From: Rhodobacterales bacterium LSUCC0031
GTDB lineage: Bacteria > Pseudomonadota > Alphaproteobacteria > Rhodobacterales > Rhodobacteraceae
Direction: 5' to 3'
Assembly (NCBI GenBank): GCA_015689735.1
Contig: WVSP01000001.1
Span: forward strand, 1,042,001-1,106,000
Length of the DNA stretch: 64,000 bases
This document shows, one piece after another, positions 1 through 64,000 of this stretch. The position numbers and the translations under genes were made by a program. The notes under the pieces were generated by a model that saw nothing but the letters and a program-made list of their open reading frames with translations, did no database searches and had not been told where the DNA came from. Position 1 is the stretch's first letter; each line of letters begins with the position of its first letter.

Positions 1-521
1 GGGGTGGGACGAGTTTCACAGACTTTGCAATAAGATGCAACGACCGGCGTCCAGTCGGTGTAGCGCCCCTCACGCCGTTCCATTTGCCCCGCCGCAACTT
101 GCAGCTCATCGGAGAGGATGTGGCGTGCGGCGGCCACGACAAAATTCTGCATATCTGCCGATAGGTCGGCAAAGTCACCAAACGTGGTCGAGCCACTTGC
201 CGCGTCGTACAGAACAATTGGCCCCGCCACGGAAACCCGCTCGGAAATGCCATCATAGACGACCGACGGGGCAGTCAGCTTCATGCCCTCGAAAAACACC
301 TCGACATTGCCATGTGCCTCGATCGTGTCGTTCGCACGGTCAAAATATATCTCGTCCGAAACGAGGAAGGTGCCCGAAAAATCGCCGGCAACTTGTGCAA
401 AGCCCGTCGAGAATGCGGCTGAAAGCACAAAGGCGGCCGCCACCACCATGGCCGTCACACTTCCCGATATGGTCAAGGACCGCCGGCGCGGCGGTTGCAT
501 CAAACGCGTGTTCATCATCAT
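1..521 (-). CDS. lptD: LPS-assembly protein LptD (OstA family), N-terminal part, cut by window edge
   Basis: Reading the minus strand from an ATG triplet at 521/518/515 gives an uninterrupted frame to the window edge. An N-terminal signal peptide (hydrophobic AMVVAAAFVLSAAF, then FAQ) is followed by an OstA/LptA-like beta-jellyroll start: residues such as IEAHGNVEVFFEG, LTAPSVVYD and VAGPIVLYD. A CKVCETRPTP motif follows, matching the conserved Cys-x2-Cys of alphaproteobacterial LptD (CxxCxxxP). LptD inserts LPS into the outer leaflet of the outer membrane. The C-terminal barrel is outside the window. The usual lptF/lptG genes are not directly upstream; instead a divergent O-antigen-ligase-like gene lies there, so a second LptD-like copy is possible. 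A weak GGAG lies about 16 nt before the first ATG. Confidence 0.75.
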   Translation of the reverse strand, partial: MMMNTRLMQPPRRRSLTISGSVTAMVVAAAFVLSAAFSTGFAQVAGDFSGTFLVSDEIYFDRANDTIEAHGNVEVFFEGMKLTAPSVVYDGISERVSVAGPIVLYDAASGSTTFGDFADLSADMQNFVVAAARHILSDELQVAAGQMERREGRYTDWTPVVASYCKVCETRPT

Positions 522-793
522 GCAGCGGCAGCTCTGTCTCCTCGCCGCACATCTCCCCAGATGGGCGGCGTTTGGCCATGGTGGCCCACAGGTGACCGTA
601 GTGGTGGTGACTTGCCTTGACCACAGCAAATCCATGTAGTGGCGGAAATTTGCATGGTCTTGCGGGATTCCGGCCGTGCTCAAGTGTTGCTTTCACCTTC
701 CGGCCGGGTTGGTCCGCGCGCTGGAGGCGCCTAGACGAGAGGTGATCGATGGATTAGGCCCTTGGGCAGACCATAGGGCGATACGGGGCTAAG

Positions 794-2092
794 ATGCAGA
801 TGCACTGGCAAATGGCACGATCCGGCGCAGGTCGCCGTGTCATGCGCGCTGCCTCCTTGGCGGAAGTGGCTATCTTGGCGCTCTTGTTGTTTTCGCTGCC
901 CTTGTTCGAGGCGCCGAAGAATATCTTCAGCGGCTTGCTCCTTCTTGTCTTCTTGAGCAGGGGACTGATGTTGCGCGCCTTTGGGCGACCAGCACCTTTT
1001 GACTGGGCGATCTGGGTCTTGCTGGCCGTCACCTTGATCGCACCGATCACCTCTGAATATGCCGGGCAGATCGGTGTGTTCGACACGGCGCAGCATTGGC
1101 TTTTGCTGGGGTTGACCGCGATCGTGGCCGGGCGGCTTGGCTATACTGCGGGGCAAGTGCGTGTGTTGCTGGTGGCCGCCATCATCGGCGGGATCGCGGC
1201 CTTGGGTGAAAGCTTCAGGATTTGGTCCATGAATGGCAAGGAGTATCCAGAGTTTCGATCCGTGGGCCATGTGAACCATTCTGCGCTTTACATGGTCGGC
1301 ATCTTGGCTGCTGCCTTTGCCTGTCTGCGTGACAGCCAGCGTTGGATGTGGGCGCTCGGCATCGCGGGGATTGCGGCGAGCTTTGCCTACTTTATCCCCT
1401 CGCGCAGCATGGTTGCCATGGGTGCGGGGCTGGTGGTGAGTGCTGTTGGCCTGTCGATGATCTTGCGCCAATTCCTATCGCGCGCGGCCATTTTGGGCAG
1501 TGTTGTAGCGGTGGCGGTCGCATTTGTCGGCATGCTTGCGACTCCGCCCGCCGCCGATTTTCGTGCCGAGTTGCTCAGCCGCTTTGAGGCCGAAAGCCTT
1601 TTGTCCTATCGCGAGAACATCTTGTTCACCGCCTTGGAGGTTTACGATCGAAACCCGATCTTCGGCACCGGTGTGCGGACATTCAATCTGGCAACGGACG
1701 AGGCCGTACTACGCGCCGAGCTTGCGACGGAAGGCCGCGATTTCGAGGCTGAGGCATCGCGCTTTTACTTCTCACCCGGTCACGGCCACAACTTATGGAC
1801 CACGCTTCTCGTCGAGCGGGGGATTGTCGGCGTGCTTGCTGTGACCGCCTATCTTGCCCTTGGCCTTTTCACATTTGCGCGGCTTTATCGTGACTTGGCT
1901 GATGATCCAGACCGCCAAGCGGTTGCCATGCTCGGCTTGCTGATGATCCTGTATCTCGCCGTGGCTGGTCTGGGGAACACCACCATGATCGTCGAACATG
2001 GGCAAGCCGCGATGCTCTTGGTGGCCATCGCTTGGGGTGGCGCGATGCGCGCGGGCGCACGGCAAGACACACGCGACGACGCTCTATCCTAG
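794..2092 (+). CDS. O-antigen ligase / Wzy-type polymerase family membrane protein
   Basis: A 432-residue polytopic inner-membrane protein with about ten hydrophobic segments. It has the Wzy_C-type arrangement: a periplasmic stretch holding NHSALYMVG and SRSMVAMG, then RENILFTALEVYDRNPIFGTG, then GHGHNLWTTLLVERG, the His-rich signature of O-antigen ligases and polymerases. The likely role is transfer or polymerisation of lipid-linked glycans at the periplasmic face. It is divergent from the lptD-like gene and convergent with a methyltransferase gene, with an 8-9 bp overlap of the 3' ends. The first ATG (794) has a GGGGCTAAG before it; ATGs at 812 and 842 are alternatives. WaaL versus Wzy cannot be settled by reading. 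Confidence 0.8.
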   Translation: MQMHWQMARSGAGRRVMRAASLAEVAILALLLFSLPLFEAPKNIFSGLLLLVFLSRGLMLRAFGRPAPFDWAIWVLLAVTLIAPITSEYAGQIGVFDTAQHWLLLGLTAIVAGRLGYTAGQVRVLLVAAIIGGIAALGESFRIWSMNGKEYPEFRSVGHVNHSALYMVGILAAAFACLRDSQRWMWALGIAGIAASFAYFIPSRSMVAMGAGLVVSAVGLSMILRQFLSRAAILGSVVAVAVAFVGMLATPPAADFRAELLSRFEAESLLSYRENILFTALEVYDRNPIFGTGVRTFNLATDEAVLRAELATEGRDFEAEASRFYFSPGHGHNLWTTLLVERGIVGVLAVTAYLALGLFTFARLYRDLADDPDRQAVAMLGLLMILYLAVAGLGNTTMIVEHGQAAMLLVAIAWGGAMRAGARQDTRDDALS

Positions 2093-2737
2093 GCGCTTGC
2101 GCAGGCTTCTTGCCCATTTGTAGCGCAGCTGCCACCACCATGCCGCGATCAGATCGCTTTGGCGCACGCATCGCCCGACGCGCTCAGAGCGCTTGCGCAA
2201 GGCCACCAAGGTGCCTTCTTGCCCGACCATCTCGAATTCCGGGCAACGGCGCAGGAAATGTCCAATCGCCCATGTGACGCCCGGAAATTTCGGGCTGCTG
2301 TCATGGAGACAGATGAAGCCGCCTGGATTGACCAGATCAGCCCATTGCAGATCGACCATCACGGGATAGGCGCGGTGATCGCCATCGATGAATACGAAAT
2401 CGAAGCGCCCGCCGGTCCGCCTTTCGGCTTCGAGGAAATCGCCCGTCACCCCCTTCCAAAAGGTCACGCTGTTCGGGTCGATACCCGCGCCACGCAGGTT
2501 TCGGTCGATGATATCGCGTTGGTTTGGGTAGTAGGTGAGGGGATCGATGACACAAAATTGCGGCACCGCTGCGCGGCTTGCATAAAGTCCGATCAGTTCC
2601 TTGAGCGTCCCACCCGCCGCAGTACCGATTTCAAGATGGCGGTCGCGCAGATCATGATGGGTCAGCACATGCCGCAGCAACCCGCGCTCTCCTTCGGTGC
2701 ATTCCGACTCTAACGTTGTCGCGCTCGCTCGTGCCAC
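2084..2737 (-). CDS. class I SAM-dependent methyltransferase (Methyltransf_24 type)
   Basis: 217 residues with a Rossmann-type SAM site: HLEIGTAAGGT (motif I), then VIDPLTYYPN, FDFVFIDGDHRAYPVM and LVNPGGFICLHDSS. The IDGDH acidic and His pair is typical of the Methyltransf_24 group, often found in surface-glycan loci. The substrate is unknown. Its neighbours are an O-antigen ligase and a GT4 glycosyltransferase, so a sugar or lipid-linked glycan substrate is inferred. The C-terminus is basic and Trp-rich (AAWWWQLRYKWARSLRKRLG), possibly membrane-associated. Confidence 0.8.
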   Translation of the reverse strand: MARASATTLESECTEGERGLLRHVLTHHDLRDRHLEIGTAAGGTLKELIGLYASRAAVPQFCVIDPLTYYPNQRDIIDRNLRGAGIDPNSVTFWKGVTGDFLEAERRTGGRFDFVFIDGDHRAYPVMVDLQWADLVNPGGFICLHDSSPKFPGVTWAIGHFLRRCPEFEMVGQEGTLVALRKRSERVGRCVRQSDLIAAWWWQLRYKWARSLRKRLG

Positions 2738-2831
2738 GCCTGATCCTCTCCAATGCGGCGGCGTTCACAGGCATGCCGCGCTTCATTCATCGCCCCAATA
2801 TGCCTTCACCTTCGGCGACACATGTCGTGTG

Positions 2832-3893
2832 CTACCCTTCCAATAGGCCACGGTAAATCGCGATAATCGCGGCGGCCTCGTTTTCGATGCGAAAGCTTTT
2901 CTCGATGAGGGCGCGGGCATTGGCGGCTTGTCGCGCGATCAGCGCGGGGTCGTCCAAAAGCTGTCCGATGGCCGCAGCGATCGCATCAGGAGCGCCCGGC
3001 GCGACAAGGACACCCGTTTCACCATCCACGACCAATTCCTCGAAGGCGCCAACGGTCGTCGCCACGACAGGCACGCCGCAGGCCATCGCCTCAAGCGGGG
3101 TAAGGCCAAACCCCTCCCAGCGTTGTGGCGCGACGAAAAGATCAAGCGCTTGATACCATTGCGGCATATCCCAAACCGGCACTTCGGGGCGGAACAAGAT
3201 CCGCTCAGACAGACCCGCTTGTGCCACGCGCCGTTCCAGATCGCGCGCGAAATCGGCGTATTTGTCCAAGGCACGCCCCATAACCAGCGCGCGCGCATCG
3301 GGGCGGTTGTGCAAGGCCGTGATCATTGCATCGACAAAGACATCGGTGCCTTTTTGCGCACGGATACGGCCGAAACAGCCTATCAAGACCCCGTCCTCTG
3401 GCAGGCCGAGCTTGCGGCGAACCACGGCACGATTCGCGGCGGGGTGAAAGCTGTCGGCATCGATCCCATGCAAGATGACAGTGGCGGGCCGCGCCAGATA
3501 GGCGGCTGTGCGCGCCGAGGTCGCAATCACCGCATCCATGCGCGCAATCAGCGCCTTGGTCAGCCATGTGTGGCGGCGCTGCGAGGCAGAGGTAAATACT
3601 AGCCAAAGCTTCTTGCCCAAAAGATATTTCAGCGCCAAGCCACCAAGCATCTCGCTGTTGCGCCTGGCATGCCAGACGCGTGCGCCATGTGGGCCGCGCC
3701 GGGGCATTGTGATCAGATCGACGAGGCGGATTTGCGGCACCTGCGGCGGCAAGATGGGGCCAACAGCGGCAATGGCGATACCTTGCGCTTGGATCGGCAC
3801 CAACCGCACGATGGTCGATGTGACCCCTGACAGGCGGCGCTTGAAATTCGGCGCGATGACATCAATCTGCCGCGGGTCGCGGTAAGGCGTCAT
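2832..3893 (-). CDS. GT4 glycosyltransferase, LPS-core mannosyltransferase type (LpsB/LpcC/WadC-like)
   Basis: 353 residues when started at 3893, where AAGGAG lies 9 nt upstream; an upstream extension to 3986 would run into the next gene. The N-terminus IDVIAPNFKRRLSGVTSTI matches the family of LPS-core mannosyltransferases of rhizobia and Brucella. The C-terminal GT-B half has GCFGRIRAQKGTDVF, then FVAPQRWEGFGLTPLEAMACG, which is the E-x7-E nucleotide-sugar signature, then GVPVVATTVGAFEELVVDG. It acts at the cytoplasmic face of the inner membrane. GDP-mannose as donor is inferred from the family only. Confidence 0.8.
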   Translation of the reverse strand: MTPYRDPRQIDVIAPNFKRRLSGVTSTIVRLVPIQAQGIAIAAVGPILPPQVPQIRLVDLITMPRRGPHGARVWHARRNSEMLGGLALKYLLGKKLWLVFTSASQRRHTWLTKALIARMDAVIATSARTAAYLARPATVILHGIDADSFHPAANRAVVRRKLGLPEDGVLIGCFGRIRAQKGTDVFVDAMITALHNRPDARALVMGRALDKYADFARDLERRVAQAGLSERILFRPEVPVWDMPQWYQALDLFVAPQRWEGFGLTPLEAMACGVPVVATTVGAFEELVVDGETGVLVAPGAPDAIAAAIGQLLDDPALIARQAANARALIEKSFRIENEAAAIIAIYRGLLEG

Positions 3894-3970
3894 GCCCGGA
3901 CGCTCCTTTGGCTGTGACGACATCATCACCTCGCTTAGGCAAAGCGGCAGCTTGATGCAAGCCGTCTGCC

Positions 3971-4291
3971 CTAGCCTTGCGACCAATGCAGGTTGCGCGC
4001 TGTGTCCATGCCGACAGGCCGGCTAAGACGCAGCACGCTGCGCCCTTCGACCATGACCTCGGTCGCGGTGGATTGCGGTCTCTGGGTCACCGCATCGCGC
4101 CCCAGATCGAACAACATGCGGGTTGTCTCGGCCAGACGTTCCTCGGCGCGTTCGGCGCGCGCGGTAACCGCGGCAAGCTGTGCGCGCATCTCCTCAAGGC
4201 GCGTGAAATAGGCATCGCGCTCGGTTTTGGCGACTTCCAGCGCGACCGTGACCTTCAGGATCTCGCGCCACTGGTCCTTCGTCTTTGCCAT
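3971..4291 (-). CDS. small coiled-coil protein of unknown function
   Basis: 106 residues from the ATG at 4291 (GGGGA 5 nt upstream), starting MAKTKDQWREIL. The middle is heptad-like and rich in Ala, Glu and Arg (LEEMRAQLAAVTARAERAEERL), predicting a coiled coil. The tail LRLSRPVGMDTARNLHW is less charged. There is no signal peptide or membrane segment. It lies about 77 nt upstream of the GT4 glycosyltransferase in the same direction and may be cotranscribed. I do not recognise the family. Confidence 0.55.
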   Translation of the reverse strand: MAKTKDQWREILKVTVALEVAKTERDAYFTRLEEMRAQLAAVTARAERAEERLAETTRMLFDLGRDAVTQRPQSTATEVMVEGRSVLRLSRPVGMDTARNLHWSQG

Positions 4292-4842
4292 TGCGTCCCC
4301 ATTTCGATGCAACCCCAAGGGATGCTTGTCGCCAGCCCGCACTATGGGCGTGGCAGGATCGGGCGGCAATCACACCAAAGTTGAACCCGCCCTGCAAAGG
4401 GGCGCCCAGGCCCCATGTTGCGCGCCGTCAATGTGCGAGTCGTCCGACGCTGGCAGGATAAAGTTCTCGATGAGGGGAACAGGAAAGGACATGGTTGCAA
4501 CCCTAGCAACGCAAGGCGCAAAGGTGGTCGCCAGGATGACCTGACCCACGATGAACCTCATCGGGCTGATCCGTCGCGTTTCGGGGACGGTGTATCAGGC
4601 GAAAACCTGAGATCACCCAACCGGCTCGCGGCGGGTCCGGTCCTGCCCCGGACCACGGGGGCGACGCGGTTGAGATGTCCCCAGTTCTCCCGTGTTGCCC
4701 CCGGTTTCGGGCCACATCCCGCCCGCAAGCCTCCGTTTGATGCCCGTCAATGCCGCCATCTTGGTCATTGCGCAGCCTGAGTGGCGGGCGCGTGGCCTGT
4801 GCCGTGGCAGCCCTGACCGTGACCAAAGCCGGAGCCGCTCTG
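4292..4842. other. intergenic region, 551 bp, no convincing gene
   Basis: Short open frames occur on both strands, but none has family features or a good ribosome site. The only signal I can support is the FNR box at 4737-4750 near the right end. The region marks the boundary between the envelope genes and the FNR-box island. Confidence 0.5.
4737..4750 (+). promoter_or_regulatory. FNR-type box, TTGATGCCCGTCAA
   Basis: A TTGAT-N4-GTCAA dyad, the closest to perfect symmetry in this window. Its centre is about 100 nt before the start of the helix-hairpin-helix gene at 4843. It is the same box type as eight others between 6.5 and 18.2 kb. Confidence 0.75.
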
Positions 4843-5817
4843 ATGCCGTCACCTATGCAATCTCCCAATGCCCCGATTGAAACCAATGTGCAGATCGCCG
4901 ATCACCTTGCCCACTATGCCGATCTGTTGGCAGCCGAAGGGGGTGATCGCTTTCGCCTCCGCGCTTATCGCGCCGCAGTCGAGGAGATTACGGCCCTTGA
5001 TCGACCCTTATCTGCGATTTTCGCGGCAGGCGGCATCGATGCGCTGATCGCGTTGCGCGGGATCGGCCGCGGGATTGCGGCGGCGATTGTCGAGATGCTG
5101 CAAACGGGTCGCTGGCGACAGCTTGAAGCGCGCGCGCAAAGCCTGACGCCTGCGCGACTCTTTGCGACGATACCCGGGATCGGTCCAGTTCTGGCCGATC
5201 GGCTGGTTGCGGATTTGGGGGTCGAAAGCCTCGCCGATCTCGAGGCGGCGTTGCGTCTTGGCGATGCCGAGGTGCAAGGGATCGGTGCGCGGCGGCGTGC
5301 GGCGATCTTGGCGGGCCTTGCGCAGCGCTTGAACCGCATGCCGATAGGGCCGCGCCGTGCCAAACCCGCACAGGCACCTATTCCGCCTGTCGCACTTTTA
5401 CTTGCCATCGATGCGCGCTACCGGGCCAAGGCTGCGGCCGGTGTGCTGCGCCTGATCGCCCCGCGCCGGTTCAACCCCGAGGGTGCCGCATGGCTGCCGA
5501 TCATGCATCACCACGCCGATGGGTGGGACTTTACCGCGTTGTTTTCAAACACCGCCAATGCACATGAATTGGGGCGCACACGAGATTGGGTCGTACTCTA
5601 TTTCCGCCGTGACAGCGGCCCAGAGGGACGCGCGACCATCGTCACCGAGACGCTCGGCCCTTTGAAAGGGTTGCGCGTCATTCGCGGCCAAGAAGAACCC
5701 TGCGCGCAGCATTACGCCCAGCATGACGCAATGCCCCCCGCGCCGGGTGACAGCGCGGGGGGCAATGGTCGTTTGGCTGGAGCGCGCACCAATGCTTTCG
5801 GCAAATTGGTCAACTGA
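4843..5817 (+). CDS. helix-hairpin-helix protein with a PolX/Pol-beta-like N-terminal domain
   Basis: 324 residues from the ATG at 4843 (GGAG 8 nt upstream). The N-terminus (HLAHYADLLAAEGGDRFRLR, AYRAAVEEI) matches the 8-kDa Pol-beta/PolX N-terminal fold. Two helix-hairpin-helix motifs follow: ALRGIGRGIAAAI and TIPGIGPVLADRLV, then a third weaker GIGARRRAAI. The C-terminal half (LLLAIDARYRAKAAAG, LPIMHHHADGWDFTALFSNT) lacks the polymerase Asp triad and the PHP nuclease. DNA binding without polymerisation is inferred, perhaps in repair under stress. An FNR box lies upstream. The 3' end overlaps the convergent BON gene by 8 bp, and a strong hairpin lies inside the last codons. Confidence 0.7.
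   Translation: MPSPMQSPNAPIETNVQIADHLAHYADLLAAEGGDRFRLRAYRAAVEEITALDRPLSAIFAAGGIDALIALRGIGRGIAAAIVEMLQTGRWRQLEARAQSLTPARLFATIPGIGPVLADRLVADLGVESLADLEAALRLGDAEVQGIGARRRAAILAGLAQRLNRMPIGPRRAKPAQAPIPPVALLLAIDARYRAKAAAGVLRLIAPRRFNPEGAAWLPIMHHHADGWDFTALFSNTANAHELGRTRDWVVLYFRRDSGPEGRATIVTETLGPLKGLRVIRGQEEPCAQHYAQHDAMPPAPGDSAGGNGRLAGARTNAFGKLVN
5732..5764. terminator. 12-bp perfect inverted repeat inside the 3' end of the HhH gene
   Basis: TGCCCCCCGCGC (5732-5743) pairs with GCGCGGGGGGCA (5753-5764) around a 9-nt loop. It lies within the last 30 codons of the HhH gene, 46 bp before the end of the convergent BON gene. It may terminate either transcript; no T-run follows. Confidence 0.45.
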
Positions 5818-6457
5818 CCGTCAGATGATCGACCACTTCGGTCACGCCTGGGGCTGACCATGCCGCACGCTCAGCGCTGCGCCGCTCGCCCAGGTAACGC
5901 ACGCGGCCCTCAAGCGTGACCTTGCCGCCATCGACATTGACCTTGATCGCGCTGGCATCAAGCTCGGCATCGCGCTGGAGCGCCTTTTGGATACGTTGGC
6001 TCACATCGGCGGGTTTCACCGCCGGGGTGATGCGCAGCCGGTTATTGACACCCGTCACCCCGACCAAGCGGCGCACCGCCTGTTCGGCGGCGGTGGATTG
6101 ATAATGCCATTCCACCTGACCCTCCAACGTCACCCAACCCTTGGTTACCGTGATCTTGATCTTTTCGTCCGGCACCGAGCTGTTCCATTTCAGCGTATTG
6201 ACGATACGCTTGGCGATCTCGTCATCGGCGGTGATATGGGCGCCAATCGGGCGCACTTCGATCTCGTCGGCGATGGCGCGCACCCCACGGATCCCTTCGA
6301 CGATCTCGCGGATCGTGACCTTGTCGCTGAAAGCGCGCACATGGCCGGTCAGCGTGACCACCTGCCCATCGACGGCCACGCCGATATCGGCGGCATCGAC
6401 GCTGGGTTCGAGGTCAAGCTCTTCCAGAATATCCAGCCGCAATTCCTTGTCGTTCAT
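5810..6457 (-). CDS. triple BON-domain protein (OsmY-like, no signal peptide)
   Basis: 215 residues with three BON domains in series, each with the VxxGxVxLxGxV core: VDGQVVTLTGHV, TKGWVTLEGQV and DGGKVTLEGRV. BON domains bind phospholipid or help membrane stability. E. coli OsmY is periplasmic, but no signal peptide is seen here, so a cytoplasmic or membrane-facing role is likely. AAGGAGG lies 5-6 nt before the ATG at 6457. It is divergent from a cytochrome c gene, with an FNR box between them centred 72 nt upstream of this start. Confidence 0.85.
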   Translation of the reverse strand: MNDKELRLDILEELDLEPSVDAADIGVAVDGQVVTLTGHVRAFSDKVTIREIVEGIRGVRAIADEIEVRPIGAHITADDEIAKRIVNTLKWNSSVPDEKIKITVTKGWVTLEGQVEWHYQSTAAEQAVRRLVGVTGVNNRLRITPAVKPADVSQRIQKALQRDAELDASAIKVNVDGGKVTLEGRVRYLGERRSAERAAWSAPGVTEVVDHLTVS

Positions 6458-6522
6458 GATCTTCCTCCTTGGGGTGGGTCAGTGTGCAGATCACGATCCT
6501 AATTGCCGCTTCGCCTGCGGCA

Positions 6523-6536
6523 TTGATAAGGCGCAA
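6523..6536 (+). promoter_or_regulatory. FNR-type box, TTGATAAGGCGCAA
   Basis: TTGAT-N4-CGCAA in the divergent promoter region between the BON gene and the cytochrome c gene. It fits the rhodobacterial FnrL consensus TTGAY-N4-VDCAA. Its centre is about 72 nt from the BON start and 106 nt from the cytochrome start. Confidence 0.65.
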
Positions 6537-6635
6537 GCCCTGCGCCCATAGCCGACTTGCGCCCCATCAATGTCGGCAAGCCATCATCAGCCCAGACTGA
6601 GCTGCGCGCGTTCCCCCCGTTGACAGGAGATCGAC

Positions 6636-7064
6636 ATGCCTCACTGCAATCCCGCTACCCAAAAACGGCTCGCCTTTGGCTTTGCCGCCGCGATGCTCGC
6701 TGCTTGGCCTGCCATGGCTGATGACGATGATGATGATACCGGGCGGCTCGAATACATGTATAGCTGTTCGGCCTGCCACGGCGAAAGCGCGCGCGGCGAT
6801 GGGCCGGTCGCGCGTTATCTGAATGTCGACACACCCGGCCTGACGACGCTTTCACGCGAGAATGATGGCGAATTTCCGCTCTACCGGGTGGTGCAGATCA
6901 TCGATGGGCGTCATGGGGTGGGTCCGCATGGCACGATCATGCCGGTCTGGGGCGCGCGGTTCATGCCGCAGGCCCTGGCCGAGGGTGGTCATTTCCGGGC
7001 CGAGGTCATCGTGCGCGGCCGCATCTTGTCGATCGCCCATTACCTCGAGTCGATCCAAGATTAG
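6636..7064 (+). CDS. periplasmic class I cytochrome c
   Basis: 142 residues. A signal peptide ends around AAWPAMA, and the mature protein then begins with a run of Asp. The haem site is CSACH, and the likely axial Met lies in GTIMPVWGARF. GESARGDGPVARYL is typical of single-haem c-type cytochromes accepting electrons in the periplasm. AGGAG lies 7-8 nt before the ATG. The partner is unknown. Its place next to an FNR box suggests use at low oxygen, for example with a high-affinity oxidase or a denitrification enzyme encoded elsewhere. The acidic N-terminus is unusual. Confidence 0.85.
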   Translation: MPHCNPATQKRLAFGFAAAMLAAWPAMADDDDDDTGRLEYMYSCSACHGESARGDGPVARYLNVDTPGLTTLSRENDGEFPLYRVVQIIDGRHGVGPHGTIMPVWGARFMPQALAEGGHFRAEVIVRGRILSIAHYLESIQD

Positions 7065-7089
7065 GCTGCGGTTGCGCATACGACCGCCG

Positions 7090-7120
7090 GGGCGCGCGCT
7101 CTATCACAAAGCGCGCGCCC
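7090..7120. terminator. bidirectional hairpin between cytochrome c and hsp20
   Basis: GGGCGCGCGCT (7090-7100) pairs with AGCGCGCGCCC (7110-7120) around a 9-nt loop, in the 66-bp gap between two convergent genes. The stem is 11 bp with no mismatch. Confidence 0.6.
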
Positions 7121-7130
7121 AGCATGCCCG

Positions 7131-7649
7131 CTAGCTAGACTTGATCGCGATCTTGCGCGCCGTTTCACGGGCCTGTGCCGTTTTCGGGATGGTGATCGTC
7201 AAGATCCCTTGCGACAGGGTCGCTGTGATCTTGTCCGCATCCGCAGCACTTGGCAGGCGCAATCGACGCTGGAACGCACCATAGCGGCGTTCGCTCATCA
7301 AATAGTCGCCCCTCGTGTCGCGTTTTTCCTCGGCGATCTCACCACGCAAGGTCAACAGGCCGTCTTCAACATCAAGATCGATATCCGCGGGCAACAGGCC
7401 GGGCAATTCGGCCTTGATCTCGTACTGCCCGTCACAATCGATCAGCTCGAGCGCGGGCGATAGCAACGCGCCTGTGGCCAACGCCCCGCCGGGCGTAACG
7501 GCTTGCGGGCGAGGTGTGCGCCACAGGCCCACTCCGAAGTCATCAAAAAGCCGGTCAACCTCCTCGCGCAGGGTGCTGAGGGGCGTCCATAATGCGCCGT
7601 GGCTGGGCGATTGCGTCTGTGTTGGTTCGGCGTGTTTGGTCATCATCAT
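7131..7649 (-). CDS. small heat-shock protein Hsp20 (alpha-crystallin family)
   Basis: 172 residues from the ATG at 7649 (7646 and 7643 are in frame; AAAGGAGTG lies directly upstream). The alpha-crystallin domain spans roughly residues 60-160: PALELIDCDGQYEIKAELPG, DIDLDVEDGLLTLRGE, ERRYGAFQRRLRLP and LSQGILTITIPK. It is an ATP-independent holdase. Starting at 7862 instead would add a low-complexity Arg/Cys-rich stretch read across the promoter. An FNR box is centred 84 nt upstream. Confidence 0.88.
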   Translation of the reverse strand: MMMTKHAEPTQTQSPSHGALWTPLSTLREEVDRLFDDFGVGLWRTPRPQAVTPGGALATGALLSPALELIDCDGQYEIKAELPGLLPADIDLDVEDGLLTLRGEIAEEKRDTRGDYLMSERRYGAFQRRLRLPSAADADKITATLSQGILTITIPKTAQARETARKIAIKSS

Positions 7650-7726
7650 CACTCCTTTTGGTGGGGGTAGCGCCGCGTGCTTCGACCTGCCCTCTGGCAA
7701 TGCTGCCTGATCCGGCCCGCACCACA

Positions 7727-7740
7727 TTGACCGGCCGCAA
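7727..7740 (+). promoter_or_regulatory. FNR-type box, TTGACCGGCCGCAA
   Basis: TTGAC-N4-CGCAA in the gap between the fnr-like gene and hsp20, which are both on the minus strand. It is centred about 84 nt from the hsp20 start, so hsp20 probably has its own promoter. Confidence 0.65.
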
Positions 7741-7761
7741 ACATCGCCAGCCGATCGTCGG

Positions 7762-8649
7762 TCACAGCGGCAAATGCCGCTGCATCTTATCGGTCTGTGC
7801 CAATGTCGTCGCCGCATGCCGCGCTGCGAGAAAGGGTGCTGGGGCCGCATGCTGGTAACCATGGTCCTTGTTCAGGCGGCCATCTTCATGAACTGGCACC
7901 TCGGGCCGGCAATTGGCCAACACATCGTCCACGGGGTCGATCCCAGCCATATCGGCCAGATCGGCCAGATTGTTGATCCGAAACCGCCCCTGTGTGCGGC
8001 TTTCGATCACACCCTGCTCAGCCAATTGACCCAGCGTGCGACAGATCGTTTCGACGGTTGTATTCGTCATATCGGCCCAATCGCGCCGTGAGATCGGCAC
8101 CGTAACGATCATCCCGCCATCGGGCAAATCTTCGGTCGGCATGATCTCGGCGGCCATGACAAGAAAGGCGATGATCCGCTCACGGCTGCTCAGAGCACCG
8201 CGCCGCCACAAGAATTCAAGCTGGCGGGCATGTTGCTCCGCGGCGGCGCGCAAGACCTGCATCCGCAGCGCAGGCTCTCGTTCGAAAAGACGACGTAAAA
8301 CTTGGGGGTCAAAGCTGCAAATCTCGACATCGGTTGCCGCACTGATGCTGCATTTGCCCTCTGGCTCAAGCCACGCGCCCACAGGATCGGCAGGCAATGT
8401 CAGCCCCACGATGCTGCGCCGCCCGTCTTCGAGAATGCGCTCCGTCCGCAGGTAGCCGCGGCGCAAGATGCCGGTCAACTTCGGGCTTTCGCCTTCATCT
8501 TGTAAAACCCACCCCGAGGGGAGCTTGCGTACCCTAATGCCGGCCCGCCCGACCGACGCGGCCGCGACCGCCTTGCAGACTGTGCGGGTGCGTAGTGTAC
8601 ACGATCCACATGCATCTTGGGCCGCTTGGCCGTTTTGCGCTGTCGCCAT
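7762..8649 (-). CDS. FNR-type transcription regulator with N-terminal Cys cluster
   Basis: 295 residues. Cys14, Cys17 and Cys25 (ACGSC...TVC) resemble the 4Fe-4S cluster arm of FNR/FnrL, with Cys100 and Cys111 as candidates for the fourth ligand. The cNMP-binding-type beta barrel runs to about residue 130. The HTH domain has NTTVETICRTLGQL; the E-T-x-x-R pattern matches the recognition helix of E. coli FNR (E209, R213), which reads TTGAT half-sites. GGGAGG lies 9 nt before the ATG. The C-terminus is about 50 residues longer than in FNR. It is the likely oxygen sensor for the boxes in this island; no box lies before this gene itself. Confidence 0.8.
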   Translation of the reverse strand: MATAQNGQAAQDACGSCTLRTRTVCKAVAAASVGRAGIRVRKLPSGWVLQDEGESPKLTGILRRGYLRTERILEDGRRSIVGLTLPADPVGAWLEPEGKCSISAATDVEICSFDPQVLRRLFEREPALRMQVLRAAAEQHARQLEFLWRRGALSSRERIIAFLVMAAEIMPTEDLPDGGMIVTVPISRRDWADMTNTTVETICRTLGQLAEQGVIESRTQGRFRINNLADLADMAGIDPVDDVLANCRPEVPVHEDGRLNKDHGYQHAAPAPFLAARHAATTLAQTDKMQRHLPL

Positions 8650-8678
8650 CTGTCAATGCCTCCCTTTTTGATAGGTTT

Positions 8679-9158
8679 TCAACCTTCGGTCACTTGTGAT
8701 TGTGCGATGATCGCGCGGACCCGTTGGCGCAGTGCGCCTTCGGGTAGCGTCATGAGTTGGCGCGCGGACTGCGTGATGAGCCCGTCACGCAAAACCGCCG
8801 AAAGGTGCGTTTGCAAGGTTGGTAGGATTGATGGATCGGCCAAAATGACCAGTCGATCAAAGTGATGGGCATGATGACGTAGCTCGAGGAACGACAAGAT
8901 GTCCTCCACGAAATCTACCATGTCGCGGCGCAGGGCCGCAGCGATCGCAGCTGTCGCTGCTGCCCCATTGGACCCTTGTGCAGCCGTGCTATGTTGCGCG
9001 ACCCCAGGCTTGTCCTCTGGCGCGACAATCGCACGAAGATGCGCGCCGGATGCATGGCTGATGAATTCGATCGGCTCTTCGCCGTCAAGGCCATTGAACC
9101 CGCGCAGCACCCTCGCTCGCTTCGGGTCGATCACCAGTGCCCACGTCCGAACAGCCAT
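8679..9158 (-). CDS. Host_attach / baeRF-like protein
   Basis: 159 residues. The start RTWALVIDPKRARVLRG and the later HFDRLVILADPSILPTLQTH and LPEGALRQRV match the Host_attach family (PF10116), related to bacterial release-factor-like folds. Its biochemical role is not established; the family name comes from an Agrobacterium attachment phenotype. An FNR box is centred about 70 nt upstream. The fnr-like gene starts 29 bp after this gene ends, so the two may share a transcript. Confidence 0.75.
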   Translation of the reverse strand: MAVRTWALVIDPKRARVLRGFNGLDGEEPIEFISHASGAHLRAIVAPEDKPGVAQHSTAAQGSNGAAATAAIAAALRRDMVDFVEDILSFLELRHHAHHFDRLVILADPSILPTLQTHLSAVLRDGLITQSARQLMTLPEGALRQRVRAIIAQSQVTEG

Positions 9159-9220
9159 TGCGCCCCCAATTCATTACCGATGCAATATTTGCATTTCGTC
9201 ACAAAAGGACCGATCGGACA

Positions 9221-9234
9221 TTGATCTAGCGCAA
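9221..9234 (+). promoter_or_regulatory. FNR-type box, TTGATCTAGCGCAA
   Basis: TTGAT-N4-CGCAA between the divergent Host_attach gene (start 9158) and the second Crp/Fnr gene (start 9423). Its spacing suits the Host_attach promoter. An AT-rich stretch at about 9260-9320 follows on the side of the Crp/Fnr gene. Confidence 0.65.
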
Positions 9235-9422
9235 TGAAGAGCCACCTATTCGTTCGTATGATTGACATAGTGAAACAAAAGGTAGATTTTTTTGATATTA
9301 AAATAGTATTTAGTTCAACCAAAGAGCGAGTAGCGTGTGCTTTGCCATTCTGTGGTGCTCTTTGCGTCAGTCCAATTGATTGGTCCCGATGGATGCGCGT
9401 CATCTGCGGGCAGGGAGGGGTA

Positions 9423-10205
9423 ATGACGTTTCTCGATGCGACTAATCGCTTGTGCGCCTTCAGCATGATCGCGGATCTGGCAGAATTGCCGCATGATCTG
9501 CGCGAAGCCTTGAACAAGATCTGTCAGCTGCGCCATCTGCGCCAAGGTCAGGTGATTGCCCATCCCGGCGAGCCCCATGATCTGGTCGGCTTTGTGGCTG
9601 AAGGAATATTGCGCATGCAAAAAACCTTGCCTGATGGCCGCCAACATGTCGTTGGCTTGCTGGTGCCAGGTGATGTCTATGGCCGCGTCTTCGATGGTGC
9701 GATGCAGTTCTCGATCGAGGCTGCAACAGAGGCCAAGGTATTCGTCTTTCCCCGGCATGCTTTCGAAGCGTTGCTTTCAGCCTCGCCTGCGCTTGACCGG
9801 CTGATGCTATTGCATTTTTTGACTGAAATCGATCGCACCCGTGATTGGATGGTGATCTTGTCCAATCCCAAGGTGCGTGGCCGCTTGGCCGGGTTCTTGA
9901 TGATGCTTTGCACCCGGTTTCGCAATATCGAAGGGATGCTGGGCTCGATGAACGGCATGTTGACGGTCAGCATTCCGATCAGCCGGGCCGATCTGGCGCA
10001 TCTGTTGGGGGCGCGGGCAGAATCGATCAGCCGTGCCTTTCACGCGTTGGCCGATGATGGGATGATTGACATCATTCGCCCTGATCTGGTCGTTTTGCGC
10101 AGTATCGAAGATCTCGCCGACGAGGCGGGTGAGCCCGAAATGGGTGAGGCGATATTGACCGAAGACCTGCCAAGCCACCGCATCGGATCGCTACGGCGGC
10201 TATAG
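9423..10205 (+). CDS. Crp/Fnr-family transcription regulator without an Fe-S arm
   Basis: 260 residues from the ATG at 9423, with AGGGAGGGG just upstream; a start at 9234 would read through an AT-rich, poorly coding leader. The effector barrel (LRQGQVIAHPGEPHDLVGFV, DGRQHVVGLLVPGD) is followed by the HTH SRADLAHLLGARAESISRAF. E-S-I-S-R keeps the Glu, Ser and Arg used by FNR/DNR to read TTGA half-sites. There is no N-terminal Cys cluster, so it cannot hold the FNR-type 4Fe-4S centre; a DNR-like sensor of NO or another signal is possible. It may share targets with the FNR-like protein at 7762-8649. Confidence 0.82.
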   Translation: MTFLDATNRLCAFSMIADLAELPHDLREALNKICQLRHLRQGQVIAHPGEPHDLVGFVAEGILRMQKTLPDGRQHVVGLLVPGDVYGRVFDGAMQFSIEAATEAKVFVFPRHAFEALLSASPALDRLMLLHFLTEIDRTRDWMVILSNPKVRGRLAGFLMMLCTRFRNIEGMLGSMNGMLTVSIPISRADLAHLLGARAESISRAFHALADDGMIDIIRPDLVVLRSIEDLADEAGEPEMGEAILTEDLPSHRIGSLRRL

Positions 10206-10227
10206 CAAGGTTTGAACACCACTGGCC

Positions 10228-10242
10228 TGCCCCTCAGGGGCA
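10228..10242. terminator. small hairpin between convergent genes
   Basis: TGCCCC and GGGGCA flank the loop TCA, which contains the stop codon of the minus-strand lipoprotein gene. It sits in the 28-bp junction of two convergent genes. The stem is short and termination is uncertain. Confidence 0.3.
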
Positions 10243-10518
10243 AGCCGCTTCAAAATAGGTGCCGTCGCCACGGGCATATGCGCAGCGCCCCGTGGCACTG
10301 TTTTGTGCGACCAAGGTACCGGCCGCCGCCCCCGCCAAGGCCGCGATCAGCCGCCAATTGCCATCGGCATCGAACGCCTCGGCCGTCAAGAGGCCCGTAG
10401 CAGCACCCGCCGTCATGCCGACCAAGGTGCGTTGTTCGCTGGTCAGGTTTTCACAGCCCGCCACCAAGGTCGTTCCCAGCCCTAGCATCAGCCCAGCAAT
10501 CGTCATGCGCGCGCTCAT
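10234..10518 (-). CDS. small glycine-zipper lipoprotein
   Basis: 94 residues. The signal peptide ends in the lipobox LVAG/C (MLGLGTTLVAGCEN). The mature part has GMTAGAATGLL and ALAGAAAGTLVAQ, small-residue repeats of the glycine-zipper kind that insert into or line membranes. The C-terminus has two Cys (RCAYARGDGTYFEAAC), perhaps a disulfide. It starts with an ATGA overlap on the stop codon of the CBS gene, so the two are translationally coupled and share its FNR-box promoter. Function is unknown. Confidence 0.7.
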   Translation of the reverse strand: MSARMTIAGLMLGLGTTLVAGCENLTSEQRTLVGMTAGAATGLLTAEAFDADGNWRLIAALAGAAAGTLVAQNSATGRCAYARGDGTYFEAACP

Positions 10519-10958
10519 GCCCGTGCCTCCGTTGCCTTTCCGTCGTGATGGGCCGCGACCGCTTGCAGCACCTCGCCCGAAAGGCTGCGGCTGACCGCAT
10601 GGGCGATGTCGCCAAGGCTGAGCATGCCAACAAGGCGCTTATTGTCGTCGATCACCGCCAAGCGACGGATTTTCTTTTGTTCCATTAGATGGATCGCATC
10701 CTCGACAGTTGAGGATGACCTGCACCAGACGATGCCCTTGGTCATGATTTTTTCGGCCGTGGTCTTGGCCGGATCGCGCCCCTTGGCCACCACGCGCAAG
10801 GCGATGTCGCGATCGGTGACCATGCCGATCAGACGGTCATCCTTGCCGATGGGAACAGCGCCGATATCGTCCTTCTCCATCATCTTGGCGATCTCTGCGA
10901 CGCTGGTATCGGCGCTGGCCCAAGTGGCTTTAGGGTGCATTGCATTGGCGATGTCCAT
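10515..10958 (-). CDS. CBS-pair domain protein
   Basis: 147 residues made of one tandem CBS pair: DDIGAVPIGKDDRLIGMVTD and RDIALRV in the first, KKIRRLAVIDDNKRLVGMLS and LGDIAH in the second. Free-standing CBS pairs bind adenosine nucleotides and act as energy sensors, often among hypoxia and universal-stress genes. GGAG lies 7 nt before the ATG. An FNR box is centred about 67 nt upstream, inside the 3' end of the PRPP-synthetase-like gene. Confidence 0.88.
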   Translation of the reverse strand: MDIANAMHPKATWASADTSVAEIAKMMEKDDIGAVPIGKDDRLIGMVTDRDIALRVVAKGRDPAKTTAEKIMTKGIVWCRSSSTVEDAIHLMEQKKIRRLAVIDDNKRLVGMLSLGDIAHAVSRSLSGEVLQAVAAHHDGKATEARA

Positions 10959-11015
10959 GGCTGTCTCCGTGCTTTGGCATGTCTCGGGTCACCATGCGCC
11001 GCCAGGCTGACTTGG

Positions 11016-12035
11016 TCATTGACCGGGCGCAAAGGGCAAGGCGGCGGGGCGTGGCGGTGTTGGCGGTACCGGGGCGGGCGGCCAGATCGGGCCACCATGC
11101 AACCGCGCAATCGCCGCCGCGAGCATCGGGGCAAGGCCGAGCACCCTGAGCTTTGGATCATCCTGTACGAAGGGGCCGACACTATCGGTGACCGTCAGCC
11201 GATCCACCCCGTCACCTTGCCTAAGCCGTGTGATCGCTTGCGCCGAAAATAGCCCATGGCTTGCCATTGCGTGAACGCGCGCTGCGCCATGCGTGCGCGC
11301 GGCTTGGGCTGCACGCAAGATCGTGCCGCCGCCACAGATCATGTCATCGAGAATATAGACCTGTGCGCCCGCAACATCGCCGGCAAAAAGCGACCCCGCG
11401 ACAACACCCGCGCTGCGGCGTTTGTCCATGAAGGCAAAGCCTGCATCCTCCAAGCCGATGCTCTGTACAGCCGCATGCAGCAATTGCGCACGTTTGATGC
11501 CGCCCGGATCAGGCGCCATCACCACGCAAGGCCCGCCGTGATCATCCGCCGCGATCAGGGCTGCAAACAGCGCCTCGGTGGTCAGATGCAGCGTCGGGAT
11601 GCGAAAAGCGTTCTCGAATGCGGCAAGGTTGTGGACATCCACCGTCACGATCTGGTCGCAGCCCATCGCCTCGATCGCTTGCGCGATATAACGCGCCGAA
11701 ATCGGATCATGCGCCTTGGTGCGGCGATCCTTGCGCATATAGGGCAGGTAGGGGGCGATCAGGCTAATCCGCGCGGCACCAAGATCGCGGCACGCGGCGC
11801 AAAAGAACATCGCCCGCATGAGCCGGTCATTGCACGAGGCATCCTGCCCCCCCTGCAAGGCGGCAAGGATAAAGACATCATGGCCACGTGGATCGGTCAA
11901 GGGGCGGGCCTTGTGCTCGCCCATCTCGAAATCGCGTTCCTCATGCGGTGCAACGCCCCAGCCGCCCACTGCGGCGATGCGCTGGCCCAAATCCTCGATC
12001 CCTTTGAGTGCGAAAAACAACATGAGGTCGATCAT
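11016..12035 (-). CDS. atypical ribose-phosphate pyrophosphokinase (PRPP synthetase) paralogue
   Basis: 339 residues. PRPP-synthetase landmarks are present: LIAPYLPYMRKDRRTKAHDP (ATP loop), DVHNLAAFENAF (metal-binding Asp-His), APDPGGIKRAQ and MDKRR. The PRPP-binding loop reads LDDMICGGGT instead of the usual DDMIDTAGT, and the C-terminus is Pro-rich. This points to a divergent paralogue, not the housekeeping Prs. Such copies accompany phosphoribosyltransferases in stress islands. No clear ribosome site precedes the start at 12035 (12023 is an alternative). An FNR box lies just upstream, in the divergent region shared with the DUF2267 gene. Confidence 0.78.
   Translation of the reverse strand: MIDLMLFFALKGIEDLGQRIAAVGGWGVAPHEERDFEMGEHKARPLTDPRGHDVFILAALQGGQDASCNDRLMRAMFFCAACRDLGAARISLIAPYLPYMRKDRRTKAHDPISARYIAQAIEAMGCDQIVTVDVHNLAAFENAFRIPTLHLTTEALFAALIAADDHGGPCVVMAPDPGGIKRAQLLHAAVQSIGLEDAGFAFMDKRRSAGVVAGSLFAGDVAGAQVYILDDMICGGGTILRAAQAARTHGAARVHAMASHGLFSAQAITRLRQGDGVDRLTVTDSVGPFVQDDPKLRVLGLAPMLAAAIARLHGGPIWPPAPVPPTPPRPAALPFAPGQ
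11019..11032 (+). promoter_or_regulatory. FNR-type box, TTGACCGGGCGCAA
   Basis: TTGAC-N4-CGCAA located within the last codons of the PRPP-synthetase-like gene and centred about 67 nt before the CBS gene start at 10958. Confidence 0.6.
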
Positions 12036-12057
12036 GCCGGGTCATGTGCAGGCCGCA

Positions 12058-12071
12058 TTGCGGACAATCAA
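12058..12071 (-). promoter_or_regulatory. FNR-type box, TTGATTGTCCGCAA on the minus strand
   Basis: The plus strand reads TTGCGGACAATCAA. The box sits between the divergent PRPP-synthetase-like gene (start 12035) and the DUF2267 gene (start 12130, centre about 65 nt away). The spacing fits the DUF2267 promoter better. Confidence 0.65.
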
Positions 12072-12129
12072 TGCAGAGCCCCCGGCGTGCAGACAGCCTG
12101 ACATGACAAAACCCGCGAAAGGATTTTCC

Positions 12130-12531
12130 ATGTCGGATACTGGTATCGCTTCGCTTGATCATGCCCCCGATGTCTTGCGCCATTGGCTCGACGTGATCTG
12201 TGATGATCTCGGGTGGTCGGACCAGCGCAGGGCCTATCTGCTTTTGCGTGAAACGCTGCATGGGTTGCGCGATATGATGGGCGTGGATGAAGCGGCCGCG
12301 TTTGGCGCCCAACTCCCGATCTTGGTGCGCGGCGTGTTCTTCGAGGGGTGGAACCCGACCTTCCCAAGCGCCCCATCCGCGCCCGTCCTAGACCTGGATA
12401 CAAAACAACGCGACGCCGCCGAGCGCGCTGTGGCGGCGGTGATGGCGCTGCTGCTCCAGCATTTGCGCACGGGGGTGATCGCCCAGACGCGATCAGAGCC
12501 GTGCCGCCCCATGCCCACGGTCGGTGCGTGA
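12130..12531 (+). CDS. DUF2267 protein
   Basis: 133 residues from the ATG at 12130, with AAAGGA 6 nt upstream. The core APDVLRHWLDVICDDLG and AYLLLRETLHGLRD, followed by AFGAQLPILVRGVFFEGWNP, is typical of DUF2267, a small helical family common in stress-gene clusters and of unknown function. Its stop overlaps the start of the APH-like gene by one base (TGATG), so the two are coupled. An FNR box lies upstream. Confidence 0.85.
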   Translation: MSDTGIASLDHAPDVLRHWLDVICDDLGWSDQRRAYLLLRETLHGLRDMMGVDEAAAFGAQLPILVRGVFFEGWNPTFPSAPSAPVLDLDTKQRDAAERAVAAVMALLLQHLRTGVIAQTRSEPCRPMPTVGA

Positions 12532-13575
12532 TGACGCTGACCCACTCTGGGGTCGCCTTGCCGCATGCGCGTGGCAATGGATTGGGCGAGAAATGCGATT
12601 TCATGATGCATCGGGCATGGCCACAACGCCCGCTGCCGCAGATGATCGAAACCCACGCCTCTTTGATCTTTCTGACCAATGACCGGGCATATAAGCTCAA
12701 AAAGCCTGTGCAACTCCCGCATGCCGATATGCGCAGCCTGGCCGCGCGCGAGGCCCTTTGCGTTGAGGAGTTGCGCTTGAACCGCGCGTTGGCGCGTGAT
12801 GTCTATCTTGGCCTCATCGCGCTGGTGCGCCGCCCGGACGGGTCCTTGGGTCTGGGCGGCCCCGGCCGTGTGATTGATTGGCTGGTCGAAATGGTCCGCT
12901 TGCCGGCGGCGCAGATGCTCGACCAACGCTTGCTGGTCGGTCCACCGCCAAGCCACGACGAGATTGCAGATTTCGGCCGGGTCATGATCACGTTTTATCG
13001 TCATCAACACGCGCCTCCAGGGGCCGCTGGGCGTTACATGGATCGCTTGACCCGCGAAATGGCGACCGATCTGCGCCATCTCTCGGAGATGCGCGTCCAT
13101 CTTGGCGCAAGTTGGTCCGATACGCTCTTTCAAGATGCGCCGATCATGTTGGCGCAGATGCGCGCGGCAATCGAAACGCGTGGTAAAGCGGGGCTCGTAT
13201 TCGAGGGGCATGGCGATCTGCGTGCCGAGCATGTTTGTTTGATCCGTCCCCCCGTTGCCTTTGACAGGGTCGAGTTCAATCATGACTTCCGGCTGATTGA
13301 CCCACATGACGAGATTGCGGGACTTGGGCTTGAAGCAGCGCAGCTTGGTGCCGAATGGATCGGGCCGCTTCTGTCGGAGCAACTCGCCATGGCGGGTTTC
13401 ACGCCACCGCCCCCCCATGCTGCGCACCGTGTATCTGATGGCGCGCTGCTTGACGCAGGCCCGCCTTGCCATCGATCACCTGCGCGACCCGAGCCCACGC
13501 ACCCCGGCAAAATGGGCTCCCCGTGCGCGCAGTTTCCTCGATATGGCGCGCATGGTTATGGGGGGCGGTGGCTAG
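12531..13575 (+). CDS. APH-like kinase (COG2187 N-terminal half), apparent +1 frameshift
   Basis: Starts at 12531, overlapping the DUF2267 stop. It is similar to the N-terminal, aminoglycoside-phosphotransferase-like half of COG2187 proteins: ETHASLIFLTNDRAYKLKKP, FEGHGDLRAEHVC (catalytic-loop position) and RLIDPHDEIAGLGLE. The AAA-type C-terminal kinase half is absent. The start frame runs to 13643, but after a run of seven C at 13410-13416 its sequence stops looking like the family. The +1 frame then supplies a fitting end (MLRTVYLMARCLTQARLAI, then PAKWAPRARSFLDMARM) to a stop at 13575. One extra C, real or from sequencing, explains this. Confidence 0.65.
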
Positions 13576-14230
13576 GCGTTTGCAGTTGCGCATCAAGCGC
13601 TGCGCTGACCTCGGCATCACTAATTTGCGGAAAATCAGCATAGTGGGCGCCGACCGCATGAAAGGGCAGGGGGTTTTCGAGGCAGATCACCTGATCAACC
13701 AAAGGCCGGATCGCATCAAGCGCTGTGCGCGGAGCAACCGGGATTGCGACGATCACGCGCGCGGGGCCTTGCGCCTGTAGCCACCCCAGTGCGGCCCGTA
13801 GGCTTGCCCCGGTAGCGATCCCGTCATCCACCAGCACGATGGTTCTGCCGCCAAGCCCTATGGCTGCGCGCCCGTCTTGCCAAAGCGCACGGCGGCGCGC
13901 GATCTCGGCCAAGGCGGGTTCGGCCAATGCATCGATATCGGCACCCGACAACCCGGCGGCCTGCGCGATATCTTGATTGATCGCGATGCGGTGCTGCGCT
14001 CCATCGGTCACGGCGGCGACCGCAAGTTCCGGCTGCCCCGGCAGACCAAGCTTGCGCACCAAGACCACATCAAGCGGGGCATGCAGCGCTTGCGCGATCA
14101 CGGCTCCGAGCGGCACACCACCGCGTGGTAAGGCAAGAATGATGGGCGCCTCACGCGCGCCCAAGGCCGCCTTGATCGGTGCGACAAGGCGTTGGGCAGC
14201 GTCGCGGCGATCACGAAAGACCCAGCCCAT
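13556..14230 (-). CDS. phosphoribosyltransferase-family protein
   Basis: 224 residues from the ATG at 14230, starting MGWVFRDRRDAAQRLV. APIILALPRGGVPLG and DVVLVRKLGLPGQPELA are typical of the two-component-like PRTase family found with stress genes. The PRPP loop is IVLVDDGIATGASLRAAL, a good match to the DDGxxTGxT consensus. Substrate unknown; a link to the atypical PRPP synthetase in the same island is plausible. A four-base gap separates it from the small HTH gene upstream. It is convergent with the APH-like gene, overlapping its corrected end by 20 bp. Confidence 0.85.
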   Translation of the reverse strand: MGWVFRDRRDAAQRLVAPIKAALGAREAPIILALPRGGVPLGAVIAQALHAPLDVVLVRKLGLPGQPELAVAAVTDGAQHRIAINQDIAQAAGLSGADIDALAEPALAEIARRRALWQDGRAAIGLGGRTIVLVDDGIATGASLRAALGWLQAQGPARVIVAIPVAPRTALDAIRPLVDQVICLENPLPFHAVGAHYADFPQISDAEVSAALDAQLQTPSHRPP

Positions 14231-14234
14231 GAGC

Positions 14235-14534
14235 TTATCGCCGCCATAATCGCTGAAAAAGAAACCGCATCCATTGATATGGACACCACGCGCGCTTGCC
14301 TTGAAGCGGGGGGATTGCGCCACGCTGCGGGGCGGTTCGCGTTGTGACCGATAAGCGGTGTGCGTCACCGGCGCGGGCCAGCAAGCGGCGCACCATCGTG
14401 CGGTCGATCTGCAAATGGCGCGCGATTTCGTCTTCGCCAAGTCCCAGATCGGCGAACATGGCAACGGTGGCTTCCGGCCAAGGGCCAAGATGGTCGAGCG
14501 CAGGGGTAGGGGGAGTGCGTGGTTGCTCGGTCAT
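14235..14534 (-). CDS. small predicted helix-turn-helix protein
   Basis: 99 residues. WPEATVAMFADLGLGEDEIARHLQIDRTMVRRLLARAG has the spacing of a homeodomain-like HTH, with recognition helix TMVRRLL. The tail is Arg- and aromatic-rich and may not be structured. It lies between the universal stress gene (18-bp gap) and the phosphoribosyltransferase gene (4-bp gap), all on the minus strand, so one FNR-box operon is likely. I do not recognise a named family. Confidence 0.5.
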   Translation of the reverse strand: MTEQPRTPPTPALDHLGPWPEATVAMFADLGLGEDEIARHLQIDRTMVRRLLARAGDAHRLSVTTRTAPQRGAIPPLQGKRAWCPYQWMRFLFQRLWRR

Positions 14535-14552
14535 GATCAGTGCTGCCTTGTC

Positions 14553-15080
14553 TTAATGGACGACGACGACCGTGCGCTCGGTGGCGTGCAAGACCTTTTG
14601 GGTGACACTGCCCAGCACCATCTCGCGCAGCCGCCCCAGCCCACGCCGCCCTAAAACGATCATGCCAGCCGCTTCGGCTTCGGCCAGTTCGAGAATTTCA
14701 TCGGCATAATCGCCGGCGGCATTATGGCTGCGAATATCTTGTGCGCCTGCGGCTTCGGCGCTGCTGCGGGCGCGGGCAAGAATCTCGTCGCCAATTGCCG
14801 CGATGACCAGCACACGTTCGATCTCGCTTTGCGTCGCGGCATAAAAGGCACCAAGGCTTTCAGCCTGCGCACGGGCGCTGAACGTCTCTTGGTGGCGTAG
14901 ATGATCGAGAAGGTGCTCTGTTTCCGCCAATCGTGTCAGTTCGGCCGAGGGACGGGTGTGGAGCTGTACATGGATGATGCTCAGCCCACGCTGGAGCTTG
15001 GCTGACAAAAGTGCGGCACATGCCACGGCGCGTTCACCCGTGGGAGATCCATCCGTTGCCACCAAGATCCGGTCCGTCAT
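14553..15080 (-). CDS. universal stress protein (UspA family)
   Basis: 175 residues from the ATG at 15080, with GGGAGG 8 nt upstream. RILVATDGSPTGERAVACAA is the N-terminal strand-loop. GMIVLGRRGLGRLREMVLGS is the ATP-binding G-2x-G-9x-G(S/T) type signature, followed by VTQKVLHATERTVVVVH. It is a cytoplasmic ATP-binding stress protein. An FNR box is centred 74 nt upstream. It heads a probable operon with the HTH and phosphoribosyltransferase genes. Confidence 0.9.
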   Translation of the reverse strand: MTDRILVATDGSPTGERAVACAALLSAKLQRGLSIIHVQLHTRPSAELTRLAETEHLLDHLRHQETFSARAQAESLGAFYAATQSEIERVLVIAAIGDEILARARSSAEAAGAQDIRSHNAAGDYADEILELAEAEAAGMIVLGRRGLGRLREMVLGSVTQKVLHATERTVVVVH

Positions 15081-15147
15081 CGCGCGCGCCTCCCACTGCT
15101 GGCTCTTGTTTCGTCGGATATTCTCGGACGTCGCGGCCAAGGGTGCA

Positions 15148-15161
15148 TTGCCCGCCATCAA
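15148..15161 (-). promoter_or_regulatory. FNR-type box, TTGATGGCGGGCAA on the minus strand
   Basis: The plus strand reads TTGCCCGCCATCAA. The box is in the gap between the LuxR gene's stop (15169) and the universal stress gene's start (15080), on the same strand, giving the usp operon its own promoter. Confidence 0.65.
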
Positions 15162-15168
15162 TCGGCTG

Positions 15169-16479
15169 TCACAAGGGCAAGGCGCGGGCCATGTGCAGCA
15201 ACAGCGCCACCAACTCGCTTTGGCGACGTGTGCGGGTTTTGCGCATGATCGACGATAATTGGTTGCGGAGCGTCTGTTTCGAGACGGCCTGTGCGCGCGC
15301 CACTTCGGGCAAGCTGCGCCCCTCGAGCAGAGCTTGCGCCAAGTCAACCTCGCGTGTCGTCAAGGCAAAAACCTCGCCCAAGGCATCGCGCTCAAGTTGA
15401 AGCGGCGCTGTGCTGTCGATCACCATGATCGCCACACGACCGCCTGTGCGACCATCGCCAAGGGGGCCATCCACTTGTCCTAAAGCCGTGAGCGGGGTCA
15501 GGCTGGCAAGCCTTGGCCGGCCATGTTTGGCCGCGCGTAGCCCGATCATCATGCTGCGCGCGCGCGATGACTGTCCAAGGGCTGCAATCGCCTCCAAAAG
15601 GCTGGCCGTATCTGCGGGGTCATTGCTGTGCAAACGGCGATCCATGCCCAAGTTCAAGTCGCCCCCATTGCGCAAAAGGCGCTCGGCATGCGCGTTCATC
15701 ATCTCAACGAGGCCATCTTGGCCCACCACGAATGTTGGAAAACTGCTGAGTTCCAAGAGGGTTTGTGCCGTGCGGCGGGATTGGTCCGCGTCTTGTGCAA
15801 GTGCGGCGATGCGGGTTGCATGCTGAAGATGCGGCGCGACCTCGGCCAGAAAACCCGCCGCAATAGCTGCGATCTGGCGGGCAGCATGGGCGGGGTAGCG
15901 GATTTCAAGCGACGTCTGCACCGGGCCATCACGGGTGATCACGACGCCGGTCGCCGCATCGAAATCACCCGCCTGACCAAGCCAATCGCGAAAGAAAGGC
16001 GTTGTTCGGAAATCTTTCCGCGCCATCAGCGCGTCATCGTGAAACACCACGCCTACGGGCTTTTGTCGATGGGCGCGCAAAAGGGGGTTTGCCCGTACGA
16101 GGGGCAATGGCATCGCAGGCATCGCGCCGTCGCCCAGGCCGCGATGCAGCAGACCGCAGCCACCCGGCTGCGCGGGATCTTGCCGAAAGTATAAAATGGC
16201 GGCTTCGGGGAAATGGGCCGCGACGAGATCAAGGGCCAAGTCGTGAAAGCGCCCCGCAAGCGCGGCTTCATACAGTGCGCCGATCTCTTCACATGTCACA
16301 TGCAGAGTTTCCCCCAAGGCACCGTCTGGCATGCTATCCCCTCGACACAAGCGATCCATTTCGCTGGCTTGGCGGTCAAGGTCGATAGGCCGCCCCCAAA
16401 GGGGCGCTGCAAAGAGCGCCTGTGATAAAGGCGAGCTTGGTGTGCAACTGGCCTGACGGAATGCCGCCGCGGCGGTCAT
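15169..16479 (-). CDS. LuxR-family transcription regulator
   Basis: 436 residues from the ATG at 16479. A longer frame back to 16569 would read through the FNR box, so I prefer the later start. The middle carries a PAS-like segment (LLELSSFPTFVVGQDGLVEM). The C-terminus is a LuxR HTH: FALTTREVDLAQALLEGRSL, PEVARAQAVSKQTLRNQLSS and IMRKTRTRRQSELVALL. No receiver domain is seen, so it senses something itself. It lies between the stress genes and the curli set and might regulate either. Confidence 0.82.
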   Translation of the reverse strand: MTAAAAFRQASCTPSSPLSQALFAAPLWGRPIDLDRQASEMDRLCRGDSMPDGALGETLHVTCEEIGALYEAALAGRFHDLALDLVAAHFPEAAILYFRQDPAQPGGCGLLHRGLGDGAMPAMPLPLVRANPLLRAHRQKPVGVVFHDDALMARKDFRTTPFFRDWLGQAGDFDAATGVVITRDGPVQTSLEIRYPAHAARQIAAIAAGFLAEVAPHLQHATRIAALAQDADQSRRTAQTLLELSSFPTFVVGQDGLVEMMNAHAERLLRNGGDLNLGMDRRLHSNDPADTASLLEAIAALGQSSRARSMMIGLRAAKHGRPRLASLTPLTALGQVDGPLGDGRTGGRVAIMVIDSTAPLQLERDALGEVFALTTREVDLAQALLEGRSLPEVARAQAVSKQTLRNQLSSIMRKTRTRRQSELVALLLHMARALPL

Positions 16480-16522
16480 GGCGACCGCTTGGCCTTGGTC
16501 GCGCGAATCGCGCGTTTGGGCA

Positions 16523-16536
16523 TTGATGATCCGCAA
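16523..16536 (+). promoter_or_regulatory. FNR-type box, TTGATGATCCGCAA
   Basis: TTGAT-N4-CGCAA centred about 50 nt before the chosen LuxR start (16479), in the gap after the csgH stop at 16566. It supports the shorter LuxR reading frame. Confidence 0.65.
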
Positions 16537-16565
16537 ACCTTTGTCTCGGCGGTCGGCGTTCCCTG

Positions 16566-16919
16566 TCACAGCACCGCGCGGCAGATGATATCGCGGCCTG
16601 CAAAGACCGTCAGATCGGCCCTCAAGTTATCATCGCCGACCAGCCGGACCGAGGCCCTGCCAAGCAGCACCGCAGAGCCATCGGGGGCGCTGGCCTGAAA
16701 TGCGCCGCGTTGCGTATTGTATGAGTGGCCGGAAGTGCCTTGCTTGCCAACCCGGAACTGGTAGCTGCCCATCAGAGGATAGGCGCTTTCGACAAAGGCA
16801 GACAGATGCATAACTTGCCCCGCGCGACTGAGGCGGATGAAACACCCCGGCCGCTCAGCCATATCCGTTGCAGCTGCCATATGGGGAAGCAGCAGGGAGG
16901 TGGCCATGACGAGGCGCAT
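16566..16919 (-). CDS. csgH: curli assembly protein CsgH
   Basis: 117 residues from the ATG at 16919 (GGGAG 6 nt upstream). A signal peptide (RLVMATSLLLPHMAAATDMA) precedes a small beta-sandwich: CFIRLSRAGQVMHLSAFVE, GSYQFRVGKQGTSGHSYNTQ and RGAFQASAP. This matches the alphaproteobacterial CsgH family, periplasmic CsgC-like proteins that hold back curlin amyloid formation. It lies downstream of two curlin-like genes on the same strand. Confidence 0.72.
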   Translation of the reverse strand: MRLVMATSLLLPHMAAATDMAERPGCFIRLSRAGQVMHLSAFVESAYPLMGSYQFRVGKQGTSGHSYNTQRGAFQASAPDGSAVLLGRASVRLVGDDNLRADLTVFAGRDIICRAVL

Positions 16920-17040
16920 CGCCATCTCCCTGCCGCCCGCCAACCATGCCCTTGGCCGTGATCCATGGCGGGAACGTCTCTCCATTCGCATGATCCTTTG
17001 GTCAAATGGCATGATCGGTGTTACCCGGCCCATGGCCGGA

Positions 17041-17448
17041 TCAGTCGATGGTCACATCGAAACGTGTGCCAAGGCCCCCGGCATGGCCGCTATGGCTGCG
17101 GATGACGGGGCTGAGCCTGGTGTCGCCTTGGGTCAGCGAACTCACCCCCGCGTCACCGCTTTGTTCGACGATGGCCTGATCGCCGTCGCCTGTCTGTGTC
17201 AGTCCTGACAGGTTATAGCGCCCCTCTTGGGTGACCTCGGCCGCGTTCTCGTTGCCGTTTTGCAAAACGAACGAGAAGTTGCGCCCGTCTTGGGTGGTCG
17301 TGACGCTATTGGCGATCCCGTGTTGGATGATCTCGGACAGGTTTTGCGCCGTGGCGGCCCCTGCCGCGAGGGTGATTGCGCCTGCAAGAAAAAGGCGCAG
17401 GGACCGATGATAGCATAATGGATGCGGCAAAGCTGTGCCCTCCTGCAT
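17041..17448 (-). CDS. csgB: curlin-repeat protein, minor/nucleator type (CsgB-like)
   Basis: 135 residues from the ATG at 17448 (a GTG at 17478 is possible). The signal peptide ends ITLAAGAATAQ. The mature part has degenerate curlin repeats with regularly spaced Gln, Gly and Asn: IIQHGIANSVTTTQDGRN, FVLQNGNENAAEVTQEG, LTQTGDGDQAIVEQSG. Repeats are less regular than in the next gene upstream, suggesting the nucleator CsgB; this assignment is inference. It lies 72 bp after csgA. Confidence 0.72.
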   Translation of the reverse strand: MQEGTALPHPLCYHRSLRLFLAGAITLAAGAATAQNLSEIIQHGIANSVTTTQDGRNFSFVLQNGNENAAEVTQEGRYNLSGLTQTGDGDQAIVEQSGDAGVSSLTQGDTRLSPVIRSHSGHAGGLGTRFDVTID

Positions 17449-17520
17449 GGCAGATGGTGATGTAGTCGGCGGGGTCACCCAGCCTGCGATGGTCGCAATG
17501 CTGGGCGACCCCTTGCGCGA

Positions 17521-17913
17521 TCAGTTGGACTGAACGGTCAGCGACATGTTGCCGATGCCATGCTGGACGGCTTCGGACTGATGCCCGCTGCCAAACTGCA
17601 TCGTGGCGGCGTCATTGAACGCACCGAACTGGTCGGTGATCGACAAGTTTCCGCCGCCCACTTGGTTGGTGGCCGAGAAATTGCCCACACCCGTCTGCAT
17701 GGTCAGCGAGCCGTTGAAGCCACCCGGCACACCATGGCCGCCAATCTGGCCGCCAAACTGCCCGGTATAGGAGCCGTTATAGTCACCATTCTGCATCGTG
17801 CCTTGCGCATTGCCGATGCCATACTGCTCGACCAGCGACCAGTTGCCATCGGCACTCGCGGCCCCTGCGGCAAGGGCTGTGGATGCGATCAGGGTCAAAA
17901 CGAAACGTTTCAT
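17521..17913 (-). CDS. csgA: curlin major-subunit-like protein (CsgA-like)
   Basis: 130 residues from the ATG at 17913 (AAGGAG 9 nt upstream). The signal peptide KRFVLTLIASTALAAGAASA is followed by five or so curlin repeats: LVEQYGIGNAQGTMQNG, LTMQTGVGNFSATNQVG, LSITDQFGAFNDAATMQFG and AVQHGIGNMSLTVQ. A glycine-rich insert (GGQIGGHGVPGGFNG) breaks the pattern. Curlins polymerise on the cell surface into biofilm amyloid fibres. The export and nucleation genes csgE, csgF and csgG are not in the window. Confidence 0.8.
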   Translation of the reverse strand: MKRFVLTLIASTALAAGAASADGNWSLVEQYGIGNAQGTMQNGDYNGSYTGQFGGQIGGHGVPGGFNGSLTMQTGVGNFSATNQVGGGNLSITDQFGAFNDAATMQFGSGHQSEAVQHGIGNMSLTVQSN

Positions 17914-18198
17914 GCTTGGATCTCCTTGGATGAACACATCGGCCTGAGCGACCGATAAGAGCATCCTGTGCAAGCAGACCTGCCGATGCGCGGTCGCGAA
18001 TGTCTGGCCCGGATGGGGCAGATGACCGATGCGCCGGCAAAACGGCGCGTCATCGCGAACACTTGGCCCGGTTTGGCGGATCAATGTGGGGCATCGGGAT
18101 GCGGGTGATCCAAATGCGACGGCAAAAGGACGATGGTTTGGGTCATTCATACCATCCCCATGGGCCGCGATACCGCCGAGCCATGACGCTTTCGCTCA

Positions 18199-18212
18199 TT
18201 GCGGCCGGTCAA
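18199..18212 (-). promoter_or_regulatory. FNR-type box, TTGACCGGCCGCAA on the minus strand
   Basis: The plus strand reads TTGCGGCCGGTCAA. As a 14-mer it is identical to the box before hsp20. It is centred about 77 nt before the outer-membrane barrel gene (start 18283). Confidence 0.65.
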
Positions 18213-18282
18213 TGCCAATCGCTGCCAATGCGCCTAGCCTGTCTTGGTAAAGTTCGGGGTCTGCGCGATGTGTGGGGTCAAC

Positions 18283-19062
18283 ATGGCCAAGATATGGTGG
18301 CGAAGGGGCATTGGCCGATGCATTGCGATTGCTTTCGCTTGCGTCTTGCTTGCGGCACCCGTTGCTGCCGAGAGCCCGTGGGCGGGCCCCTACATGGCGA
18401 TCGGGCTTGGCCTAAGCCACCATCGGTTGTCGCTGTCACACGCTCAAGGCTTCGCCAATGGTATGGCCCAACGTCAAGGGGGGTGGTCGCGAGACGCGGG
18501 GTTCCTCGCGCTAGGCTATGCGCGCCTTTCTGGACCGTTGCGCTTTGCCGCGGAGATCGAGATGGAACCGGGCGCGCGGCCGATGGCCTCGGGCGGGTCG
18601 TGCCGTTTGGGCGCCCTCTGTGCGCGCACCAACCTGATCGGTACGCTCGGGCCGGTCTATCGTTTACGCGCACAAATGGCGCATGCGATTGCGCCCGGCG
18701 TTGCAGTCTCGGTGGGTCTGGGGCTGTCGGCGGCAGAGGTCAAGGGGACGCGCGCCTTGGTCGAAGTGGCCAGCGCCAACGACAATGCTGCCGCGCTACT
18801 GCGGGCCAGCTCACCCTTCATGGTCGATGATCTGGCACGCGGCGGGCATATCGTGGTGGGGATCAATCAAGCGCTCTCGGCGCGCGTAACATGGGGACTG
18901 TCGCTTTTGTTTGAGCGTGTGCATGTCACGACCGACAGCGCGGTTGCGATCACGGCAGCGACCATGTCGGGTTCAAGCCGCGCATTTGTGCAACTCGATC
19001 ATCGCGGAAATTTCAGGATCGACAGCCGGTCTTTGCGGCTCGCGCTGACGTGGCGCTTTTGA
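18283..19062 (+). CDS. outer-membrane beta-barrel protein
   Basis: 259 residues from the ATG at 18283. The signal peptide (RCIAIAFACVLLAAPVAAES) is followed by alternating amphipathic strands: YMAIGLGLSHHRLSL, AGFLALGYARLSGPLRFA, VSVGLGLSAAEV, HIVVGINQALSARVTWGLSL. The C-terminus ends LRLALTWRF, with the terminal aromatic expected of a barrel. Related in design to Omp25/opacity-type proteins. Two Cys (GSCRLGALCAR) may form a disulfide in an outer loop. The FNR box upstream and the adjacent curli genes link it to low-oxygen surface remodelling. Confidence 0.7.
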   Translation: MAKIWWRRGIGRCIAIAFACVLLAAPVAAESPWAGPYMAIGLGLSHHRLSLSHAQGFANGMAQRQGGWSRDAGFLALGYARLSGPLRFAAEIEMEPGARPMASGGSCRLGALCARTNLIGTLGPVYRLRAQMAHAIAPGVAVSVGLGLSAAEVKGTRALVEVASANDNAAALLRASSPFMVDDLARGGHIVVGINQALSARVTWGLSLLFERVHVTTDSAVAITAATMSGSSRAFVQLDHRGNFRIDSRSLRLALTWRF

Positions 19063-19091
19063 TCCTGTCCCATAGGCCAGGTGCAATGGGC

Positions 19092-20354
19092 CTATTTGAC
19101 CGCGCGCATGGTGGGTTTTGCCCCTGCGCCATTGCTATCGATGAAATCCAACACCAAGGGCCGGATCCGAGTGCGCCAACTCTTGCCTGCAAAGATCCCG
19201 TAATGCCCCGCATCGGGTTCAAGATAGGACGCCTTGAGATGGCTGGGCAGGCCAGTGCAAAGATCAAGCGCCGCCACGCATTGGCCCGGCGCCGAGATAT
19301 CATCCTTGCCTCCCTCGACCGTCTTGACCGCGACGGTTGTGATCTTGCCGATATCGACGCGCTTGCCCGCAACGGTAAAGCGGTTTTGCGCAATCTCGAG
19401 GCCCTTGAAGATGCGCTCGACCGTCGAGAGGTAGAACTCGGCCGTCATGTCCATGACGGCGAGATATTCGTCGTAAAACTTGTTGTGCTTGTCATGATCG
19501 CTCGCCTCGCCCTTGGCGACGCGCAGGATCTGTTCGGCGAAAGCGGTCGCGTGCTTTTCCGCGTTCATCGCCATGAAAGATGTGAGCTGTTGCAGCCCCG
19601 GATAGACCAAGCGCCCGGCGCCGGCATATTTGAAGCCCACACGCTGGATCACACTGCGCTCCAACTGGCCCATCGTCACGCGGCGGCCGAAATCGGTGAC
19701 ATCGGTCGCGGCGGCATCGGGATTGATCGGCCCACCGATCAAGGTCAACGATCGCGGCTGCGCATCGGGGTCTTCCTCGGCGAGATAAGCGGTCGCCGCC
19801 AAGGCCAGGGGCGCAGGCTGGCAAACAGCGATCACATGGGTATCAGGCCCCATGACGCGCAAGAAATCGACCAAATAGAGCGTGTAATCCTCGATATCGA
19901 ACTTGCCCGCGCTCACCGGGATATCGCGCGCATTGTGCCAGTCGGTGACATGGACATCGCAATCGGGCAGCAAGCTGAGCACGGTCGAGCGCAACAGTGT
20001 GGCATAGTGGCCCGACATCGGCGCGACCAGCAGCACCTTGCGCCCCGTAGGCGCGCGGCCCGCAACGTTGAAGCGGATGAGATCGCCAAAGGGGCGTTCG
20101 CGCACCCGCTCGACTGTCACGATGTGATCGCGCCCATCCTCGGCGGGGATCGAATGAATACCCCAATCGGGTTTGACCGCCATGCGCGCAAAACTGCGCT
20201 CGGTCACCTCGCCCCAGGCAGCGGTCATCTTGATCCATGGATTGGCGACAAGACCAAGCTGGGGATACGAGCACATCGCGCGTGCGGTTGACCCCATCCA
20301 TTGGTTGGTTACACGCATTGATTCCATGATATCGTAGGTGAGCATATAGCGCAT
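19092..20354 (-). CDS. phaZ: intracellular poly(3-hydroxybutyrate) depolymerase PhaZ
   Basis: 420 residues from the ATG at 20354, with AGGAG 6 nt upstream. It is close to the PhaZ1 class of intracellular depolymerases: RYMLTYDIMESMRVTNQW at the N-terminus, HVTDWHNARDIP, then VIAVCQPAPLALAATAYL with the catalytic Cys in CQP. EGGKDDISAPGQ and LEPDAGHYGIFAGKSWR carry the likely catalytic Asp and His. It releases hydroxybutyrate from native granules. It is divergent from phaC with a 117-bp shared promoter region. Confidence 0.93.
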   Translation of the reverse strand: MRYMLTYDIMESMRVTNQWMGSTARAMCSYPQLGLVANPWIKMTAAWGEVTERSFARMAVKPDWGIHSIPAEDGRDHIVTVERVRERPFGDLIRFNVAGRAPTGRKVLLVAPMSGHYATLLRSTVLSLLPDCDVHVTDWHNARDIPVSAGKFDIEDYTLYLVDFLRVMGPDTHVIAVCQPAPLALAATAYLAEEDPDAQPRSLTLIGGPINPDAAATDVTDFGRRVTMGQLERSVIQRVGFKYAGAGRLVYPGLQQLTSFMAMNAEKHATAFAEQILRVAKGEASDHDKHNKFYDEYLAVMDMTAEFYLSTVERIFKGLEIAQNRFTVAGKRVDIGKITTVAVKTVEGGKDDISAPGQCVAALDLCTGLPSHLKASYLEPDAGHYGIFAGKSWRTRIRPLVLDFIDSNGAGAKPTMRAVK

Positions 20355-20471
20355 CGCCGTCTCCTGCCTCGCGATCCAGAGGCGATGCACGGCCCCGGAT
20401 CAAATCGTCGCTTTGCCACCTCACCCCGGCATCGCTATATTTCAGTGAACCAAAAGGAAGGCGAAATCAAG

Positions 20472-22277
20472 GTGGCACGCGACGAAACTCCAGACCGCGA
20501 CACAGGCGAAAGCCTCGCGCGCCTCAATGAGAACCTTGCACGGATGGAGGAACTGTCCAAGCGACTGGTCGCAGCGCTCAGTGCGCGCAAGCCCGGCGAT
20601 GTGGGCCTTGAAGGGCCGGGCCAAGAGCTGATGCTCAAGGCGGGCATGGCCATTTGGCAAGAGGCGCTGACCAATCCCGCCAAATTGATGGAGCGCCAAG
20701 TCAGCTATTGGTCGCAAACCCTGACGCAGTACATGGAATTGCAAAAAGAGCTGGCGCAGGGCCATTTTGCCTTGCCTGCCAGTGACACGCAGCCAGAGGA
20801 CAAGCGCTTCTCCAACCCGCTATGGCAAACCCACCCCTTCTTTCACACCATCAAGGCGCAATACCAAATTTCGGCCGAGGCGATGCGGAGTGCTGTCGCC
20901 GAACTTGAAGGGCTGAGCGCGCGCGACAAGAGGAAGGTGGAATTCTTCGCAGGCCAGATCATCGATCTTTTCGCGCCGACCAATTACCTCGCCACCAACC
21001 CCGACGCCTTGGAAAAGGCCGTCGCGACCGATGGCGAGAGCCTTGTGAAAGGGCTTGAGAACCTCGTGCGCGATCTCGAAGCGCGCCATGGCGAGATCTT
21101 GCCGGTTCTGGCCGATCCGACCGCCTTTCAGGTGGGCGAGAACTTGGCGACCGCCAAGGGCGCGGTTGTCTATCGCAACCATATGTTCGAATTGATCCAA
21201 TATGCAGCCACCACCGAAAAGGTGCGCGAGACGCCCTTGGTGATTTTTCCGCCTTGGATCAACAAGTACTACATCCTCGACCTCAAGCCGCAGAATTCGC
21301 TGATCCAATGGATCGTCGACCAAGGCTATACGCTCTTCGTAGTCAGCTGGAAAAATCCCGATGCCAGCTATGCTGAAACGGGTTTCGAGGGGTATATCGA
21401 AGATGGCTACCTCAAGGCGATCGATGTCGCCTGTGCCGTGACCGGCCAAGATCAGGTCAATGCCGTCGGCTATTGCGTGGCTGGCACGACACTTGCGCTG
21501 ACGCTCGCGCTCAAGGCCAAGCGCGGGCAGAGCCGCGTGAAATCCGCCACCTTCTTCACCACGTTGACCGATTTCAGCGATCAAGGCGAATTCACACCCT
21601 TCCTTGATAGTGATTTCGTCGATGCGATCGAGCGTCAGGTCGCCGCCGAGGGCTATCTTGACAGCTATTACATGTCCAAGACCTTTTCATATCTGCGCGC
21701 CAAGGATCTGGTTTATGGTCCAGCTGTCCGCAGCTACATGATGGGCGAACCGCCACCGGCCTTTGATCTCTTGTTCTGGAACGGCGACAGCACGAACCTT
21801 CCCGGCAAGATGACGGTGCAATACCTGCGCGGCCTGTGTCAGGACAATGGCTTTGCCAAGGATGGCTTCGCCCTGATGGGCGAGCGGTTGCATGTCTCGG
21901 ATGTGCGCCTGCCCATTTGCGCGATTGCCTGCGAGACTGACCATATCGCCGCCTGGAAAGATAGCTTTCGCGGGATCGTGCAGATGGGATCGAAGGACAA
22001 AACCTTCATCTTGTCTGAATCGGGTCATATCGCGGGTATCGTCAATCCACCCGCCAAGAAGAAATATGGCCATTGGCGTGGGCCAGAGCCGATCGGCACA
22101 CCCGATGCTTGGAAAGAGTCATCCAAATATCACGAAGGGTCATGGTGGCCCCATTGGGATGAATGGCTGGCCAAGCGTTCGGGCAAGAAAATGCCAGCGC
22201 GTACCTTGGGGAGCGAATCATACCCTGCCACCAACCCCGCACCCGGCACCTATGTGACGGAAAATATAAACGGCTGA
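20472..22277 (+). CDS. phaC: class I poly(3-hydroxyalkanoate) synthase PhaC
   Basis: 601 residues if started at the GTG at 20472 (AAAAGGAAGG upstream); an in-frame ATG at 20385 would reach into phaZ's leader. The catalytic lipase-like box is NAVGYCVAGTTLAL with the active Cys. TPLVIFPPWINKYYILDL and FVVSWKNPDASYA are class I signatures, and the C-terminal part has CAIACETDHIAAWKDSFRG (Asp) and LSESGHIAGIVNPP (His). It polymerises (R)-3-hydroxybutyryl-CoA on the granule surface. The ~200-residue N-terminal domain is intact. Confidence 0.95.
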   Translation: MARDETPDRDTGESLARLNENLARMEELSKRLVAALSARKPGDVGLEGPGQELMLKAGMAIWQEALTNPAKLMERQVSYWSQTLTQYMELQKELAQGHFALPASDTQPEDKRFSNPLWQTHPFFHTIKAQYQISAEAMRSAVAELEGLSARDKRKVEFFAGQIIDLFAPTNYLATNPDALEKAVATDGESLVKGLENLVRDLEARHGEILPVLADPTAFQVGENLATAKGAVVYRNHMFELIQYAATTEKVRETPLVIFPPWINKYYILDLKPQNSLIQWIVDQGYTLFVVSWKNPDASYAETGFEGYIEDGYLKAIDVACAVTGQDQVNAVGYCVAGTTLALTLALKAKRGQSRVKSATFFTTLTDFSDQGEFTPFLDSDFVDAIERQVAAEGYLDSYYMSKTFSYLRAKDLVYGPAVRSYMMGEPPPAFDLLFWNGDSTNLPGKMTVQYLRGLCQDNGFAKDGFALMGERLHVSDVRLPICAIACETDHIAAWKDSFRGIVQMGSKDKTFILSESGHIAGIVNPPAKKKYGHWRGPEPIGTPDAWKESSKYHEGSWWPHWDEWLAKRSGKKMPARTLGSESYPATNPAPGTYVTENING

Positions 22278-22304
22278 TCCACCGTCAAAATCTCCAGTGA
22301 AATG

Positions 22305-22352
22305 CTGCGTTGCAGAAAAAACCTTGACTTGCTGCACCGCAGCATGCATAAA
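22305..22352 (+). promoter_or_regulatory. phaP promoter with two PhaR-type operators
   Basis: CTGCGTTGCAG (22305-22315) and CTGCACCGCAG (22332-22342) both fit CTGC-N3-GCAG, the PhaR site described in Paracoccus. They flank TTGACT (22324-22329, -35), and CATAAA (22347-22352) lies 17 nt later as a -10. The second operator lies between the two promoter elements, so bound PhaR would block RNA polymerase. Confidence 0.75.
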
Positions 22353-22409
22353 CCTCGCATACGCAGCATACGGCCCCGTCGCCTCGGGGCAAAATCCCGG
22401 AGAAGACCC

Positions 22410-22865
22410 ATGGCCCCCAAGACCACCGATTTTACCAAGATGATGTCCGACATGATGTCCGCCTACCCGATGGACCTCTCTGCAATGAGCGACGCGTTCA
22501 AAACCTCGGCCGCGATGGGCGAGAAAATGTCGAAGGTCATCCTCGACGCCGCTGAGAAGTCGACCGACATTTCGTCCAAGTGGACCAAAGACACCATTGC
22601 CAAGCTGGCCGATGTCTCCGCCGTCAAGGCCGAGCCGACCGATTACTCCAAGTCGATGACTGATTTTGCATCCGCTCAGGCCGAAATGGCCGCTGAAACC
22701 ATGGCTGCCTTCGCAGAAGTCGCCAAGAAAGTGCAGATGGAAACCGTCGAGCTGATGATGGCGGCCGGCAAGGAAGCAACCGAAGAAGCAACCGCCGCCG
22801 TCAAGAAGGCAACCGCCGAAGTGACGACTGCTGCCAAGAAAGCCGCCGCAGCCGCTGCAAAGTGA
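22410..22865 (+). CDS. phaP: phasin PhaP
   Basis: 151 residues from the ATG at 22410 (GGAGAAG 7 nt upstream). It is Met-rich and helical (FTKMMSDMMSAYPMDLSAM, KTSAAMGEKMSKVILDAAEK), with the amphipathic helices of granule-coating phasins. The C-terminal 30 residues are Ala/Lys-rich (AAVKKATAEVTTAAKKAAA), like histone H1 tails and the DNA-contacting tails of PhaF/PhaM-type proteins. It covers PHB granules. The promoter carries two PhaR operators and a strong terminator follows. Confidence 0.88.
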   Translation: MAPKTTDFTKMMSDMMSAYPMDLSAMSDAFKTSAAMGEKMSKVILDAAEKSTDISSKWTKDTIAKLADVSAVKAEPTDYSKSMTDFASAQAEMAAETMAAFAEVAKKVQMETVELMMAAGKEATEEATAAVKKATAEVTTAAKKAAAAAAK

Positions 22866-22923
22866 GCTGCGCCTGACGGTGCCAATATTCGTGCAGGCGT
22901 CCTCCCCGCCGGCATGAACATGA

Positions 22924-22952
22924 GAAGGGCAGACCCATGTGGTCTGCCCTTC
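22924..22952 (+). terminator. phaP terminator hairpin
   Basis: GAAGGGCAGACC (22924-22935) pairs perfectly with GGTCTGCCCTTC (22941-22952) around a 5-nt loop. It lies 58 nt after the phaP stop and before the phaR promoter. Only a short T-run follows (GTTTC). Confidence 0.7.
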
Positions 22953-23013
22953 GCCGTTTCTGCCACTGCACAATAAATTTGCATTTCCCGCAAAGCGGCG
23001 TAGGGTCAGACCG

Positions 23014-23024
23014 CTGCAATGCAG
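23014..23024 (+). promoter_or_regulatory. PhaR-type operator before phaR, CTGCAATGCAG
   Basis: A third CTGC-N3-GCAG site, ending 17 nt before the phaR ATG. Its position over the ribosome-site region suggests that PhaR represses its own gene. Confidence 0.7.
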
Positions 23025-23041
23025 GAAGGGAGACAAGGCCA

Positions 23042-23593
23042 ATGGCTGATACAAGCGCCCCGCTTCTCATCAAGCGATATGCGAGCCGACGGCTCTATAA
23101 CACCGAGACATCCGATTACGTCACGCTCGAGGATATCGCGGGCTTCATCCGCGCAGGCCGCGAGGTCAAGATCGTCGATCTGAAATCGGGTGACGATTTG
23201 ACCCGGCAATACTTGCTGCAAATCATCGCCGAGCATGAAAGCCGCGGCGAAACCATTCTACCCATCGCGGTGCTGAACGATCTAGTACGCAGCTACACCA
23301 CACAAGCCTCGACTGTGGTGCCTGATTTCCTGTCGATGAGTTTCGAGATGCTCAAGCAGGGGCAATCGAAGATGATGGAAAACATGTCAGCGATGAATCC
23401 GATGGCCAAAATGCCCGGCTTCGAGGCGATGCGCGCCCAACAAGAGGCCTTCATGAAGGCAATGACAGGTGGGCTTGGCGCGAATTGGTCAGCTCCGGCG
23501 GATGAAGACAGCGCAGCATCCTCGGCGGGCGATGAACTGGACGAAATCAAACGCCAACTGGCCGAGCTTCAGTCGAAACTGAGCCGTATGTAG
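23042..23593 (+). CDS. phaR: polyhydroxyalkanoate synthesis repressor PhaR
   Basis: 183 residues from the ATG at 23042 (GGAAGGGAG upstream). The N-terminal PHB/PHA accumulation regulator DNA-binding domain reads LIKRYASRRLYNTETSDYVT and LEDIAGFIRAGREVKIVDLK. A repeat-like PHB-binding segment follows (VVPDFLSMSFEMLKQGQSKM). The C-terminus ends in a short coiled coil (DEIKRQLAELQSKLSRM). PhaR binds both PHB and DNA, leaving phaP when granules form. The two kinds of operator nearby support this role. Confidence 0.93.
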   Translation: MADTSAPLLIKRYASRRLYNTETSDYVTLEDIAGFIRAGREVKIVDLKSGDDLTRQYLLQIIAEHESRGETILPIAVLNDLVRSYTTQASTVVPDFLSMSFEMLKQGQSKMMENMSAMNPMAKMPGFEAMRAQQEAFMKAMTGGLGANWSAPADEDSAASSAGDELDEIKRQLAELQSKLSRM

Positions 23594-23605
23594 GGAATTT
23601 CTGTT

Positions 23606-23914
23606 GTGTTGCGTCCTGTTGTGTTGGCCACGTTGGCCCCAATCCTGCTGTCGGGCTGCGCGTATTTCGGGTTCTCGAACCCATGGCGCGCGGCCCCCGC
23701 TGATCCCACTGTCGTCCATTATCAGGCGGCGATGGCGGATTTCTCGACATGTGCGACTGCAACTGATTCCGCAATCCGCGCAGAGGTGGCCCAAAAACTT
23801 GCCACCTATGCAGCACGCCTTCAGGCCGACAGCCGGCCACAAAACCCCGATCATTTCTTAATGACCGACCGTGTTGTGGCCGCCGCCGGATATTGCGCAG
23901 AGAGCCTGCGTTAG
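23606..23914 (+). CDS. small lipoprotein of unknown function
   Basis: 102 residues, starting at GTG (23606) 12 bp after the phaR stop. The signal peptide ends in the lipobox LLSGC (LATLAPILLSGCAYFG). The mature part is helical with three Cys (FSTCATATD, AGYCAESL and the lipidated one). Its spacing suggests cotranscription with phaR. No family is recognised. Confidence 0.55.
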   Translation: MLRPVVLATLAPILLSGCAYFGFSNPWRAAPADPTVVHYQAAMADFSTCATATDSAIRAEVAQKLATYAARLQADSRPQNPDHFLMTDRVVAAAGYCAESLR

Positions 23915-23920
23915 CTTGGC

Positions 23921-26167
23921 CTAGCCCACAAAACGCAGATGCGTGTTGAGCGGCAGATCGCGGATACGCTGGCCTGTCATCGCAAAGACCGCATTGGCAA
24001 GGGCGGGTGCCGCGGGCGGGGTGCCGGGTTCACCCACCCCCCCGATATGGCCCGATGTCTCAAGAATACGCACCGCGACCGTGGGCATCTGGTGCTGGCG
24101 CAGCGCGTCGTAATCGGTGAAATTGCCCTGCACGACAGCGCCATTCTCAAAGCTTATCTCTTCCATCATCGCCGCCGACAGTCCATAGACGAGGCCGCCG
24201 ACCATCTGCGCCTCGATGATCGCGGGATCTAGGGCCGTGCCGACATCGCAGGCCATCCATGCGCGGGTGAGCGCGATCGCGCCATCGCGAAGGGCCACCT
24301 CGATCACCACGGCGGTGGGCGTATGAAAGGAATGGGTCATCGCCACGCCCATCGCGGTGCCGGGGGCGCGGGGCGCGTCCCAGCCTGACATCTCGGCCAC
24401 CGCGCGCAAGACGCCGGCGCTGGGCGCGTGTTCGGCCTCGGCCAGTTCCAGCCGGAAGGCGAGCGGGTCGCGCCCGGCCGCAATGGCCATTTCGTCGATG
24501 AAGCTTTCCATGAAAAAGCCGTTGAAGGAATTGCCGACCGAGCGCCAAAAGCCGATCGGCACATCCAGATCGGCCAGATGCCCGCGCACCCGGTAATTGG
24601 GGATGGCGTAAGGTTGGTTGAACATCCCCTCGACATGGCCTTTGTCGGGGCCGGGGGGCGGGTTGCCCGTCATGCGCGCCATCGATTGCCGCGTGACCGA
24701 AGGGGCGGCCACCTGACCGTCCAGCCCCACGGCGCGTCCGTCGCGCAAGATGCCCTTCATCCGCGCCACGGCGGCGGGGCGATAGAAGTCATGGCGCATA
24801 TCTTCCTCGCGCGACCATGTCACCTGCACGGGTGTGCCTTGCAGCGCGGCGGCGATGCGGGCCGCGAGGACGACGAAATCGCTTTCGCCGCGCCGACCGA
24901 AACCACCGCCGAGATAGGTGACATGGCACCTGACCTGTTCAGGGTCGAGGCCCACGGCCTTGGCGGCGGCCTCTTCTGCGAAACCAGGGGCTTGGGAACC
25001 CGTCCAGATCTCCAGCCTCTCGCCGGTATGATGCGCTGCCGCACTCATCGGTTCCATCGTGGCATGGGCAAGCCACGGCACGCTGTACTGGGCCTCGATC
25101 ACCGTATCGTCCGGGCTGGTGGCAGACGCTATATCGCCATCATCGCGCAAGGTGGAATTGGGCGGATCGTCGAGGGCTGCGCGGATTACATCCAGCATTG
25201 CGGCCGATGTTGCGGGGTAGGGGGCGGCGCCCCAGTCGATCTCCACCGCCTCGGCCGCGCGCATGGCAAGCCAAGTGTTTGTGGCCACCACGGCGATGCC
25301 ATTGCCCAGATCGATCACCCGCTCGACCCCCGGCATGGCCAGCGCCGCGCTGGCGTCAAAGCCATTCATCGCGCCGCCCAGATGCGGGTTCATCCGCACG
25401 GTGGCGAACATCATGCCGGGCAGGCGCACATCGATCCCGAACTGCGCGGCCCCCGTGACCTTGTCCAGCATGTCGAGGCGCGGCATCGCGCGCCCCAGAT
25501 ACTTCCACTGCGCGGCAGGGCGCAGCTCAAGATTGCGGGGCGGCGTGATGCGTGCCGCATCCTCGGCCAAATCCTGATAGCTGAGTTCAACACCACCCGG
25601 CGCGATCACACGGCCGTCGCGCGTCTCGAGTGCGCCCGCTGCCACGCCCAAGCGCTGGGCTGCGGCCTGTTTCAGCACCTCGCGCGCGGTGGCGCCCGCT
25701 TGACGCAGCTTGTCATAGGCATCGAGCGTCGAGGTCGAGCCGCCCGTGACCTGCAACCCGATCATCTTGGGCAGGATGGACATCGCCTCGACCATCATCT
25801 CCTGCCAGGCGGTGCGGTCATAATCGGTGGTGGGCAGCGCATGGCTCATCAGCCCGGCGTTGTAATAGGCCTGTGCCGCAGGGCCATGGATCACCCGGAT
25901 CTGGTCCCATGCGACGTCCAACTCCTCGGCCAGCAGGGCAGGCAGGGTGGTATAGACGCCTTGGCCCATCTCGGCGCGGGCGGCGATCAGGGTCACGCCT
26001 TTCTGGTCGATGATGACCCAAGGGTTGAGCGCAACCTCGTCCTCGCCTGGTTCCAGCGGATTGGGCAGGTCGCGACGGTATTGCCAGACGCCAAAGGCCA
26101 CCCCACCCGCGACGGCGGTCGCGCCGATCAGGAAGCTCCGCCTTGCGATCTTGCCCCAATGTGGCAT
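23921..26167 (-). CDS. xanthine dehydrogenase-family molybdopterin-binding subunit (isoquinoline 1-oxidoreductase beta-like)
   Basis: 748 residues. The N-terminal ARRSFLIGATAVAGGVAFGV is a twin-arginine signal, giving a periplasmic enzyme. Molybdopterin domains follow: WVIIDQKGVTLIAARAEMGQG, VTYLGGGFGRRGESDFVV (GGGxGRR pattern) and PIGFWRSVGNSFNGFFMESF; the C-terminus has HIGGVGEPGTPPAAPAL, with the Glu-containing active-site segment. Like IorB and AldH-type enzymes it hydroxylates aldehydes or N-heterocycles with the 2Fe-2S subunit encoded 4 bp upstream. The true substrate cannot be told from sequence. moaA, for the cofactor, is encoded 13 kb away. Confidence 0.88.
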   Translation of the reverse strand: MPHWGKIARRSFLIGATAVAGGVAFGVWQYRRDLPNPLEPGEDEVALNPWVIIDQKGVTLIAARAEMGQGVYTTLPALLAEELDVAWDQIRVIHGPAAQAYYNAGLMSHALPTTDYDRTAWQEMMVEAMSILPKMIGLQVTGGSTSTLDAYDKLRQAGATAREVLKQAAAQRLGVAAGALETRDGRVIAPGGVELSYQDLAEDAARITPPRNLELRPAAQWKYLGRAMPRLDMLDKVTGAAQFGIDVRLPGMMFATVRMNPHLGGAMNGFDASAALAMPGVERVIDLGNGIAVVATNTWLAMRAAEAVEIDWGAAPYPATSAAMLDVIRAALDDPPNSTLRDDGDIASATSPDDTVIEAQYSVPWLAHATMEPMSAAAHHTGERLEIWTGSQAPGFAEEAAAKAVGLDPEQVRCHVTYLGGGFGRRGESDFVVLAARIAAALQGTPVQVTWSREEDMRHDFYRPAAVARMKGILRDGRAVGLDGQVAAPSVTRQSMARMTGNPPPGPDKGHVEGMFNQPYAIPNYRVRGHLADLDVPIGFWRSVGNSFNGFFMESFIDEMAIAAGRDPLAFRLELAEAEHAPSAGVLRAVAEMSGWDAPRAPGTAMGVAMTHSFHTPTAVVIEVALRDGAIALTRAWMACDVGTALDPAIIEAQMVGGLVYGLSAAMMEEISFENGAVVQGNFTDYDALRQHQMPTVAVRILETSGHIGGVGEPGTPPAAPALANAVFAMTGQRIRDLPLNTHLRFVG

Positions 26168-26170
26168 GGC

Positions 26171-26635
26171 TCAACCCTCCTGCACGGCGCGGGCGGCGGC
26201 GTGGACCGCCGCGCGGATACGCGGATAGGTGCCGCAACGGCACAGATTGCCCGCCATGGCGGCGTCGATCTCGGCATCGCTTGGCACAGGGTTCACCGCC
26301 AGAAGGTCGGCGGCCTGCATGATCTGGCCCGACTGGCAATAGCCACATTGCGCGACCTGGTGATCGATCCAGGCCTGTTGCAACGCGTGCAGCGCACCGG
26401 GCTGGCCCAACCCCTCGATCGTGGTGACCGGCCCCCAGACATCGGCCAGCGCCACTTGGCACGACCGCACGGCCTGGCCGTCGATATGCACGGTGCAGGC
26501 CCCGCAAGCCGCGACCCCACAGCCGTATTTCGTGCCTGTCAGCCCCAGCGCATCGCGCAAGACCCACAAGAGCGGCACATCATCGGGCAGGTCGATCTCA
26601 TGGCGCGAGCCGTTCACCGTGACTTGTCGTACCAT
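26171..26635 (-). CDS. (2Fe-2S) subunit of molybdenum hydroxylase (IorA-like)
   Basis: 154 residues from the ATG at 26635; GAGGG lies just upstream, and an ATG at 26653 is also possible. The plant-type ferredoxin cluster motif is [17 protein letters not shown]. The second 2Fe-2S motif is [13 protein letters not shown] with [11 protein letters not shown]. It passes electrons from the molybdenum site to an acceptor such as a periplasmic cytochrome. No signal peptide is seen, so it probably rides with the Tat-targeted large subunit. The stop is 3 nt before the large-subunit start. Confidence 0.9.
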
Positions 26636-26719
26636 CCGCCCACCCTCGATCATGACCTTGGCCAATAGCCTAGTCGGATCGCGGCGGGCATCAAGCCATG
26701 GCTACGTGACGACGTTGCG

Positions 26720-27046
26720 TCACTGGACGGATCCTGACCAGATCGTCAGCACCAAGACCCCCGCAACGATCAGCGCCATGCCCAGCATAGCGGGCAGGTC
26801 AAGGCGCTGGCCATGCACCAGCCAGCCGATCATGGCGATGGCGCCCACGCCCACGCCCGACCAGATCGCATAGGTGATGCCCAAGGGGATGGCGCGCAGC
26901 ACGAGCGCGAGGAAGTAGAACCCCACCGCATATCCGGTGATGGCAAACAGGCTTGGCGCAAGGCGCGTGAACCCGTCGGAGGCCTTGAGCGCGGTAGTGC
27001 CGACGATCTCGCCGGTGATGGCGATGATGAGATAAAGCCATGGCAT
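26720..27046 (-). CDS. SMR-family small multidrug efflux protein
   Basis: 108 residues, four membrane helices. WLYLIIAITGEIVGTTALKA carries the conserved Glu (position 13 in this numbering; E14 of EmrE). GITYAIWSGVGVGAIAMIGW is the SMR signature in helix 3. It functions as a dimer exchanging protons for cations such as quaternary ammonium compounds. Its gene lies 104 bp after the dppC-like permease and may be separate, because two palindromes lie between them. Confidence 0.88.
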   Translation of the reverse strand: MPWLYLIIAITGEIVGTTALKASDGFTRLAPSLFAITGYAVGFYFLALVLRAIPLGITYAIWSGVGVGAIAMIGWLVHGQRLDLPAMLGMALIVAGVLVLTIWSGSVQ

Positions 27047-27102
27047 GGGCTTGGGCCTTTCTGACCTTTCCGCGGGGGCTGAGAAAACGCATGTTCTGCG
27101 CA

Positions 27103-27144
27103 CGAAAAACCCGGGTTTTTCGCACGGGAAATCTCGAGATTTCC
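27103..27144. repeat. two adjacent perfect palindromes
   Basis: CGAAAAACCCGGGTTTTTCG (27103-27122, 20 bp) and GGAAATCTCGAGATTTCC (27127-27144, 18 bp), separated by 4 bp. Both are perfect with no loop. They follow the dppC-like stop and precede the SMR gene. The arms are AT-rich and the centres GC-rich, unlike the usual terminators here. A dispersed intergenic repeat or a regulatory site is possible. Confidence 0.75.
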
Positions 27145-27150
27145 TTTCTC

Positions 27151-28086
27151 CTAGCGTCCCCGGATGCGCGGGTCGAGCGCGTCGCGCAGGCCGTCGCCGA
27201 TATAATTCACCGACAACACGGTCAGCGAGATTGCCATGCCCGGCCAGATCACCCGCTCGGGGTTTTGCATCAGCCAATCGGTCGCATCGAACAACAGCCG
27301 CCCCCATGTCGGGAAATCCGAAGGGAATCCAAGTCCGAGGAAGGATAGCGCACTTTCCGTGATGATCGCATTGGCGATGCCCAGCGTGGCCGAGACCATG
27401 ATGGGCGACATCACATTGGGCAGCAAATGGCGGGTGATCATCCGATGGCTTGGTGTGCCGATCGACCGCGCGGCCAGCACGAATTCCCGCTCCTTCAGTG
27501 CCAGTACCTCCGCGCGGACGACACGGGCTGTCTGCATCCAGGATGTCACGCCGATCATCACCACGATCAGGATGAAGATCCCGCCTTCGGGACCGAAATT
27601 GGCCCGCAAGGGATCGCGGAACAGCATGATCGTAACCAAAAGCAGCGGCAAAAGCGGCATGGCAAGGAACAGGTCGGTGGTGCGCATCAACAGCCCGTCG
27701 AGCCGTTTGAAATAGCCCGCCAAAACCCCCACCAGCGTGCCAAGGACCAAGGCCAGCGCCATCGCCGTCAACCCCACGGCGATCGATGTCTGGCCACCCG
27801 CCATCATCCGCGCCATCGTATCGCGGCCAAGCTGGTCGGTGCCCATCGGATGGGCAAGGCTTGGCCCCGCATTGCGCGCGCGGATGTCGATATATTGCGG
27901 TTCGATTGTCCAGATCAGCGGACCGATAAAGACGAAAAGCAGCGTGAAGACGAAGAAGCCAAGGCCGAAGAGCGCGCCCTTGTGGGTCTTGAACTGGTCC
28001 CAGACATCCCACCACTGGTTGCGGGGTGGGCGGTAAGCCTCCAAGGAAGGTGCGGCTTTCGCGGTGCGATCGGCAGTGTCAGTCAT
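27151..28086 (-). CDS. dipeptide/oligopeptide ABC transporter permease (DppC type)
   Basis: 311 residues, about six helices. The EAA loop reads VLALKEREFVLAARSIGTPSHRM; the BPD_transp_1 region continues with HLLPNVMSPIMVSATLGIAN and SALSFLGLGFPSDFPTWGRLL, characteristic of DppC/OppC. The N-terminal OppC_N segment is present (FGLGFFVFTLLFVFIGPLIW). It overlaps the upstream DppB-like gene by 8 bp. It forms the inner-membrane channel with that protein. Confidence 0.92.
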   Translation of the reverse strand: MTDTADRTAKAAPSLEAYRPPRNQWWDVWDQFKTHKGALFGLGFFVFTLLFVFIGPLIWTIEPQYIDIRARNAGPSLAHPMGTDQLGRDTMARMMAGGQTSIAVGLTAMALALVLGTLVGVLAGYFKRLDGLLMRTTDLFLAMPLLPLLLVTIMLFRDPLRANFGPEGGIFILIVVMIGVTSWMQTARVVRAEVLALKEREFVLAARSIGTPSHRMITRHLLPNVMSPIMVSATLGIANAIITESALSFLGLGFPSDFPTWGRLLFDATDWLMQNPERVIWPGMAISLTVLSVNYIGDGLRDALDPRIRGR

Positions 28087-29086
28087 AGCGGATCCTCGGA
28101 TCGAGCACGCCGTAAAGGATATCGGCGATCAGGCTGAACAAGACGATCAGCACGGCGAAGATGAAGCTGACGGTCTGCACAACCGGCACATCGCCGCTCT
28201 GGATCGCGATGATCAAAAGCTGGCCGATGCCGTTCACCTTGAAGACCTGCTCGGTGATGATCGCGCCGCCAAAGACCGCCGGCACGTTCAAGGCGATGAC
28301 GGTGACCACCGGGATCATCGAATTCTTCAGCACATGCACCAATACCACGGTCTTTTCGCCCAAGCCCTTGGCGCGCGCGGTGCGCACATAATCCTGATTG
28401 AGATTGTCGAGCATCGAGGCGCGCAGGTAGCGGCTGATCTGGCTGGCGTTATACAGCCCCAGCACCATGACCGGCATGATGATCTGCTTGAGTTGCACGA
28501 CGAAACTGTCCCAATCCGTTACTTCATGGGTGGTGTCGTAGACCGAAGGGAACCACCCAAGCGTCACCGCGAAGATCACGATGAACAAGACACCGGTAAA
28601 GAACGTCGGGACGGAAAACCCGACCATCGATATGAAGGTGCCGACTTGATCGAACACGGAATATTGCTTGTAGGCCGAGATGATGCCCAAGGGCAGCGCG
28701 ATCAAGATACCTACGATATAGGACGTACCGACCACCCATAGCGTTTGCGGCATGCGCTGGACGATCAAGTCCATCACCGGGCTGCGGGTCTGATAGGAAA
28801 TGATGCGCGGTCCATCGGGCGCCACCTGCCAACCCGTTGCACCTTCGATGAAGTGCAAAGGTTCGTCCCAGACCATAAGCTTGAGCCATTTGAAATACTG
28901 CACCACGACTGGGTCGTTGACGCCAAGGCTTTCGCGGATCTGCTCGCGCACTTCGGGCGGGATGGTCAGTGGCAGGCCCGCCGTCGGGTCAGAGGGGGAT
29001 AGCTTGACGATCAGGAAGATCACGAAACTGATGAACAGAAGCGTCGGGATCGCAAGGATCAATCGCCGGATCGTGTAGGTCAGCAT
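28079..29086 (-). CDS. dipeptide/oligopeptide ABC transporter permease (DppB type)
   Basis: 335 residues from the ATG at 29086 (an upstream TTG at 29095 is possible). MLTYTIRRLILAIPTLLFIS is the typical DppB/OppB start. The EAA loop is LDNLNQDYVRTARAKGLGEK, followed by NSMIPVVTVIALNVPAVFGG. A periplasmic insert after helix 1 carries DPTAGLPLTIPPEVREQI. It lies 85 bp after the substrate-binding protein gene, in the order ATPases, binding protein, DppB, DppC. Confidence 0.92.
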   Translation of the reverse strand: MLTYTIRRLILAIPTLLFISFVIFLIVKLSPSDPTAGLPLTIPPEVREQIRESLGVNDPVVVQYFKWLKLMVWDEPLHFIEGATGWQVAPDGPRIISYQTRSPVMDLIVQRMPQTLWVVGTSYIVGILIALPLGIISAYKQYSVFDQVGTFISMVGFSVPTFFTGVLFIVIFAVTLGWFPSVYDTTHEVTDWDSFVVQLKQIIMPVMVLGLYNASQISRYLRASMLDNLNQDYVRTARAKGLGEKTVVLVHVLKNSMIPVVTVIALNVPAVFGGAIITEQVFKVNGIGQLLIIAIQSGDVPVVQTVSFIFAVLIVLFSLIADILYGVLDPRIRYD

Positions 29087-29171
29087 ATCGGCCAACGCCT
29101 CGGGTCAGAAGTTTCGGGAAAACATGGCCCGCGCCACAAGGGGCGGCGCGGGCCGGTGTCATGTCACGCCA

Positions 29172-30872
29172 TTACTGGGTGCGGCGCCAATCCATGATGT
29201 TCCACAACTCGCTGTCCCAATCGGACATGCGGTGGCCTTCAAGGGTGGCGGCACGGGCCGACACGCCGCCACGGTGAACAAGCGGGATGATCGAGTAGCG
29301 CACGAGCATGTCGTTCATCTCGCGCGCCAGGCGGCCACGCTCGTTCAGATCTGCCGTGCGGGCCATTTCAGCGACAAGCGCGTCATAGGCCGGATCACAG
29401 AAGCGCTGGATGTTGGAACCCTGCCACTGGCTTTGGGGCCGGGGCATGTCACCGCACAGCCAGCTTGCCATATAGGCTTGCGGGTCCACACCGGCGAAGT
29501 TGTTGGTGTACATCTCGATATCGGCATAGAACTTCTGGAAGGTATCCGGGGATGCCGGATCGCCGCCGAAGAAGACCGAAGCGTCGATGTTGCGCAGCTC
29601 GGTGTCGATACCGATTTCCGCCCACCACTGCTTGATCAGCGCTTGGGTGTCCTGACGTACGGCGTTGGTCGATGTCTGGTAGAGCACACGCAGCGGCACG
29701 CCATTGTATTCGCGGATACCATCGCCATTGGTGTCGACGATTCCGGCCCCATCAAGCAATGCGATTGCGCCGGGGATATCCTGCACAAGACAGCCGTCAT
29801 TTGCCGTCGATGCATAAAGATCGGGCGCGGGCAGCACGTTACAGGTGGGCTTGCCACCGGCACCATAGCCGATTTCCACGATCAGCGCGCGGTCGATCGC
29901 CATCGACATGGCCTGACCGATGATGGGGTTGGTCAAGAACGGATGCGGCCCACCCTCGACGGTCGAGCGGGCATCGCCCAGCGCCGGGTCAGGGTTGGTC
30001 TGGTTGAGGTGGATCCGCTCGACCGAGGTACCGAACGCGACCTCGATTGCGCAACGGCCCTGCGCGGCCATGCCCGCAAGGATGGTCGGATCCATTTGCA
30101 GGTTCCATGCATAATCGAACTCGCCTGTTTCACAGACCGAGCGCGCCGCCGAAGTCGCATCGCCGCCGCCCTTGAAGGTCACGGTCCCGAAATAGGGCCG
30201 GTCGGGGAAACGGAAATTCGGGTTGGCCGACAACTCGATCACGTCATTGGGGCGGAATTCATCGACCTTGAAGGGGCCGGTGCCGATGGGGCCGAAATTC
30301 GCATCAGTGCATTCGGGCGCGCGTGCGCCAAGGCATTCGGCGAATTGCGCGGCTTGGATCACCGGGCTCTCGGAGCCGACAAAGGCGGTGTAGGGGAAGG
30401 GGGTGGGCGCATTGAAGGTGATGCGCACCGTCTTGTCATCCACCGCTTCCACGGCGGTCACGCCGTCATAGTTGGCCGCTTGCGCGCAGCCGCCTTCGGG
30501 ATGGGTGCAATACTGCCATGTGAAGACGAAGTCGGAAGCGGTCAGCGCGCTGCCGTCCGACCATGTGATCCCATCGGCGATGGTCCATGTGATCGAGGTC
30601 AGATCGGCCGACACTCCACCATTTTCGACGGTGGGAATGCTTTCGGCCAGCCAAGGCACCATCGCGCCCGTTTCATCGAAACGTGCCATCGACTCGAGGA
30701 TCAGCGAAGAGCTTTCGACCTCTTTCGTGCCGCCCGACAGATACGGGTTCAGCGTCGAGGGCGCTTGCCAATAGATGATGTTGAGATGCCCCGAAGAGCC
30801 GCGCTCGGCCATCGCCGCGGCTGGCGCAAGCGCCAGTGCCGTCGCACCGAGCAGAAGTGAATAACGTTTCAT
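29172..30872 (-). CDS. peptide ABC transporter substrate-binding protein (SBP_bac_5 family)
   Basis: 566 residues. Signal peptide RYSLLLGATALALAPAAAMA. The family-5 extracellular binding fold shows in LNIIYWQAPSTLNPYLSG, TWTIADGITWSDGSALTASD, GTGPFKVDEFRPNDVIELS and AIDRALIVEIGYGAGGKP. Four Cys pairs in the mature part (for example YCTHPEGGC) suggest disulfides. It captures a peptide or a peptide-like compound in the periplasm. The divergent amidohydrolase operon suggests N-acyl amino acids or modified peptides as ligands; that link is inference. Confidence 0.9.
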   Translation of the reverse strand: MKRYSLLLGATALALAPAAAMAERGSSGHLNIIYWQAPSTLNPYLSGGTKEVESSSLILESMARFDETGAMVPWLAESIPTVENGGVSADLTSITWTIADGITWSDGSALTASDFVFTWQYCTHPEGGCAQAANYDGVTAVEAVDDKTVRITFNAPTPFPYTAFVGSESPVIQAAQFAECLGARAPECTDANFGPIGTGPFKVDEFRPNDVIELSANPNFRFPDRPYFGTVTFKGGGDATSAARSVCETGEFDYAWNLQMDPTILAGMAAQGRCAIEVAFGTSVERIHLNQTNPDPALGDARSTVEGGPHPFLTNPIIGQAMSMAIDRALIVEIGYGAGGKPTCNVLPAPDLYASTANDGCLVQDIPGAIALLDGAGIVDTNGDGIREYNGVPLRVLYQTSTNAVRQDTQALIKQWWAEIGIDTELRNIDASVFFGGDPASPDTFQKFYADIEMYTNNFAGVDPQAYMASWLCGDMPRPQSQWQGSNIQRFCDPAYDALVAEMARTADLNERGRLAREMNDMLVRYSIIPLVHRGGVSARAATLEGHRMSDWDSELWNIMDWRRTQ

Positions 30873-30899
30873 GTTTCTGTCTCTCTCCTTGTTGGTCGC

Positions 30900-31937
30900 T
30901 CAGACCTCGGTGGGTTCAGCCGCATGTGCTGCGGTCTTCTGGGTATCTTGGTCATGCAGGTGGCAGGCCACGAAACGGCCTGGCGCGATCTCGCGGATCT
31001 CGGGGTCGATCTGGCGGCAGATCGCCATCACTTGCGGGCAGCGGGTGCAGAAATTGCAGCCTTTGGGCGGGTTGGCGGGGCTTGGCACATCGCCTTGCAA
31101 GATGATGCGTTCGGCATCGTCATGGCTGGCCGGGTCGGGTTCTGGCACCGCCGACAACAGGGCCGTGGTGTAGGGGTGCTTGGGATCGGCAAAAAGCGCG
31201 TCGCGCGGGGCCAGTTCGACCACGCGGCCCAGATACATCACCGCCACCCGGTCGGCGATATGGCGCACCATCGACAGGTCATGGCTGATGAACAGATAGG
31301 TCAGGCCAAGCCGGTCTTGCAGTTCTTCTAAAAGATTGACCACCTGCGCCTGGATCGACACATCAAGCGCCGCGATGGGTTCGTCGCAGACGATGAATTT
31401 GGGGTTCAAGGCCAGCGCGCGGGCGATGCCGATCCGCTGGCGCTGCCCGCCCGAAAACTCGTGCGGATAGCGGTTGGCGAAATCGCGGTTCAGGCCCACC
31501 GCATCCATCAATTCATAGATCCGCGCCAACCGGTCGGCGCCGCTGAGTCTTGTGTGCTCCATCAGGGGCTCGCCGATAATCCCCGCGACCGTCATGCGCG
31601 GGTTGAGGCTCGCTTGCGGGTCTTGGAACACCATCTGCATCTTGGGGCGCAAGCGGCGCAGCTTGTCAAAAGGGGCGGTCGCAATCTCCTCGCCCTCGAG
31701 CCGGATCGATCCGGCGGTAGGGTCATAAAGCCGCAAGATGGCCCGCCCACAGGTGGACTTGCCGCAGCCCGACTCGCCCACCAAGCCCAGCGTCTCGCCC
31801 TCGTAGATGTCGAAGCTAACGCCATCCACGGCCTTGACCGCCCCGGTCACTCGCCTCAGTAGCCCAGAGCGGATCGGGAAATGCATCTTGAGGTCGCGGA
31901 TCTCGACCAGTTTCTTGGCGCCGGTGGTGTCAAACAT
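30900..31937 (-). CDS. peptide ABC transporter ATP-binding protein (DppF/OppF type)
   Basis: 345 residues from the ATG at 31937, overlapping the DppD-like stop by 8 bp. Walker [19 protein letters not shown], signature [17 protein letters not shown], Walker [17 protein letters not shown], then the H-loop [17 protein letters not shown]. The C-terminal oligo_HPY segment has [19 protein letters not shown], with Cys for the Fe-S cluster seen in this subfamily. It powers transport together with the DppD-like subunit. Confidence 0.93.
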
Positions 31938-32937
31938 CGCGCGCGGCCCCCGTCCTGAAATCCCAAAAACAGGCCGCGTCATGGCCAGGGCCTACATCGT
32001 AGCGGGCAGGGTTCTCGCGCGCGCAGCGATCCATGGCCTGCGGACAGCGCGCGCGGAAGGGGCAGCTCTCGGGCGCGCGTGACAGGATCGGCGGTTGGCC
32101 TTGGATCACCCGCAGTTTTTCGGCGCGCTCGCCGCGGATGCTCGGCACCGTTTCAAGCAACATGCGTGTATAGGGATGCTGGGGATTGGCGAACAATTCG
32201 CGCACCGGGGCATGTTCGACCACTTGGCCGCCATACATCACCATCACACGGTCGGCGATCCCAGCAATCACGCCCAGATCATGGGTGATCCAGACAATCG
32301 CCATGCCAAGCTTCTGGCGCAATTCCTTGATCAACTCGAGGATTTGCGCCTGGATCGTCACATCAAGCGCGGTGGTCGGCTCATCGGCAATCAGTACTTT
32401 GGGGTCGCAGGCAAGCGCGATGGCGATCATCACGCGCTGACGCATGCCGCCCGAAAACTGGTGCGGGTAATCCGACAAGCGGCGGCGCGCATCGGGAATA
32501 CCCACCAGATCGAGCAGCTCGGCGGCACGGGTCGCGGCCTGTGACTTGCTCAGGCCCATATGGGTGCGCAAAGGCTCCATGATCTGGTAGCCAACGGTAA
32601 AAACGGGGTTGAGGCTGGTCATCGGGTCTTGGAATACCATCCCGATCCGCGCCCCACGGATATCGCGCATCGTGTCTTCGGGAACCCGCGCGAGGTCTTG
32701 GCCTTCGAACATCACGCTGCCGCCCCGGATCTCGGCGGGGGGCATCGGCAACAGCCGGATGAGCGACATCATCGTTACCGATTTGCCCGAGCCGCTTTCG
32801 CCCACCACGCCCAAAAGCTCACCGGCTTTGAGGGTAAAGCTCACATTATTAACGGCATGCACTTCGCCACCACGGGTGCGAAATACGGTCTTCAAGTCCT
32901 TGACATCAAGGACAAATGGCGTCGCGCCATCGGGCAT
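31930..32937 (-). CDS. peptide ABC transporter ATP-binding protein (DppD/OppD type)
   Basis: 335 residues from the ATG at 32937; AAGGAG lies 11 nt upstream. Walker [19 protein letters not shown], signature [17 protein letters not shown], Walker [18 protein letters not shown]-loop [16 protein letters not shown]. The C-terminal Cys segment is [16 protein letters not shown]. First gene of the minus-strand transporter operon, divergent from the ArgE-like gene with a 225-bp promoter region between. Confidence 0.93.
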
Positions 32938-33162
32938 CGTAAGATGCTCCTTACCCTGTTGGTGCGCCGCCTCTTGTCGATGCTTGAGCGGCTGCAATAC
33001 CGGTGACGCTAACATGAAATTTTCGTGTCACAAGCCGCAATCTGCCAAGTCATGCACCGATCGAGTGCGATTGCCTATCCTTTGAGCGAATTTCGCCAGG
33101 CGGGCTTGACGCCGCGCCGGTGCTGGCACAGGCTCGCCCACATCAAAATCGGAGCGTTTCCC

Positions 33163-34323
33163 ATGTCTGATGTCATGAGCCCGCGGGCTCTGTTGGACAA
33201 GCTCGTGTCCTTTCCAACGGTCAGCCGCGATAGCAACCTCGCGCTGGTCGATTGGGTGGCCGATTATCTCGCCAGCCACGGCATTACCAGCTATCGCGAT
33301 TTTGACGCGACAGGGCAGAAAGCCAGCCTTTACGCCCATGCCGGACCTGACATCACGGGTGGTGTGATCTTGTCGGGTCATACCGATGTGGTGCCTGTCG
33401 ATGGGCAAGCATGGGTGACTGACCCGTTCACGGTCGTGGAAAAGGACAGCAAGCTTTTCGGGCGCGGCACTTGCGACATGAAGGGGTTCGACGCGCTTGC
33501 GATCTGGGCCACCGTCGAGGCGCAGCGGCGCGGCGTGAAGCGGCCGCTTCAGCTTTGCCTTTCCCGCGATGAGGAAATCGGCTGCACCGGCGCGCCGCCG
33601 ATGATCGAGGCCATGCAGGCCCATATGCCCAAAGCTGCCCTTGCCATCATCGGCGAGCCGACCGAATGGGGCATCGTCAATGGCCACAAGGGTGGTGTCG
33701 GCATCGATCTGCATTTCCACGGGTTCGAGGTGCATTCCTCGATCGCCTATACCGGCGTCTCGGCCATCATGGAGGCCGCCAAGCTCATCGACTGGGCCAA
33801 CCGCGTGAACGCGGAAAACGCCGCCAAGGCGGACCCCGCCTGTGACTACGACCCGCCCTATACCACGTTGCATGTCGGCATGATCCAAGGCGGCACGGCA
33901 CATAACATCACCGCCAAGGATTGCACCTTCGTGCTGACCGCCCGCTGCATCCCGCAAGAACCCAATGCCGAATGGTACGACCGCATGATGGCCGAGATCG
34001 ACAAGATCGCCGCCGGCATGAAGGCGGTTCGCCCTGAGGCAGGGATCACCGCCACGCCGCGCTGGGATGTGCCGGGACTGCGCGCCGAGCATGACGGCAT
34101 TGCCGAGGCACTGGTGCGTCGCCTGACCGGCGAAAACGGCAGCGCGGTCGTCAGCTACGGCACCGAGGCGGGCCAGTTTCAAGCTGCGGGCTATTCCGCG
34201 ATCATCTGCGGGCCGGGCAATATCGCGCAGGCTCACCAACCCAATGAATACATGTATGTCGAACAGCTGACCAAGGGGCAGGGCTTCATGTCGCGTCTGC
34301 TCGGCATGCTTGCTGAGGGATAA
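33163..34323 (+). CDS. argE: M20-family deacetylase, acetylornithine deacetylase (ArgE) type
   Basis: 386 residues from the ATG at 33163 (CGGAG 9 nt upstream). Metal ligands: LSGHTDVVPVDGQAW (His), GRGTCDMKGFDALAIW (Asp), RDEEIGCTGAP (Glu-Glu), IIGEPTEWGIVNGHKGG and GPGNIAQAHQPNEYM (His). The dimerisation domain lies between. It resembles ArgE, which releases acetate from N-acetylornithine. Being first in an operon with three M20D amidohydrolases beside a peptide importer, it may instead act on another N-acyl amino acid. Confidence 0.85.
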   Translation: MSDVMSPRALLDKLVSFPTVSRDSNLALVDWVADYLASHGITSYRDFDATGQKASLYAHAGPDITGGVILSGHTDVVPVDGQAWVTDPFTVVEKDSKLFGRGTCDMKGFDALAIWATVEAQRRGVKRPLQLCLSRDEEIGCTGAPPMIEAMQAHMPKAALAIIGEPTEWGIVNGHKGGVGIDLHFHGFEVHSSIAYTGVSAIMEAAKLIDWANRVNAENAAKADPACDYDPPYTTLHVGMIQGGTAHNITAKDCTFVLTARCIPQEPNAEWYDRMMAEIDKIAAGMKAVRPEAGITATPRWDVPGLRAEHDGIAEALVRRLTGENGSAVVSYGTEAGQFQAAGYSAIICGPGNIAQAHQPNEYMYVEQLTKGQGFMSRLLGMLAEG

Positions 34324-34327
34324 GCCA

Positions 34328-35500
34328 ATGCCGATCAAGAACCGTTTGGCCGAACTTCATGACGAGATCACCGCATGGCGGCGCGATCTGCATGAGAACC
34401 CGGAAATCCTGTACGATCTGCCGCGCACCAGCGCGCTGGTGGCAGACCGCTTGCGCGATTTCGGCTGCGACGAGGTGGTGACCGGCATCGGGCGGTCGGG
34501 TGTGGTCGGCGTGATCCGGGGGCGCAGCGACACGCGCGGGGCCGCCATCGGCCTGCGCGCCGATATGGACGCGCTGCCGATGTCCGAGAAAACCGGGCTA
34601 CCCCATGCCAGCAAGACACCGGGCAAGATGCATGCCTGCGGCCATGACGGCCATACCGCGATGCTTTTGGGGGCGGCCAAGTATCTGGCCGAGACGCGCA
34701 ATTTCGACGGTCGAGTGGTCTTGATCTTCCAACCGGCGGAGGAGGGCGGCGCAGGCGCGCTTGCCATGATCGAGGACGCGCTGATGGAGCGCTTCGGCGT
34801 CCGCGAGGTCTATGGCATGCATAATGAGCCGGGCCTGCCTGTCGGCGAATTTGGCGTGGCACCGGGGCCGATCATGGCGGCGGCCGATGAATTGCGGGTG
34901 GTGATCCGGGGCCGCGGCGGCCATGCAGCCCAGCCTCACAACGTGATCGACCCGGTGCCTGCGGCCTGCGCCACGGTCATGGCGCTGCAAACGGTCGCCA
35001 GCCGCAGCGTTGACCCGATCCAGTCGGTCGTGGTGTCGATCTGCGTGATGCAGACGGAATCGGCCGCGACCAATGTCATCGACGACACCGTGACCTTGGC
35101 CGGAACTGTGCGGACGCTGGATGAAAAGGTGCGCGATCTGGCCGAGGCGCGGATCAAGGCGATCGTCGCCGCCACCGCCGAGGGCTATGGCTGCACCGCC
35201 GAGATCACCTATCATCGGGGCTACCCTGTGACCGTGAACCATGAAGAAAACGCCCGCCTTGCCGCCGAAGTCTGCGAAGCCGTGGCCGGCCAAGGCCGCG
35301 TGCGCTGGGGCCGTCCGCCGCGCATGGGGGCAGAGGATTTCAGCTACATGCTACAGGCCCGCCCCGGTGCATTTGTCCATATCGGCAATGGTGACACGAA
35401 AAAGGTGCATCACCCCGAATATGATTTCAATGATGCCGCCATCCCTTATGGGTGCAGCTTCTTTGCCGAGCTTGTCGAGCAACGCATGCCTGCGGGCTAA
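34328..35500 (+). CDS. M20D amidohydrolase, hippurate-hydrolase/aminoacylase type (copy 1)
   Basis: 390 residues, starting 5 nt after the ArgE-like stop. MHACGHDGHTAMLLGAAKYL holds the metal-binding Cys and His. FQPAEEGGAGALAMIED carries the catalytic Glu pair, YGMHNEPGLPVGEFG a further His, and MGAEDFSYMLQARPGAFVH the C-terminal part. It hydrolyses N-acyl amino acids such as hippurate. The N-terminus MPIKNRLAELHDEITAWRRD is almost the same as in the two copies that follow, marking a tandem duplication. Confidence 0.9.
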   Translation: MPIKNRLAELHDEITAWRRDLHENPEILYDLPRTSALVADRLRDFGCDEVVTGIGRSGVVGVIRGRSDTRGAAIGLRADMDALPMSEKTGLPHASKTPGKMHACGHDGHTAMLLGAAKYLAETRNFDGRVVLIFQPAEEGGAGALAMIEDALMERFGVREVYGMHNEPGLPVGEFGVAPGPIMAAADELRVVIRGRGGHAAQPHNVIDPVPAACATVMALQTVASRSVDPIQSVVVSICVMQTESAATNVIDDTVTLAGTVRTLDEKVRDLAEARIKAIVAATAEGYGCTAEITYHRGYPVTVNHEENARLAAEVCEAVAGQGRVRWGRPPRMGAEDFSYMLQARPGAFVHIGNGDTKKVHHPEYDFNDAAIPYGCSFFAELVEQRMPAG

Positions 35501-35509
35501 GGAAAACCC

Positions 35510-36673
35510 ATGCCGATCAAGAACCGCTTTGCCGAATTGCTACCCGAGATCACGGGCTGGCGGCACCATCTGCACGAGAACCCGGAACTGCTTTACGCGG
35601 TGCATGAGACCGCCGCCTTCGTCTCGGCACGCTTGCGTGAGTTTGGCGTCGATGAGGTGGTCGAGGGGGTGGGCCAGACCGGCGTTGTCGGCATCATCCG
35701 AGGGCGGGGGGTGTCAGGGCGCGCCATCGGCTTGCGCGCCGATATGGACGCGCTCCCCATTGCCGAGGCGACGGGGCTTCCCTTTGCCTCGAAAATCCCC
35801 GGCAAGATGCATGCTTGCGGCCATGATGGGCATACCGCGATGCTGCTCGGGGCAGCCAAGTATCTCGCCGAGACCCGTAATTTCGACGGCACCGTGGTCT
35901 TGATCTTCCAACCCGCCGAGGAAGGGGGCGCAGGAGCCAAGGCGATGATTGACGATGGCTTATTCACCCGTTTCCCGGTCGATGAGGTCTATGGCATCCA
36001 TAATGCGCCGGGCGTGCCGGTCGGCACATTCGTCACCCGCCCCGGCCCGCTGCAAGCCAGTTCCGACGAATTCGACGTCATCGTGCGCGGCAAGGGCGGG
36101 CATGCCGCCGAGCCGCACCGCGCCATCGACACGACGCTGGTGGCCGCCCATATCCTGATCGCGCTTCATTCCATCGTGTCGCGCAATGTCGATCCGCTCA
36201 AGCGTGTGGTGCTGACAGTCGGCACATTCGCGACCGATAGCGCTGCGTCGAACATCATCCCCGACGAGGCGCGGATGGAGGGAACGGTACGCACTCTTGA
36301 TCCGGAATACCGCGCGATCGCCGAGGCGCGGATTCGGCAAGTGGCCGAGAACACCGCCGCCGCCTTTGGCGCGGTGGCCGAGGTCATCTGGCACCCCGGC
36401 TATCCCGTCACCGTCAATGATCCAGACGGGGCCGCGCGCGCCGCCGATGCTGCCCGCGCTGTCGGGCGCGGCGTGATCGACGATGCCGACCCGATCATGC
36501 CATCGGAGGATTTCAGCTATATGCTTGAACGCGTTCCCGGTGCATATGTGTTTCTTGGCAATGGCGATACGCCCATGTGCCACCACCCGAAATATACCTT
36601 CGATGACGAAGCGATCCCCTATGGGTGCAGCTTCTTCGCCGAATTGGTCGAACGACGATTGCCGACCGCCTGA
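35510..36673 (+). CDS. M20D amidohydrolase, hippurate-hydrolase/aminoacylase type (copy 2)
   Basis: 387 residues, 9 nt after copy 1. All metal residues are kept (MHACGHDGHTAMLLGAAKYL, AEEGGAGAKAMIDDG, YGIHNAPGVPVGTFV, MPSEDFSYMLERVPGAYVF). It differs from copies 1 and 3 mainly in the substrate-facing lid (ASSDEFDVIVRGKGGHAAEP, HRAIDTTLVAAHI). Different acyl or amino-acid preferences between copies are inferred. Confidence 0.9.
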   Translation: MPIKNRFAELLPEITGWRHHLHENPELLYAVHETAAFVSARLREFGVDEVVEGVGQTGVVGIIRGRGVSGRAIGLRADMDALPIAEATGLPFASKIPGKMHACGHDGHTAMLLGAAKYLAETRNFDGTVVLIFQPAEEGGAGAKAMIDDGLFTRFPVDEVYGIHNAPGVPVGTFVTRPGPLQASSDEFDVIVRGKGGHAAEPHRAIDTTLVAAHILIALHSIVSRNVDPLKRVVLTVGTFATDSAASNIIPDEARMEGTVRTLDPEYRAIAEARIRQVAENTAAAFGAVAEVIWHPGYPVTVNDPDGAARAADAARAVGRGVIDDADPIMPSEDFSYMLERVPGAYVFLGNGDTPMCHHPKYTFDDEAIPYGCSFFAELVERRLPTA

Positions 36674-36694
36674 CCGCAAGAAGGAGAGCCAAAG

Positions 36695-37858
36695 ATGCCC
36701 GTCAAGAACCGTTTCGCCGAACTCCTGCCCGAGATCACCGCATGGCGGCGCGATCTGCACGAAAACCCCGAGATCCTGTTCGAGACCCATCGCACCAGCG
36801 CGGTTGTGGCCGACAAGCTGCGGGAATTCGGCTGTGACGAGGTGGTCACGGGGCTGGGGCGTACGGGCGTTGTAGGTATTATAAAGGGCAAATCCAATAA
36901 ATCCGGCCGCACCATCGGCCTGCGCGCCGATATGGATGCGTTACCAATCCACGAGGAGACGGGGCTGGATTATGCCTCCAAGACCCCCGGCGCGATGCAT
37001 GCCTGCGGGCATGACGGGCATACGGCGATGCTGTTGGGTGCCGCCAAGTATCTGGCCGAGACGCGCAATTTCGACGGCAAGGTCGCGGTGATCTTCCAGC
37101 CAGCCGAAGAGGGCGGCGGCGGTGGCCGCGAGATGGTCGATGACGGCATGATGGAGCGGTGGAACATCGAAGAGGTGTACGGCATGCACAATTGGCCGGG
37201 CGTGCCGACTGGGCAATTCGCGATCCGTTCGGGTCCGTTCTTTGCCGCGGCCGACCAGTTCGACATCTATGTGACGGGGCGTGGCGGCCATGCGGCGAAA
37301 CCCCATGACACGCTCGATACCACGGTGATCGCGTCCCATATCGTGCTGGCGCTCCAGACGATTGCCAGCCGCAATGCCGACCCGGTGAAACAGGTGGTGG
37401 TCTCGGTGACCAGCTTCGAAACGGGATCGAACGCCTATAACGTCATTCCCGAAACCGTGCATCTGAAAGGCACGGTGCGCACGCTTGATCCGGGTATTCA
37501 GGACATGGCCGAGGAACGGCTGAAGGCGATTGCCGAAGGCACTGCCGCCACATTCGGCGGCACAGCGCGCGTCGATTACCGGCGCGGCTATCCGGTGATG
37601 ATCAATGCCGATGCGCAGACGGAATTCGCCGCCGATGTCGCGCGCGCGGTGTCGGGCGATTGCGCCGAGGCGCCCTTGGTCATGGGGGGCGAGGATTTCG
37701 CCTTTATGTCGAATGCGCGTCCCGGCGCCTACATCCTTGTCGGCAACGGCGACACTGCCAATGTCCACCATCCCAAATACAACTTCAACGACGAGGCAAT
37801 CCCGGCAGGCTGTTCGTGGTGGGCCGAGATCGTGGAACGGCGTTTGCCTGCGGCCTGA
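36695..37858 (+). CDS. M20D amidohydrolase, hippurate-hydrolase/aminoacylase type (copy 3)
   Basis: 387 residues, 21 nt after copy 2, with AAGAAGGAGAG before the ATG. Metal residues are intact (MHACGHDGHTAMLLGAAKYL, AEEGGGGGREMVDDG, YGMHNWPGVPTGQFA, MGGEDFAFMSNARPGAYIL). It has a small insert near residue 70 (KGKSNKSGRT). The local start region (aaagggcaaatccaataaatcc) is more AT-rich than its copies, so this copy has diverged or come from another strain. Confidence 0.9.
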   Translation: MPVKNRFAELLPEITAWRRDLHENPEILFETHRTSAVVADKLREFGCDEVVTGLGRTGVVGIIKGKSNKSGRTIGLRADMDALPIHEETGLDYASKTPGAMHACGHDGHTAMLLGAAKYLAETRNFDGKVAVIFQPAEEGGGGGREMVDDGMMERWNIEEVYGMHNWPGVPTGQFAIRSGPFFAAADQFDIYVTGRGGHAAKPHDTLDTTVIASHIVLALQTIASRNADPVKQVVVSVTSFETGSNAYNVIPETVHLKGTVRTLDPGIQDMAEERLKAIAEGTAATFGGTARVDYRRGYPVMINADAQTEFAADVARAVSGDCAEAPLVMGGEDFAFMSNARPGAYILVGNGDTANVHHPKYNFNDEAIPAGCSWWAEIVERRLPAA

Positions 37859-37938
37859 GGCCAAGGCAAGGCTTGTCTGCTAAGGGGAGGGGCAGGCTCG
37901 GCAGGGCTTGACCTGCCCTGTCGCCCGAGGTGTTCGTG

Positions 37939-38616
37939 ATGCGTTGCTATTTTGCCTTGCTTCTCGCCCTGTCGCTGCCGCAGGCGGGCTTGGCGTGGCA
38001 GGGTGGCGGAAACGAGCCCTTTTGGTCGGTGACGCTTGTGGCGGGCCAGATGCGGATCACCCGGCTTGGCCTGCCCGATGTGATCCTCGCTATCGTGGCG
38101 GAAGCCGACGATGGGAAAGGGCTGCGTATCACCGCCGCCGACCCGGCGCAGGCGCGCGATGCGGTCCTGACCCGCCACCCCGCGCTGTGCCGCGACAGCA
38201 TGAGCGGCATGCCCCATCCCGAGACCGTCACGCTGGCGCTGGGCAAGGATTGGTTCACCGGCTGCGGTGGCGCGCCAGCCGATCTGTTGGCAGCGACCCC
38301 GTGGCAGATTACCGAGGTCGCAGGCGCGCCTATCGTAGCGGGGCGGTCCCTCGATCTGCGCTTCGACACGCAAGGCAGAATGGCCGGGCATGCTGGCTGC
38401 AACAGCTGGTTCACGGAATATGGGCTGAGCGGCGAGGGGCTGTCGATCGGCCCGATCGGTGCCACCCGCATGGCCTGTCCGCCCCCGATCCTCGATCAGG
38501 AGGCCCGCCTTTTCGCAATGCTCGCCCGTGTGACACGCTTCGATCTGACCGATGCGGGTGATCTGGTGCTCCACGCCGGCGATACCCCGGTGTTGCTTGC
38601 CCAGCCCGTGCTATAG
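37939..38616 (+). CDS. META-domain protein, exported
   Basis: 225 residues from the ATG at 37939 (GAGG 9 nt upstream). Signal peptide RCYFALLLALSLPQAGLAW. An N-terminal COG3650-like domain (GNEPFWSVTLVAGQMRIT, then CRDSMSGMPHPETVTL) precedes a META/HslJ-like domain: TPWQITEVAGAPIVAG, MAGHAGCNSWFTEYGL, GATRMACPPPILDQEARLFA. META domains of this kind sit in the periplasm or outer membrane. Function is unknown. It may belong to the end of the amidohydrolase operon or be on its own. Confidence 0.8.
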   Translation: MRCYFALLLALSLPQAGLAWQGGGNEPFWSVTLVAGQMRITRLGLPDVILAIVAEADDGKGLRITAADPAQARDAVLTRHPALCRDSMSGMPHPETVTLALGKDWFTGCGGAPADLLAATPWQITEVAGAPIVAGRSLDLRFDTQGRMAGHAGCNSWFTEYGLSGEGLSIGPIGATRMACPPPILDQEARLFAMLARVTRFDLTDAGDLVLHAGDTPVLLAQPVL

Positions 38617-38626
38617 CCATGCAAGG

Positions 38627-38902
38627 CTAGCCAAGCGGGATCAGTGTCACCTTGCAGCGATCATGCGACTTGAGCCCTGCTTTCGCACATTGCGGGCCGG
38701 TCAGGTTGAAAAAGAACACATCCGACCCCTTGCCCCAAGGTCGGATATTGCGCCGAAACGGACCGGCGTCGTTCAACATCACATCCGCCGTGAATGCAGT
38801 GCTGTGGCCTGCGACATGCTCGGGCGCGACGACGATGTAGCGGGGCAAGGCGGGGTCTTTGCGCAAGATGCGGGCGTCGAAAGTGATGGCGCCGCCCGTC
38901 AT
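38627..38902 (-). CDS. DUF1905-like small protein
   Basis: 91 residues from the ATG at 38902, with GGAGG 5 nt upstream. The pattern RYIVVAPEHVAGHSTAFTAD, VMLNDAGPFRRNIRPWGKGS and KAGLKSHDRCKVTLIPL fits the beta-barrel DUF1905 fold (AraC-like inactive domains with a similar layout are known). It ends 11 bp from the convergent META gene, and moaA ends 25 bp upstream of this start on the same strand, so it may be a moaA-cotranscribed gene. Confidence 0.6.
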   Translation of the reverse strand: MTGGAITFDARILRKDPALPRYIVVAPEHVAGHSTAFTADVMLNDAGPFRRNIRPWGKGSDVFFFNLTGPQCAKAGLKSHDRCKVTLIPLG

Positions 38903-38927
38903 CTGCCCCTCCGGCACAGCCCCCAGG

Positions 38928-39950
38928 TCACCCGCCCGTATGGCTCATGTGGCGGGTCATCTGGCCGCTGACCGCTTGGCGCGAATAATCGAAATCATGG
39001 CCCTTGGGCTTGCGCGCAATGGCCGCGCGGATCGCAGCCTCCAGCACCGCGTCATCGGTGCTCGCGCGCAACGGCGCGCGCAGATCGGCCATATCCTCCT
39101 GGCCAAGGCACATGTAAAGCTCGCCCGTGCAGGTCAGACGCACCCGGTTGCAGCTTTCGCAGAAATTATGCGTGAGTGGGGTGATGAAGCCAATCTTTTG
39201 CCCGGTCTCCTCCAGCCGCACATAACGCGCAGGGCCGCCCGTGCGCTCTGCAAGGTCCGTCAGCGTGAAGCGTTCGCCCAGCCGCGCACGCAGATCCTTG
39301 AGCGACCAATACTGATCCAGCCGGTCCTCATTGCCGAGATCGCCCATCGGCATGACTTCGATAAATGTCAGGTCCATCCCACGCTCAGCGCACCAGCCTT
39401 GGAGCGTGAACAGCTCATTCTCGTTGAAGCCCTTGAGCGCCACGGCATTGATCTTGACCTTAAGCCCCGCCTTTTGCGCGGCATCGATCCCGGCCAAGAC
39501 CTGTGGCAGCCGCCCCCATCGCGTGACTTCGGCAAATTTCTTGTCGTCCAGCGTATCGAGCGAAACATTCACCCGCCGCACACCCGCCGCGTAAAGATCA
39601 TCGGCAAAACGTGCCAACTGGCTGCCATTGGTGGTGAGCGTTAGCTCTTTCAACGCACCCGATTCGAGATGCGGGGTCATGGCGCGAAAAAAGGTCATGA
39701 TATCGCGGCGCACGAGCGGCTCGCCCCCGGTGATGCGCAGCTTTTCCACCCCCAGCCGCACGAAAGCCGTACACATCCGCTCCAATTCCTCGAGCGTCAA
39801 AAGCTCCTTCTTGGGCAGGAAGGTCATGGTCTCCGACATGCAATAGACGCAGCGGAAATCGCAGCGATCGGTGACTGACACGCGCAGGTAGCTAATCGGC
39901 CGCGCGAAAGGATCGATCAGCTTGGGGATATGGGGCAATTCGGCGTTCAT
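38928..39950 (-). CDS. moaA: GTP 3',8-cyclase MoaA
   Basis: 340 residues. Radical-SAM motif [13 protein letters not shown] near residue 30. The C-terminal second 4Fe-4S cluster site is [21 protein letters not shown], which binds [18 protein letters not shown] lies between. The C-terminus ends in [10 protein letters not shown]; the Gly-Gly tail is typical of MoaA. It makes the first intermediate of molybdenum cofactor, which the IorAB-like enzyme encoded at 24-26.6 kb would need. No other moa gene is in the window. Confidence 0.95.
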
Positions 39951-40038
39951 GGCGGCAAGCTACGCGCGCCGCGCGCACAGGGCAAGAGCATGTGCAACAT
40001 CAGTTGAAGCGCGGCCGGAAAGCCCGTAATCAGCGCGC

Positions 40039-40467
40039 ATGAAACACAACACCGCCATCTTGATCACCCTCAGCCTGTCTGCCTGCATGCCCGGCCGACC
40101 CGAGGCACCCCCACCCATGGTGATCGCAACCCAGCCCGCAGGTGGGCCAAGCCCCGTGGCCGCGGCCGACGCCCCTATCATTGACGATCTGGCCACCGCC
40201 ACCCCGCAATCCGAGGGGCGCTTTCTCGGCTTCAGCGTCACTAGCCTCGGCGATGAAAGCGTGCCGGGCCTGTGGCTTGAAACCCCCTTGGTCAACGCGC
40301 CCACATCCGGGCGCATCATTGCCGAAAGCGGCCTGACGATTGCGGTCGAGCTGCGTCCAACTGGCGGCGCGCGCGGCTCCGGCTCGCGGCTCTCGCTGGA
40401 AGGCTTTACTGCCCTTGGCCTACCCGCGACAGCACGTGTCACCATGACCGTGATCGGCGATGCCTGA
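40039..40467 (+). CDS. lipoprotein of unknown function
   Basis: 142 residues. The signal peptide ends in the lipobox LSAC (ITLSLSACMPG). A Pro/Ala-rich linker follows, then a domain with GFSVTSLGDESVPGLWLET and LTIAVELRPTGGARGSGSRL that looks beta-rich, possibly SPOR-like or LysM-free cell-surface. It overlaps the acyl-CoA synthetase start by 8 bp. I do not recognise a function. Confidence 0.65.
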   Translation: MKHNTAILITLSLSACMPGRPEAPPPMVIATQPAGGPSPVAAADAPIIDDLATATPQSEGRFLGFSVTSLGDESVPGLWLETPLVNAPTSGRIIAESGLTIAVELRPTGGARGSGSRLSLEGFTALGLPATARVTMTVIGDA

Positions 40468-42076
40468 TCCCTTGGATCGACGCCTGTTTCGGCAGCGCGA
40501 CGATTGGGATGGGCTGTACCGCGATTTTCATTGGCAAATCCCCGAAACGCTCAACATTGCCGAACTCTGCTGCGATCGCTGGGCGGCTGTTGCCCCTGAC
40601 AAACTCGCCATCATCCATCGCGATGCGCTGGGTGGGCGCACATTATGGCGCTATGGGCAACTCAAGCAGGCCTCTGATGCGCTGGCAGCAGGATTGGCCG
40701 CCCAAAGAATCGGGCGCGGTGATCGGGTGGCTGTCTTGTTGCCGCAACACCCCGCTGCCATCATCACCCATGTCGCAGTGATGAAGCGCGCGGCGATCTC
40801 CCTGCCGCTCTTTACCTTGTTCGGAAGCGATGCCCTGGCATATCGGCTGCGCGACTCCGGGGCCAAGGCCATCGTCACCGATGCCGAAGGGCTTGACCGC
40901 ATCATGGCGCTTGCCCCCGATCTGCCAGAGCTCACGACAATCATCACCACTGGCCCGGCGCGCGCCCCTGTGCTGTCCTTTGATGCCATCATCGCGCGGC
41001 CTGCGCGCCATGTGGCGTTGGCCACCCATGCCGATGATCCGGCCATGATGATCTATACCTCCGGCACCACCGGCGACCCCAAGGGGGTGCTCCATGCGCA
41101 CCGCTTCCTGCTTGGCCATCTGCCCTGCATGGAGTTGAGCCAAGGCTTCTTCCCGCGCCCCGGCGATATCGGCTGGACGCCCGCGGATTGGGCCTGGATT
41201 GGCGGGCTGATGGATATGGCCTTGCCCTGCCTCTACTATGGTGTGCCGCTCATCGCCCATCGCGCGGCCAAGTTCGACCCCGAAGCGGCCTTTGCCCTGA
41301 TGGCCGAAGAGCGCGTCACAAATGCCTTTGTTCCGCCGACCGCGCTGCGCCTGATGCGCGCCGCCCCATCACCCAAGGGCCTTTCCTTACGCGCCATCGG
41401 CTCGGGAGGCGAGGCGCTGGGCGGTGATCTTCTCGCTTGGGGGCGCGAGACCTTGGGCTGCGCAATCAACGAGTTCTACGGCCAGACCGAGGCCAATCTC
41501 GTCATCGCCGCCTGCGACGGCCTCATGCCACGCAGACCCGGCGCGATGGGCTTGCCTGTGCCGGGCCATGAGATTGACCTGCGCGATGCAACCGGCCCGG
41601 TCGGCACTGGTGAAATCGGCGAAATCTGTGTGCGCGCCCCCGACCCGGTCATGTTCCTGCGCTACTGGAACAAGCCAGACGCGACCGCGGCAAAGGTCAG
41701 GGATGGCTGGCTGCATACCGGCGATCTGGCCTACCGCGACGCAAACGGCCAGATCACCTTTCACGCCCGCGATGACGACATCATCACATCGGCGGGCTAC
41801 CGTATCGGCCCGGTCGAGATTGAACAGGCACTCCTGAGCCATCCCGATGTCGTCATGGCCGCCGTTGTCGGGCAGCCCGATCCGATCCGTACCGAGATCG
41901 TCACGGCCCACCTCGTGCTGCGTGACGGGATCGACGTTGATACGCTTGCCCCGACACTCCAGGCGCTTGTCCGCGACAAGGTCTCGGCCCATTGCGTGCC
42001 GCGCCGCTTCGTGCAGGCGACCACCCTGCCGATGACCGCAACCGGCAAGATCATGCGTCGCGCCTTGCGCGCCTAA
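40460..42076 (+). CDS. AMP-dependent acyl-CoA synthetase
   Basis: 538 residues, ANL superfamily. P-loop MIYTSGTTGDPKGVLHAHRF. A5 motif NEFYGQTEANLVIA; hinge and C-terminal domain WLHTGDLAYRDANGQITFHA, then DDDIITSAGYRIGPVEIEQA; the catalytic Lys lies in MTATGKIMRRALRA. It is shorter than Acs (about 650) and closer to medium-chain or benzoate-type ligases. Substrate not fixed by sequence. It overlaps the preceding lipoprotein gene and is followed by paired hairpins. Confidence 0.9.
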   Translation: MPDPLDRRLFRQRDDWDGLYRDFHWQIPETLNIAELCCDRWAAVAPDKLAIIHRDALGGRTLWRYGQLKQASDALAAGLAAQRIGRGDRVAVLLPQHPAAIITHVAVMKRAAISLPLFTLFGSDALAYRLRDSGAKAIVTDAEGLDRIMALAPDLPELTTIITTGPARAPVLSFDAIIARPARHVALATHADDPAMMIYTSGTTGDPKGVLHAHRFLLGHLPCMELSQGFFPRPGDIGWTPADWAWIGGLMDMALPCLYYGVPLIAHRAAKFDPEAAFALMAEERVTNAFVPPTALRLMRAAPSPKGLSLRAIGSGGEALGGDLLAWGRETLGCAINEFYGQTEANLVIAACDGLMPRRPGAMGLPVPGHEIDLRDATGPVGTGEIGEICVRAPDPVMFLRYWNKPDATAAKVRDGWLHTGDLAYRDANGQITFHARDDDIITSAGYRIGPVEIEQALLSHPDVVMAAVVGQPDPIRTEIVTAHLVLRDGIDVDTLAPTLQALVRDKVSAHCVPRRFVQATTLPMTATGKIMRRALRA

Positions 42077-42128
42077 ACGCGCACACAGCGGCCATCTTCT
42101 TCGTTTCGAAAATATCCTCGGGGGGAGC

Positions 42129-42179
42129 GCGAGGGGGGCAGACAGCCCCCCTCGCTTCGGTCGCCTGCATCGCAGGCGA
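42129..42179. terminator. paired hairpins between convergent genes
   Basis: First hairpin: GCGAGGGGGG (42129-42138) with CCCCCCTCGC (42146-42155), 7-nt loop. Second: TCGCCTGC (42161-42168) with GCAGGCGA (42172-42179), 3-nt loop. They stand between the acyl-CoA synthetase stop and the convergent DUF3422 stop. No T-run. Confidence 0.6.
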
Positions 42180-42184
42180 CATCC

Positions 42185-43468
42185 TTACTTCTCCATAGAC
42201 CGCCGGATCGCTCCGATCGTCCACCAGACGGCCAACACGACAGGGATCACCGCCATGGCCGTCAGCCATGTCTTGGGAACCGCCAAGGGCTCGGCCATTG
42301 GCGCAAGCAGATAGACAACCAGGTTGACCGCGTAATAGCTGATCGCCACAACCGACAGCCCCTCGACCGTCTTTTGCAGCCGCAACTGAAGATCGGCGCG
42401 CTTGTCCATGCTTTCCAAAAGCGCCTGGTTCTGTGCCGAGCGGTCCACATCGACCCGCGTGCGCAGCAGGTCACCTGCGCGGATCGCGCGTTCCGTCATC
42501 GACAAAAGCCGCCGTTCGGTCGCCTTGATGGTGCGCATCGCAGGGTCATAGCGGCGCATCATGAATTCGCCAAAGGTCTGACGCCCCATGAAGCGCTCTT
42601 CGCGCAACACCTCGATCCGTTGGTTGACCAGCGCCTCGTAAGCTCCTGTCGCCCCGAACCGAAAGGCGCTCTCGGTTTGCAGCCGCTCCAATTCGGCGGC
42701 CAAGGCCAAGAGCTGGCCCAGCGTCTCGTCAGGCTTGGCCAGATCGCCCGTCATATCGGCCACGATCTGAACAAGGCTTTCATCCATCTCGGCCATACGA
42801 TTTGCGATCTCCCGCGAGGGTGGCAGGCCGAGCATCGACATCGCCTTGTAGGTCTCGATCTCGCAGATCCGCTGCACGATCCGCCCGATCCTGCGGCTGC
42901 CGGTGTCGGTCTGGCAGAAAACCGCAAAGCGCATATGGCCTTGGCTATCGATGCGAAAATCACCCGCGATCACGGCTGTGCCGTCCAAGACATGGCTGAC
43001 CGCAAGGCTTTCAGGCACCATCCATGCATTGAGCGCGGCAGCGATCTCGGCTTGATCATTTGGCGCGACATCGACGCGGATATGGGCCGATGTGATGCGC
43101 ACACCCGGCGCGCGGGCTAGCCAATCCTCCGGGAAAACCTCCCATGCGGCCGGGTCGAAGGAGCGGGCCTCGCTTGCGGGGAGAAAAGCGGTATAGGTCA
43201 CGAATTCCGTATGCTGCTCCCATTTCAGCTGGAACTTACCCAGATCGCCGAAAAAATGCGTGGCGTCGGGTGCAGGGTGATCGGCCCCGAAGCGGTCGAG
43301 CAACGCCAGGAGATGCGCGCGGTCAAGCCCGCGATCACGCTTTGCGGCGTCCTTAGGCTGCTTGATCGCGACAAAGATCGCCTGTGCGGGTGCCGCGATC
43401 TCGGGGAAGGGGCGGGCATGCAACTCATTTGCAAGCCGGTAGCGCAGCGGGTGATCTTCAAGCGGCAT
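42185..43468 (-). CDS. DUF3422 membrane-anchored protein
   Basis: 427 residues from the ATG at 43468. HPLRYRLANELHARPFPEI is the conserved DUF3422 start. QIVADMTGDLAKPDETLGQL and SISMTERAIRAGDLLRTRVD-like coiled stretches occupy the middle. Two membrane helices close the protein (AISYYAVNLVVYLLAPM and MAVIPVVLAVWWTIGAI). The function of the family is unknown. The upstream frame to 43684 lacks family features. Confidence 0.85.
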   Translation of the reverse strand: MPLEDHPLRYRLANELHARPFPEIAAPAQAIFVAIKQPKDAAKRDRGLDRAHLLALLDRFGADHPAPDATHFFGDLGKFQLKWEQHTEFVTYTAFLPASEARSFDPAAWEVFPEDWLARAPGVRITSAHIRVDVAPNDQAEIAAALNAWMVPESLAVSHVLDGTAVIAGDFRIDSQGHMRFAVFCQTDTGSRRIGRIVQRICEIETYKAMSMLGLPPSREIANRMAEMDESLVQIVADMTGDLAKPDETLGQLLALAAELERLQTESAFRFGATGAYEALVNQRIEVLREERFMGRQTFGEFMMRRYDPAMRTIKATERRLLSMTERAIRAGDLLRTRVDVDRSAQNQALLESMDKRADLQLRLQKTVEGLSVVAISYYAVNLVVYLLAPMAEPLAVPKTWLTAMAVIPVVLAVWWTIGAIRRSMEK

Positions 43469-43799
43469 CAGCGTGGTTCCGTCATGGCGATAAGGTTGAG
43501 ATACGCTTTGCAGCGCTGGTGTAAACTCAGAAAATACAACGAAATTCGGGGTTTGTCTGGATACGGTCGCATACGAAGCCGCCCAAACCCCCGGAGGCGC
43601 AGGAAAAAACCCACGGGCTGCATGGGCTTGACGCTTTTCTGCTGTGGCAGCCTTGCATCGGTTGCGGCCACTGTTGGAAAGCATCGCAAACTGTATGCCA
43701 TTGTATGCGCAATAAAATGTCGCGCGCAGCCCGGTTGTGGAGCGCGTGATGTGTTGCTATGGGGCTGCCAGACACGGCCATGTCAAAGAGGGGATGACA
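43469..43799. other. divergent promoter region, 331 bp (DUF3422 / pntA)
   Basis: No gene. It contains a direct repeat TGTATGC (43692-43698 and 43702-43708, 10-bp period) within an AT-richer stretch, plus a TTGACG (43628-43633) that could be a -35. The repeat is about 100 bp before the pntA start. Confidence 0.45.
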
Positions 43800-45374
43800 G
43801 TGAAGATAGGCGCTCCGAAGGAAATTGAGCCGGGCGAAGCACGGGTGGCGATGACCCCCGACAGCGCGCTCCAGCTTCAGAAGCTTGGCTATGAATGCGT
43901 GATCGAGACCGGGGCAGGTGCGGCCGCCGGCTTTACCGATGCCGCGTATCAAGCCGCCGGTGTCGAGGTCGTCAAGACCGCGGCCGCCTTGTGGAAGGCC
44001 GCCGATATCGTCGCCAAAGTGCGCCCGCCCAATGCGACCGAGGCCAAGCGCTTCCGCGAAGGACAGCTTTTGATCTCGTTCTTCTGGCCTGGCCAGAACG
44101 AAAAGCTGATGGAAACGGCCAAGGCCGCAGGCACCAACGTGATCGCGATGGATATGGTGCCGCGCATCAGCCGCGCCCAGAAAATGGACGCGCTATCCTC
44201 CATGGCCAATATCGCGGGCTACCGCGCTGTGATCGAGGCTGGCAACAATTTCGGCCGCTTTTTCACCGGCCAGGTAACCGCAGCGGGCAAAGTACCGCCG
44301 GCCAAGGTGCTGGTCGTGGGTGCAGGCGTGGCAGGTCTGGCCGCGATCGGCACGGCGACCTCCCTGGGTGCGATCACCTATGCCTTCGATGTGCGCCCCG
44401 AAGTGGCCGAACAGATCGAGTCGATGGGCGCGGAATTCGTGTTCCTCGAGTTCTCGGCCGATGAATTGCCCGATGGCGCGGCAACGGGCGGCTATGCGCC
44501 GCCGCAAAGCCCGGAGTTCCAGGCCAAGCAGCTTGCCAAATTCCGCGAGATCGCGCCCGAGATGGACATCGTGATCACCACCGCCTTGATCCCCGGCCGC
44601 CCTGCGCCGCTCTTGTGGACCAAGGACATGGTCGCGGCGATGAAGCCCGGTTCGGTCATCATCGATCTGGCTGCCGAGCGTGGCGGTAACTGTGAATTGA
44701 CCAAGGCAGATGAGCGCGTGGTCAGCGACAATGGCGTGGTGATTATCGGCTATACGGATTTCCCAAGCCGCATGGCCGCGCAGGCCTCGACGCTTTATTC
44801 CACCAATATCCGCCACATGATGGCCGATCTCACGCCCGGCAAGGACGGCTCGGTCAACCACAACATGGAGGATGACGTGATCCGGGGTGCGACCGCCGTC
44901 TTCGGTGGCGAGATCACCTATCCGCCGCCGCCGCCAAAGGTCGCAGCAATCGCGGCGCAAAAGCGCGAAAAGCCCAAGGAGCTGACGCCCGAGGAAAAGC
45001 GCGCCGCCGAAGTGGCCGCCTTCAAGGCGCAGACCAAGAACCAGGTCACGCTTCTGGCCGTGGGTGGTGCCTTGGTGCTGGGTGTGGGGCTGATCGCGCC
45101 CGCCAGCTTCATGCAGCATTTCATCGTCTTCGTGCTGTCGGTCTTTATCGGCTTCCAGGTGATCTGGAACGTGGCCCATAGCCTGCACACCCCCTTGATG
45201 GCGGTGACGAACGCGATTTCATCGATCGTCATTCTGGGGGCCTTGATGCAGATCGGGTCGAGCTCGGTCTTGATCACGCTCTTGGCGGCACTCGGCATCT
45301 TCATGGCCGCCGTGAACATCTTCGGCGGTTTCCTCGTGACACGGCGCATGCTCGCCATGTTCCAGAAATCGTAA
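43800..45374 (+). CDS. pntA: NAD(P) transhydrogenase alpha subunit PntA
   Basis: 524 residues if started at the GTG at 43800, where GAGGGG has 6-nt spacing; the ATG at 43794 has almost no spacing. The N-terminus [20 protein letters not shown] is the NAD(H)-binding domain I; the Rossmann motif [20 protein letters not shown] follows. Domain I and the membrane part are joined by a charged linker ([20 protein letters not shown]), giving the fused E. coli-type subunit. Four C-terminal helices form part of the proton channel. It makes NADPH at the expense of the proton gradient, together with PntB. Confidence 0.95.
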
Positions 45375-45393
45375 GCGGGCAGGGGTAGAAAAC

Positions 45394-46881
45394 ATGGATT
45401 TCGGTTTCACCATTGCGGCTTACGCGGTCGCGGGCGTTCTTTTCATCCTCTCGCTCGGCGGGCTTTCCGGTCAGGAAAGCGCCAAGCGCGCGGTCTGGTA
45501 TGGTATCGCGGGCATGGCCATCGCGGTGGTCGCCACCTTGATCGGGCCAGGTGCGGGCCTTTGGCTGATGTCTCTGATCCTGATCGCGGCGGGCGCGGGT
45601 GTGGGCTATCAACTTGCCACCAAGGTGCAGATGACCCAGATGCCCGAGCTTGTGGCGATCATGCATTCGCTGGTTGGTCTGGCGGCTGTCTTCGTGGGCT
45701 TCAACGCCCATATCGAACTGGTCAATGTCGCCGAAGTTCTGGGTGCTGCCGGGCTGAGTTTCCCCCAGCCCGAGGGGCCGATGGCCCCCCCGGTCTATGA
45801 GTTGATCGGCACCTTGTCGAATTTCGCGGCCCTTCTGGCCAAGAAAACGGCGGTCGAGGTCGGCATCCTGCGCGTCGAACTGGTGCTTGGCATCTGGATC
45901 GGTGCGGTGACCTTCACAGGCTCGGTCATCGCCTATGGCAAACTTGCGGGGCGGGTGAACAGCGCGGCCAAGCAGCTTCCCGGCGGCCATATGCTCAACG
46001 CGGGTGCGGCTGGTGCCTCGGTTCTTCTGGCAGCGATGTATCTGGGCGGTGCGGGCGGCTGGACGCTGATCTTGCTCACGCTTCTGGCGCTCTTCATCGG
46101 CTATCACCTGATCATGGGGATCGGCGGCGCCGACATGCCCGTGGTGGTGTCGATGCTCAACAGCTACTCGGGCTGGGCGGCGGCGGCGATCGGCTTTTCG
46201 CTCGGCAATGACCTGCTCATCGTGGTGGGCGCGCTGGTCGGCTCCTCGGGGGCGATCCTGTCCTACATCATGTGCAAGGCGATGAACCGCAGCTTTGTCA
46301 GCGTGATCTTGGGCGGCTTTGGCGGTGCCAAGGGTGAGCAGCAGGCGATCGAAGGCGAGCAGATCGCCATCGATAGCGACGGTGTCGCCGCTGCGCTCAA
46401 CGAGGCTGATAGCGTCATCATCGTGCCGGGCTACGGCATGGCGGTGGCCCAAGCCCAGCAAGCGGTCAGCGAGTTGACCCGCAAGCTGCGCACCGCTGGA
46501 AAGACCGTGCGCTTTGCCATCCATCCCGTCGCGGGGCGCTTGCCCGGTCACATGAACGTGCTTCTGGCCGAGGCCAAGGTGCCTTACGACATCGTGCTCG
46601 AGATGGACGAGATCAACGAGGATTTCCCGAATACGGATGTCGTGATCGTCATCGGCTCGAACGACATCGTGAACCCGGCGGCCCAAGACGACCCCAATAG
46701 CCCCATTGCAGGCATGCCGGTTCTGGAAGTCTGGAAGGCCAAGCAGGTCTTCGTGTCCAAGCGCGGCCAAGGCACGGGCTATTCGGGCATCGAGAACCCG
46801 CTGTTCTTCAAGGACAACACGCGCATGTTCTACGGTGATGCGAAGAAAAGCCTTGATGAATTGCTGCCCAAGATCGCCTGA
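45394..46881 (+). CDS. pntB: NAD(P) transhydrogenase beta subunit PntB
   Basis: 495 residues, 19 bp after pntA. About nine helices (domain II) end near residue 310, with [20 protein letters not shown], which includes conserved proton-path residues. Domain III binds NADP(H): [58 protein letters not shown] and [15 protein letters not shown], all close to consensus. A strong rho-independent terminator follows. Confidence 0.96.
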
Positions 46882-46898
46882 TCTTGGTGAAACATGCA

Positions 46899-46928
46899 AA
46901 AAAGGCCCCCGCATCCGGGGGCCTTTTT
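46899..46928. terminator. rho-independent terminator after pntB
   Basis: GGCCCCC (46904-46910) pairs with GGGGGCC (46917-46923), flanked by A5 on the left and T5 on the right. It can work in both directions and so also serves the convergent BLUF gene. Confidence 0.9.
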
Positions 46929-46952
46929 CGTTACCGAAATGTGGAGGTGCTG

Positions 46953-47363
46953 CTACCGCGCCCCATGCGCTACGGCCGCCAGCCGGTCGAAGACACGGCG
47001 AAGCTCGGCCGGAAAGAGCGCCGCGCGCCGCGTATCGGTCAATTCCTCGGGTGACCAGATCAGGCTTTTTGCCGGGTCATGCAGCATCGCCCAATTCCCG
47101 AACAAACGCTGCGCCACAGGTTCGGTCACATGCAGGCGAAGTTCGAGATGGCGATCGTCTTGGCGGATCCGCGCATATGCTGCGCGCACCGCCTTTTCCG
47201 GACCCTCGAGAAGCTGGAGGTAAATGTCACGCCGACAGATCAGCGCCCCTGTGATCCCGTCACGTTTGTTGGCTTGCCGCGCCTGTAACAAGATGCCCGA
47301 CAAGGTTGCCTCGTCATAGCCGAAGGGCCGAGATGAATAGATGAGTTGGATGAGGTCAGAAAT
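46953..47363 (-). CDS. BLUF-domain blue-light photoreceptor, probable ATT start
   Basis: 136 residues if started at ATT (47363). The BLUF core is DLIQLIYSSRPFG (conserved Tyr in IYSS), TLSGILLQARQANKRDGITG and IYLQLLEGPEKAVRA (conserved Gln). The stretch upstream is open back to a TGA but has no ATG, GTG, TTG or CTG; AGGAG lies exactly 7 nt before the ATT. A start at TTG 47303 would remove the first beta strand and the flavin-site Tyr. It is a single-domain light sensor using FAD; the output partner is unknown. A single-base sequencing error in the start codon is possible. Confidence 0.8.
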   Translation of the reverse strand: MSDLIQLIYSSRPFGYDEATLSGILLQARQANKRDGITGALICRRDIYLQLLEGPEKAVRAAYARIRQDDRHLELRLHVTEPVAQRLFGNWAMLHDPAKSLIWSPEELTDTRRAALFPAELRRVFDRLAAVAHGAR

Positions 47364-47489
47364 ATCGTGGCTCCTGTGCCGGGCTGGTCGCGCTGAAAAA
47401 GCACGGCATCAGGGCGGCGACCATAACACTATGCCAAATTCAGCCTTATGTCGCTTGAAATGCGACGCTGCGCCTTGGCCGTGGCCGCA

Positions 47490-47675
47490 TTACTTGGTCA
47501 AGATCAGCTTGCCCGCCCGTGTGATGCGGAGCTGATAGGTCTTATCGTCGAGAACGATCAAAGCGGTGCCATCGCCGTCGACCAAGCGGCGGGCATCATG
47601 AACCGCGCCCATCGGGCGGGGAAGGGTGACCTGCGCGCCTTGGGGCGCGGCTGTGATCTGGTCATGGTAGCTCAT
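47490..47675 (-). CDS. hemP: hemin uptake protein HemP
   Basis: 61 residues from the ATG at 47675 (GGAG 8 nt upstream). The end LIVLDDKTYQLRITRAGKLI then LTK is the HemP family signature; RRLVDGDG precedes it. HemP is a small protein encoded near haem uptake or iron-regulated genes, and acts in haem acquisition. No TonB-dependent receptor lies next to it here. Upstream is an AT-rich promoter with a small palindrome. Confidence 0.88.
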   Translation of the reverse strand: MSYHDQITAAPQGAQVTLPRPMGAVHDARRLVDGDGTALIVLDDKTYQLRITRAGKLILTK

Positions 47676-47706
47676 GGCGGTTCTCCGAGCGGATATGCGG
47701 CATGCC

Positions 47707-47755
47707 TTATATCTGACAGAAAGAATCGGAAAAGTCAATCCTGACTATATCAGTC
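47707..47755 (-). promoter_or_regulatory. hemP promoter and nearby palindrome
   Basis: On the minus strand TTGACT (47738-47733) is followed about 18 nt later by AGATAT (47714-47709), a likely promoter for hemP. CTGACTATATCAG (47741-47753), a CTGA/TCAG dyad, lies just upstream, over the last codons of the deacetylase gene. It could be an iron or haem regulator site; I cannot assign it to a known box. Confidence 0.45.
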
Positions 47756-48889
47756 GGAAAATTTCCCACGTGCCGCAGGGCGCACGGCCAGCGCCGCGAT
47801 GCGCTCCGCGATCTCGGGGCGGATCGAGCCAGGGCGAGGGGGGTCGCGCAGGGTGGTAAACCAATGTGACGGTGTGGTGCGCCATGCTTGTGGCGGCTTG
47901 TCCCAAACAAGCCCGCGTAACACCGCCTCGGCCGCTTCGGGCAGGCGCTCGGGGATTACATGGCCGTTCAGCGTCGCCCAAACCCCGGTCCAAAGCCGCC
48001 CGACCGACCATGGATTATATCCACCGCCCCCCAGCACGAAAAGGCGCGGGCAGCCAAGCGCCATCAGGGCCGCGACAATCGCCCAATGGGCGTTGTTCGA
48101 CAGTGTCAGCCGCGACAGCGGATCTTCGGTCACGGCATCGGCCCCGCATTGCAGGACAATGGCGTCCGGCGCGAATTCTGCAACTGCGGGCAAGATCAGC
48201 CTGTCCCGGATTGCCGCCATTTCCGTGTCGTTCAAGCCGCGTGGCACCGGCAGGTTCAGGCAGTTGCCGCCGCCATCATCGACCAGCGCGCCAGTAAATG
48301 GCCAGCGCTTTTCCTCATGCACCGAGATGAGCAGCGTTTGCGGGTCTCCGGCAAGCCCGTGCTGGACACCGTCGCAATGATGCGCGTCGATATCGACATA
48401 GGCGATCCGCGCCGCGCCTGCCCGTCGCAGTGACAAGATCGCCAGCACCGGATCATTGAGATAGCAAAAGCCACCCGCCCGGTCAGGAAAGCCGTGATGT
48501 GTGCCGCCGCCGGGGTGATAGACCACGCCGCCGCCCGCCAGTAGTTCGCCCGCCAAAAGCGAGGCACCCGCCGCTGTCGCTGGGCGGCGAAACATCTCGG
48601 GGTAGATGGGATTGGCGACCGTGCCGAGGCCATGACGGTCGCGCACCGCTGCGCTGACGGCTTGCTCGGCTTCGGCCCTTTCAAGGGCTGCGGCGTATTC
48701 CGGGGTATGCCAGATCGTCAGCGCTTGTGGCTTGGCGCGGGGGCTGGTGCGGTACTGTTCAGACCCCAGCCAGCCCATGGCGCGGGCAAGATCCATCACG
48801 GTCGAGACGCGTGGCACACGCAACGGATGCCACGGCCCATAGCTAGAGCCGCGATAAATCTCGGATCCGAAGAAAAGGGGGGCGGTCAC
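47750..48889 (-). CDS. histone-deacetylase-family enzyme (AcuC-like)
   Basis: 379 residues, starting at GTG (48889), which overlaps the glutathione peroxidase stop by 4 bp. Zinc and active-site motifs: HPLRVPRVSTVMDLA, HPGGGTHHGFPDRAGGFCYL (His-His charge relay), YVDIDAHHCDGVQ (Asp and His ligands), and QCGADAVTEDPLS (Asp). GGGGYNPWSVGRLW carries the catalytic Tyr position. It deacetylates lysine or small acyl-amines. AcuC regulates acetyl-CoA synthetase in Bacillus, but no acs is adjacent here. Confidence 0.9.
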   Translation of the reverse strand: MTAPLFFGSEIYRGSSYGPWHPLRVPRVSTVMDLARAMGWLGSEQYRTSPRAKPQALTIWHTPEYAAALERAEAEQAVSAAVRDRHGLGTVANPIYPEMFRRPATAAGASLLAGELLAGGGVVYHPGGGTHHGFPDRAGGFCYLNDPVLAILSLRRAGAARIAYVDIDAHHCDGVQHGLAGDPQTLLISVHEEKRWPFTGALVDDGGGNCLNLPVPRGLNDTEMAAIRDRLILPAVAEFAPDAIVLQCGADAVTEDPLSRLTLSNNAHWAIVAALMALGCPRLFVLGGGGYNPWSVGRLWTGVWATLNGHVIPERLPEAAEAVLRGLVWDKPPQAWRTTPSHWFTTLRDPPRPGSIRPEIAERIAALAVRPAARGKFSD

Positions 48890-49422
48890 GCGCGCAATAG
48901 CGCCTCGATCTCGCGCCGCATCCGTGCGCCTGTTGGGCGCGTGTTCGAGCCGAAGCTTTGCACCATACGCCCCTCGCCATCGAGAAGCACCTTGTTGAAA
49001 TTCCAGCCCGGCTCAAAGCCATAGGTCGCGCGCAGCCATTGAAAGAACGGATGCGCCCCCGCGCCGCGCACCGAGGTGATCGTGGTCATCGGCAGCGTTA
49101 GGTTGAAATTCAATTCGCAGAATTCGGCGACAGCAGCGTCGCTGGCCAATTCTTGGTTGAAATCATCTGAAGGCACAGCCAAGACGATCAACCCGCGTGG
49201 GCCATATTCTTCGTGCAGGGCCTGTAGATCATCATATTGATCCGTATAGCCGCACATCGAGGCCGTGTTGACGACCAAGACCGGATTACCGCGCCATTCC
49301 GAGAGTGCGTAACTCCCCCCATCGATCGAGTCGAAGCGAAAATCTTCGCCTGATCGCGCGCGATAGCCAACCAGCATCAGCGGGAGGGCGGCAAAGGCGG
49401 TGATGATTGCGCGGCGCTGCAT
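48886..49422 (-). CDS. glutathione peroxidase, exported
   Basis: 178 residues. A signal-like N-terminus (RRAIITAFAALPLMLVGYRA) precedes the thioredoxin-fold core. The active site is VVNTASMCGYTDQYDDLQ with the peroxidatic Cys; VPSDDFNQEL and FEPGWNFNKVLLDGEG supply the Gln and Trp/Asn of the catalytic tetrad. It reduces lipid or hydrogen peroxide, in the periplasm if the signal works. It is translationally coupled to the deacetylase gene that follows. Confidence 0.9.
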   Translation of the reverse strand: MQRRAIITAFAALPLMLVGYRARSGEDFRFDSIDGGSYALSEWRGNPVLVVNTASMCGYTDQYDDLQALHEEYGPRGLIVLAVPSDDFNQELASDAAVAEFCELNFNLTLPMTTITSVRGAGAHPFFQWLRATYGFEPGWNFNKVLLDGEGRMVQSFGSNTRPTGARMRREIEALLRA

Positions 49423-49522
49423 CTCGATCCCTGCGTTGCGGACACACCTGAGGTATCGCGCAGGCCACCGGGGTCAAGGCTGTCTTGGCAAAGCCTTAAG
49501 CCGCATGCGATACTCGCCCATC

Positions 49523-49999
49523 ATGACCCGGAAAAACACCACGTTACAGGCCCCTTTGCGCATCGCCGCCGCCGTCAAGCGGGAAACCCGCACGCAATTT
49601 GCGGCACTTCCCTTTCGTATGAAAAAGGGCGGGGTTGAGGTTCTGTTGATTTCATCGCGCGATACCGGGCGCTGGATCATTCCCAAGGGCTGGCCGATGG
49701 ACGGCATGCGACCCGCCGAAGCCGCGGCTCAAGAAGCTTGGGAAGAGGCGGGACTGCGCGGGCGCTTCTATGACGATGTGCTTGGGCTTTACTCCTATTC
49801 GAAGTGGATCGATGAGGATATGGCGATCCCTTGCATCGTGATCGTCTTCGCACTCGAGGTGTCGCATGAAGATACCGCTTTTCCCGAGGCTGGTTTGCGC
49901 AAAACCAAGTGGATGACCCGAAAAAAGGCCGCGCAACGCGTCGATGAGCCTGAGTTGAAGCAGATCATCATGGGCTTTGACCCAGAGCGGTTCATGTGA
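49523..49999 (+). CDS. NUDIX hydrolase
   Basis: 158 residues from the ATG at 49523. The NUDIX box is GMRPAEAAAQEAWEEAGLRG, with the Glu residues of the metal site kept although Arg of the REU is Gln. The flanking strands RWIIPKGWPMDG and FYDDVLGLYSYSKW resemble the DIPP/ApnA group acting on dinucleoside polyphosphates or diphosphoinositol compounds. It stands alone and divergent from the glutathione peroxidase gene. Confidence 0.85.
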   Translation: MTRKNTTLQAPLRIAAAVKRETRTQFAALPFRMKKGGVEVLLISSRDTGRWIIPKGWPMDGMRPAEAAAQEAWEEAGLRGRFYDDVLGLYSYSKWIDEDMAIPCIVIVFALEVSHEDTAFPEAGLRKTKWMTRKKAAQRVDEPELKQIIMGFDPERFM

Positions 50000-50045
50000 C
50001 GCTTGTGCTTGAACCCGCTGCACGGTCGCTTATTTTAACAGGATC

Positions 50046-50504
50046 ATGATCCGCTACTCCCTCTTATGCGCCCAAGGGCATCAGTTCGACAGCTGGTTTC
50101 AGTCGGCAGATGCCTTTGACGGTCTGGCGGCACGGGGGCTTTTGTCTTGCGCGCAATGCGGAAGCGGCGCGGTGAAAAAGGCGCTGATGGCGCCGCGTGT
50201 CACCACGGCCGAGGCGGCAGGTCATCCGCCCGCGCCACCCGCCCCCGAGGGCGCAGGCCCCGGAGCGTTGTCACAACCCGCCAATAAGACCGAAGAGATG
50301 TTGCGCGCCATGCGCGATTATCTTGACCGTCATTCCACCTATGTCGGTGGGCGTTTCGCGGCAGAGGCGCGGGCGATGCATTTGCAAGAGACTGAGGCGC
50401 GCTTGATCCATGGCGAGGCCGCCCCGGACGAGGCGCGCGCCCTGCTTGAGGACGGTATCGCGATCATGCCCTTGCCTTTTGTGGCACCCGACAAGGCCAA
50501 CTAA
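50046..50504 (+). CDS. DUF1178 protein
   Basis: 152 residues. MIRYSLLCAQGHQFDSWFQS and FDGLAARGLLSCAQCGSGAV with two Cys-x-x-Cys-like positions (LLCAQGH, CAQCG) form a probable zinc ribbon, then KKALMAPRV. The C-terminal helix block (EEMLRAMRDYLDRHSTYVGG and ALLEDGIAIMPLPF) is the DUF1178 signature. Function is unknown. Its 3' end overlaps the convergent glycosyltransferase gene by 4 bp. Confidence 0.9.
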   Translation: MIRYSLLCAQGHQFDSWFQSADAFDGLAARGLLSCAQCGSGAVKKALMAPRVTTAEAAGHPPAPPAPEGAGPGALSQPANKTEEMLRAMRDYLDRHSTYVGGRFAAEARAMHLQETEARLIHGEAAPDEARALLEDGIAIMPLPFVAPDKAN

Positions 50505-51703
50505 CACGCCTTGTTCATATCCTGCGCAAGCGCGTGCATCTCGGCCGCCTCACATGCGTCGCGCGCTGCCTCGAGCTTGGCCACCGATTGCGCGACGATC
50601 TGAGCGATTTGAGCATCCGGCACACCTTGCGCCTGCAATGCGGCCACTTGGTGCTTTCCTTCGGGTGACAGCGGTTGGATGAACAAGAGGGTATCAAGCG
50701 ATTGGAGCGGCACCAAGGCTGCGCGGGCCAATTGCTCCATGGCGGACCTGTAGCCCGCTGTTTCGCGCAGTCCAGCCAAATGCGCGCGGTGCCAATTCAC
50801 CGAGGCAGCCACGAGCCGCCGCAATGTGCTATCCTCAAGCCAGTCTGCGATTGTCGCCTCGACCCAACCTGACCATCGCAGCAGCCCTAGATGTGGTTTT
50901 TCATTGCGGTCGAAGATCGCGAAATAGGTGGCGTCATACTTGTTGGGCTTGAGGTTCACATTGCCACGCGCGCCGCGCAATAGATAGGCCTCGCGGCTTT
51001 GGACTGCGAAATGAGCGATTTCTGCCAAGCCGTAACCGACGGTCGCCGCAGATCCGCGCCAACCGCTGCGCATAAATGAGGGTGGCATCCTTGCCCCTGA
51101 TCCGTTCACCCAAACGCGGCGCAACAATGGGTTCTCGTCTGCCTGTTCAGGTCTGGCGCCCCGCAGGCTTGGCCGGTGAATGCCAAGTTTCATGTTAGCA
51201 AAGGGACGAAACAGCGTTTTCACCCCCCAGCCACGGCGAAAATCATCCGGCGCGCCGCGGGTGAATTGCGGGATCACGGGCGCGTCTGACCAGCTGAGCC
51301 GATTATTCGATCCCATCATTCGCCAGTTGATCGCGATCCCTTCGACGGTTGGCGGGCATGCCGCGAGAAGGGCCGCGAAGGTGCCATTTCCAGTCTTGAT
51401 GTGAAGAAACTCATCGGCATCCATCACGATCAACCATTCCGGCGCCTGCAAGCATAGGTCCTCCGTGGCCATGCTCAGCGCATGGGGTTGTGGCTTTTTC
51501 CCGGGTGGCACCGCGTTGCGGATATGACGGCACAGCCCCATGACAGCCAGGCGATCCAGAACCGCGTCGCTGCCATCGCGACAATCGTTGCTATAGATCC
51601 GAATATCATCGGCCCCGATCAGGCGATGATAGGCAAGCCATTCCAAAATGCGCGGCCCCTCATCCTTCATCATGGTCACGATGCAAAAACGGGCCATCGT
51701 CAT
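50501..51703 (-). CDS. glycosyltransferase family 2-like protein (PF13704 type)
   Basis: 400 residues, starting at ATG 51703, which overlaps the preceding gene's stop by 4 bp. RFCIVTMMKDEGPRILEWLA and IRIYSNDCRDGSDAVLDRLA open the GT-A fold, and EWLIVMDADEFLHIKTGNG holds the DxD-like metal site. This group, common in rhodobacterial surface-glycan loci, adds sugars to exported polysaccharides; exact donors are unknown. The C-terminal part is helical and Ala-rich. It is the last gene of a five-gene minus-strand operon. Confidence 0.85.
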   Translation of the reverse strand: MTMARFCIVTMMKDEGPRILEWLAYHRLIGADDIRIYSNDCRDGSDAVLDRLAVMGLCRHIRNAVPPGKKPQPHALSMATEDLCLQAPEWLIVMDADEFLHIKTGNGTFAALLAACPPTVEGIAINWRMMGSNNRLSWSDAPVIPQFTRGAPDDFRRGWGVKTLFRPFANMKLGIHRPSLRGARPEQADENPLLRRVWVNGSGARMPPSFMRSGWRGSAATVGYGLAEIAHFAVQSREAYLLRGARGNVNLKPNKYDATYFAIFDRNEKPHLGLLRWSGWVEATIADWLEDSTLRRLVAASVNWHRAHLAGLRETAGYRSAMEQLARAALVPLQSLDTLLFIQPLSPEGKHQVAALQAQGVPDAQIAQIVAQSVAKLEAARDACEAAEMHALAQDMNKAC

Positions 51704-52581
51704 GTCACCATGTGCAAGTCTGGCTGGTCATGCAAAAGTCCGCCAATGGCGTCGAGAGCTGCAACCTCATGTGGTTGCAGGCTATGCAAGCGCGCGTAGA
51801 GCCCGCGATAAGCGACCTCGGGGTCGGGGTGATGTCTGATCTCGGCGAGCTTGGCTTTCAACGGGTCGGCAAAGCCATGCGCGCCTGCTCGCCAATCCAG
51901 TTTGGCCCGCCAGCGCGCATAGCCCGGCGCAAAGTAATGCAAAAGAAAGGCGCGATCAGCGGCACCCCAGACTGGGCCAGTCACCATCGCGCCTGCGTGA
52001 TCCACCGCCCAATGCAGCTTGAGCCGGATACCGGGCAGGCCTGCGCGGTGGATTGATTTCCCCTCCGGATGGCCAACCAGCCCGAAGCGTGGCCGAAATA
52101 GCGCAGCATCTGCGCCATAGATCGGATCGACCGCCGCACGCGGGATCGGCAGGCGAAAGGCGCATCCACCAGAGGGCAGCGTGACCGCCTCGGCGCTACT
52201 CACCCGCAAGCTGATCGTTTCCGGCGGGAGATTGGCCAAGCCAGTGGGTAGATCGCGGCCCGCAAACCACATCAACTCGTCGGCGTCGAGGATCATCACC
52301 CAACCGTCAGCGACCTCGCGATAGGCCGCAGTCATGGCAGCGCGTTGCCGCTTGGTAAAGCGCGCGTCAACCGCCACGCCCAGCCCTGCCCAAAACGCGG
52401 CGTTGCAGGGGCGAAATTCGACCCTTGGATCGCCGGCCAAGACGTGTTGCGCGGGGTCTTGGGGATCATCGAGAAACACAACGATCCGCGTAGCGCCCTG
52501 TGCCAGATGCCATGCAAGAAAGCGACGCAAGACCGGCACTGGCTCGCGTGCGATCGTTGCGACGGTCAAGGACACGCTCAT
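51700..52581 (-). CDS. glycosyltransferase family 2-like protein (PF13704 type)
   Basis: 293 residues. VSLTVATIAREPVPVLRRFL and ATRIVVFLDDPQDPAQHVL are its GT-A start; WVMILDADELMWFAGRDLPT carries the metal site. The N-terminal MKDEG motif of its paralogues is replaced by IAREP. It overlaps both neighbours by 4 bp, so translation runs through the operon. It probably acts on the same glycan as its paralogues. Confidence 0.8.
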   Translation of the reverse strand: MSVSLTVATIAREPVPVLRRFLAWHLAQGATRIVVFLDDPQDPAQHVLAGDPRVEFRPCNAAFWAGLGVAVDARFTKRQRAAMTAAYREVADGWVMILDADELMWFAGRDLPTGLANLPPETISLRVSSAEAVTLPSGGCAFRLPIPRAAVDPIYGADAALFRPRFGLVGHPEGKSIHRAGLPGIRLKLHWAVDHAGAMVTGPVWGAADRAFLLHYFAPGYARWRAKLDWRAGAHGFADPLKAKLAEIRHHPDPEVAYRGLYARLHSLQPHEVAALDAIGGLLHDQPDLHMVT

Positions 52582-53594
52582 GTTACGCCCGCGGCAAGCC
52601 CCATCGCCGCCAATACGGACGCGTAGTCTTCTCGTGCGCGCAGCGCTGCGGCCCTTTTGCGATGGTGGGCCAGCGCTGCTGCGTGCAATTCGCCCAAGAT
52701 CGGGTCAGTCAAGAACTGATCGCGCAGCTTGACCGCGCCAGGGCGGGGCAGGGCTGCGCGGGTATCGATATCGCCCTTTTCATCATAAATGCGCCAATAA
52801 CCAATACTGCGTTCGGCATCGAGGCGCGGCACACCCGCGACATCACCACGGTCGATCTTGACCAAATATGCCTCGGCCGAGCGAATGGCATAATGGTTGA
52901 ACTGGGCCAGATCGATGCTGCCCTCGGGCGCGATATCCTTGGCTTTTCCATCCACCCATGCGTCGGAAAAGGCCTGCCCCGACCCATCGATCCAGCGCAT
53001 GCCAAGCTGCGAGAAATCGGACCGCCGCGGGCGATGATTGCGCCGCACCGAAAAATGGATGCGGTTGTGAAACATCGTCTTGATCGCATTGTTCGGACGT
53101 CGCCCTTCGGCCTTGTCCGCGCCGTAGTGTTTTGACTGCACGGTGAATTGGGTTACCACGGGCAGATCATCGAGTGTGATCACACCGTTCGACCCAAAGG
53201 GCATGGAGGTGAATGATACAACGTCAAAACCACCCGCAGCCTGATGAAAGCAGTCCAGCGTTCCGTCCCCGACCCAGATTTGCAGGAACTCATCCACATC
53301 AGTGAAATATATCCAGCCTGCATCCTTATAGAGATTGAAGAGCGAGGCGTAGCGATGCGCCATCACCTGCCAATTCGATCGATCCCCGAAAAGCGATTTC
53401 GGGTTCGGCACATGCTGCAAGGGGATCAGCTGTTGCAGCCGGTCGAGGATGCGGTCGGTTCCATCGTCGCAATCATTGGTCATCACGATGAAATTATCGA
53501 AGCCGAGCGCCATGTGATGGGCCACCCATTCAAGGATGTAAGGCCCCTCGTTCTTCATCGCTGTTACGATCAAGGCGGGCTGGCCTGCGAGCAT
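52578..53594 (-). CDS. glycosyltransferase family 2-like protein (PF13704 type)
   Basis: 338 residues. ALIVTAMKNEGPYILEWVAH and FIVMTNDCDDGTDRILDRLQ match the paralogues; WIYFTDVDEFLQIWVGDG is the metal site. Its start shares one base with the stop of the GT61-like gene (TGATG), and its stop overlaps the next gene by 4 bp. Substrates are unknown. Confidence 0.85.
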   Translation of the reverse strand: MLAGQPALIVTAMKNEGPYILEWVAHHMALGFDNFIVMTNDCDDGTDRILDRLQQLIPLQHVPNPKSLFGDRSNWQVMAHRYASLFNLYKDAGWIYFTDVDEFLQIWVGDGTLDCFHQAAGGFDVVSFTSMPFGSNGVITLDDLPVVTQFTVQSKHYGADKAEGRRPNNAIKTMFHNRIHFSVRRNHRPRRSDFSQLGMRWIDGSGQAFSDAWVDGKAKDIAPEGSIDLAQFNHYAIRSAEAYLVKIDRGDVAGVPRLDAERSIGYWRIYDEKGDIDTRAALPRPGAVKLRDQFLTDPILGELHAAALAHHRKRAAALRAREDYASVLAAMGLAAGVT

Positions 53595-54727
53595 CAGTTC
53601 AGCTTTCGATAGGTAAGCGGCGCACCAAGGCTGGCCGACAGCGCGTCGATCTCGGCCATGATTTCGGCCTCGGGTGGGTCGATCCAGTCTTCGCTATCGG
53701 CAAGAAAACCCGCCGTGACCAAGGCCTTGCCTGCGGCGGCGAAATCGAGTCGCGCCTGCACTTCGCGCTTGACGAAGCGTTGCCCCTCGGGCGTCCAACA
53801 TCCCGCGATCGCGTCGATCCGCGTGGCTTCAACCCCGGCGAAGTGGCGGAACTGGAGAATGTAATCCGCGATATTTTGGGACGGGCCACGATTGATCACC
53901 GCGACCTGTGCGTCAGGCCGGGCAAGCATCGCGGCCAGATGCAGTGCCGAGCCGTCAAGGCCCACGATCTGCTTTGCAGCCTTCCATTGCGCGATCTGCG
54001 CTGCAAATGACATTTCTTGAGGGTGAATGATCGTATAGCCCGCCTTCTCCATCAAGGCTTCAAGCCACGTCTCGCGCAAGATGGTGCCACGTTTCAAGGG
54101 CAGATGGGCGCGCGAGGCATAGACCTTGTCGGCACCTGCGGGGGCCACATCACGACCAATCGTATCGCGTACCCAAGCACGATACTCGGGGCGCCCTGCC
54201 ATCATTTCACTCATGCCAAAGCCTTGTGGCGGCGTGAGCAGCTCGTCGATCACCACGGGTTGTTGCGGCGCGCGGATCTTGAGATGGCCAAGCCCGCATT
54301 GGGCAAAAAACGGCATCATTTCGCGGATATAGCGCCACTCATGGGTCATTTTCTGCTTGGGGTAGAACACGATCCCTTCGAGGGTATCGATCTGCGGGAC
54401 GGCCCAAAGGCGCGCGGTCGTCTCGACAAGAAAATGGCCGAAATGCGCATAAAACAAGCCGCCGAACATCCACCGACCGGTCAGCCGCTCGACCGGGCTG
54501 GTGATGTCGGGCGGGATCGGCGCGACGGTAATGGGGGCGGAACTTGATCGCCAGCAATGCCCTTCGGGCATGAAATCACTGTTTTCATTGAACAATCCCG
54601 CCGCCCGGCGCGCGCCGCCCGGCACATTTTCGCCCCAAGGGATCATGACGACGTCACGATGGGTCACGGGGTGCCAGTTCATCGGACGATCATGGTCAAA
54701 ATCGTGGATTGCCTGCGGGGTTCCCAT
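53594..54727 (-). CDS. GT61 (DUF563) family glycosyltransferase
   Basis: 377 residues from the ATG at 54727 (AAGG 10 nt upstream); the frame upstream to 54895 overlaps the previous gene and lacks features. GRWMFGGLFYAHFGHFLVET is the family start (H-F-x-H-F); KVYASRAHLPLKRGTILRET and VGLDGSALHLAAML are typical of DUF563, including the conserved Asp-Gly-Ser-Ala. Family members include xylosyl- and capsule transferases. It lies 20 bp after the GT32-like gene. Confidence 0.8.
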   Translation of the reverse strand: MGTPQAIHDFDHDRPMNWHPVTHRDVVMIPWGENVPGGARRAAGLFNENSDFMPEGHCWRSSSAPITVAPIPPDITSPVERLTGRWMFGGLFYAHFGHFLVETTARLWAVPQIDTLEGIVFYPKQKMTHEWRYIREMMPFFAQCGLGHLKIRAPQQPVVIDELLTPPQGFGMSEMMAGRPEYRAWVRDTIGRDVAPAGADKVYASRAHLPLKRGTILRETWLEALMEKAGYTIIHPQEMSFAAQIAQWKAAKQIVGLDGSALHLAAMLARPDAQVAVINRGPSQNIADYILQFRHFAGVEATRIDAIAGCWTPEGQRFVKREVQARLDFAAAGKALVTAGFLADSEDWIDPPEAEIMAEIDALSASLGAPLTYRKLN

Positions 54728-54747
54728 CGTCTGCCGGCCTTGTGTGC

Positions 54748-55557
54748 TCACGCTTCCAGGGCGCCGGTGGGGTCGATGCCGACCTCTTGGCACATTCTGG
54801 AAATATAGGAGTTTTCCAGCGGCGCGTTGCGGCGCCACCAGGGTTTGGTGCCGTTGGTGTAGAGGTGGACGGAAACGGTCGCGTTGGTAAACCAACCCTC
54901 AACGCGGCCGTGCGGGTCGAAGAAGATATCGTTCAGCTGAAACGGCACAGGGTAGAGGACATCAGGCGTCATCGCGCGGTCGAAATCGCCGGTCGCTTGG
55001 GCGAAATGGGTGAAGGCTTGCGGGCCGAAGGCCGTGCGCTCGGTGCGGTAGATCTTGACCGCATGAGGTGCATCCTTTTGTTTTTCCATCTTTTTGCGCT
55101 GCTGCTTGTTCCACCATGGCGGGCAGTCGGGGAGGTTCTCGTAATAGTCGAGCAGCTGATCCATCAGCGCGCAGTCGCGGGGCAGGGCGACGACCCCGCA
55201 GTTGAGCGCGCCGCGCATGCCGTGGCCTGCAAAAATCCACTCCCATTCATCGGGAAAGGGCTTGTGGCAAAAGGCGTCGCAGTCGATCCAGACAGCACCC
55301 GTGGCACGTATCATCTTGTAACGAAACACATTTGACAGGAAGGAGGCCGAGGTCTCCTCGACGATATCCATGGGGATATCCATGATCTCGGAGGCGGGGC
55401 GGACGGTGACACCTTCGGGCGCGTTCTGCACGGCGTGGGTGCAATACAGCGTCACGGGATGGCCGTGGCGCAGATGCGAGGCGAGGCATAACTGGTTGAG
55501 ATACTGTAGCTTTTCCCCAATCCAGAGGGAGGCCACGGGACGACGGTTCAACTCCAC
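54748..55557 (-). CDS. glycosyltransferase with DxD motif (GT32-like)
   Basis: 269 residues, starting at GTG 55557 (AAAGGGCA upstream). VASLWIGEKLQYLNQLCLAS and HGHPVTLYCTHAVQNAPEGV are the beginning of a sugar-binding fold; TGAVWIDCDAFCHKPFPDEW carries the DxD (Asp-Cys-Asp). NCGVVALPRDCALMDQLLDY and AFTHFAQ...GDFDRA complete the match to the sugar-binding-region family. It heads the operon of five glycosyltransferases. Confidence 0.78.
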   Translation of the reverse strand: MELNRRPVASLWIGEKLQYLNQLCLASHLRHGHPVTLYCTHAVQNAPEGVTVRPASEIMDIPMDIVEETSASFLSNVFRYKMIRATGAVWIDCDAFCHKPFPDEWEWIFAGHGMRGALNCGVVALPRDCALMDQLLDYYENLPDCPPWWNKQQRKKMEKQKDAPHAVKIYRTERTAFGPQAFTHFAQATGDFDRAMTPDVLYPVPFQLNDIFFDPHGRVEGWFTNATVSVHLYTNGTKPWWRRNAPLENSYISRMCQEVGIDPTGALEA

Positions 55558-56004
55558 TTCACTGCCCTTTGCGCTTGGCGCGGGTGATCCCGCATCTTTC
55601 GTTGACTGTTTTTCCCTTAATTTCTAGAATTTGGCAAAGGTTTTCGCACCCCGCGCGCGCCGGTGTTGCAGCGATGCCGGCGTTAACCCTCGGGCCGTGC
55701 GGGGCGGGCAGGGGCCACGGGGCGGGCGGACGGGCTGTCGGGATGGGGTACACAGGGCGTACACACCCCGTACATCCGCGGTTTGCGCACGGTAGGGGCG
55801 GGGAAGGTGGTTAAGGGTGCGGGAGTTTACGTGTTGTTCTTAGCAAGGAATACTCATCGTCCACCCCAAGGTGCGCATAGGTGGCACATTGCAAATCCGT
55901 CTCACTGTAACATTTTGTTAACCAATGATCTTTTTAATTGTGGACAGGATCGGTCTTCAAACTCAAGTATCCGTCAAAGAGGCAGGCGCAGAGCGGAGAC
56001 AGAC
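55558..56004. other. intergenic region, 447 bp, with iterated GTACA repeats and a change in base composition
   Basis: No gene. The left half is very GC-rich; the right half from about 55840 is AT-rich (for example attttgttaaccaatg), marking the edge of the DUF488 cassette. Three GTACA units lie at 55748, 55759 and 55770, 11 bp apart. Confidence 0.5.
55748..55780. repeat. three iterated 11-bp units beginning GTACA
   Basis: GTACACAGGGC, GTACACACCCC and GTACATCCGCG follow each other with an 11-bp period, close to one helical turn. They lie about 190 bp before the GT operon start (55557) and 230 bp before the DUF488 gene. This arrangement suits a protein binding cooperatively on one face of DNA. 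Confidence 0.5.
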
Positions 56005-56457
56005 ATGAAGTATGTAGAGCAAATCTTCACAATTGGGTACGAGAAGTCGTCGATCGACGATTTTGTAAGCCGTTTAACCGATGCCGAGATAGAGATGCTG
56101 ATCGACGTCCGTGAGCTTCCTTTGTCACGTAAGAGGGGCTTTTCAAAAAAAGGGCTTGATGCTGCGGTAACTGAGGCAGGCATAGACTATCTTCATGTGC
56201 GGGCGCTTGGTGATCCGAAGCCTGGTAGGGAAGCTGCACGCTCTGGAAACCATGACCTCTTTGTTGCGATATTTACCAAGCATATCGAAAGTGAAGAAGG
56301 CCAAAATGCTCTTGCAGAACTTGCAGACATTGTCCGTGGCAAGAGAATTTGCTTGACTTGCTTCGAACGCCATCACGAAGGCTGCCATCGTAAGATTGTT
56401 GCCGAGCGCCTCTCCGCGTTAATCGGTGCACCGGTTGAGCATATCGCAGTGAATTGA
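56005..56457 (+). CDS. DUF488 family protein
   Basis: 150 residues from the ATG at 56005 (GGAGACAGAC upstream). IFTIGYEKSSIDDFVSRLTD, MLIDVRELPLSRKRGFSK and DYLHVRALGDPKPGREAARS are DUF488 hallmarks, as is KRICLTCFERHHEGCHRKIV with the conserved Cys and His. Biochemical role is unproven; the conserved Cys/His and links to nucleic-acid proteins suggest action on DNA or nucleotides. Its codons are richer in A/T than neighbouring genes, a sign of transfer. Its stop overlaps the next gene's possible TTG start. Confidence 0.85.
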   Translation: MKYVEQIFTIGYEKSSIDDFVSRLTDAEIEMLIDVRELPLSRKRGFSKKGLDAAVTEAGIDYLHVRALGDPKPGREAARSGNHDLFVAIFTKHIESEEGQNALAELADIVRGKRICLTCFERHHEGCHRKIVAERLSALIGAPVEHIAVN

Positions 56458-56459
56458 AT

Positions 56460-57233
56460 GTGAGTATCTGGCAAGAGCCTGTTGAAGTTTGTGTGATCGT
56501 TAAGGCCGCTCCCGAGACCGGGCAGACGCATGGTGAGACCGTATGCGTTGCAGGTATTGACCGTTATGGGAATTGGCATCGCCTTTACCCCATGCCGTTC
56601 AAGCACCTAAGGCCGGAACAGCGGTTCAGCCGTTGGGACATTATTCGCGCCACTTGGAAGAGCGCTGCTCCAAAAGACATGCGGCTTGAAAGTAAAAGAA
56701 TAGATCACTTATCGCTTGTGAAAGTGGGCGAAGTGAAGAAGTCGGAGCGTCATGAGTTTGCGCGGCGCGCCATTGTAAATAGTCTATATGAAGAAAAGAC
56801 AAAGGGACGCTCTTTTGCTTTAATTCGTCCAGAAAATCCAGAGTTTATTATTCGCCCACTTAATGACGATGCCAAGTCGAAAAACCAAAGGCGACGCGAT
56901 GCAATCTTGCGTCAGTTGGATATATTCACAGGCGACAGTACAGTCTTGACACCTGATGTTGCCCCATATTCGTTTCACTATCGGTTTGTACACGAAGGCA
57001 AGACCTTAACGCATACTTGTATAGATTGGGAGACAGAGCAGACTTTCTTCAAATGGCGCGAAAAGTACGGTGAGAGAGAAACTCTGCAAATGATGCATCA
57101 AAGATGGGGAAATGAAATACCTAAGCGCGGCATTGCTTTTGCAATGGGAACGCATCGGGTAACAAAATTCAATAAATGGCTTCTTTCTGGAGTGATCCGT
57201 GTGGATCATTCACCGCAGGCAACGTTTTTCTGA
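56460..57233 (+). CDS. dual-OB-domain-like protein paired with DUF488
   Basis: 257 residues if started at GTG 56460 (TTG at 56454 also possible); ribosome site weak. VEVCVIVKAAPETGQTHGET, VCVAGIDRYGNWHRLYPMPF and RFSRWDIIRATWKSA resemble the dual-OB (DuOB) domain that occurs with DUF488 in bacterial gene pairs, where a GRCVAGID-x-WIRP-type strand is seen. The C-terminal half (YSFHYRFVHEGKTLTHTCID, WGNEIPKRGIAFAMGTHRVT) may form the second part. OB folds bind nucleic acids. It is low in GC, as is its partner. Role in defence or repair is a guess. Confidence 0.6.
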   Translation: MSIWQEPVEVCVIVKAAPETGQTHGETVCVAGIDRYGNWHRLYPMPFKHLRPEQRFSRWDIIRATWKSAAPKDMRLESKRIDHLSLVKVGEVKKSERHEFARRAIVNSLYEEKTKGRSFALIRPENPEFIIRPLNDDAKSKNQRRRDAILRQLDIFTGDSTVLTPDVAPYSFHYRFVHEGKTLTHTCIDWETEQTFFKWREKYGERETLQMMHQRWGNEIPKRGIAFAMGTHRVTKFNKWLLSGVIRVDHSPQATFF

Positions 57234-57283
57234 TGGAGCACAAACTTTCAAGGTTTCTTTGCGTTGAATGCCCAGCCCCTCCC

Positions 57284-59575
57284 TCACATCACCTGCCCCC
57301 CCAAATCCACCCCCTCGGCCACGCCCCGCACCTCGACGATCCCCAGACCCAGCCGGAACCGCCAGACCCCGCCGCCCAGCGCCTCGACCGCCGGTTTGGC
57401 GGGCCATGTGGAGAGGTCGTAGCTCTGATCCGCGTCCCAGCCCGTGATCACGCAGACCCCGCCCCATGCGATGCGGAAGCGTTTGGCGCCCGGGGCGGCG
57501 GTGATGTGGGTGATGCCGGTGCCGACGATGACCTCATGCGCGCCTTCGGCCAAGATCACGGTGTTGCGGCCCGGGCCGGGGTCGATGGTGGATGAGCCGA
57601 TCCCATCTTCGATCCAGTCATTGCCGTGGCCGCCGAAGATCTGGTTGCGGCCCGCATAGCCATAAATGACGTCATCGCCCGTGCCGCCATCGAGCAGGTC
57701 GCGGCCCGGCCCGCCGTGGAGCGTGTCATTCCCGGCCTCACCATAGAATTCATGGCGGCGGTTGGCTTGCTTGGCTTTCGCGATCATCAGGTCGTTGCCC
57801 GCCCCGCCGCGAAAGGTTGCGCCGCCATGTTTGGGGCCGATCATGATGTCGTCGCCGTTGGAGCCCCTCAGGTCGATCTCGACCCGTTCGGAGGTTTCGA
57901 ACTCGATCGGGCTATCGGGGTGGGCGACGATGCGGATGGTTTTGCCGGTTTGGCCGTCAGCCTCGGACCTACTGATCACGGTGGCGATGCGGATCTTTTC
58001 GACGTTGGGGGGGCAGTGGAGGATGTAGTCGTCGGGGCCGGCCATGTACCACAGCGTGTCGGTGCCGCCGTCCTTCTCCTCCACGATCTTTTCGGCGTCG
58101 GCGCCATAGGCCCAGTAGTCGTTGTTGGCACGCCCGCCGGCCAAGATGACCGAGCCATCGACCGCCATCATCGCGTTGACGCCCGTGGCGGGGTTTTGCA
58201 GCCCGCGCAGGTCGAGGCCGAGGTTGAGCGCGCCCTTGACCAGTTCGGCGCGGAGGTCTGACAGGGGGGCGGTGGTGGCGATGTTCGTCGTCTCACCGGG
58301 GTCGTTGGCGAGGTCGTAGACGTGCTCCTCCCCATTGGGGTAGCGGAAGTAGCGGTAGTGGGTGAGGCCTTCGGTCGAGGGGCGGACGGAGAGCGTGCCG
58401 AAGACGCAGGTGATGGGCGACCATTGGCGGTCGTAGTGGCCGAAGCTTGCGTCGATGAGCGGCAGGAGCGATTGGCCGGAGGTCCAGTCGGGGCGGGGGG
58501 GAAGGCCTGCGAGGTCCATCACCGTCTTGGGGATGTTGTGGAGGCTGACGGGGAGGTCGATCTCTTGCCCCTGCGTCATTGCGGGGTGGTGGATGCCAAG
58601 GGGGATGTGGGCGGCGCTATCCCACTGGGACATCTTGTGAAAGCTGTCATGGGTGCCGAGGTTGAAGCCGTTGTCGGAGAAGAAGATCGTGGTGGTGTTG
58701 GGGCCGATGGCGGAATTTTCCAGCGCGGTGAGGAAGCGGCCCAGTTCATGATCCATATGGGAGATCGCGGCGAAATAGGCGCGCACGACTTGGCGCCATG
58801 CCGCGTCGCCTGCCTTTTCCGGGGTCCATTGGCCGTTGGCGATATAGGCGGCCTCGTAAACCGCGAAACCGGGTTGGGGGCCGTGGTAGTCGGCCTCATG
58901 CGCGATGGAGGGCCAGCGGATCCGGGCCGGGTCGTATTGGGCGTAGAAGCGGTCAGGCGTGATCAGGTTGTAATGGGGGTGCTTGAAGCCAAGCTGGATC
59001 AGGTGGCGGCGGGCGGGGTCGGCGCGGGTGACATGGTCGATGGCGTTCTGCGCCACGTGGTAGTCGTAGAAGCGGTCGTCTTGGCTGCCGTCATCATTGG
59101 GGTGGTTGACGCCTTTGATGCCGGGGCCGCGGTCGAGATAGGTTTTGACGCGGGACCGCCTTCCGTTATCGTCGGCCGCCGGTTCGTGGTGGAACAGCAT
59201 GCGGCGGTAATCCTCAGGCATGGGTTGATAGTTGCTATCGACCTTGCCGGTGGTGAAGGTGTGAAATCCCGCGCGGCGCAGGTCATAGGCCCAAGCTTTC
59301 TCGGGGCGATAGATGTCGCGCCAAAAGCGGTTGAGATCGACAAGGCCCGAGCGGAAGGGCGAGATGCCCGTCGCCACCTCGGCCCGGCACGGCGCGCAAA
59401 GCGGTACGGTGGCGTAAGCATTGGTGAACCGCGCGGCGCGTGCCATGAAACGGTCGAGATTGGGCGTTTGGATGCGGATGCCGAAGGCGTCGCGCCATGT
59501 GAAGACGTCGATCAGATCATCGACCCAGATGATGCAGATATGGCCGCCTGCGATGGTGTGGCGATCAAAGCCCAT
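57284..59575 (-). CDS. sulfatase with C-terminal RTX calcium-binding repeats
   Basis: 763 residues from the ATG at 59575 (GGAGG 6 nt upstream). Residues 1-500 are an S1 sulfatase: WVDDLIDVF near 20, then VPLCAPCRAEVATG with Cys60 in C-A-P-C-R, the site turned to formylglycine; SDNGFNLGTHDSFHKMS is the metal and substrate region. RTX units lie at about 580-660: GGAGNDLMI, GEAGNDTLHGGPGRDLLDGG, TGDDVIYG and GGHGNDWIEDG. No signal peptide, so type I secretion is likely. It overlaps the previous gene by 11 bp. A substrate in sulfated glycan is inferred. Confidence 0.88.
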   Translation of the reverse strand: MGFDRHTIAGGHICIIWVDDLIDVFTWRDAFGIRIQTPNLDRFMARAARFTNAYATVPLCAPCRAEVATGISPFRSGLVDLNRFWRDIYRPEKAWAYDLRRAGFHTFTTGKVDSNYQPMPEDYRRMLFHHEPAADDNGRRSRVKTYLDRGPGIKGVNHPNDDGSQDDRFYDYHVAQNAIDHVTRADPARRHLIQLGFKHPHYNLITPDRFYAQYDPARIRWPSIAHEADYHGPQPGFAVYEAAYIANGQWTPEKAGDAAWRQVVRAYFAAISHMDHELGRFLTALENSAIGPNTTTIFFSDNGFNLGTHDSFHKMSQWDSAAHIPLGIHHPAMTQGQEIDLPVSLHNIPKTVMDLAGLPPRPDWTSGQSLLPLIDASFGHYDRQWSPITCVFGTLSVRPSTEGLTHYRYFRYPNGEEHVYDLANDPGETTNIATTAPLSDLRAELVKGALNLGLDLRGLQNPATGVNAMMAVDGSVILAGGRANNDYWAYGADAEKIVEEKDGGTDTLWYMAGPDDYILHCPPNVEKIRIATVISRSEADGQTGKTIRIVAHPDSPIEFETSERVEIDLRGSNGDDIMIGPKHGGATFRGGAGNDLMIAKAKQANRRHEFYGEAGNDTLHGGPGRDLLDGGTGDDVIYGYAGRNQIFGGHGNDWIEDGIGSSTIDPGPGRNTVILAEGAHEVIVGTGITHITAAPGAKRFRIAWGGVCVITGWDADQSYDLSTWPAKPAVEALGGGVWRFRLGLGIVEVRGVAEGVDLGGQVM

Positions 59576-60362
59576 CTGATGCCTCCGACCACAGCCAGAA
59601 ACGGCGCATTGCCAATAGCGCTGCGTGATCGCGAGATGTATTGCCACCCAACAGCGATGCCCCCGGCCAAAGCCAGATATCGGCGATGAGGGCTGCCCCC
59701 AGCGTCTTGGTCAGGCCGGGACGCTGGTTGCGGCATCCGATGAAAAGATGCCCCGTCCCTGTCAGGATCGGGGACGCGGCCATGCCTCGCGTGCATGTCA
59801 GCTTGCCGCCCGGACCCAACAGCGCGAGCGAAAGCGCCGGCCCCGTCACGGAAAAGATCACAAGGCGCGGCCCATCCATGGCAGGGGCCGCAAGATCAAG
59901 CGCGATCAGCCCCAAGTCATCCTTGAGGGTCAAGATCCCCTCGGCCTCGGCAAGGTAGAGGTAGTTCTGACCCGCGCTTTTCTTGGCGCCGCCCCCGGTA
60001 TTGAGGGTGATCAGGGTCTTTGCCTCGCCCAGCCAAGGCGGCAGGTAGCGCAAGGCAAGGCTGAGGTGGCCTGCATCGTTGACCGCATCCATCGCAACAA
60101 GGCCGCAATGTACCCCGTCGCGACATTGAAGGCCGCCCAGATCACCCGCCGCGCCGATCTGGCCATGGCCGGTATTGGGGTCGGTGGGGATCGCGGTCGG
60201 ACCATTGCCCGAGGCAGGCCAGCCCGTCACGCTGCCCCTGGCATCGGTGGCAAGCGCCTGTCCGGCCCAAGTGATTACACCTGTCCGTACCAGATCGGCA
60301 GTACAGGCGGCCTCGGCATTGCAAAGCGCGCCATGGGGAAGGGGGAGGTCGAGATCAACCAT
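59565..60362 (-). CDS. LamG/concanavalin-like protein of unknown function
   Basis: 265 residues. The C-terminal part GTGHLFIGCRNQRPGLTKTL and ALIADIWLWPGASLL resembles the end of LamG/concanavalin-A-like jelly-roll domains (IGxR...IADIWLWP). The middle is beta-rich with LYLAEAEGILTLKDDLGLIA and LSLALLGPGGKLTCTR. No signal peptide. It overlaps the SGNH-like gene upstream by 8 bp and the sulfatase downstream by 11 bp, suggesting a complex or pathway. Glycan binding is inference. Confidence 0.5.
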   Translation of the reverse strand: MVDLDLPLPHGALCNAEAACTADLVRTGVITWAGQALATDARGSVTGWPASGNGPTAIPTDPNTGHGQIGAAGDLGGLQCRDGVHCGLVAMDAVNDAGHLSLALRYLPPWLGEAKTLITLNTGGGAKKSAGQNYLYLAEAEGILTLKDDLGLIALDLAAPAMDGPRLVIFSVTGPALSLALLGPGGKLTCTRGMAASPILTGTGHLFIGCRNQRPGLTKTLGAALIADIWLWPGASLLGGNTSRDHAALLAMRRFWLWSEASDGL

Positions 60363-61818
60363 TCTGCGGCCCCCCTGTCACAGGCATGATCGCGGGCAAG
60401 GCATGGCGAGAAAGCGTCCCGCCGGTGCGGCTTGGCATGGCCCAGTTATCCGTGATCGCGCCGGGTTGGCCCATCCCGTAGCTTAATCGTATGCCCGGCG
60501 CGCGCCCCGACAGATGCACAAGCACCGCCTTGGGGTCATCGGCGGCAATGGCGACATCAGTAATCGTGATCCCCGGCGCATCATGGAGCACAAAGCCCGC
60601 GGGGCTTGCGTCCGTCAGGATTAATGGCCCTTCGGCTTGAAGCGTGACGCGGATCACGGGGGACTGTCCCGGTTCCCATTCGGCCAGATGCAGCACGGGG
60701 CAGCGCCAGCTTTCGCCTGCCGCGATGGCGTGCGCCGTCATCTCGGCCATTTGACGGCGGCCCTCGGCGGTGGGGCGGTGAAATGCGTCATGTGGAAAGG
60801 CGTGGTTTGGGGCGGCATAGATCAGCTTGTGGTCGCCATGGTTCCACGCCAATTCCCACTGGCCTGCGATCACGGCGGCGGCGCTGTCCATGTTGGGGGC
60901 AAGCCCCCCCTCGAAGCGGGCAACGAAAAGGGGCTTGTCAAAGCCAAGCACCCCGAGCCCGTCTGACAGGCGGGTCATCACCGCCAGCATGCCGTCACGA
61001 TAGGCGCGGGGATCATCGCCGAGATGTTCCAGCGCATAGTCAAGGCAGATGGCCGCGATCTTGGCCTTTTTACCCATGGTTGTGGCGGCTGCCTTGAGGT
61101 TTTGGGCCGCGACCAGCAGGTTTTCGACGGCACGACCTTCTGCCAACGCGGCGGCGCTGGCCGAGGCGTCGGTTTCGGCGCGGGCAAAGATCAGGGGCAG
61201 GGGGGCGAATTTCTCGATCTGCCAATGCAGGATGGTTTCGGCCACGAGCACCTCATGCGTGGCTTCGCGCAAGGGTTCGAGCCGGTCGGTCATGGGTGCG
61301 GCTTCGATCCCCGCCATGCCGACCGCGCCGATATCGTCGGCGGTGCTCACGATATGGTGGGGGAACGCGGGCGCGCCGGGATTGGCCAGTGCCGCGCGCG
61401 GCCCGCCAAGGCCCAGGATGCCGACAAGCGCGCCTGGCCCATCACCCAAGATCGCGCCGCCGGTGATGTGGCGGCGAAAGCCGCGCACGCCTTGCGCGCC
61501 TGCGAGCCGCGCGGTGAAGTGCAGCCAATCGCCCTTGTGGGTCACCCCCCAAGCGTCGATCCCGGAAAGCAGGTCCTCGCCCGGCGCCGCAGATGTGCTG
61601 TCGGGTGTCGGCTGTGTCTTTGGGTTGGACGCCCCGCTCGTCGGATCGGCCTGCGCTCCGAAATGCCCTAAGCGGAGCGCGATATCGGCGATGACCTTGT
61701 CCGATAGCCGCATCACAAGGCCCGTTGGATCGTAGCGGATCACATCGCCATTGGCCGCGCGCACCACAACGCCATGCCCTGCGGTGGGTTGATCCGTCAC
61801 TTTGGGGGATTTGGGCAA
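60355..61818 (-). CDS. possible SGNH-hydrolase-like protein of a polysaccharide cluster
   Basis: 487 residues. A variable N-terminus (PKVTDQPTAGHGVVVRAANG, then a Thr/Ser/Pro linker) precedes a body with ENLLVAAQNLKAAATTMGKK, KIAAICLDYALEHLGDDPRA and LIYAAPNHAFPHDAFHRPTA, where the H-F-P-H-D-x-x-H-x-T segment is like the catalytic Asp-x-x-His end of SGNH esterases. The C-terminus is beta-rich (GPLILTDASPAGFVLHDAPG). I do not see a clear GDSL start, so the assignment is weak. It stands between a GT-methyltransferase fusion and the LamG-like gene. Confidence 0.45.
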   Translation of the reverse strand: MPKSPKVTDQPTAGHGVVVRAANGDVIRYDPTGLVMRLSDKVIADIALRLGHFGAQADPTSGASNPKTQPTPDSTSAAPGEDLLSGIDAWGVTHKGDWLHFTARLAGAQGVRGFRRHITGGAILGDGPGALVGILGLGGPRAALANPGAPAFPHHIVSTADDIGAVGMAGIEAAPMTDRLEPLREATHEVLVAETILHWQIEKFAPLPLIFARAETDASASAAALAEGRAVENLLVAAQNLKAAATTMGKKAKIAAICLDYALEHLGDDPRAYRDGMLAVMTRLSDGLGVLGFDKPLFVARFEGGLAPNMDSAAAVIAGQWELAWNHGDHKLIYAAPNHAFPHDAFHRPTAEGRRQMAEMTAHAIAAGESWRCPVLHLAEWEPGQSPVIRVTLQAEGPLILTDASPAGFVLHDAPGITITDVAIAADDPKAVLVHLSGRAPGIRLSYGMGQPGAITDNWAMPSRTGGTLSRHALPAIMPVTGGPQNG

Positions 61819-61848
61819 GGTCGGTCTCCGGCGAATGATGGGGCTGTG

Positions 61849-63681
61849 TCAGGCTTGGGCGCGGTCGAATTGCAGGCTGCCCGCGCTGGCGCGTTCGGCT
61901 GTTTCGGCAAAGCCCTGTGCGCAGAGAACCGGGCCGTAGGCGGCGCGCAGACTGTCGGCTTGCCCGTCCGAAGCGAAGGGCAAGATGACACGGGCAAGCG
62001 GGCGCAGGTCGAGGGAGGCCAGCGTTGCGGGGGCAACATCGCCCGGTCGGCTCAATCGCAAGGCGGTGGGGCGAAAATCATGCAGAAAGGCCGCAAGCCC
62101 GGTCGCGGCGGCACCCTCATCGCTGGCAAGGCTGAGCGGGCCGTTGGACCATTTCAACCGCGCGCTATTGTCCATGTCCGCGCGGCGCGCGATGTCTTGG
62201 CCAAGCGTGATCAGGTCTGTGCGGCCCTCTTGGGCCATGATGACGAGGTCTGAGACCTGCGTCGCGGCGCGGATCGCCACGAAGCCCAGGCCGCAGCCGA
62301 TATCGAGCAAGCGCGGGCAACCCGCGAGATAGCTTGCGATATTGCGGGCATGGCGGCGTTCGAAGCGGCCCGCCACGACGCTATCGAGCGCCTCGGGGCG
62401 AAAGATGCGGGCATCGGCGGGCAGGGGGACGTCGTGATTGGATACCCAATCGACCGGCACATCGCCCGACAGGTCAAGCGGCGCGGGCAGATAGGGATCG
62501 CCCCCTTCGACCGCCCAGCCCGCGACGGTGTCGGTGCGGCGTTCCTCCTTGGGGCGCGCGCTGGATTTCTTTTCCACGGCACTCATCAGGGCCGCGATCT
62601 TGGCGGGATCGCGGGCCTTGGGCGGTTTGGCCTCAACATCGGTGATCGGCACCTTGGAGGCTGCGATCAGGCCGGCGCGCAGCTCTTCATAGGCGGGCGT
62701 CCTGCGGTATTCGGCCAGCCGCGCCTCGACCCGTTCGAGGGCTGCAAAGTGCAGCTTGTTCAGGACCGGGTCCTTGAGCAGTTCCGCCATGATGCGGGCG
62801 CGGTCGGGCGCGTGGCGCAAGATGGCGCGATCCTCGACCTCGTTGCGGTCCTGAAGTGACCAGTAATCGGCGTTGTACTTGTCTTTCTTGTTGTTCACAT
62901 TGCCGCGAAACTTGCGCACGGCATAGCTATCCACGGATTTCACCGCGTAATGGTTCATCTGCGCCCAGTCATAGCCGATGGTGCGCCGGATCGAGCGCCA
63001 GCCGCGAAAGCGGAAATAATCCTCCATCGGCTGGCCTGCACCGTTGAGCCATTTCACCGTGTCGGGAAAACCGTCTTCGAGATGCTTGTTCTTGATCGTG
63101 GGGCGGTGGATGCCGAGTTTCCAGTATTCGGGATCGAATTTGAAAAGCGTCTTGACCCCCCAGCCCTTGTTCCAAAGTGGGGGGGCCGCGCGGGTATATT
63201 GCTCGGTTACAGGTGCGCGCGACCAATCGACCACGCCGCCTGAGCCAAAGATGCGCCATGTGATGACCACGCCATTGGCGCCGCGCGCGACCGTGTCGTC
63301 GAGCATCCCCTCGAGATGGCGCGCGGGGTGGTTGACGCTCAGAAACTCGTCAGCGTCAAAGACCAGCACCCAATCGGCGGCGGCCACCAAGGGTTCGTGT
63401 TGCGCGTGATTGAGCGCCGAAGGCTGGGGCTTGATCCCTTCGGGGATGACATTGGGCCGGTGATAGCCAAGGCCCAACTCTTCGAGCCGGATCAGCATGG
63501 CATCGGTGCCGTCCGAGCAGTCGTTGGTATAGACGAGGATATCGGTGAAGCCGATGGCAAGGTGATGGGCGAACCATTCCAAAAGGAACGGCGCCTCGTC
63601 CTTCATCATCGACACGGCCATGACGGTGCCGTGTTTCGAACGGTGACGTAACTTGGAATATGCTGGCAAAACACGCGCCAT
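61849..63681 (-). CDS. fusion of PF13704-type glycosyltransferase and SAM methyltransferase
   Basis: 610 residues. N-terminal GT: TVMAVSMMKDEAPFLLEWFA, ILVYTNDCSDGTDAMLIRLE and WVLVFDADEFLSVNHPARHL, then KGWGVKTLFKFDPEYWKLGI. About residue 459 on is a methyltransferase: RLLDIGCGLGFVAIRAAT is motif I, followed by DLVIMAQEGRTDLITLGQDI. A linker with Lys/Glu-rich segments (KKSSARPKEERRTDT) separates them. The GT is close to the operon paralogues at 50.5-53.6 kb. A sugar that is added and then methylated is inferred. Confidence 0.85.
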   Translation of the reverse strand: MARVLPAYSKLRHRSKHGTVMAVSMMKDEAPFLLEWFAHHLAIGFTDILVYTNDCSDGTDAMLIRLEELGLGYHRPNVIPEGIKPQPSALNHAQHEPLVAAADWVLVFDADEFLSVNHPARHLEGMLDDTVARGANGVVITWRIFGSGGVVDWSRAPVTEQYTRAAPPLWNKGWGVKTLFKFDPEYWKLGIHRPTIKNKHLEDGFPDTVKWLNGAGQPMEDYFRFRGWRSIRRTIGYDWAQMNHYAVKSVDSYAVRKFRGNVNNKKDKYNADYWSLQDRNEVEDRAILRHAPDRARIMAELLKDPVLNKLHFAALERVEARLAEYRRTPAYEELRAGLIAASKVPITDVEAKPPKARDPAKIAALMSAVEKKSSARPKEERRTDTVAGWAVEGGDPYLPAPLDLSGDVPVDWVSNHDVPLPADARIFRPEALDSVVAGRFERRHARNIASYLAGCPRLLDIGCGLGFVAIRAATQVSDLVIMAQEGRTDLITLGQDIARRADMDNSARLKWSNGPLSLASDEGAAATGLAAFLHDFRPTALRLSRPGDVAPATLASLDLRPLARVILPFASDGQADSLRAAYGPVLCAQGFAETAERASAGSLQFDRAQA

Positions 63682-63837
63682 AACAGGGCCTTCATCTACT
63701 GCGGGCAGCTATATCGCAAAGCATTCGACGGGGCCACAGGGAAGCTGCGGCGCAATCACGGCTTGCGCGCACGGCGCGGCTTGCGTTAGGCACAATGTGC
63801 GTCGTGTTTGTGCGAGTGATTAATAGGTGGTGCGTCG

Positions 63838-64000
63838 ATGATTACCTTGGAACAAATGTTGGAGGCGGCGCAGTCCAAGGATATTCGTGCCATCGATTTC
63901 AGCGTTTTCGATGAGACCGATATCGTCAACCTGATCGCACAGCGATCAGAGATCATTTTCGATGCGGCCGAGCCCAACGCAATCATCAAGCAATGGGCCG
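63838..64000 (+). CDS. N-terminal part of an unknown protein, cut by window edge
   Basis: 54 codons are visible from the ATG at 63838, with AGGTGG 7 nt upstream; the frame is open to the end. The peptide begins MITLEQMLEAAQSKDIRAID and goes on FSVFDETDIVNLIAQRSEII, mostly helical and acidic with no signal peptide. No family is recognised. It is divergent from the glycosyltransferase-methyltransferase fusion gene. Confidence 0.5.
   Translation, partial: MITLEQMLEAAQSKDIRAIDFSVFDETDIVNLIAQRSEIIFDAAEPNAIIKQWA

What the first reader, a model, noticed from the sequence alone, without database searches (positions are those of the whole stretch)
4737..18212. Nine FNR boxes make a 13.5-kb stress island one putative regulon
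TTGAY-N4-(C/G)GCAA or GTCAA boxes occur at 4737, 6523, 7727, 9221, 11019, 12058, 15148, 16523 and 18199. Nearly all lie with centres 50-100 nt before a chosen start codon: HhH, BON/cytochrome, hsp20, Host_attach, CBS, DUF2267/PRPP, usp, LuxR, OM barrel. Two Crp/Fnr regulators with the E-x-x-x-R type recognition helix are encoded in the middle. The gene set (Hsp20, Usp, CBS, PRPP-like, phosphoribosyltransferase, DNA-binding HhH) suggests an oxygen-limitation survival programme like DosR in function.
Basis: partly seen in the sequence, partly recalled or inferred. Interest (0 to 1): 0.75.

Follow-up and report, generated by a model that had tools for sequence, protein, structure and literature searches.

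The report
Oxygen-limitation stress island with own regulators
A 14-kb stretch of a bacterial genome appears to be a single low-oxygen survival programme, in which about ten stress and surface gene units share the same switch sequence and two likely switch proteins are encoded inside the stretch.

Summary
TTGAYNNNNSGCAA occurs 11 times in the window, all in 4418-18212 (shuffle mean 0.82). That is 11 of the genome's 80 matches in 13.8 kb (expected 0.37).

Related islands show that the boxes matter. 39 of 55 orthologous promoters outside the window carry a box 35-120 nt upstream (shuffles 0.47, mirror pattern 0). Aligned on the box, 59 promoter rows have a -10-like hexamer 22 nt downstream (z = 12, 0 of 300 shuffles), the spacing of class II activation.

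Corrections: the boxes are oriented and followed by TG in 11 of 11 window rows and 45 of 47 others; FnrL-core promoters have TG after 3 of 60 boxes. PRPP synthetase is not an in-register target; 15334 is probably background. LuxR and the OM-like gene flank curli-type genes.

Closest known system: the Bradyrhizobium FixK2 stress regulon. The variant here is a compact island with a four-cysteine Fnr, an FnrL relative without the cysteine cluster, and its own extended box. An oxygen response was not shown.

The parts
4418..4433 (+). extended box TTGCGCGCCGTCAATG, points to HhH from about 420 nt upstream; possible promoter of a leader or small RNA
   Evidence: -10-like CAGGAT in register
4737..4752 (+). 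box for HhH (TTGATGCCCGTCAATG)
4843..5817 (+). HhH protein (HHH_8, PF14716)
5810..6457 (-). protein with three BON domains
6521..6536 (-). box for BON, centre 72.5 nt before start
6557..6572 (+). box for the cytochrome gene, centre 72.5 nt before start
6636..7064 (+). small c-type-cytochrome-like protein (CxxCH in the sequence; Pfam cytochrome matches below cut-off)
7131..7652 (-). Hsp20
7725..7740 (-). box for hsp20
7762..8649 (-). Fnr2: Crp/Fnr regulator with four conserved cysteines, helix ETICR
8679..9158 (-). Host_attach / baeRF family 12 protein, probably first gene of a baeRF-fnr2 unit
9219..9234 (-). box for baeRF-fnr2, centre 69.5 nt before start
9423..10205 (+). Crp2: FnrL relative without a cysteine cluster, helix ESISR; no in-register box of its own seen
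10234..10518 (-). glycine-zipper protein, downstream of CBS
10515..10958 (-). CBS-pair protein; best PDB hit Rv2626c
11017..11032 (-). box for CBS, overlapping the 3' end of the PRPP-synthetase gene
11016..12035 (-). ribose-phosphate diphosphokinase; no in-register box
12058..12073 (+). box for the DUF2267 unit
12124..12531 (+). DUF2267 protein (start chosen near 12124-12130)
12531..13643 (+). kinase-like protein (aminoglycoside-phosphotransferase likeness recalled; no Pfam, NCBIfam or PDB hit)
13556..14230 (-). phosphoribosyltransferase
14235..14534 (-). small protein between Usp and the phosphoribosyltransferase (only sub-cut-off HTH matches)
14553..15083 (-). universal stress protein
15146..15161 (-). 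box for the Usp unit (TTGATGGCGGGCAATG)
15169..16479 (-). LuxR-type regulator (GerE match just below cut-off) beside the curli-type genes; start uncertain
16521..16536 (-). box for the LuxR gene
16566..17033 (-). CsgH (27.6 bits, cut-off 27)
17041..17478 (-). curlin-repeat protein (csgB-like)
17521..18150 (-). csgA-like protein by place and repeats; curlin match only E 0.19, below cut-off
18199..18214 (+). box for the OM-like gene (TTGCGGCCGGTCAATG, -10-like TAGCCT)
18244..19062 (+). outer-membrane-barrel-like protein (sub-cut-off Pfam match); start uncertain

Best explanation
The island is a compact oxygen-limitation stress regulon. About ten transcription units (HhH; BON; cytochrome; hsp20; baeRF-fnr2; CBS-glycine zipper; DUF2267-kinase-like; usp-small gene-phosphoribosyltransferase; LuxR; OM-like) start from class II promoters: an oriented Crp/Fnr box, TTG-N7-TCAATG in most, centred at about -41.5, whose TG overlaps the -35 element, followed after 22 nt by a -10-like hexamer of the form nAnnnT. 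An FNR-family activator bound there would touch RNA polymerase and switch the units on together when oxygen falls. The likeliest activators are the island's own pair. Fnr2 has the four cysteines that hold an oxygen-labile Fe-S cluster in FNR and lies in a unit that carries a box, which predicts feedback. Crp2 is an FnrL relative with no cysteine cluster, hence controlled by expression or by an unknown ligand. Products: a chaperone, CBS and Usp proteins that may sense nucleotides, phosphoribosyl metabolism and, through LuxR (inferred), curli fibres. Shown: boxes, conservation, orientation, -10 register, gene families, cysteines. Inferred: operons, activation, oxygen as the signal, which regulator, LuxR acting on curli.
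For: Clustering. Conservation: 39 of 55 orthologous promoters against 0.47 expected and 0 mirror (25 loci besides the window were examined, 22 gave rows, and 12 further rows were dropped because their alignment began more than 20 residues in); nearest box at 64-82 nt for baeRF, 60-68 for CBS, 60-68 for DUF2267. Class II spacing: z = 12 over 59 rows, next highest 4.0; in the 47 rows outside the window, A at position 2 and T at position 6 coincide at that offset in 24, against a mean of 1.8 and a maximum of 6 at other offsets. TTG-N7-TCAATG: 93 within 10 kb of crp2 in 21 loci with fnr2, mirror 0. Four cysteines invariant in 4 aligned; N-terminal motif in 19 of 20 loci with a reliable fnr2 (frameshifted L099 and 5 wrong-gene rows left out). 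A box 518-621 nt before fnr2 in 17 of 22 distinct loci with baeRF. The FnrL core boxes of the same genome are palindromic and none is followed by TG (L125 rows; genes identified). Precedent: FixK2 targets in PMC9104804 Table 2.
Against: No expression or binding data. FnrL can bind a TTGCG half-site in R. sphaeroides (hemN, TTGCGcaggATCAA, PMC2908626), so FnrL could also read these boxes. 16 of 55 tested orthologous promoters have no broad box, among them 5 of 7 hsp20, 3 of 5 usp and 3 of 7 BON rows; the three usp ones have degenerate boxes at the same place. Two of the ten island TCAATG sites (baeRF, LuxR) have no -10-like match in register. crp2 has no in-register box. CBS homologues in genomes without close fnr2 or crp2 often still have a box, so the pair is not needed for Crp/Fnr control of such genes.
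Confidence: 0.72

Rival explanations
1. The genome's global FnrL alone reads all these boxes; the island regulators act elsewhere or only modulate.
For: FnrL is in the genome at C1:558 kb (NCBIfam FnrL equivalog, 451 bits, beside hemN, usp and ccoN) and binds the same core; R. sphaeroides FnrL binds TTGCGcaggATCAA at hemN (PMC2908626). CBS homologues in genomes without close fnr2 or crp2 (only hits near 30% identity that may be FnrL, or 37-38%) keep a box at 60-90 nt in 4 of 7 (G177, G275, G180, G072).
Against: FnrL-core boxes are palindromic and followed mostly by GG or GC, with TG in 3 of 60; island-type rows have TG in 56 of 58. A TG box at 60-68 nt before CBS is present in 6 of 6 genomes with crp2 at 50% identity or more and in 1 of 8 others (second CBS copy of G377 not counted).
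Confidence: 0.25
2. The boxes are chance or codon-driven and the genes are not co-regulated.
For: Outside the island, 21 of the first 30 asymmetric matches lie inside genes predicted by my own simple caller; site 15334 lies in LuxR coding sequence and has no TG.
Confidence: 0.02
3. The signal is nitric oxide or redox rather than oxygen itself (Dnr-like or FixK2-like control through Crp2).
For: Crp2 has no cysteine cluster; Dnr-type regulators share the core box (PMC5398030, passages).
Against: Fnr2 keeps the FNR cysteines; no denitrification family appears among the 20 island frames scanned.
Confidence: 0.15

Closest known systems
FixK2 regulon of Bradyrhizobium diazoefficiens (bll4634-blr4655 and bsr6066-blr6074; PMC9104804 introduction and Table 2, passages)
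   Same: Same box class, including TTGACCTAGCGCAA and TTGCGCTAGGTCAA, many at -66 to -89; same families: Hsp20, Usp, host attachment protein, CBS protein, cytochrome c, PHB polymerase; FixK2-dependent in microoxia.
   Different: FixK2 is controlled by FixLJ and is not described as part of the stress cluster; no Fe-S FNR partner or curli gene in the rows seen.
FnrL regulon of Rhodobacter sphaeroides and relatives (PMC2908626, passages)
   Same: FNR-family control; a Usp target and phbC among the bound sites.
   Different: Palindromic TTGAY-N4-RTCAA, in relatives here followed mostly by GG/GC; targets scattered over the genome.
FnrL and Dnr cascade of Dinoroseobacter shibae (PMC5398030, abstract and passages)
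   Same: Several FNR-family regulators in one rhodobacterium; Usp genes are FnrL targets.
   Different: Aimed at denitrification and electron transport; dnrE is transcribed with nos genes.
DosR regulon of mycobacteria (PMC5309233, passages)
   Same: Gene content: alpha-crystallin, Usp, CBS (Rv2626c is the best PDB hit of the island CBS protein), phosphoribosyltransferase; Rv2004c likeness of the kinase-like protein is recalled, not tested.
   Different: DosR is a two-component response regulator (that its box differs is recalled); regulators here are Crp/Fnr.

Membership tests
FNR (oxygen-sensing Fe-S Crp/Fnr regulator), for Fnr2 | Three N-terminal cysteines plus one in the sensor barrel | tested here: met
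   C14, C17, C25 and C111 invariant in 4 aligned; columns hold C in 20, 23, 19 and 23 of 26 rows, wrong-gene rows included
FNR (oxygen-sensing Fe-S Crp/Fnr regulator), for Fnr2 | E-x-x-x-R recognition helix | tested here: met
   ETICR
FNR (oxygen-sensing Fe-S Crp/Fnr regulator), for Fnr2 | Oxygen-labile [4Fe-4S] cluster | not testable with these tools
   needs purified protein
FnrL (NCBIfam NF045989 equivalog), for Fnr2 and Crp2 | Score over the curated cut-off of 300 bits | tested here: not met
   Fnr2 94.3, Crp2 136 bits; the genome's FnrL 451
FixK2-type stress regulon | Boxes TTG(A/C)-N6-(T/G)CAA upstream of Hsp20, Usp, CBS and host attachment genes | tested here: met
FixK2-type stress regulon | FixLJ-controlled FixK | not tested
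   no search for FixLJ was made; Crp2 groups with FnrL in a tree without FixK rows
Class II FNR-dependent promoter | Box centred at -41.5, so the -10 hexamer starts 29.5 nt after the centre | tested here: met
   as a set; single promoters such as baeRF and LuxR of the window lack a clear hexamer
DosR regulon | DosR-type response regulator and DosR box | not tested
   only gene families were compared

The most novel reading that the evidence does not exclude
The island is a self-contained, transferable low-oxygen regulon. Its own Fnr2/Crp2 pair reads an extended box (RTCAATG) that is insulated from the host's FnrL (RTCAAGG/GC) by the bases just 3' of the core, so that two FNR-family circuits run side by side in one cell and bring stress survival and curli production under one switch.
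Probability: 0.4. Interest if true: 0.65.

Novelty: new variant of a known kind. Interest (0 to 1): 0.5.

Why it matters
It gives a sequence-level handle on a standing question: how several FNR-family regulators with nearly the same core box stay separate in one alphaproteobacterium. The difference in the two bases after the box (TG against GG/GC) is directly testable. It also shows a DosR-like and FixK2-like set of survival genes packed, with putative regulators and curli-type genes, in one locus of Rhodobacteraceae.

Tried and rejected
(1) Idea that the Ser to Cys change in the Fnr2 recognition helix (ETICR) caused the shift to TTGCG half-sites. Counts looked suggestive (asymmetric:palindromic 26:15 in Cys loci against 11:33 in Ser loci). 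At the baeRF box TTGCG is found in three distinct Cys rows (window, L085, L086) and in the Ser row G006, and on a tree these fall in one clade: one lineage, and G006 contradicts it. Rejected as evidence.
(2) Other clusters of asymmetric matches in the genome (C2:465 kb, C1:942 kb, C3:100 kb): all in genes predicted by my caller. Background.
(3) Curli link outside the island: 5 other LuxR homologues were found in 394 family genomes (loci of about 1.5 kb each side only). G006 (L151) has csgA and csgB hits and a box near the uncertain LuxR start; L153 has curlin hits but no box; L154 and L155 have boxes but no curlin hit; L152 has neither. Not general.
(4) Rfam scan of 4000-19000 at gathering thresholds: no match.
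(5) The orphan box at 4418 was followed for a small RNA; four loci have the same extended box, but only the window and L083 align partly downstream. Unresolved.
(6) One of 41 tree rows (FnrL_L066) had an extreme branch (8.34) and is unreliable.
(7) Paper search needing 5 of 6 terms (Crp Fnr, Roseobacter, small heat shock protein, universal stress protein, oxygen limitation, regulon): 0 papers.
Full report
WHAT IS THERE. The window is part of a 2.98-Mb genome in 7 contigs. From about 4.4 to 19 kb lie HhH, BON, a small cytochrome-like protein, Hsp20, a Crp/Fnr regulator (Fnr2), a Host_attach/baeRF protein, a second Crp/Fnr regulator (Crp2), a glycine-zipper protein, a CBS pair, a PRPP synthetase, DUF2267, a kinase-like protein, a phosphoribosyltransferase, Usp, a LuxR-type regulator, CsgH, a curlin-repeat protein, a csgA-like protein and an OM-barrel-like protein. 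The cytochrome, LuxR, csgA and OM names rest on sub-cut-off matches and, for the kinase-like protein, on recall. PHB depolymerase and synthase genes follow.

THE BOXES. All nine reported boxes are present. TTGAYNNNNSGCAA occurs 11 times in 64 kb, all in 4418-18212, against 0.82 in shuffles. The genome has 80 matches (mirror control 4). The island density is 0.80 per kb against 0.023 elsewhere, and the largest cluster in 20,000 random placements was 7. Of the first 30 genome matches, all outside the island, 21 lie inside genes predicted by a simple caller of mine. The palindromic form with up to one mismatch is not enriched in the window.

CONSERVATION. Matches to Crp2 at E <= 0.001 occur in 43 of 61 genomes and include paralogues; close ones (E < 1e-50) are in 4 of 12 other same-genus genomes. 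The genome-contig scan gave 24 loci, nearly all titled as Rhodobacteraceae genera. The gene order is nearly complete in G001 and partial in G006, G009 and G011. With starts set by alignment to the window proteins, 39 of 55 orthologous promoters outside the window have TTG(A/C)-N6-(T/G)CAA at 35-120 nt, against 0.47 expected and 0 mirror matches; 25 loci were examined, 22 gave rows, and 12 further rows were dropped because their alignments began more than 20 residues in. Against: 5 of 7 tested hsp20 rows, 3 of 5 usp rows and 3 of 7 BON rows have none.

PROMOTER ARCHITECTURE. Aligning 59 box-bearing promoter rows (12 from the window, one of which, sm1, is probably not real; two sites, in the window and in L083, are counted in both directions) shows one dominant -10-like peak 22 nt after the box, 29.5 nt from its centre, z = 12 and 0 of 300 base shuffles; the next highest offset has z = 4.0. 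This is the spacing expected for an activator centred at -41.5 (established knowledge of class II FNR promoters; boxes at -41.5 are listed in PMC7713065, passages). Outside the window, A at position 2 and T at position 6 coincide in 24 of 47 rows at that offset, against a mean of 1.8 and a maximum of 6 at others. The box is followed by TG in 11 of 11 window rows (10 sites) and 45 of 47 other rows. In the window rows the gene-distal half is TTGCG in 8 of 11 and the gene-proximal half is TTGAY (read on the other strand) in 9 of 11. The TG would fall on the -35 element (inference). Of the ten island TCAATG sites, eight have a -10-like hexamer within one base of the register; baeRF and LuxR do not. 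Orientation assigns targets: 12058 points to DUF2267 and not to PRPP synthetase; 18199 has an in-register hexamer towards the OM-like gene and not towards csgA; 15334 has no TG on either side and lies in LuxR coding sequence.

A BOX CLASS OF ITS OWN. The FnrL core locus of the same genome was identified with NCBIfam and Pfam (hemN, FnrL at 451 bits, ccoN, Usp). Its boxes are palindromic and followed by GG, GC or AT. Over 25 loci searched, 62 promoters of these four genes were examined, 48 had a box, and of 60 boxes (shared sites counted once per direction) 27 are followed by GG, 11 by GC and 3 by TG; all half-sites are TTGAT or TTGAC. A published alphaproteobacterial consensus ends in ...GATCAANG (PMC4999443, passage), so the G is general and the T is what sets the island apart. 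TTG-N7-TCAATG occurs 38 times in the genome (mirror 2), 10 of them in the island. Of the 30 with a locus (8 had none), outside the island one precedes a second Host_attach gene at 77.5 nt with a -10-like match; one lies 79.5 nt before another Crp/Fnr gene (no -10-like match; a gene that resembles a phasin, by recall only, lies on the other side); one precedes an unidentified gene at 90.5 nt without a -10-like match. Around crp2, 21 loci with fnr2 hold 93 such boxes (mirror 0), and 5 loci without a nearby fnr2 hold 7; one of these five is a short contig of a genome whose fnr lies on another contig.

WHICH REGULATOR. The genome has five Crp/Fnr genes over the Pfam cut-off. Fnr2 has the FNR cysteine pattern, invariant in four aligned orthologues and with the N-terminal motif in 19 of 20 reliable loci. 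Its gene follows baeRF, and a box lies 518-621 nt before fnr2 in 17 of 22 distinct loci with baeRF, which predicts feedback. Crp2 has no such cluster and groups with FnrL (100/98) in a 41-row tree that has one unreliable long branch and no FixK rows. As a natural test, CBS homologues were found in 14 of 394 family genomes. A TG box at 60-68 nt is present in 6 of 6 genomes with crp2 at 50% identity or more, including one without a close fnr2 (G367), and in 1 of 8 others. That favours Crp2, or the pair, over FnrL, but n is small, the identity line was drawn after seeing the data, and 4 of those 8 still have some box at 60-90 nt.

COMPARISON WITH WHAT IS KNOWN. In PMC9104804 (passages of the introduction and Table 2) FixK2-dependent units with such boxes include Hsp20, Usp, host attachment protein, CBS protein, PHB polymerase and cytochrome c. 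PMC2908626 (passages) predicted Hsp20, CBS and cytochrome c in the alphaproteobacterial FixK regulon and Usp in the FNR core. So the kind is known. The island form with its own Fnr/Crp pair, the TG-extended box and the link to curli were not met in the listings of my searches (an open-licence library, a few papers read in passages), which does not show that they are unpublished. The DosR parallel is one of gene content (PMC5309233, passages; Rv2626c as best PDB hit).

VERDICT. Its oxygen role is likely but not shown. It is a new variant of the FixK/FNR stress regulon.

Noticed in passing
4418-4740: An extended box with a -10-like hexamer points into a 300-nt gap before HhH; the same extended box lies a similar distance before HhH in G001, and a core match without TG does so in G006. 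Possible small RNA or second promoter.
   Followed up: partly
16521-18214: Curli-type genes sit next to a boxed LuxR-type gene, the place that CsgD holds in enterobacteria (recalled). csgA- and csgB-like hits and a box near the LuxR start also occur in G001, G006 and G009.
   Followed up: partly
L126:2798-7401 (C1 592.8-597.4 kb): A second Host_attach/baeRF gene with a TG box, and a divergent pair of a phasin-like gene (recalled; no family hit) and another Crp/Fnr gene with an asymmetric TG box: possible satellite of the same regulon.
   Followed up: partly
19092-22277: PHB depolymerase and synthase genes border the island here and in G001 (89% and 85% identity), but not in the same way in G006 or G009.
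   Followed up: partly
L074, crp2: The crp2 orthologue of G001 has an in-frame stop shortly after the DNA-binding domain.
   Followed up: no
L088: A record titled Martelella mediterranea USBA-857 (UNVERIFIED_ORG) carries the gene pair otherwise seen in Rhodobacteraceae; the name may be wrong or the island transferred.
   Followed up: no
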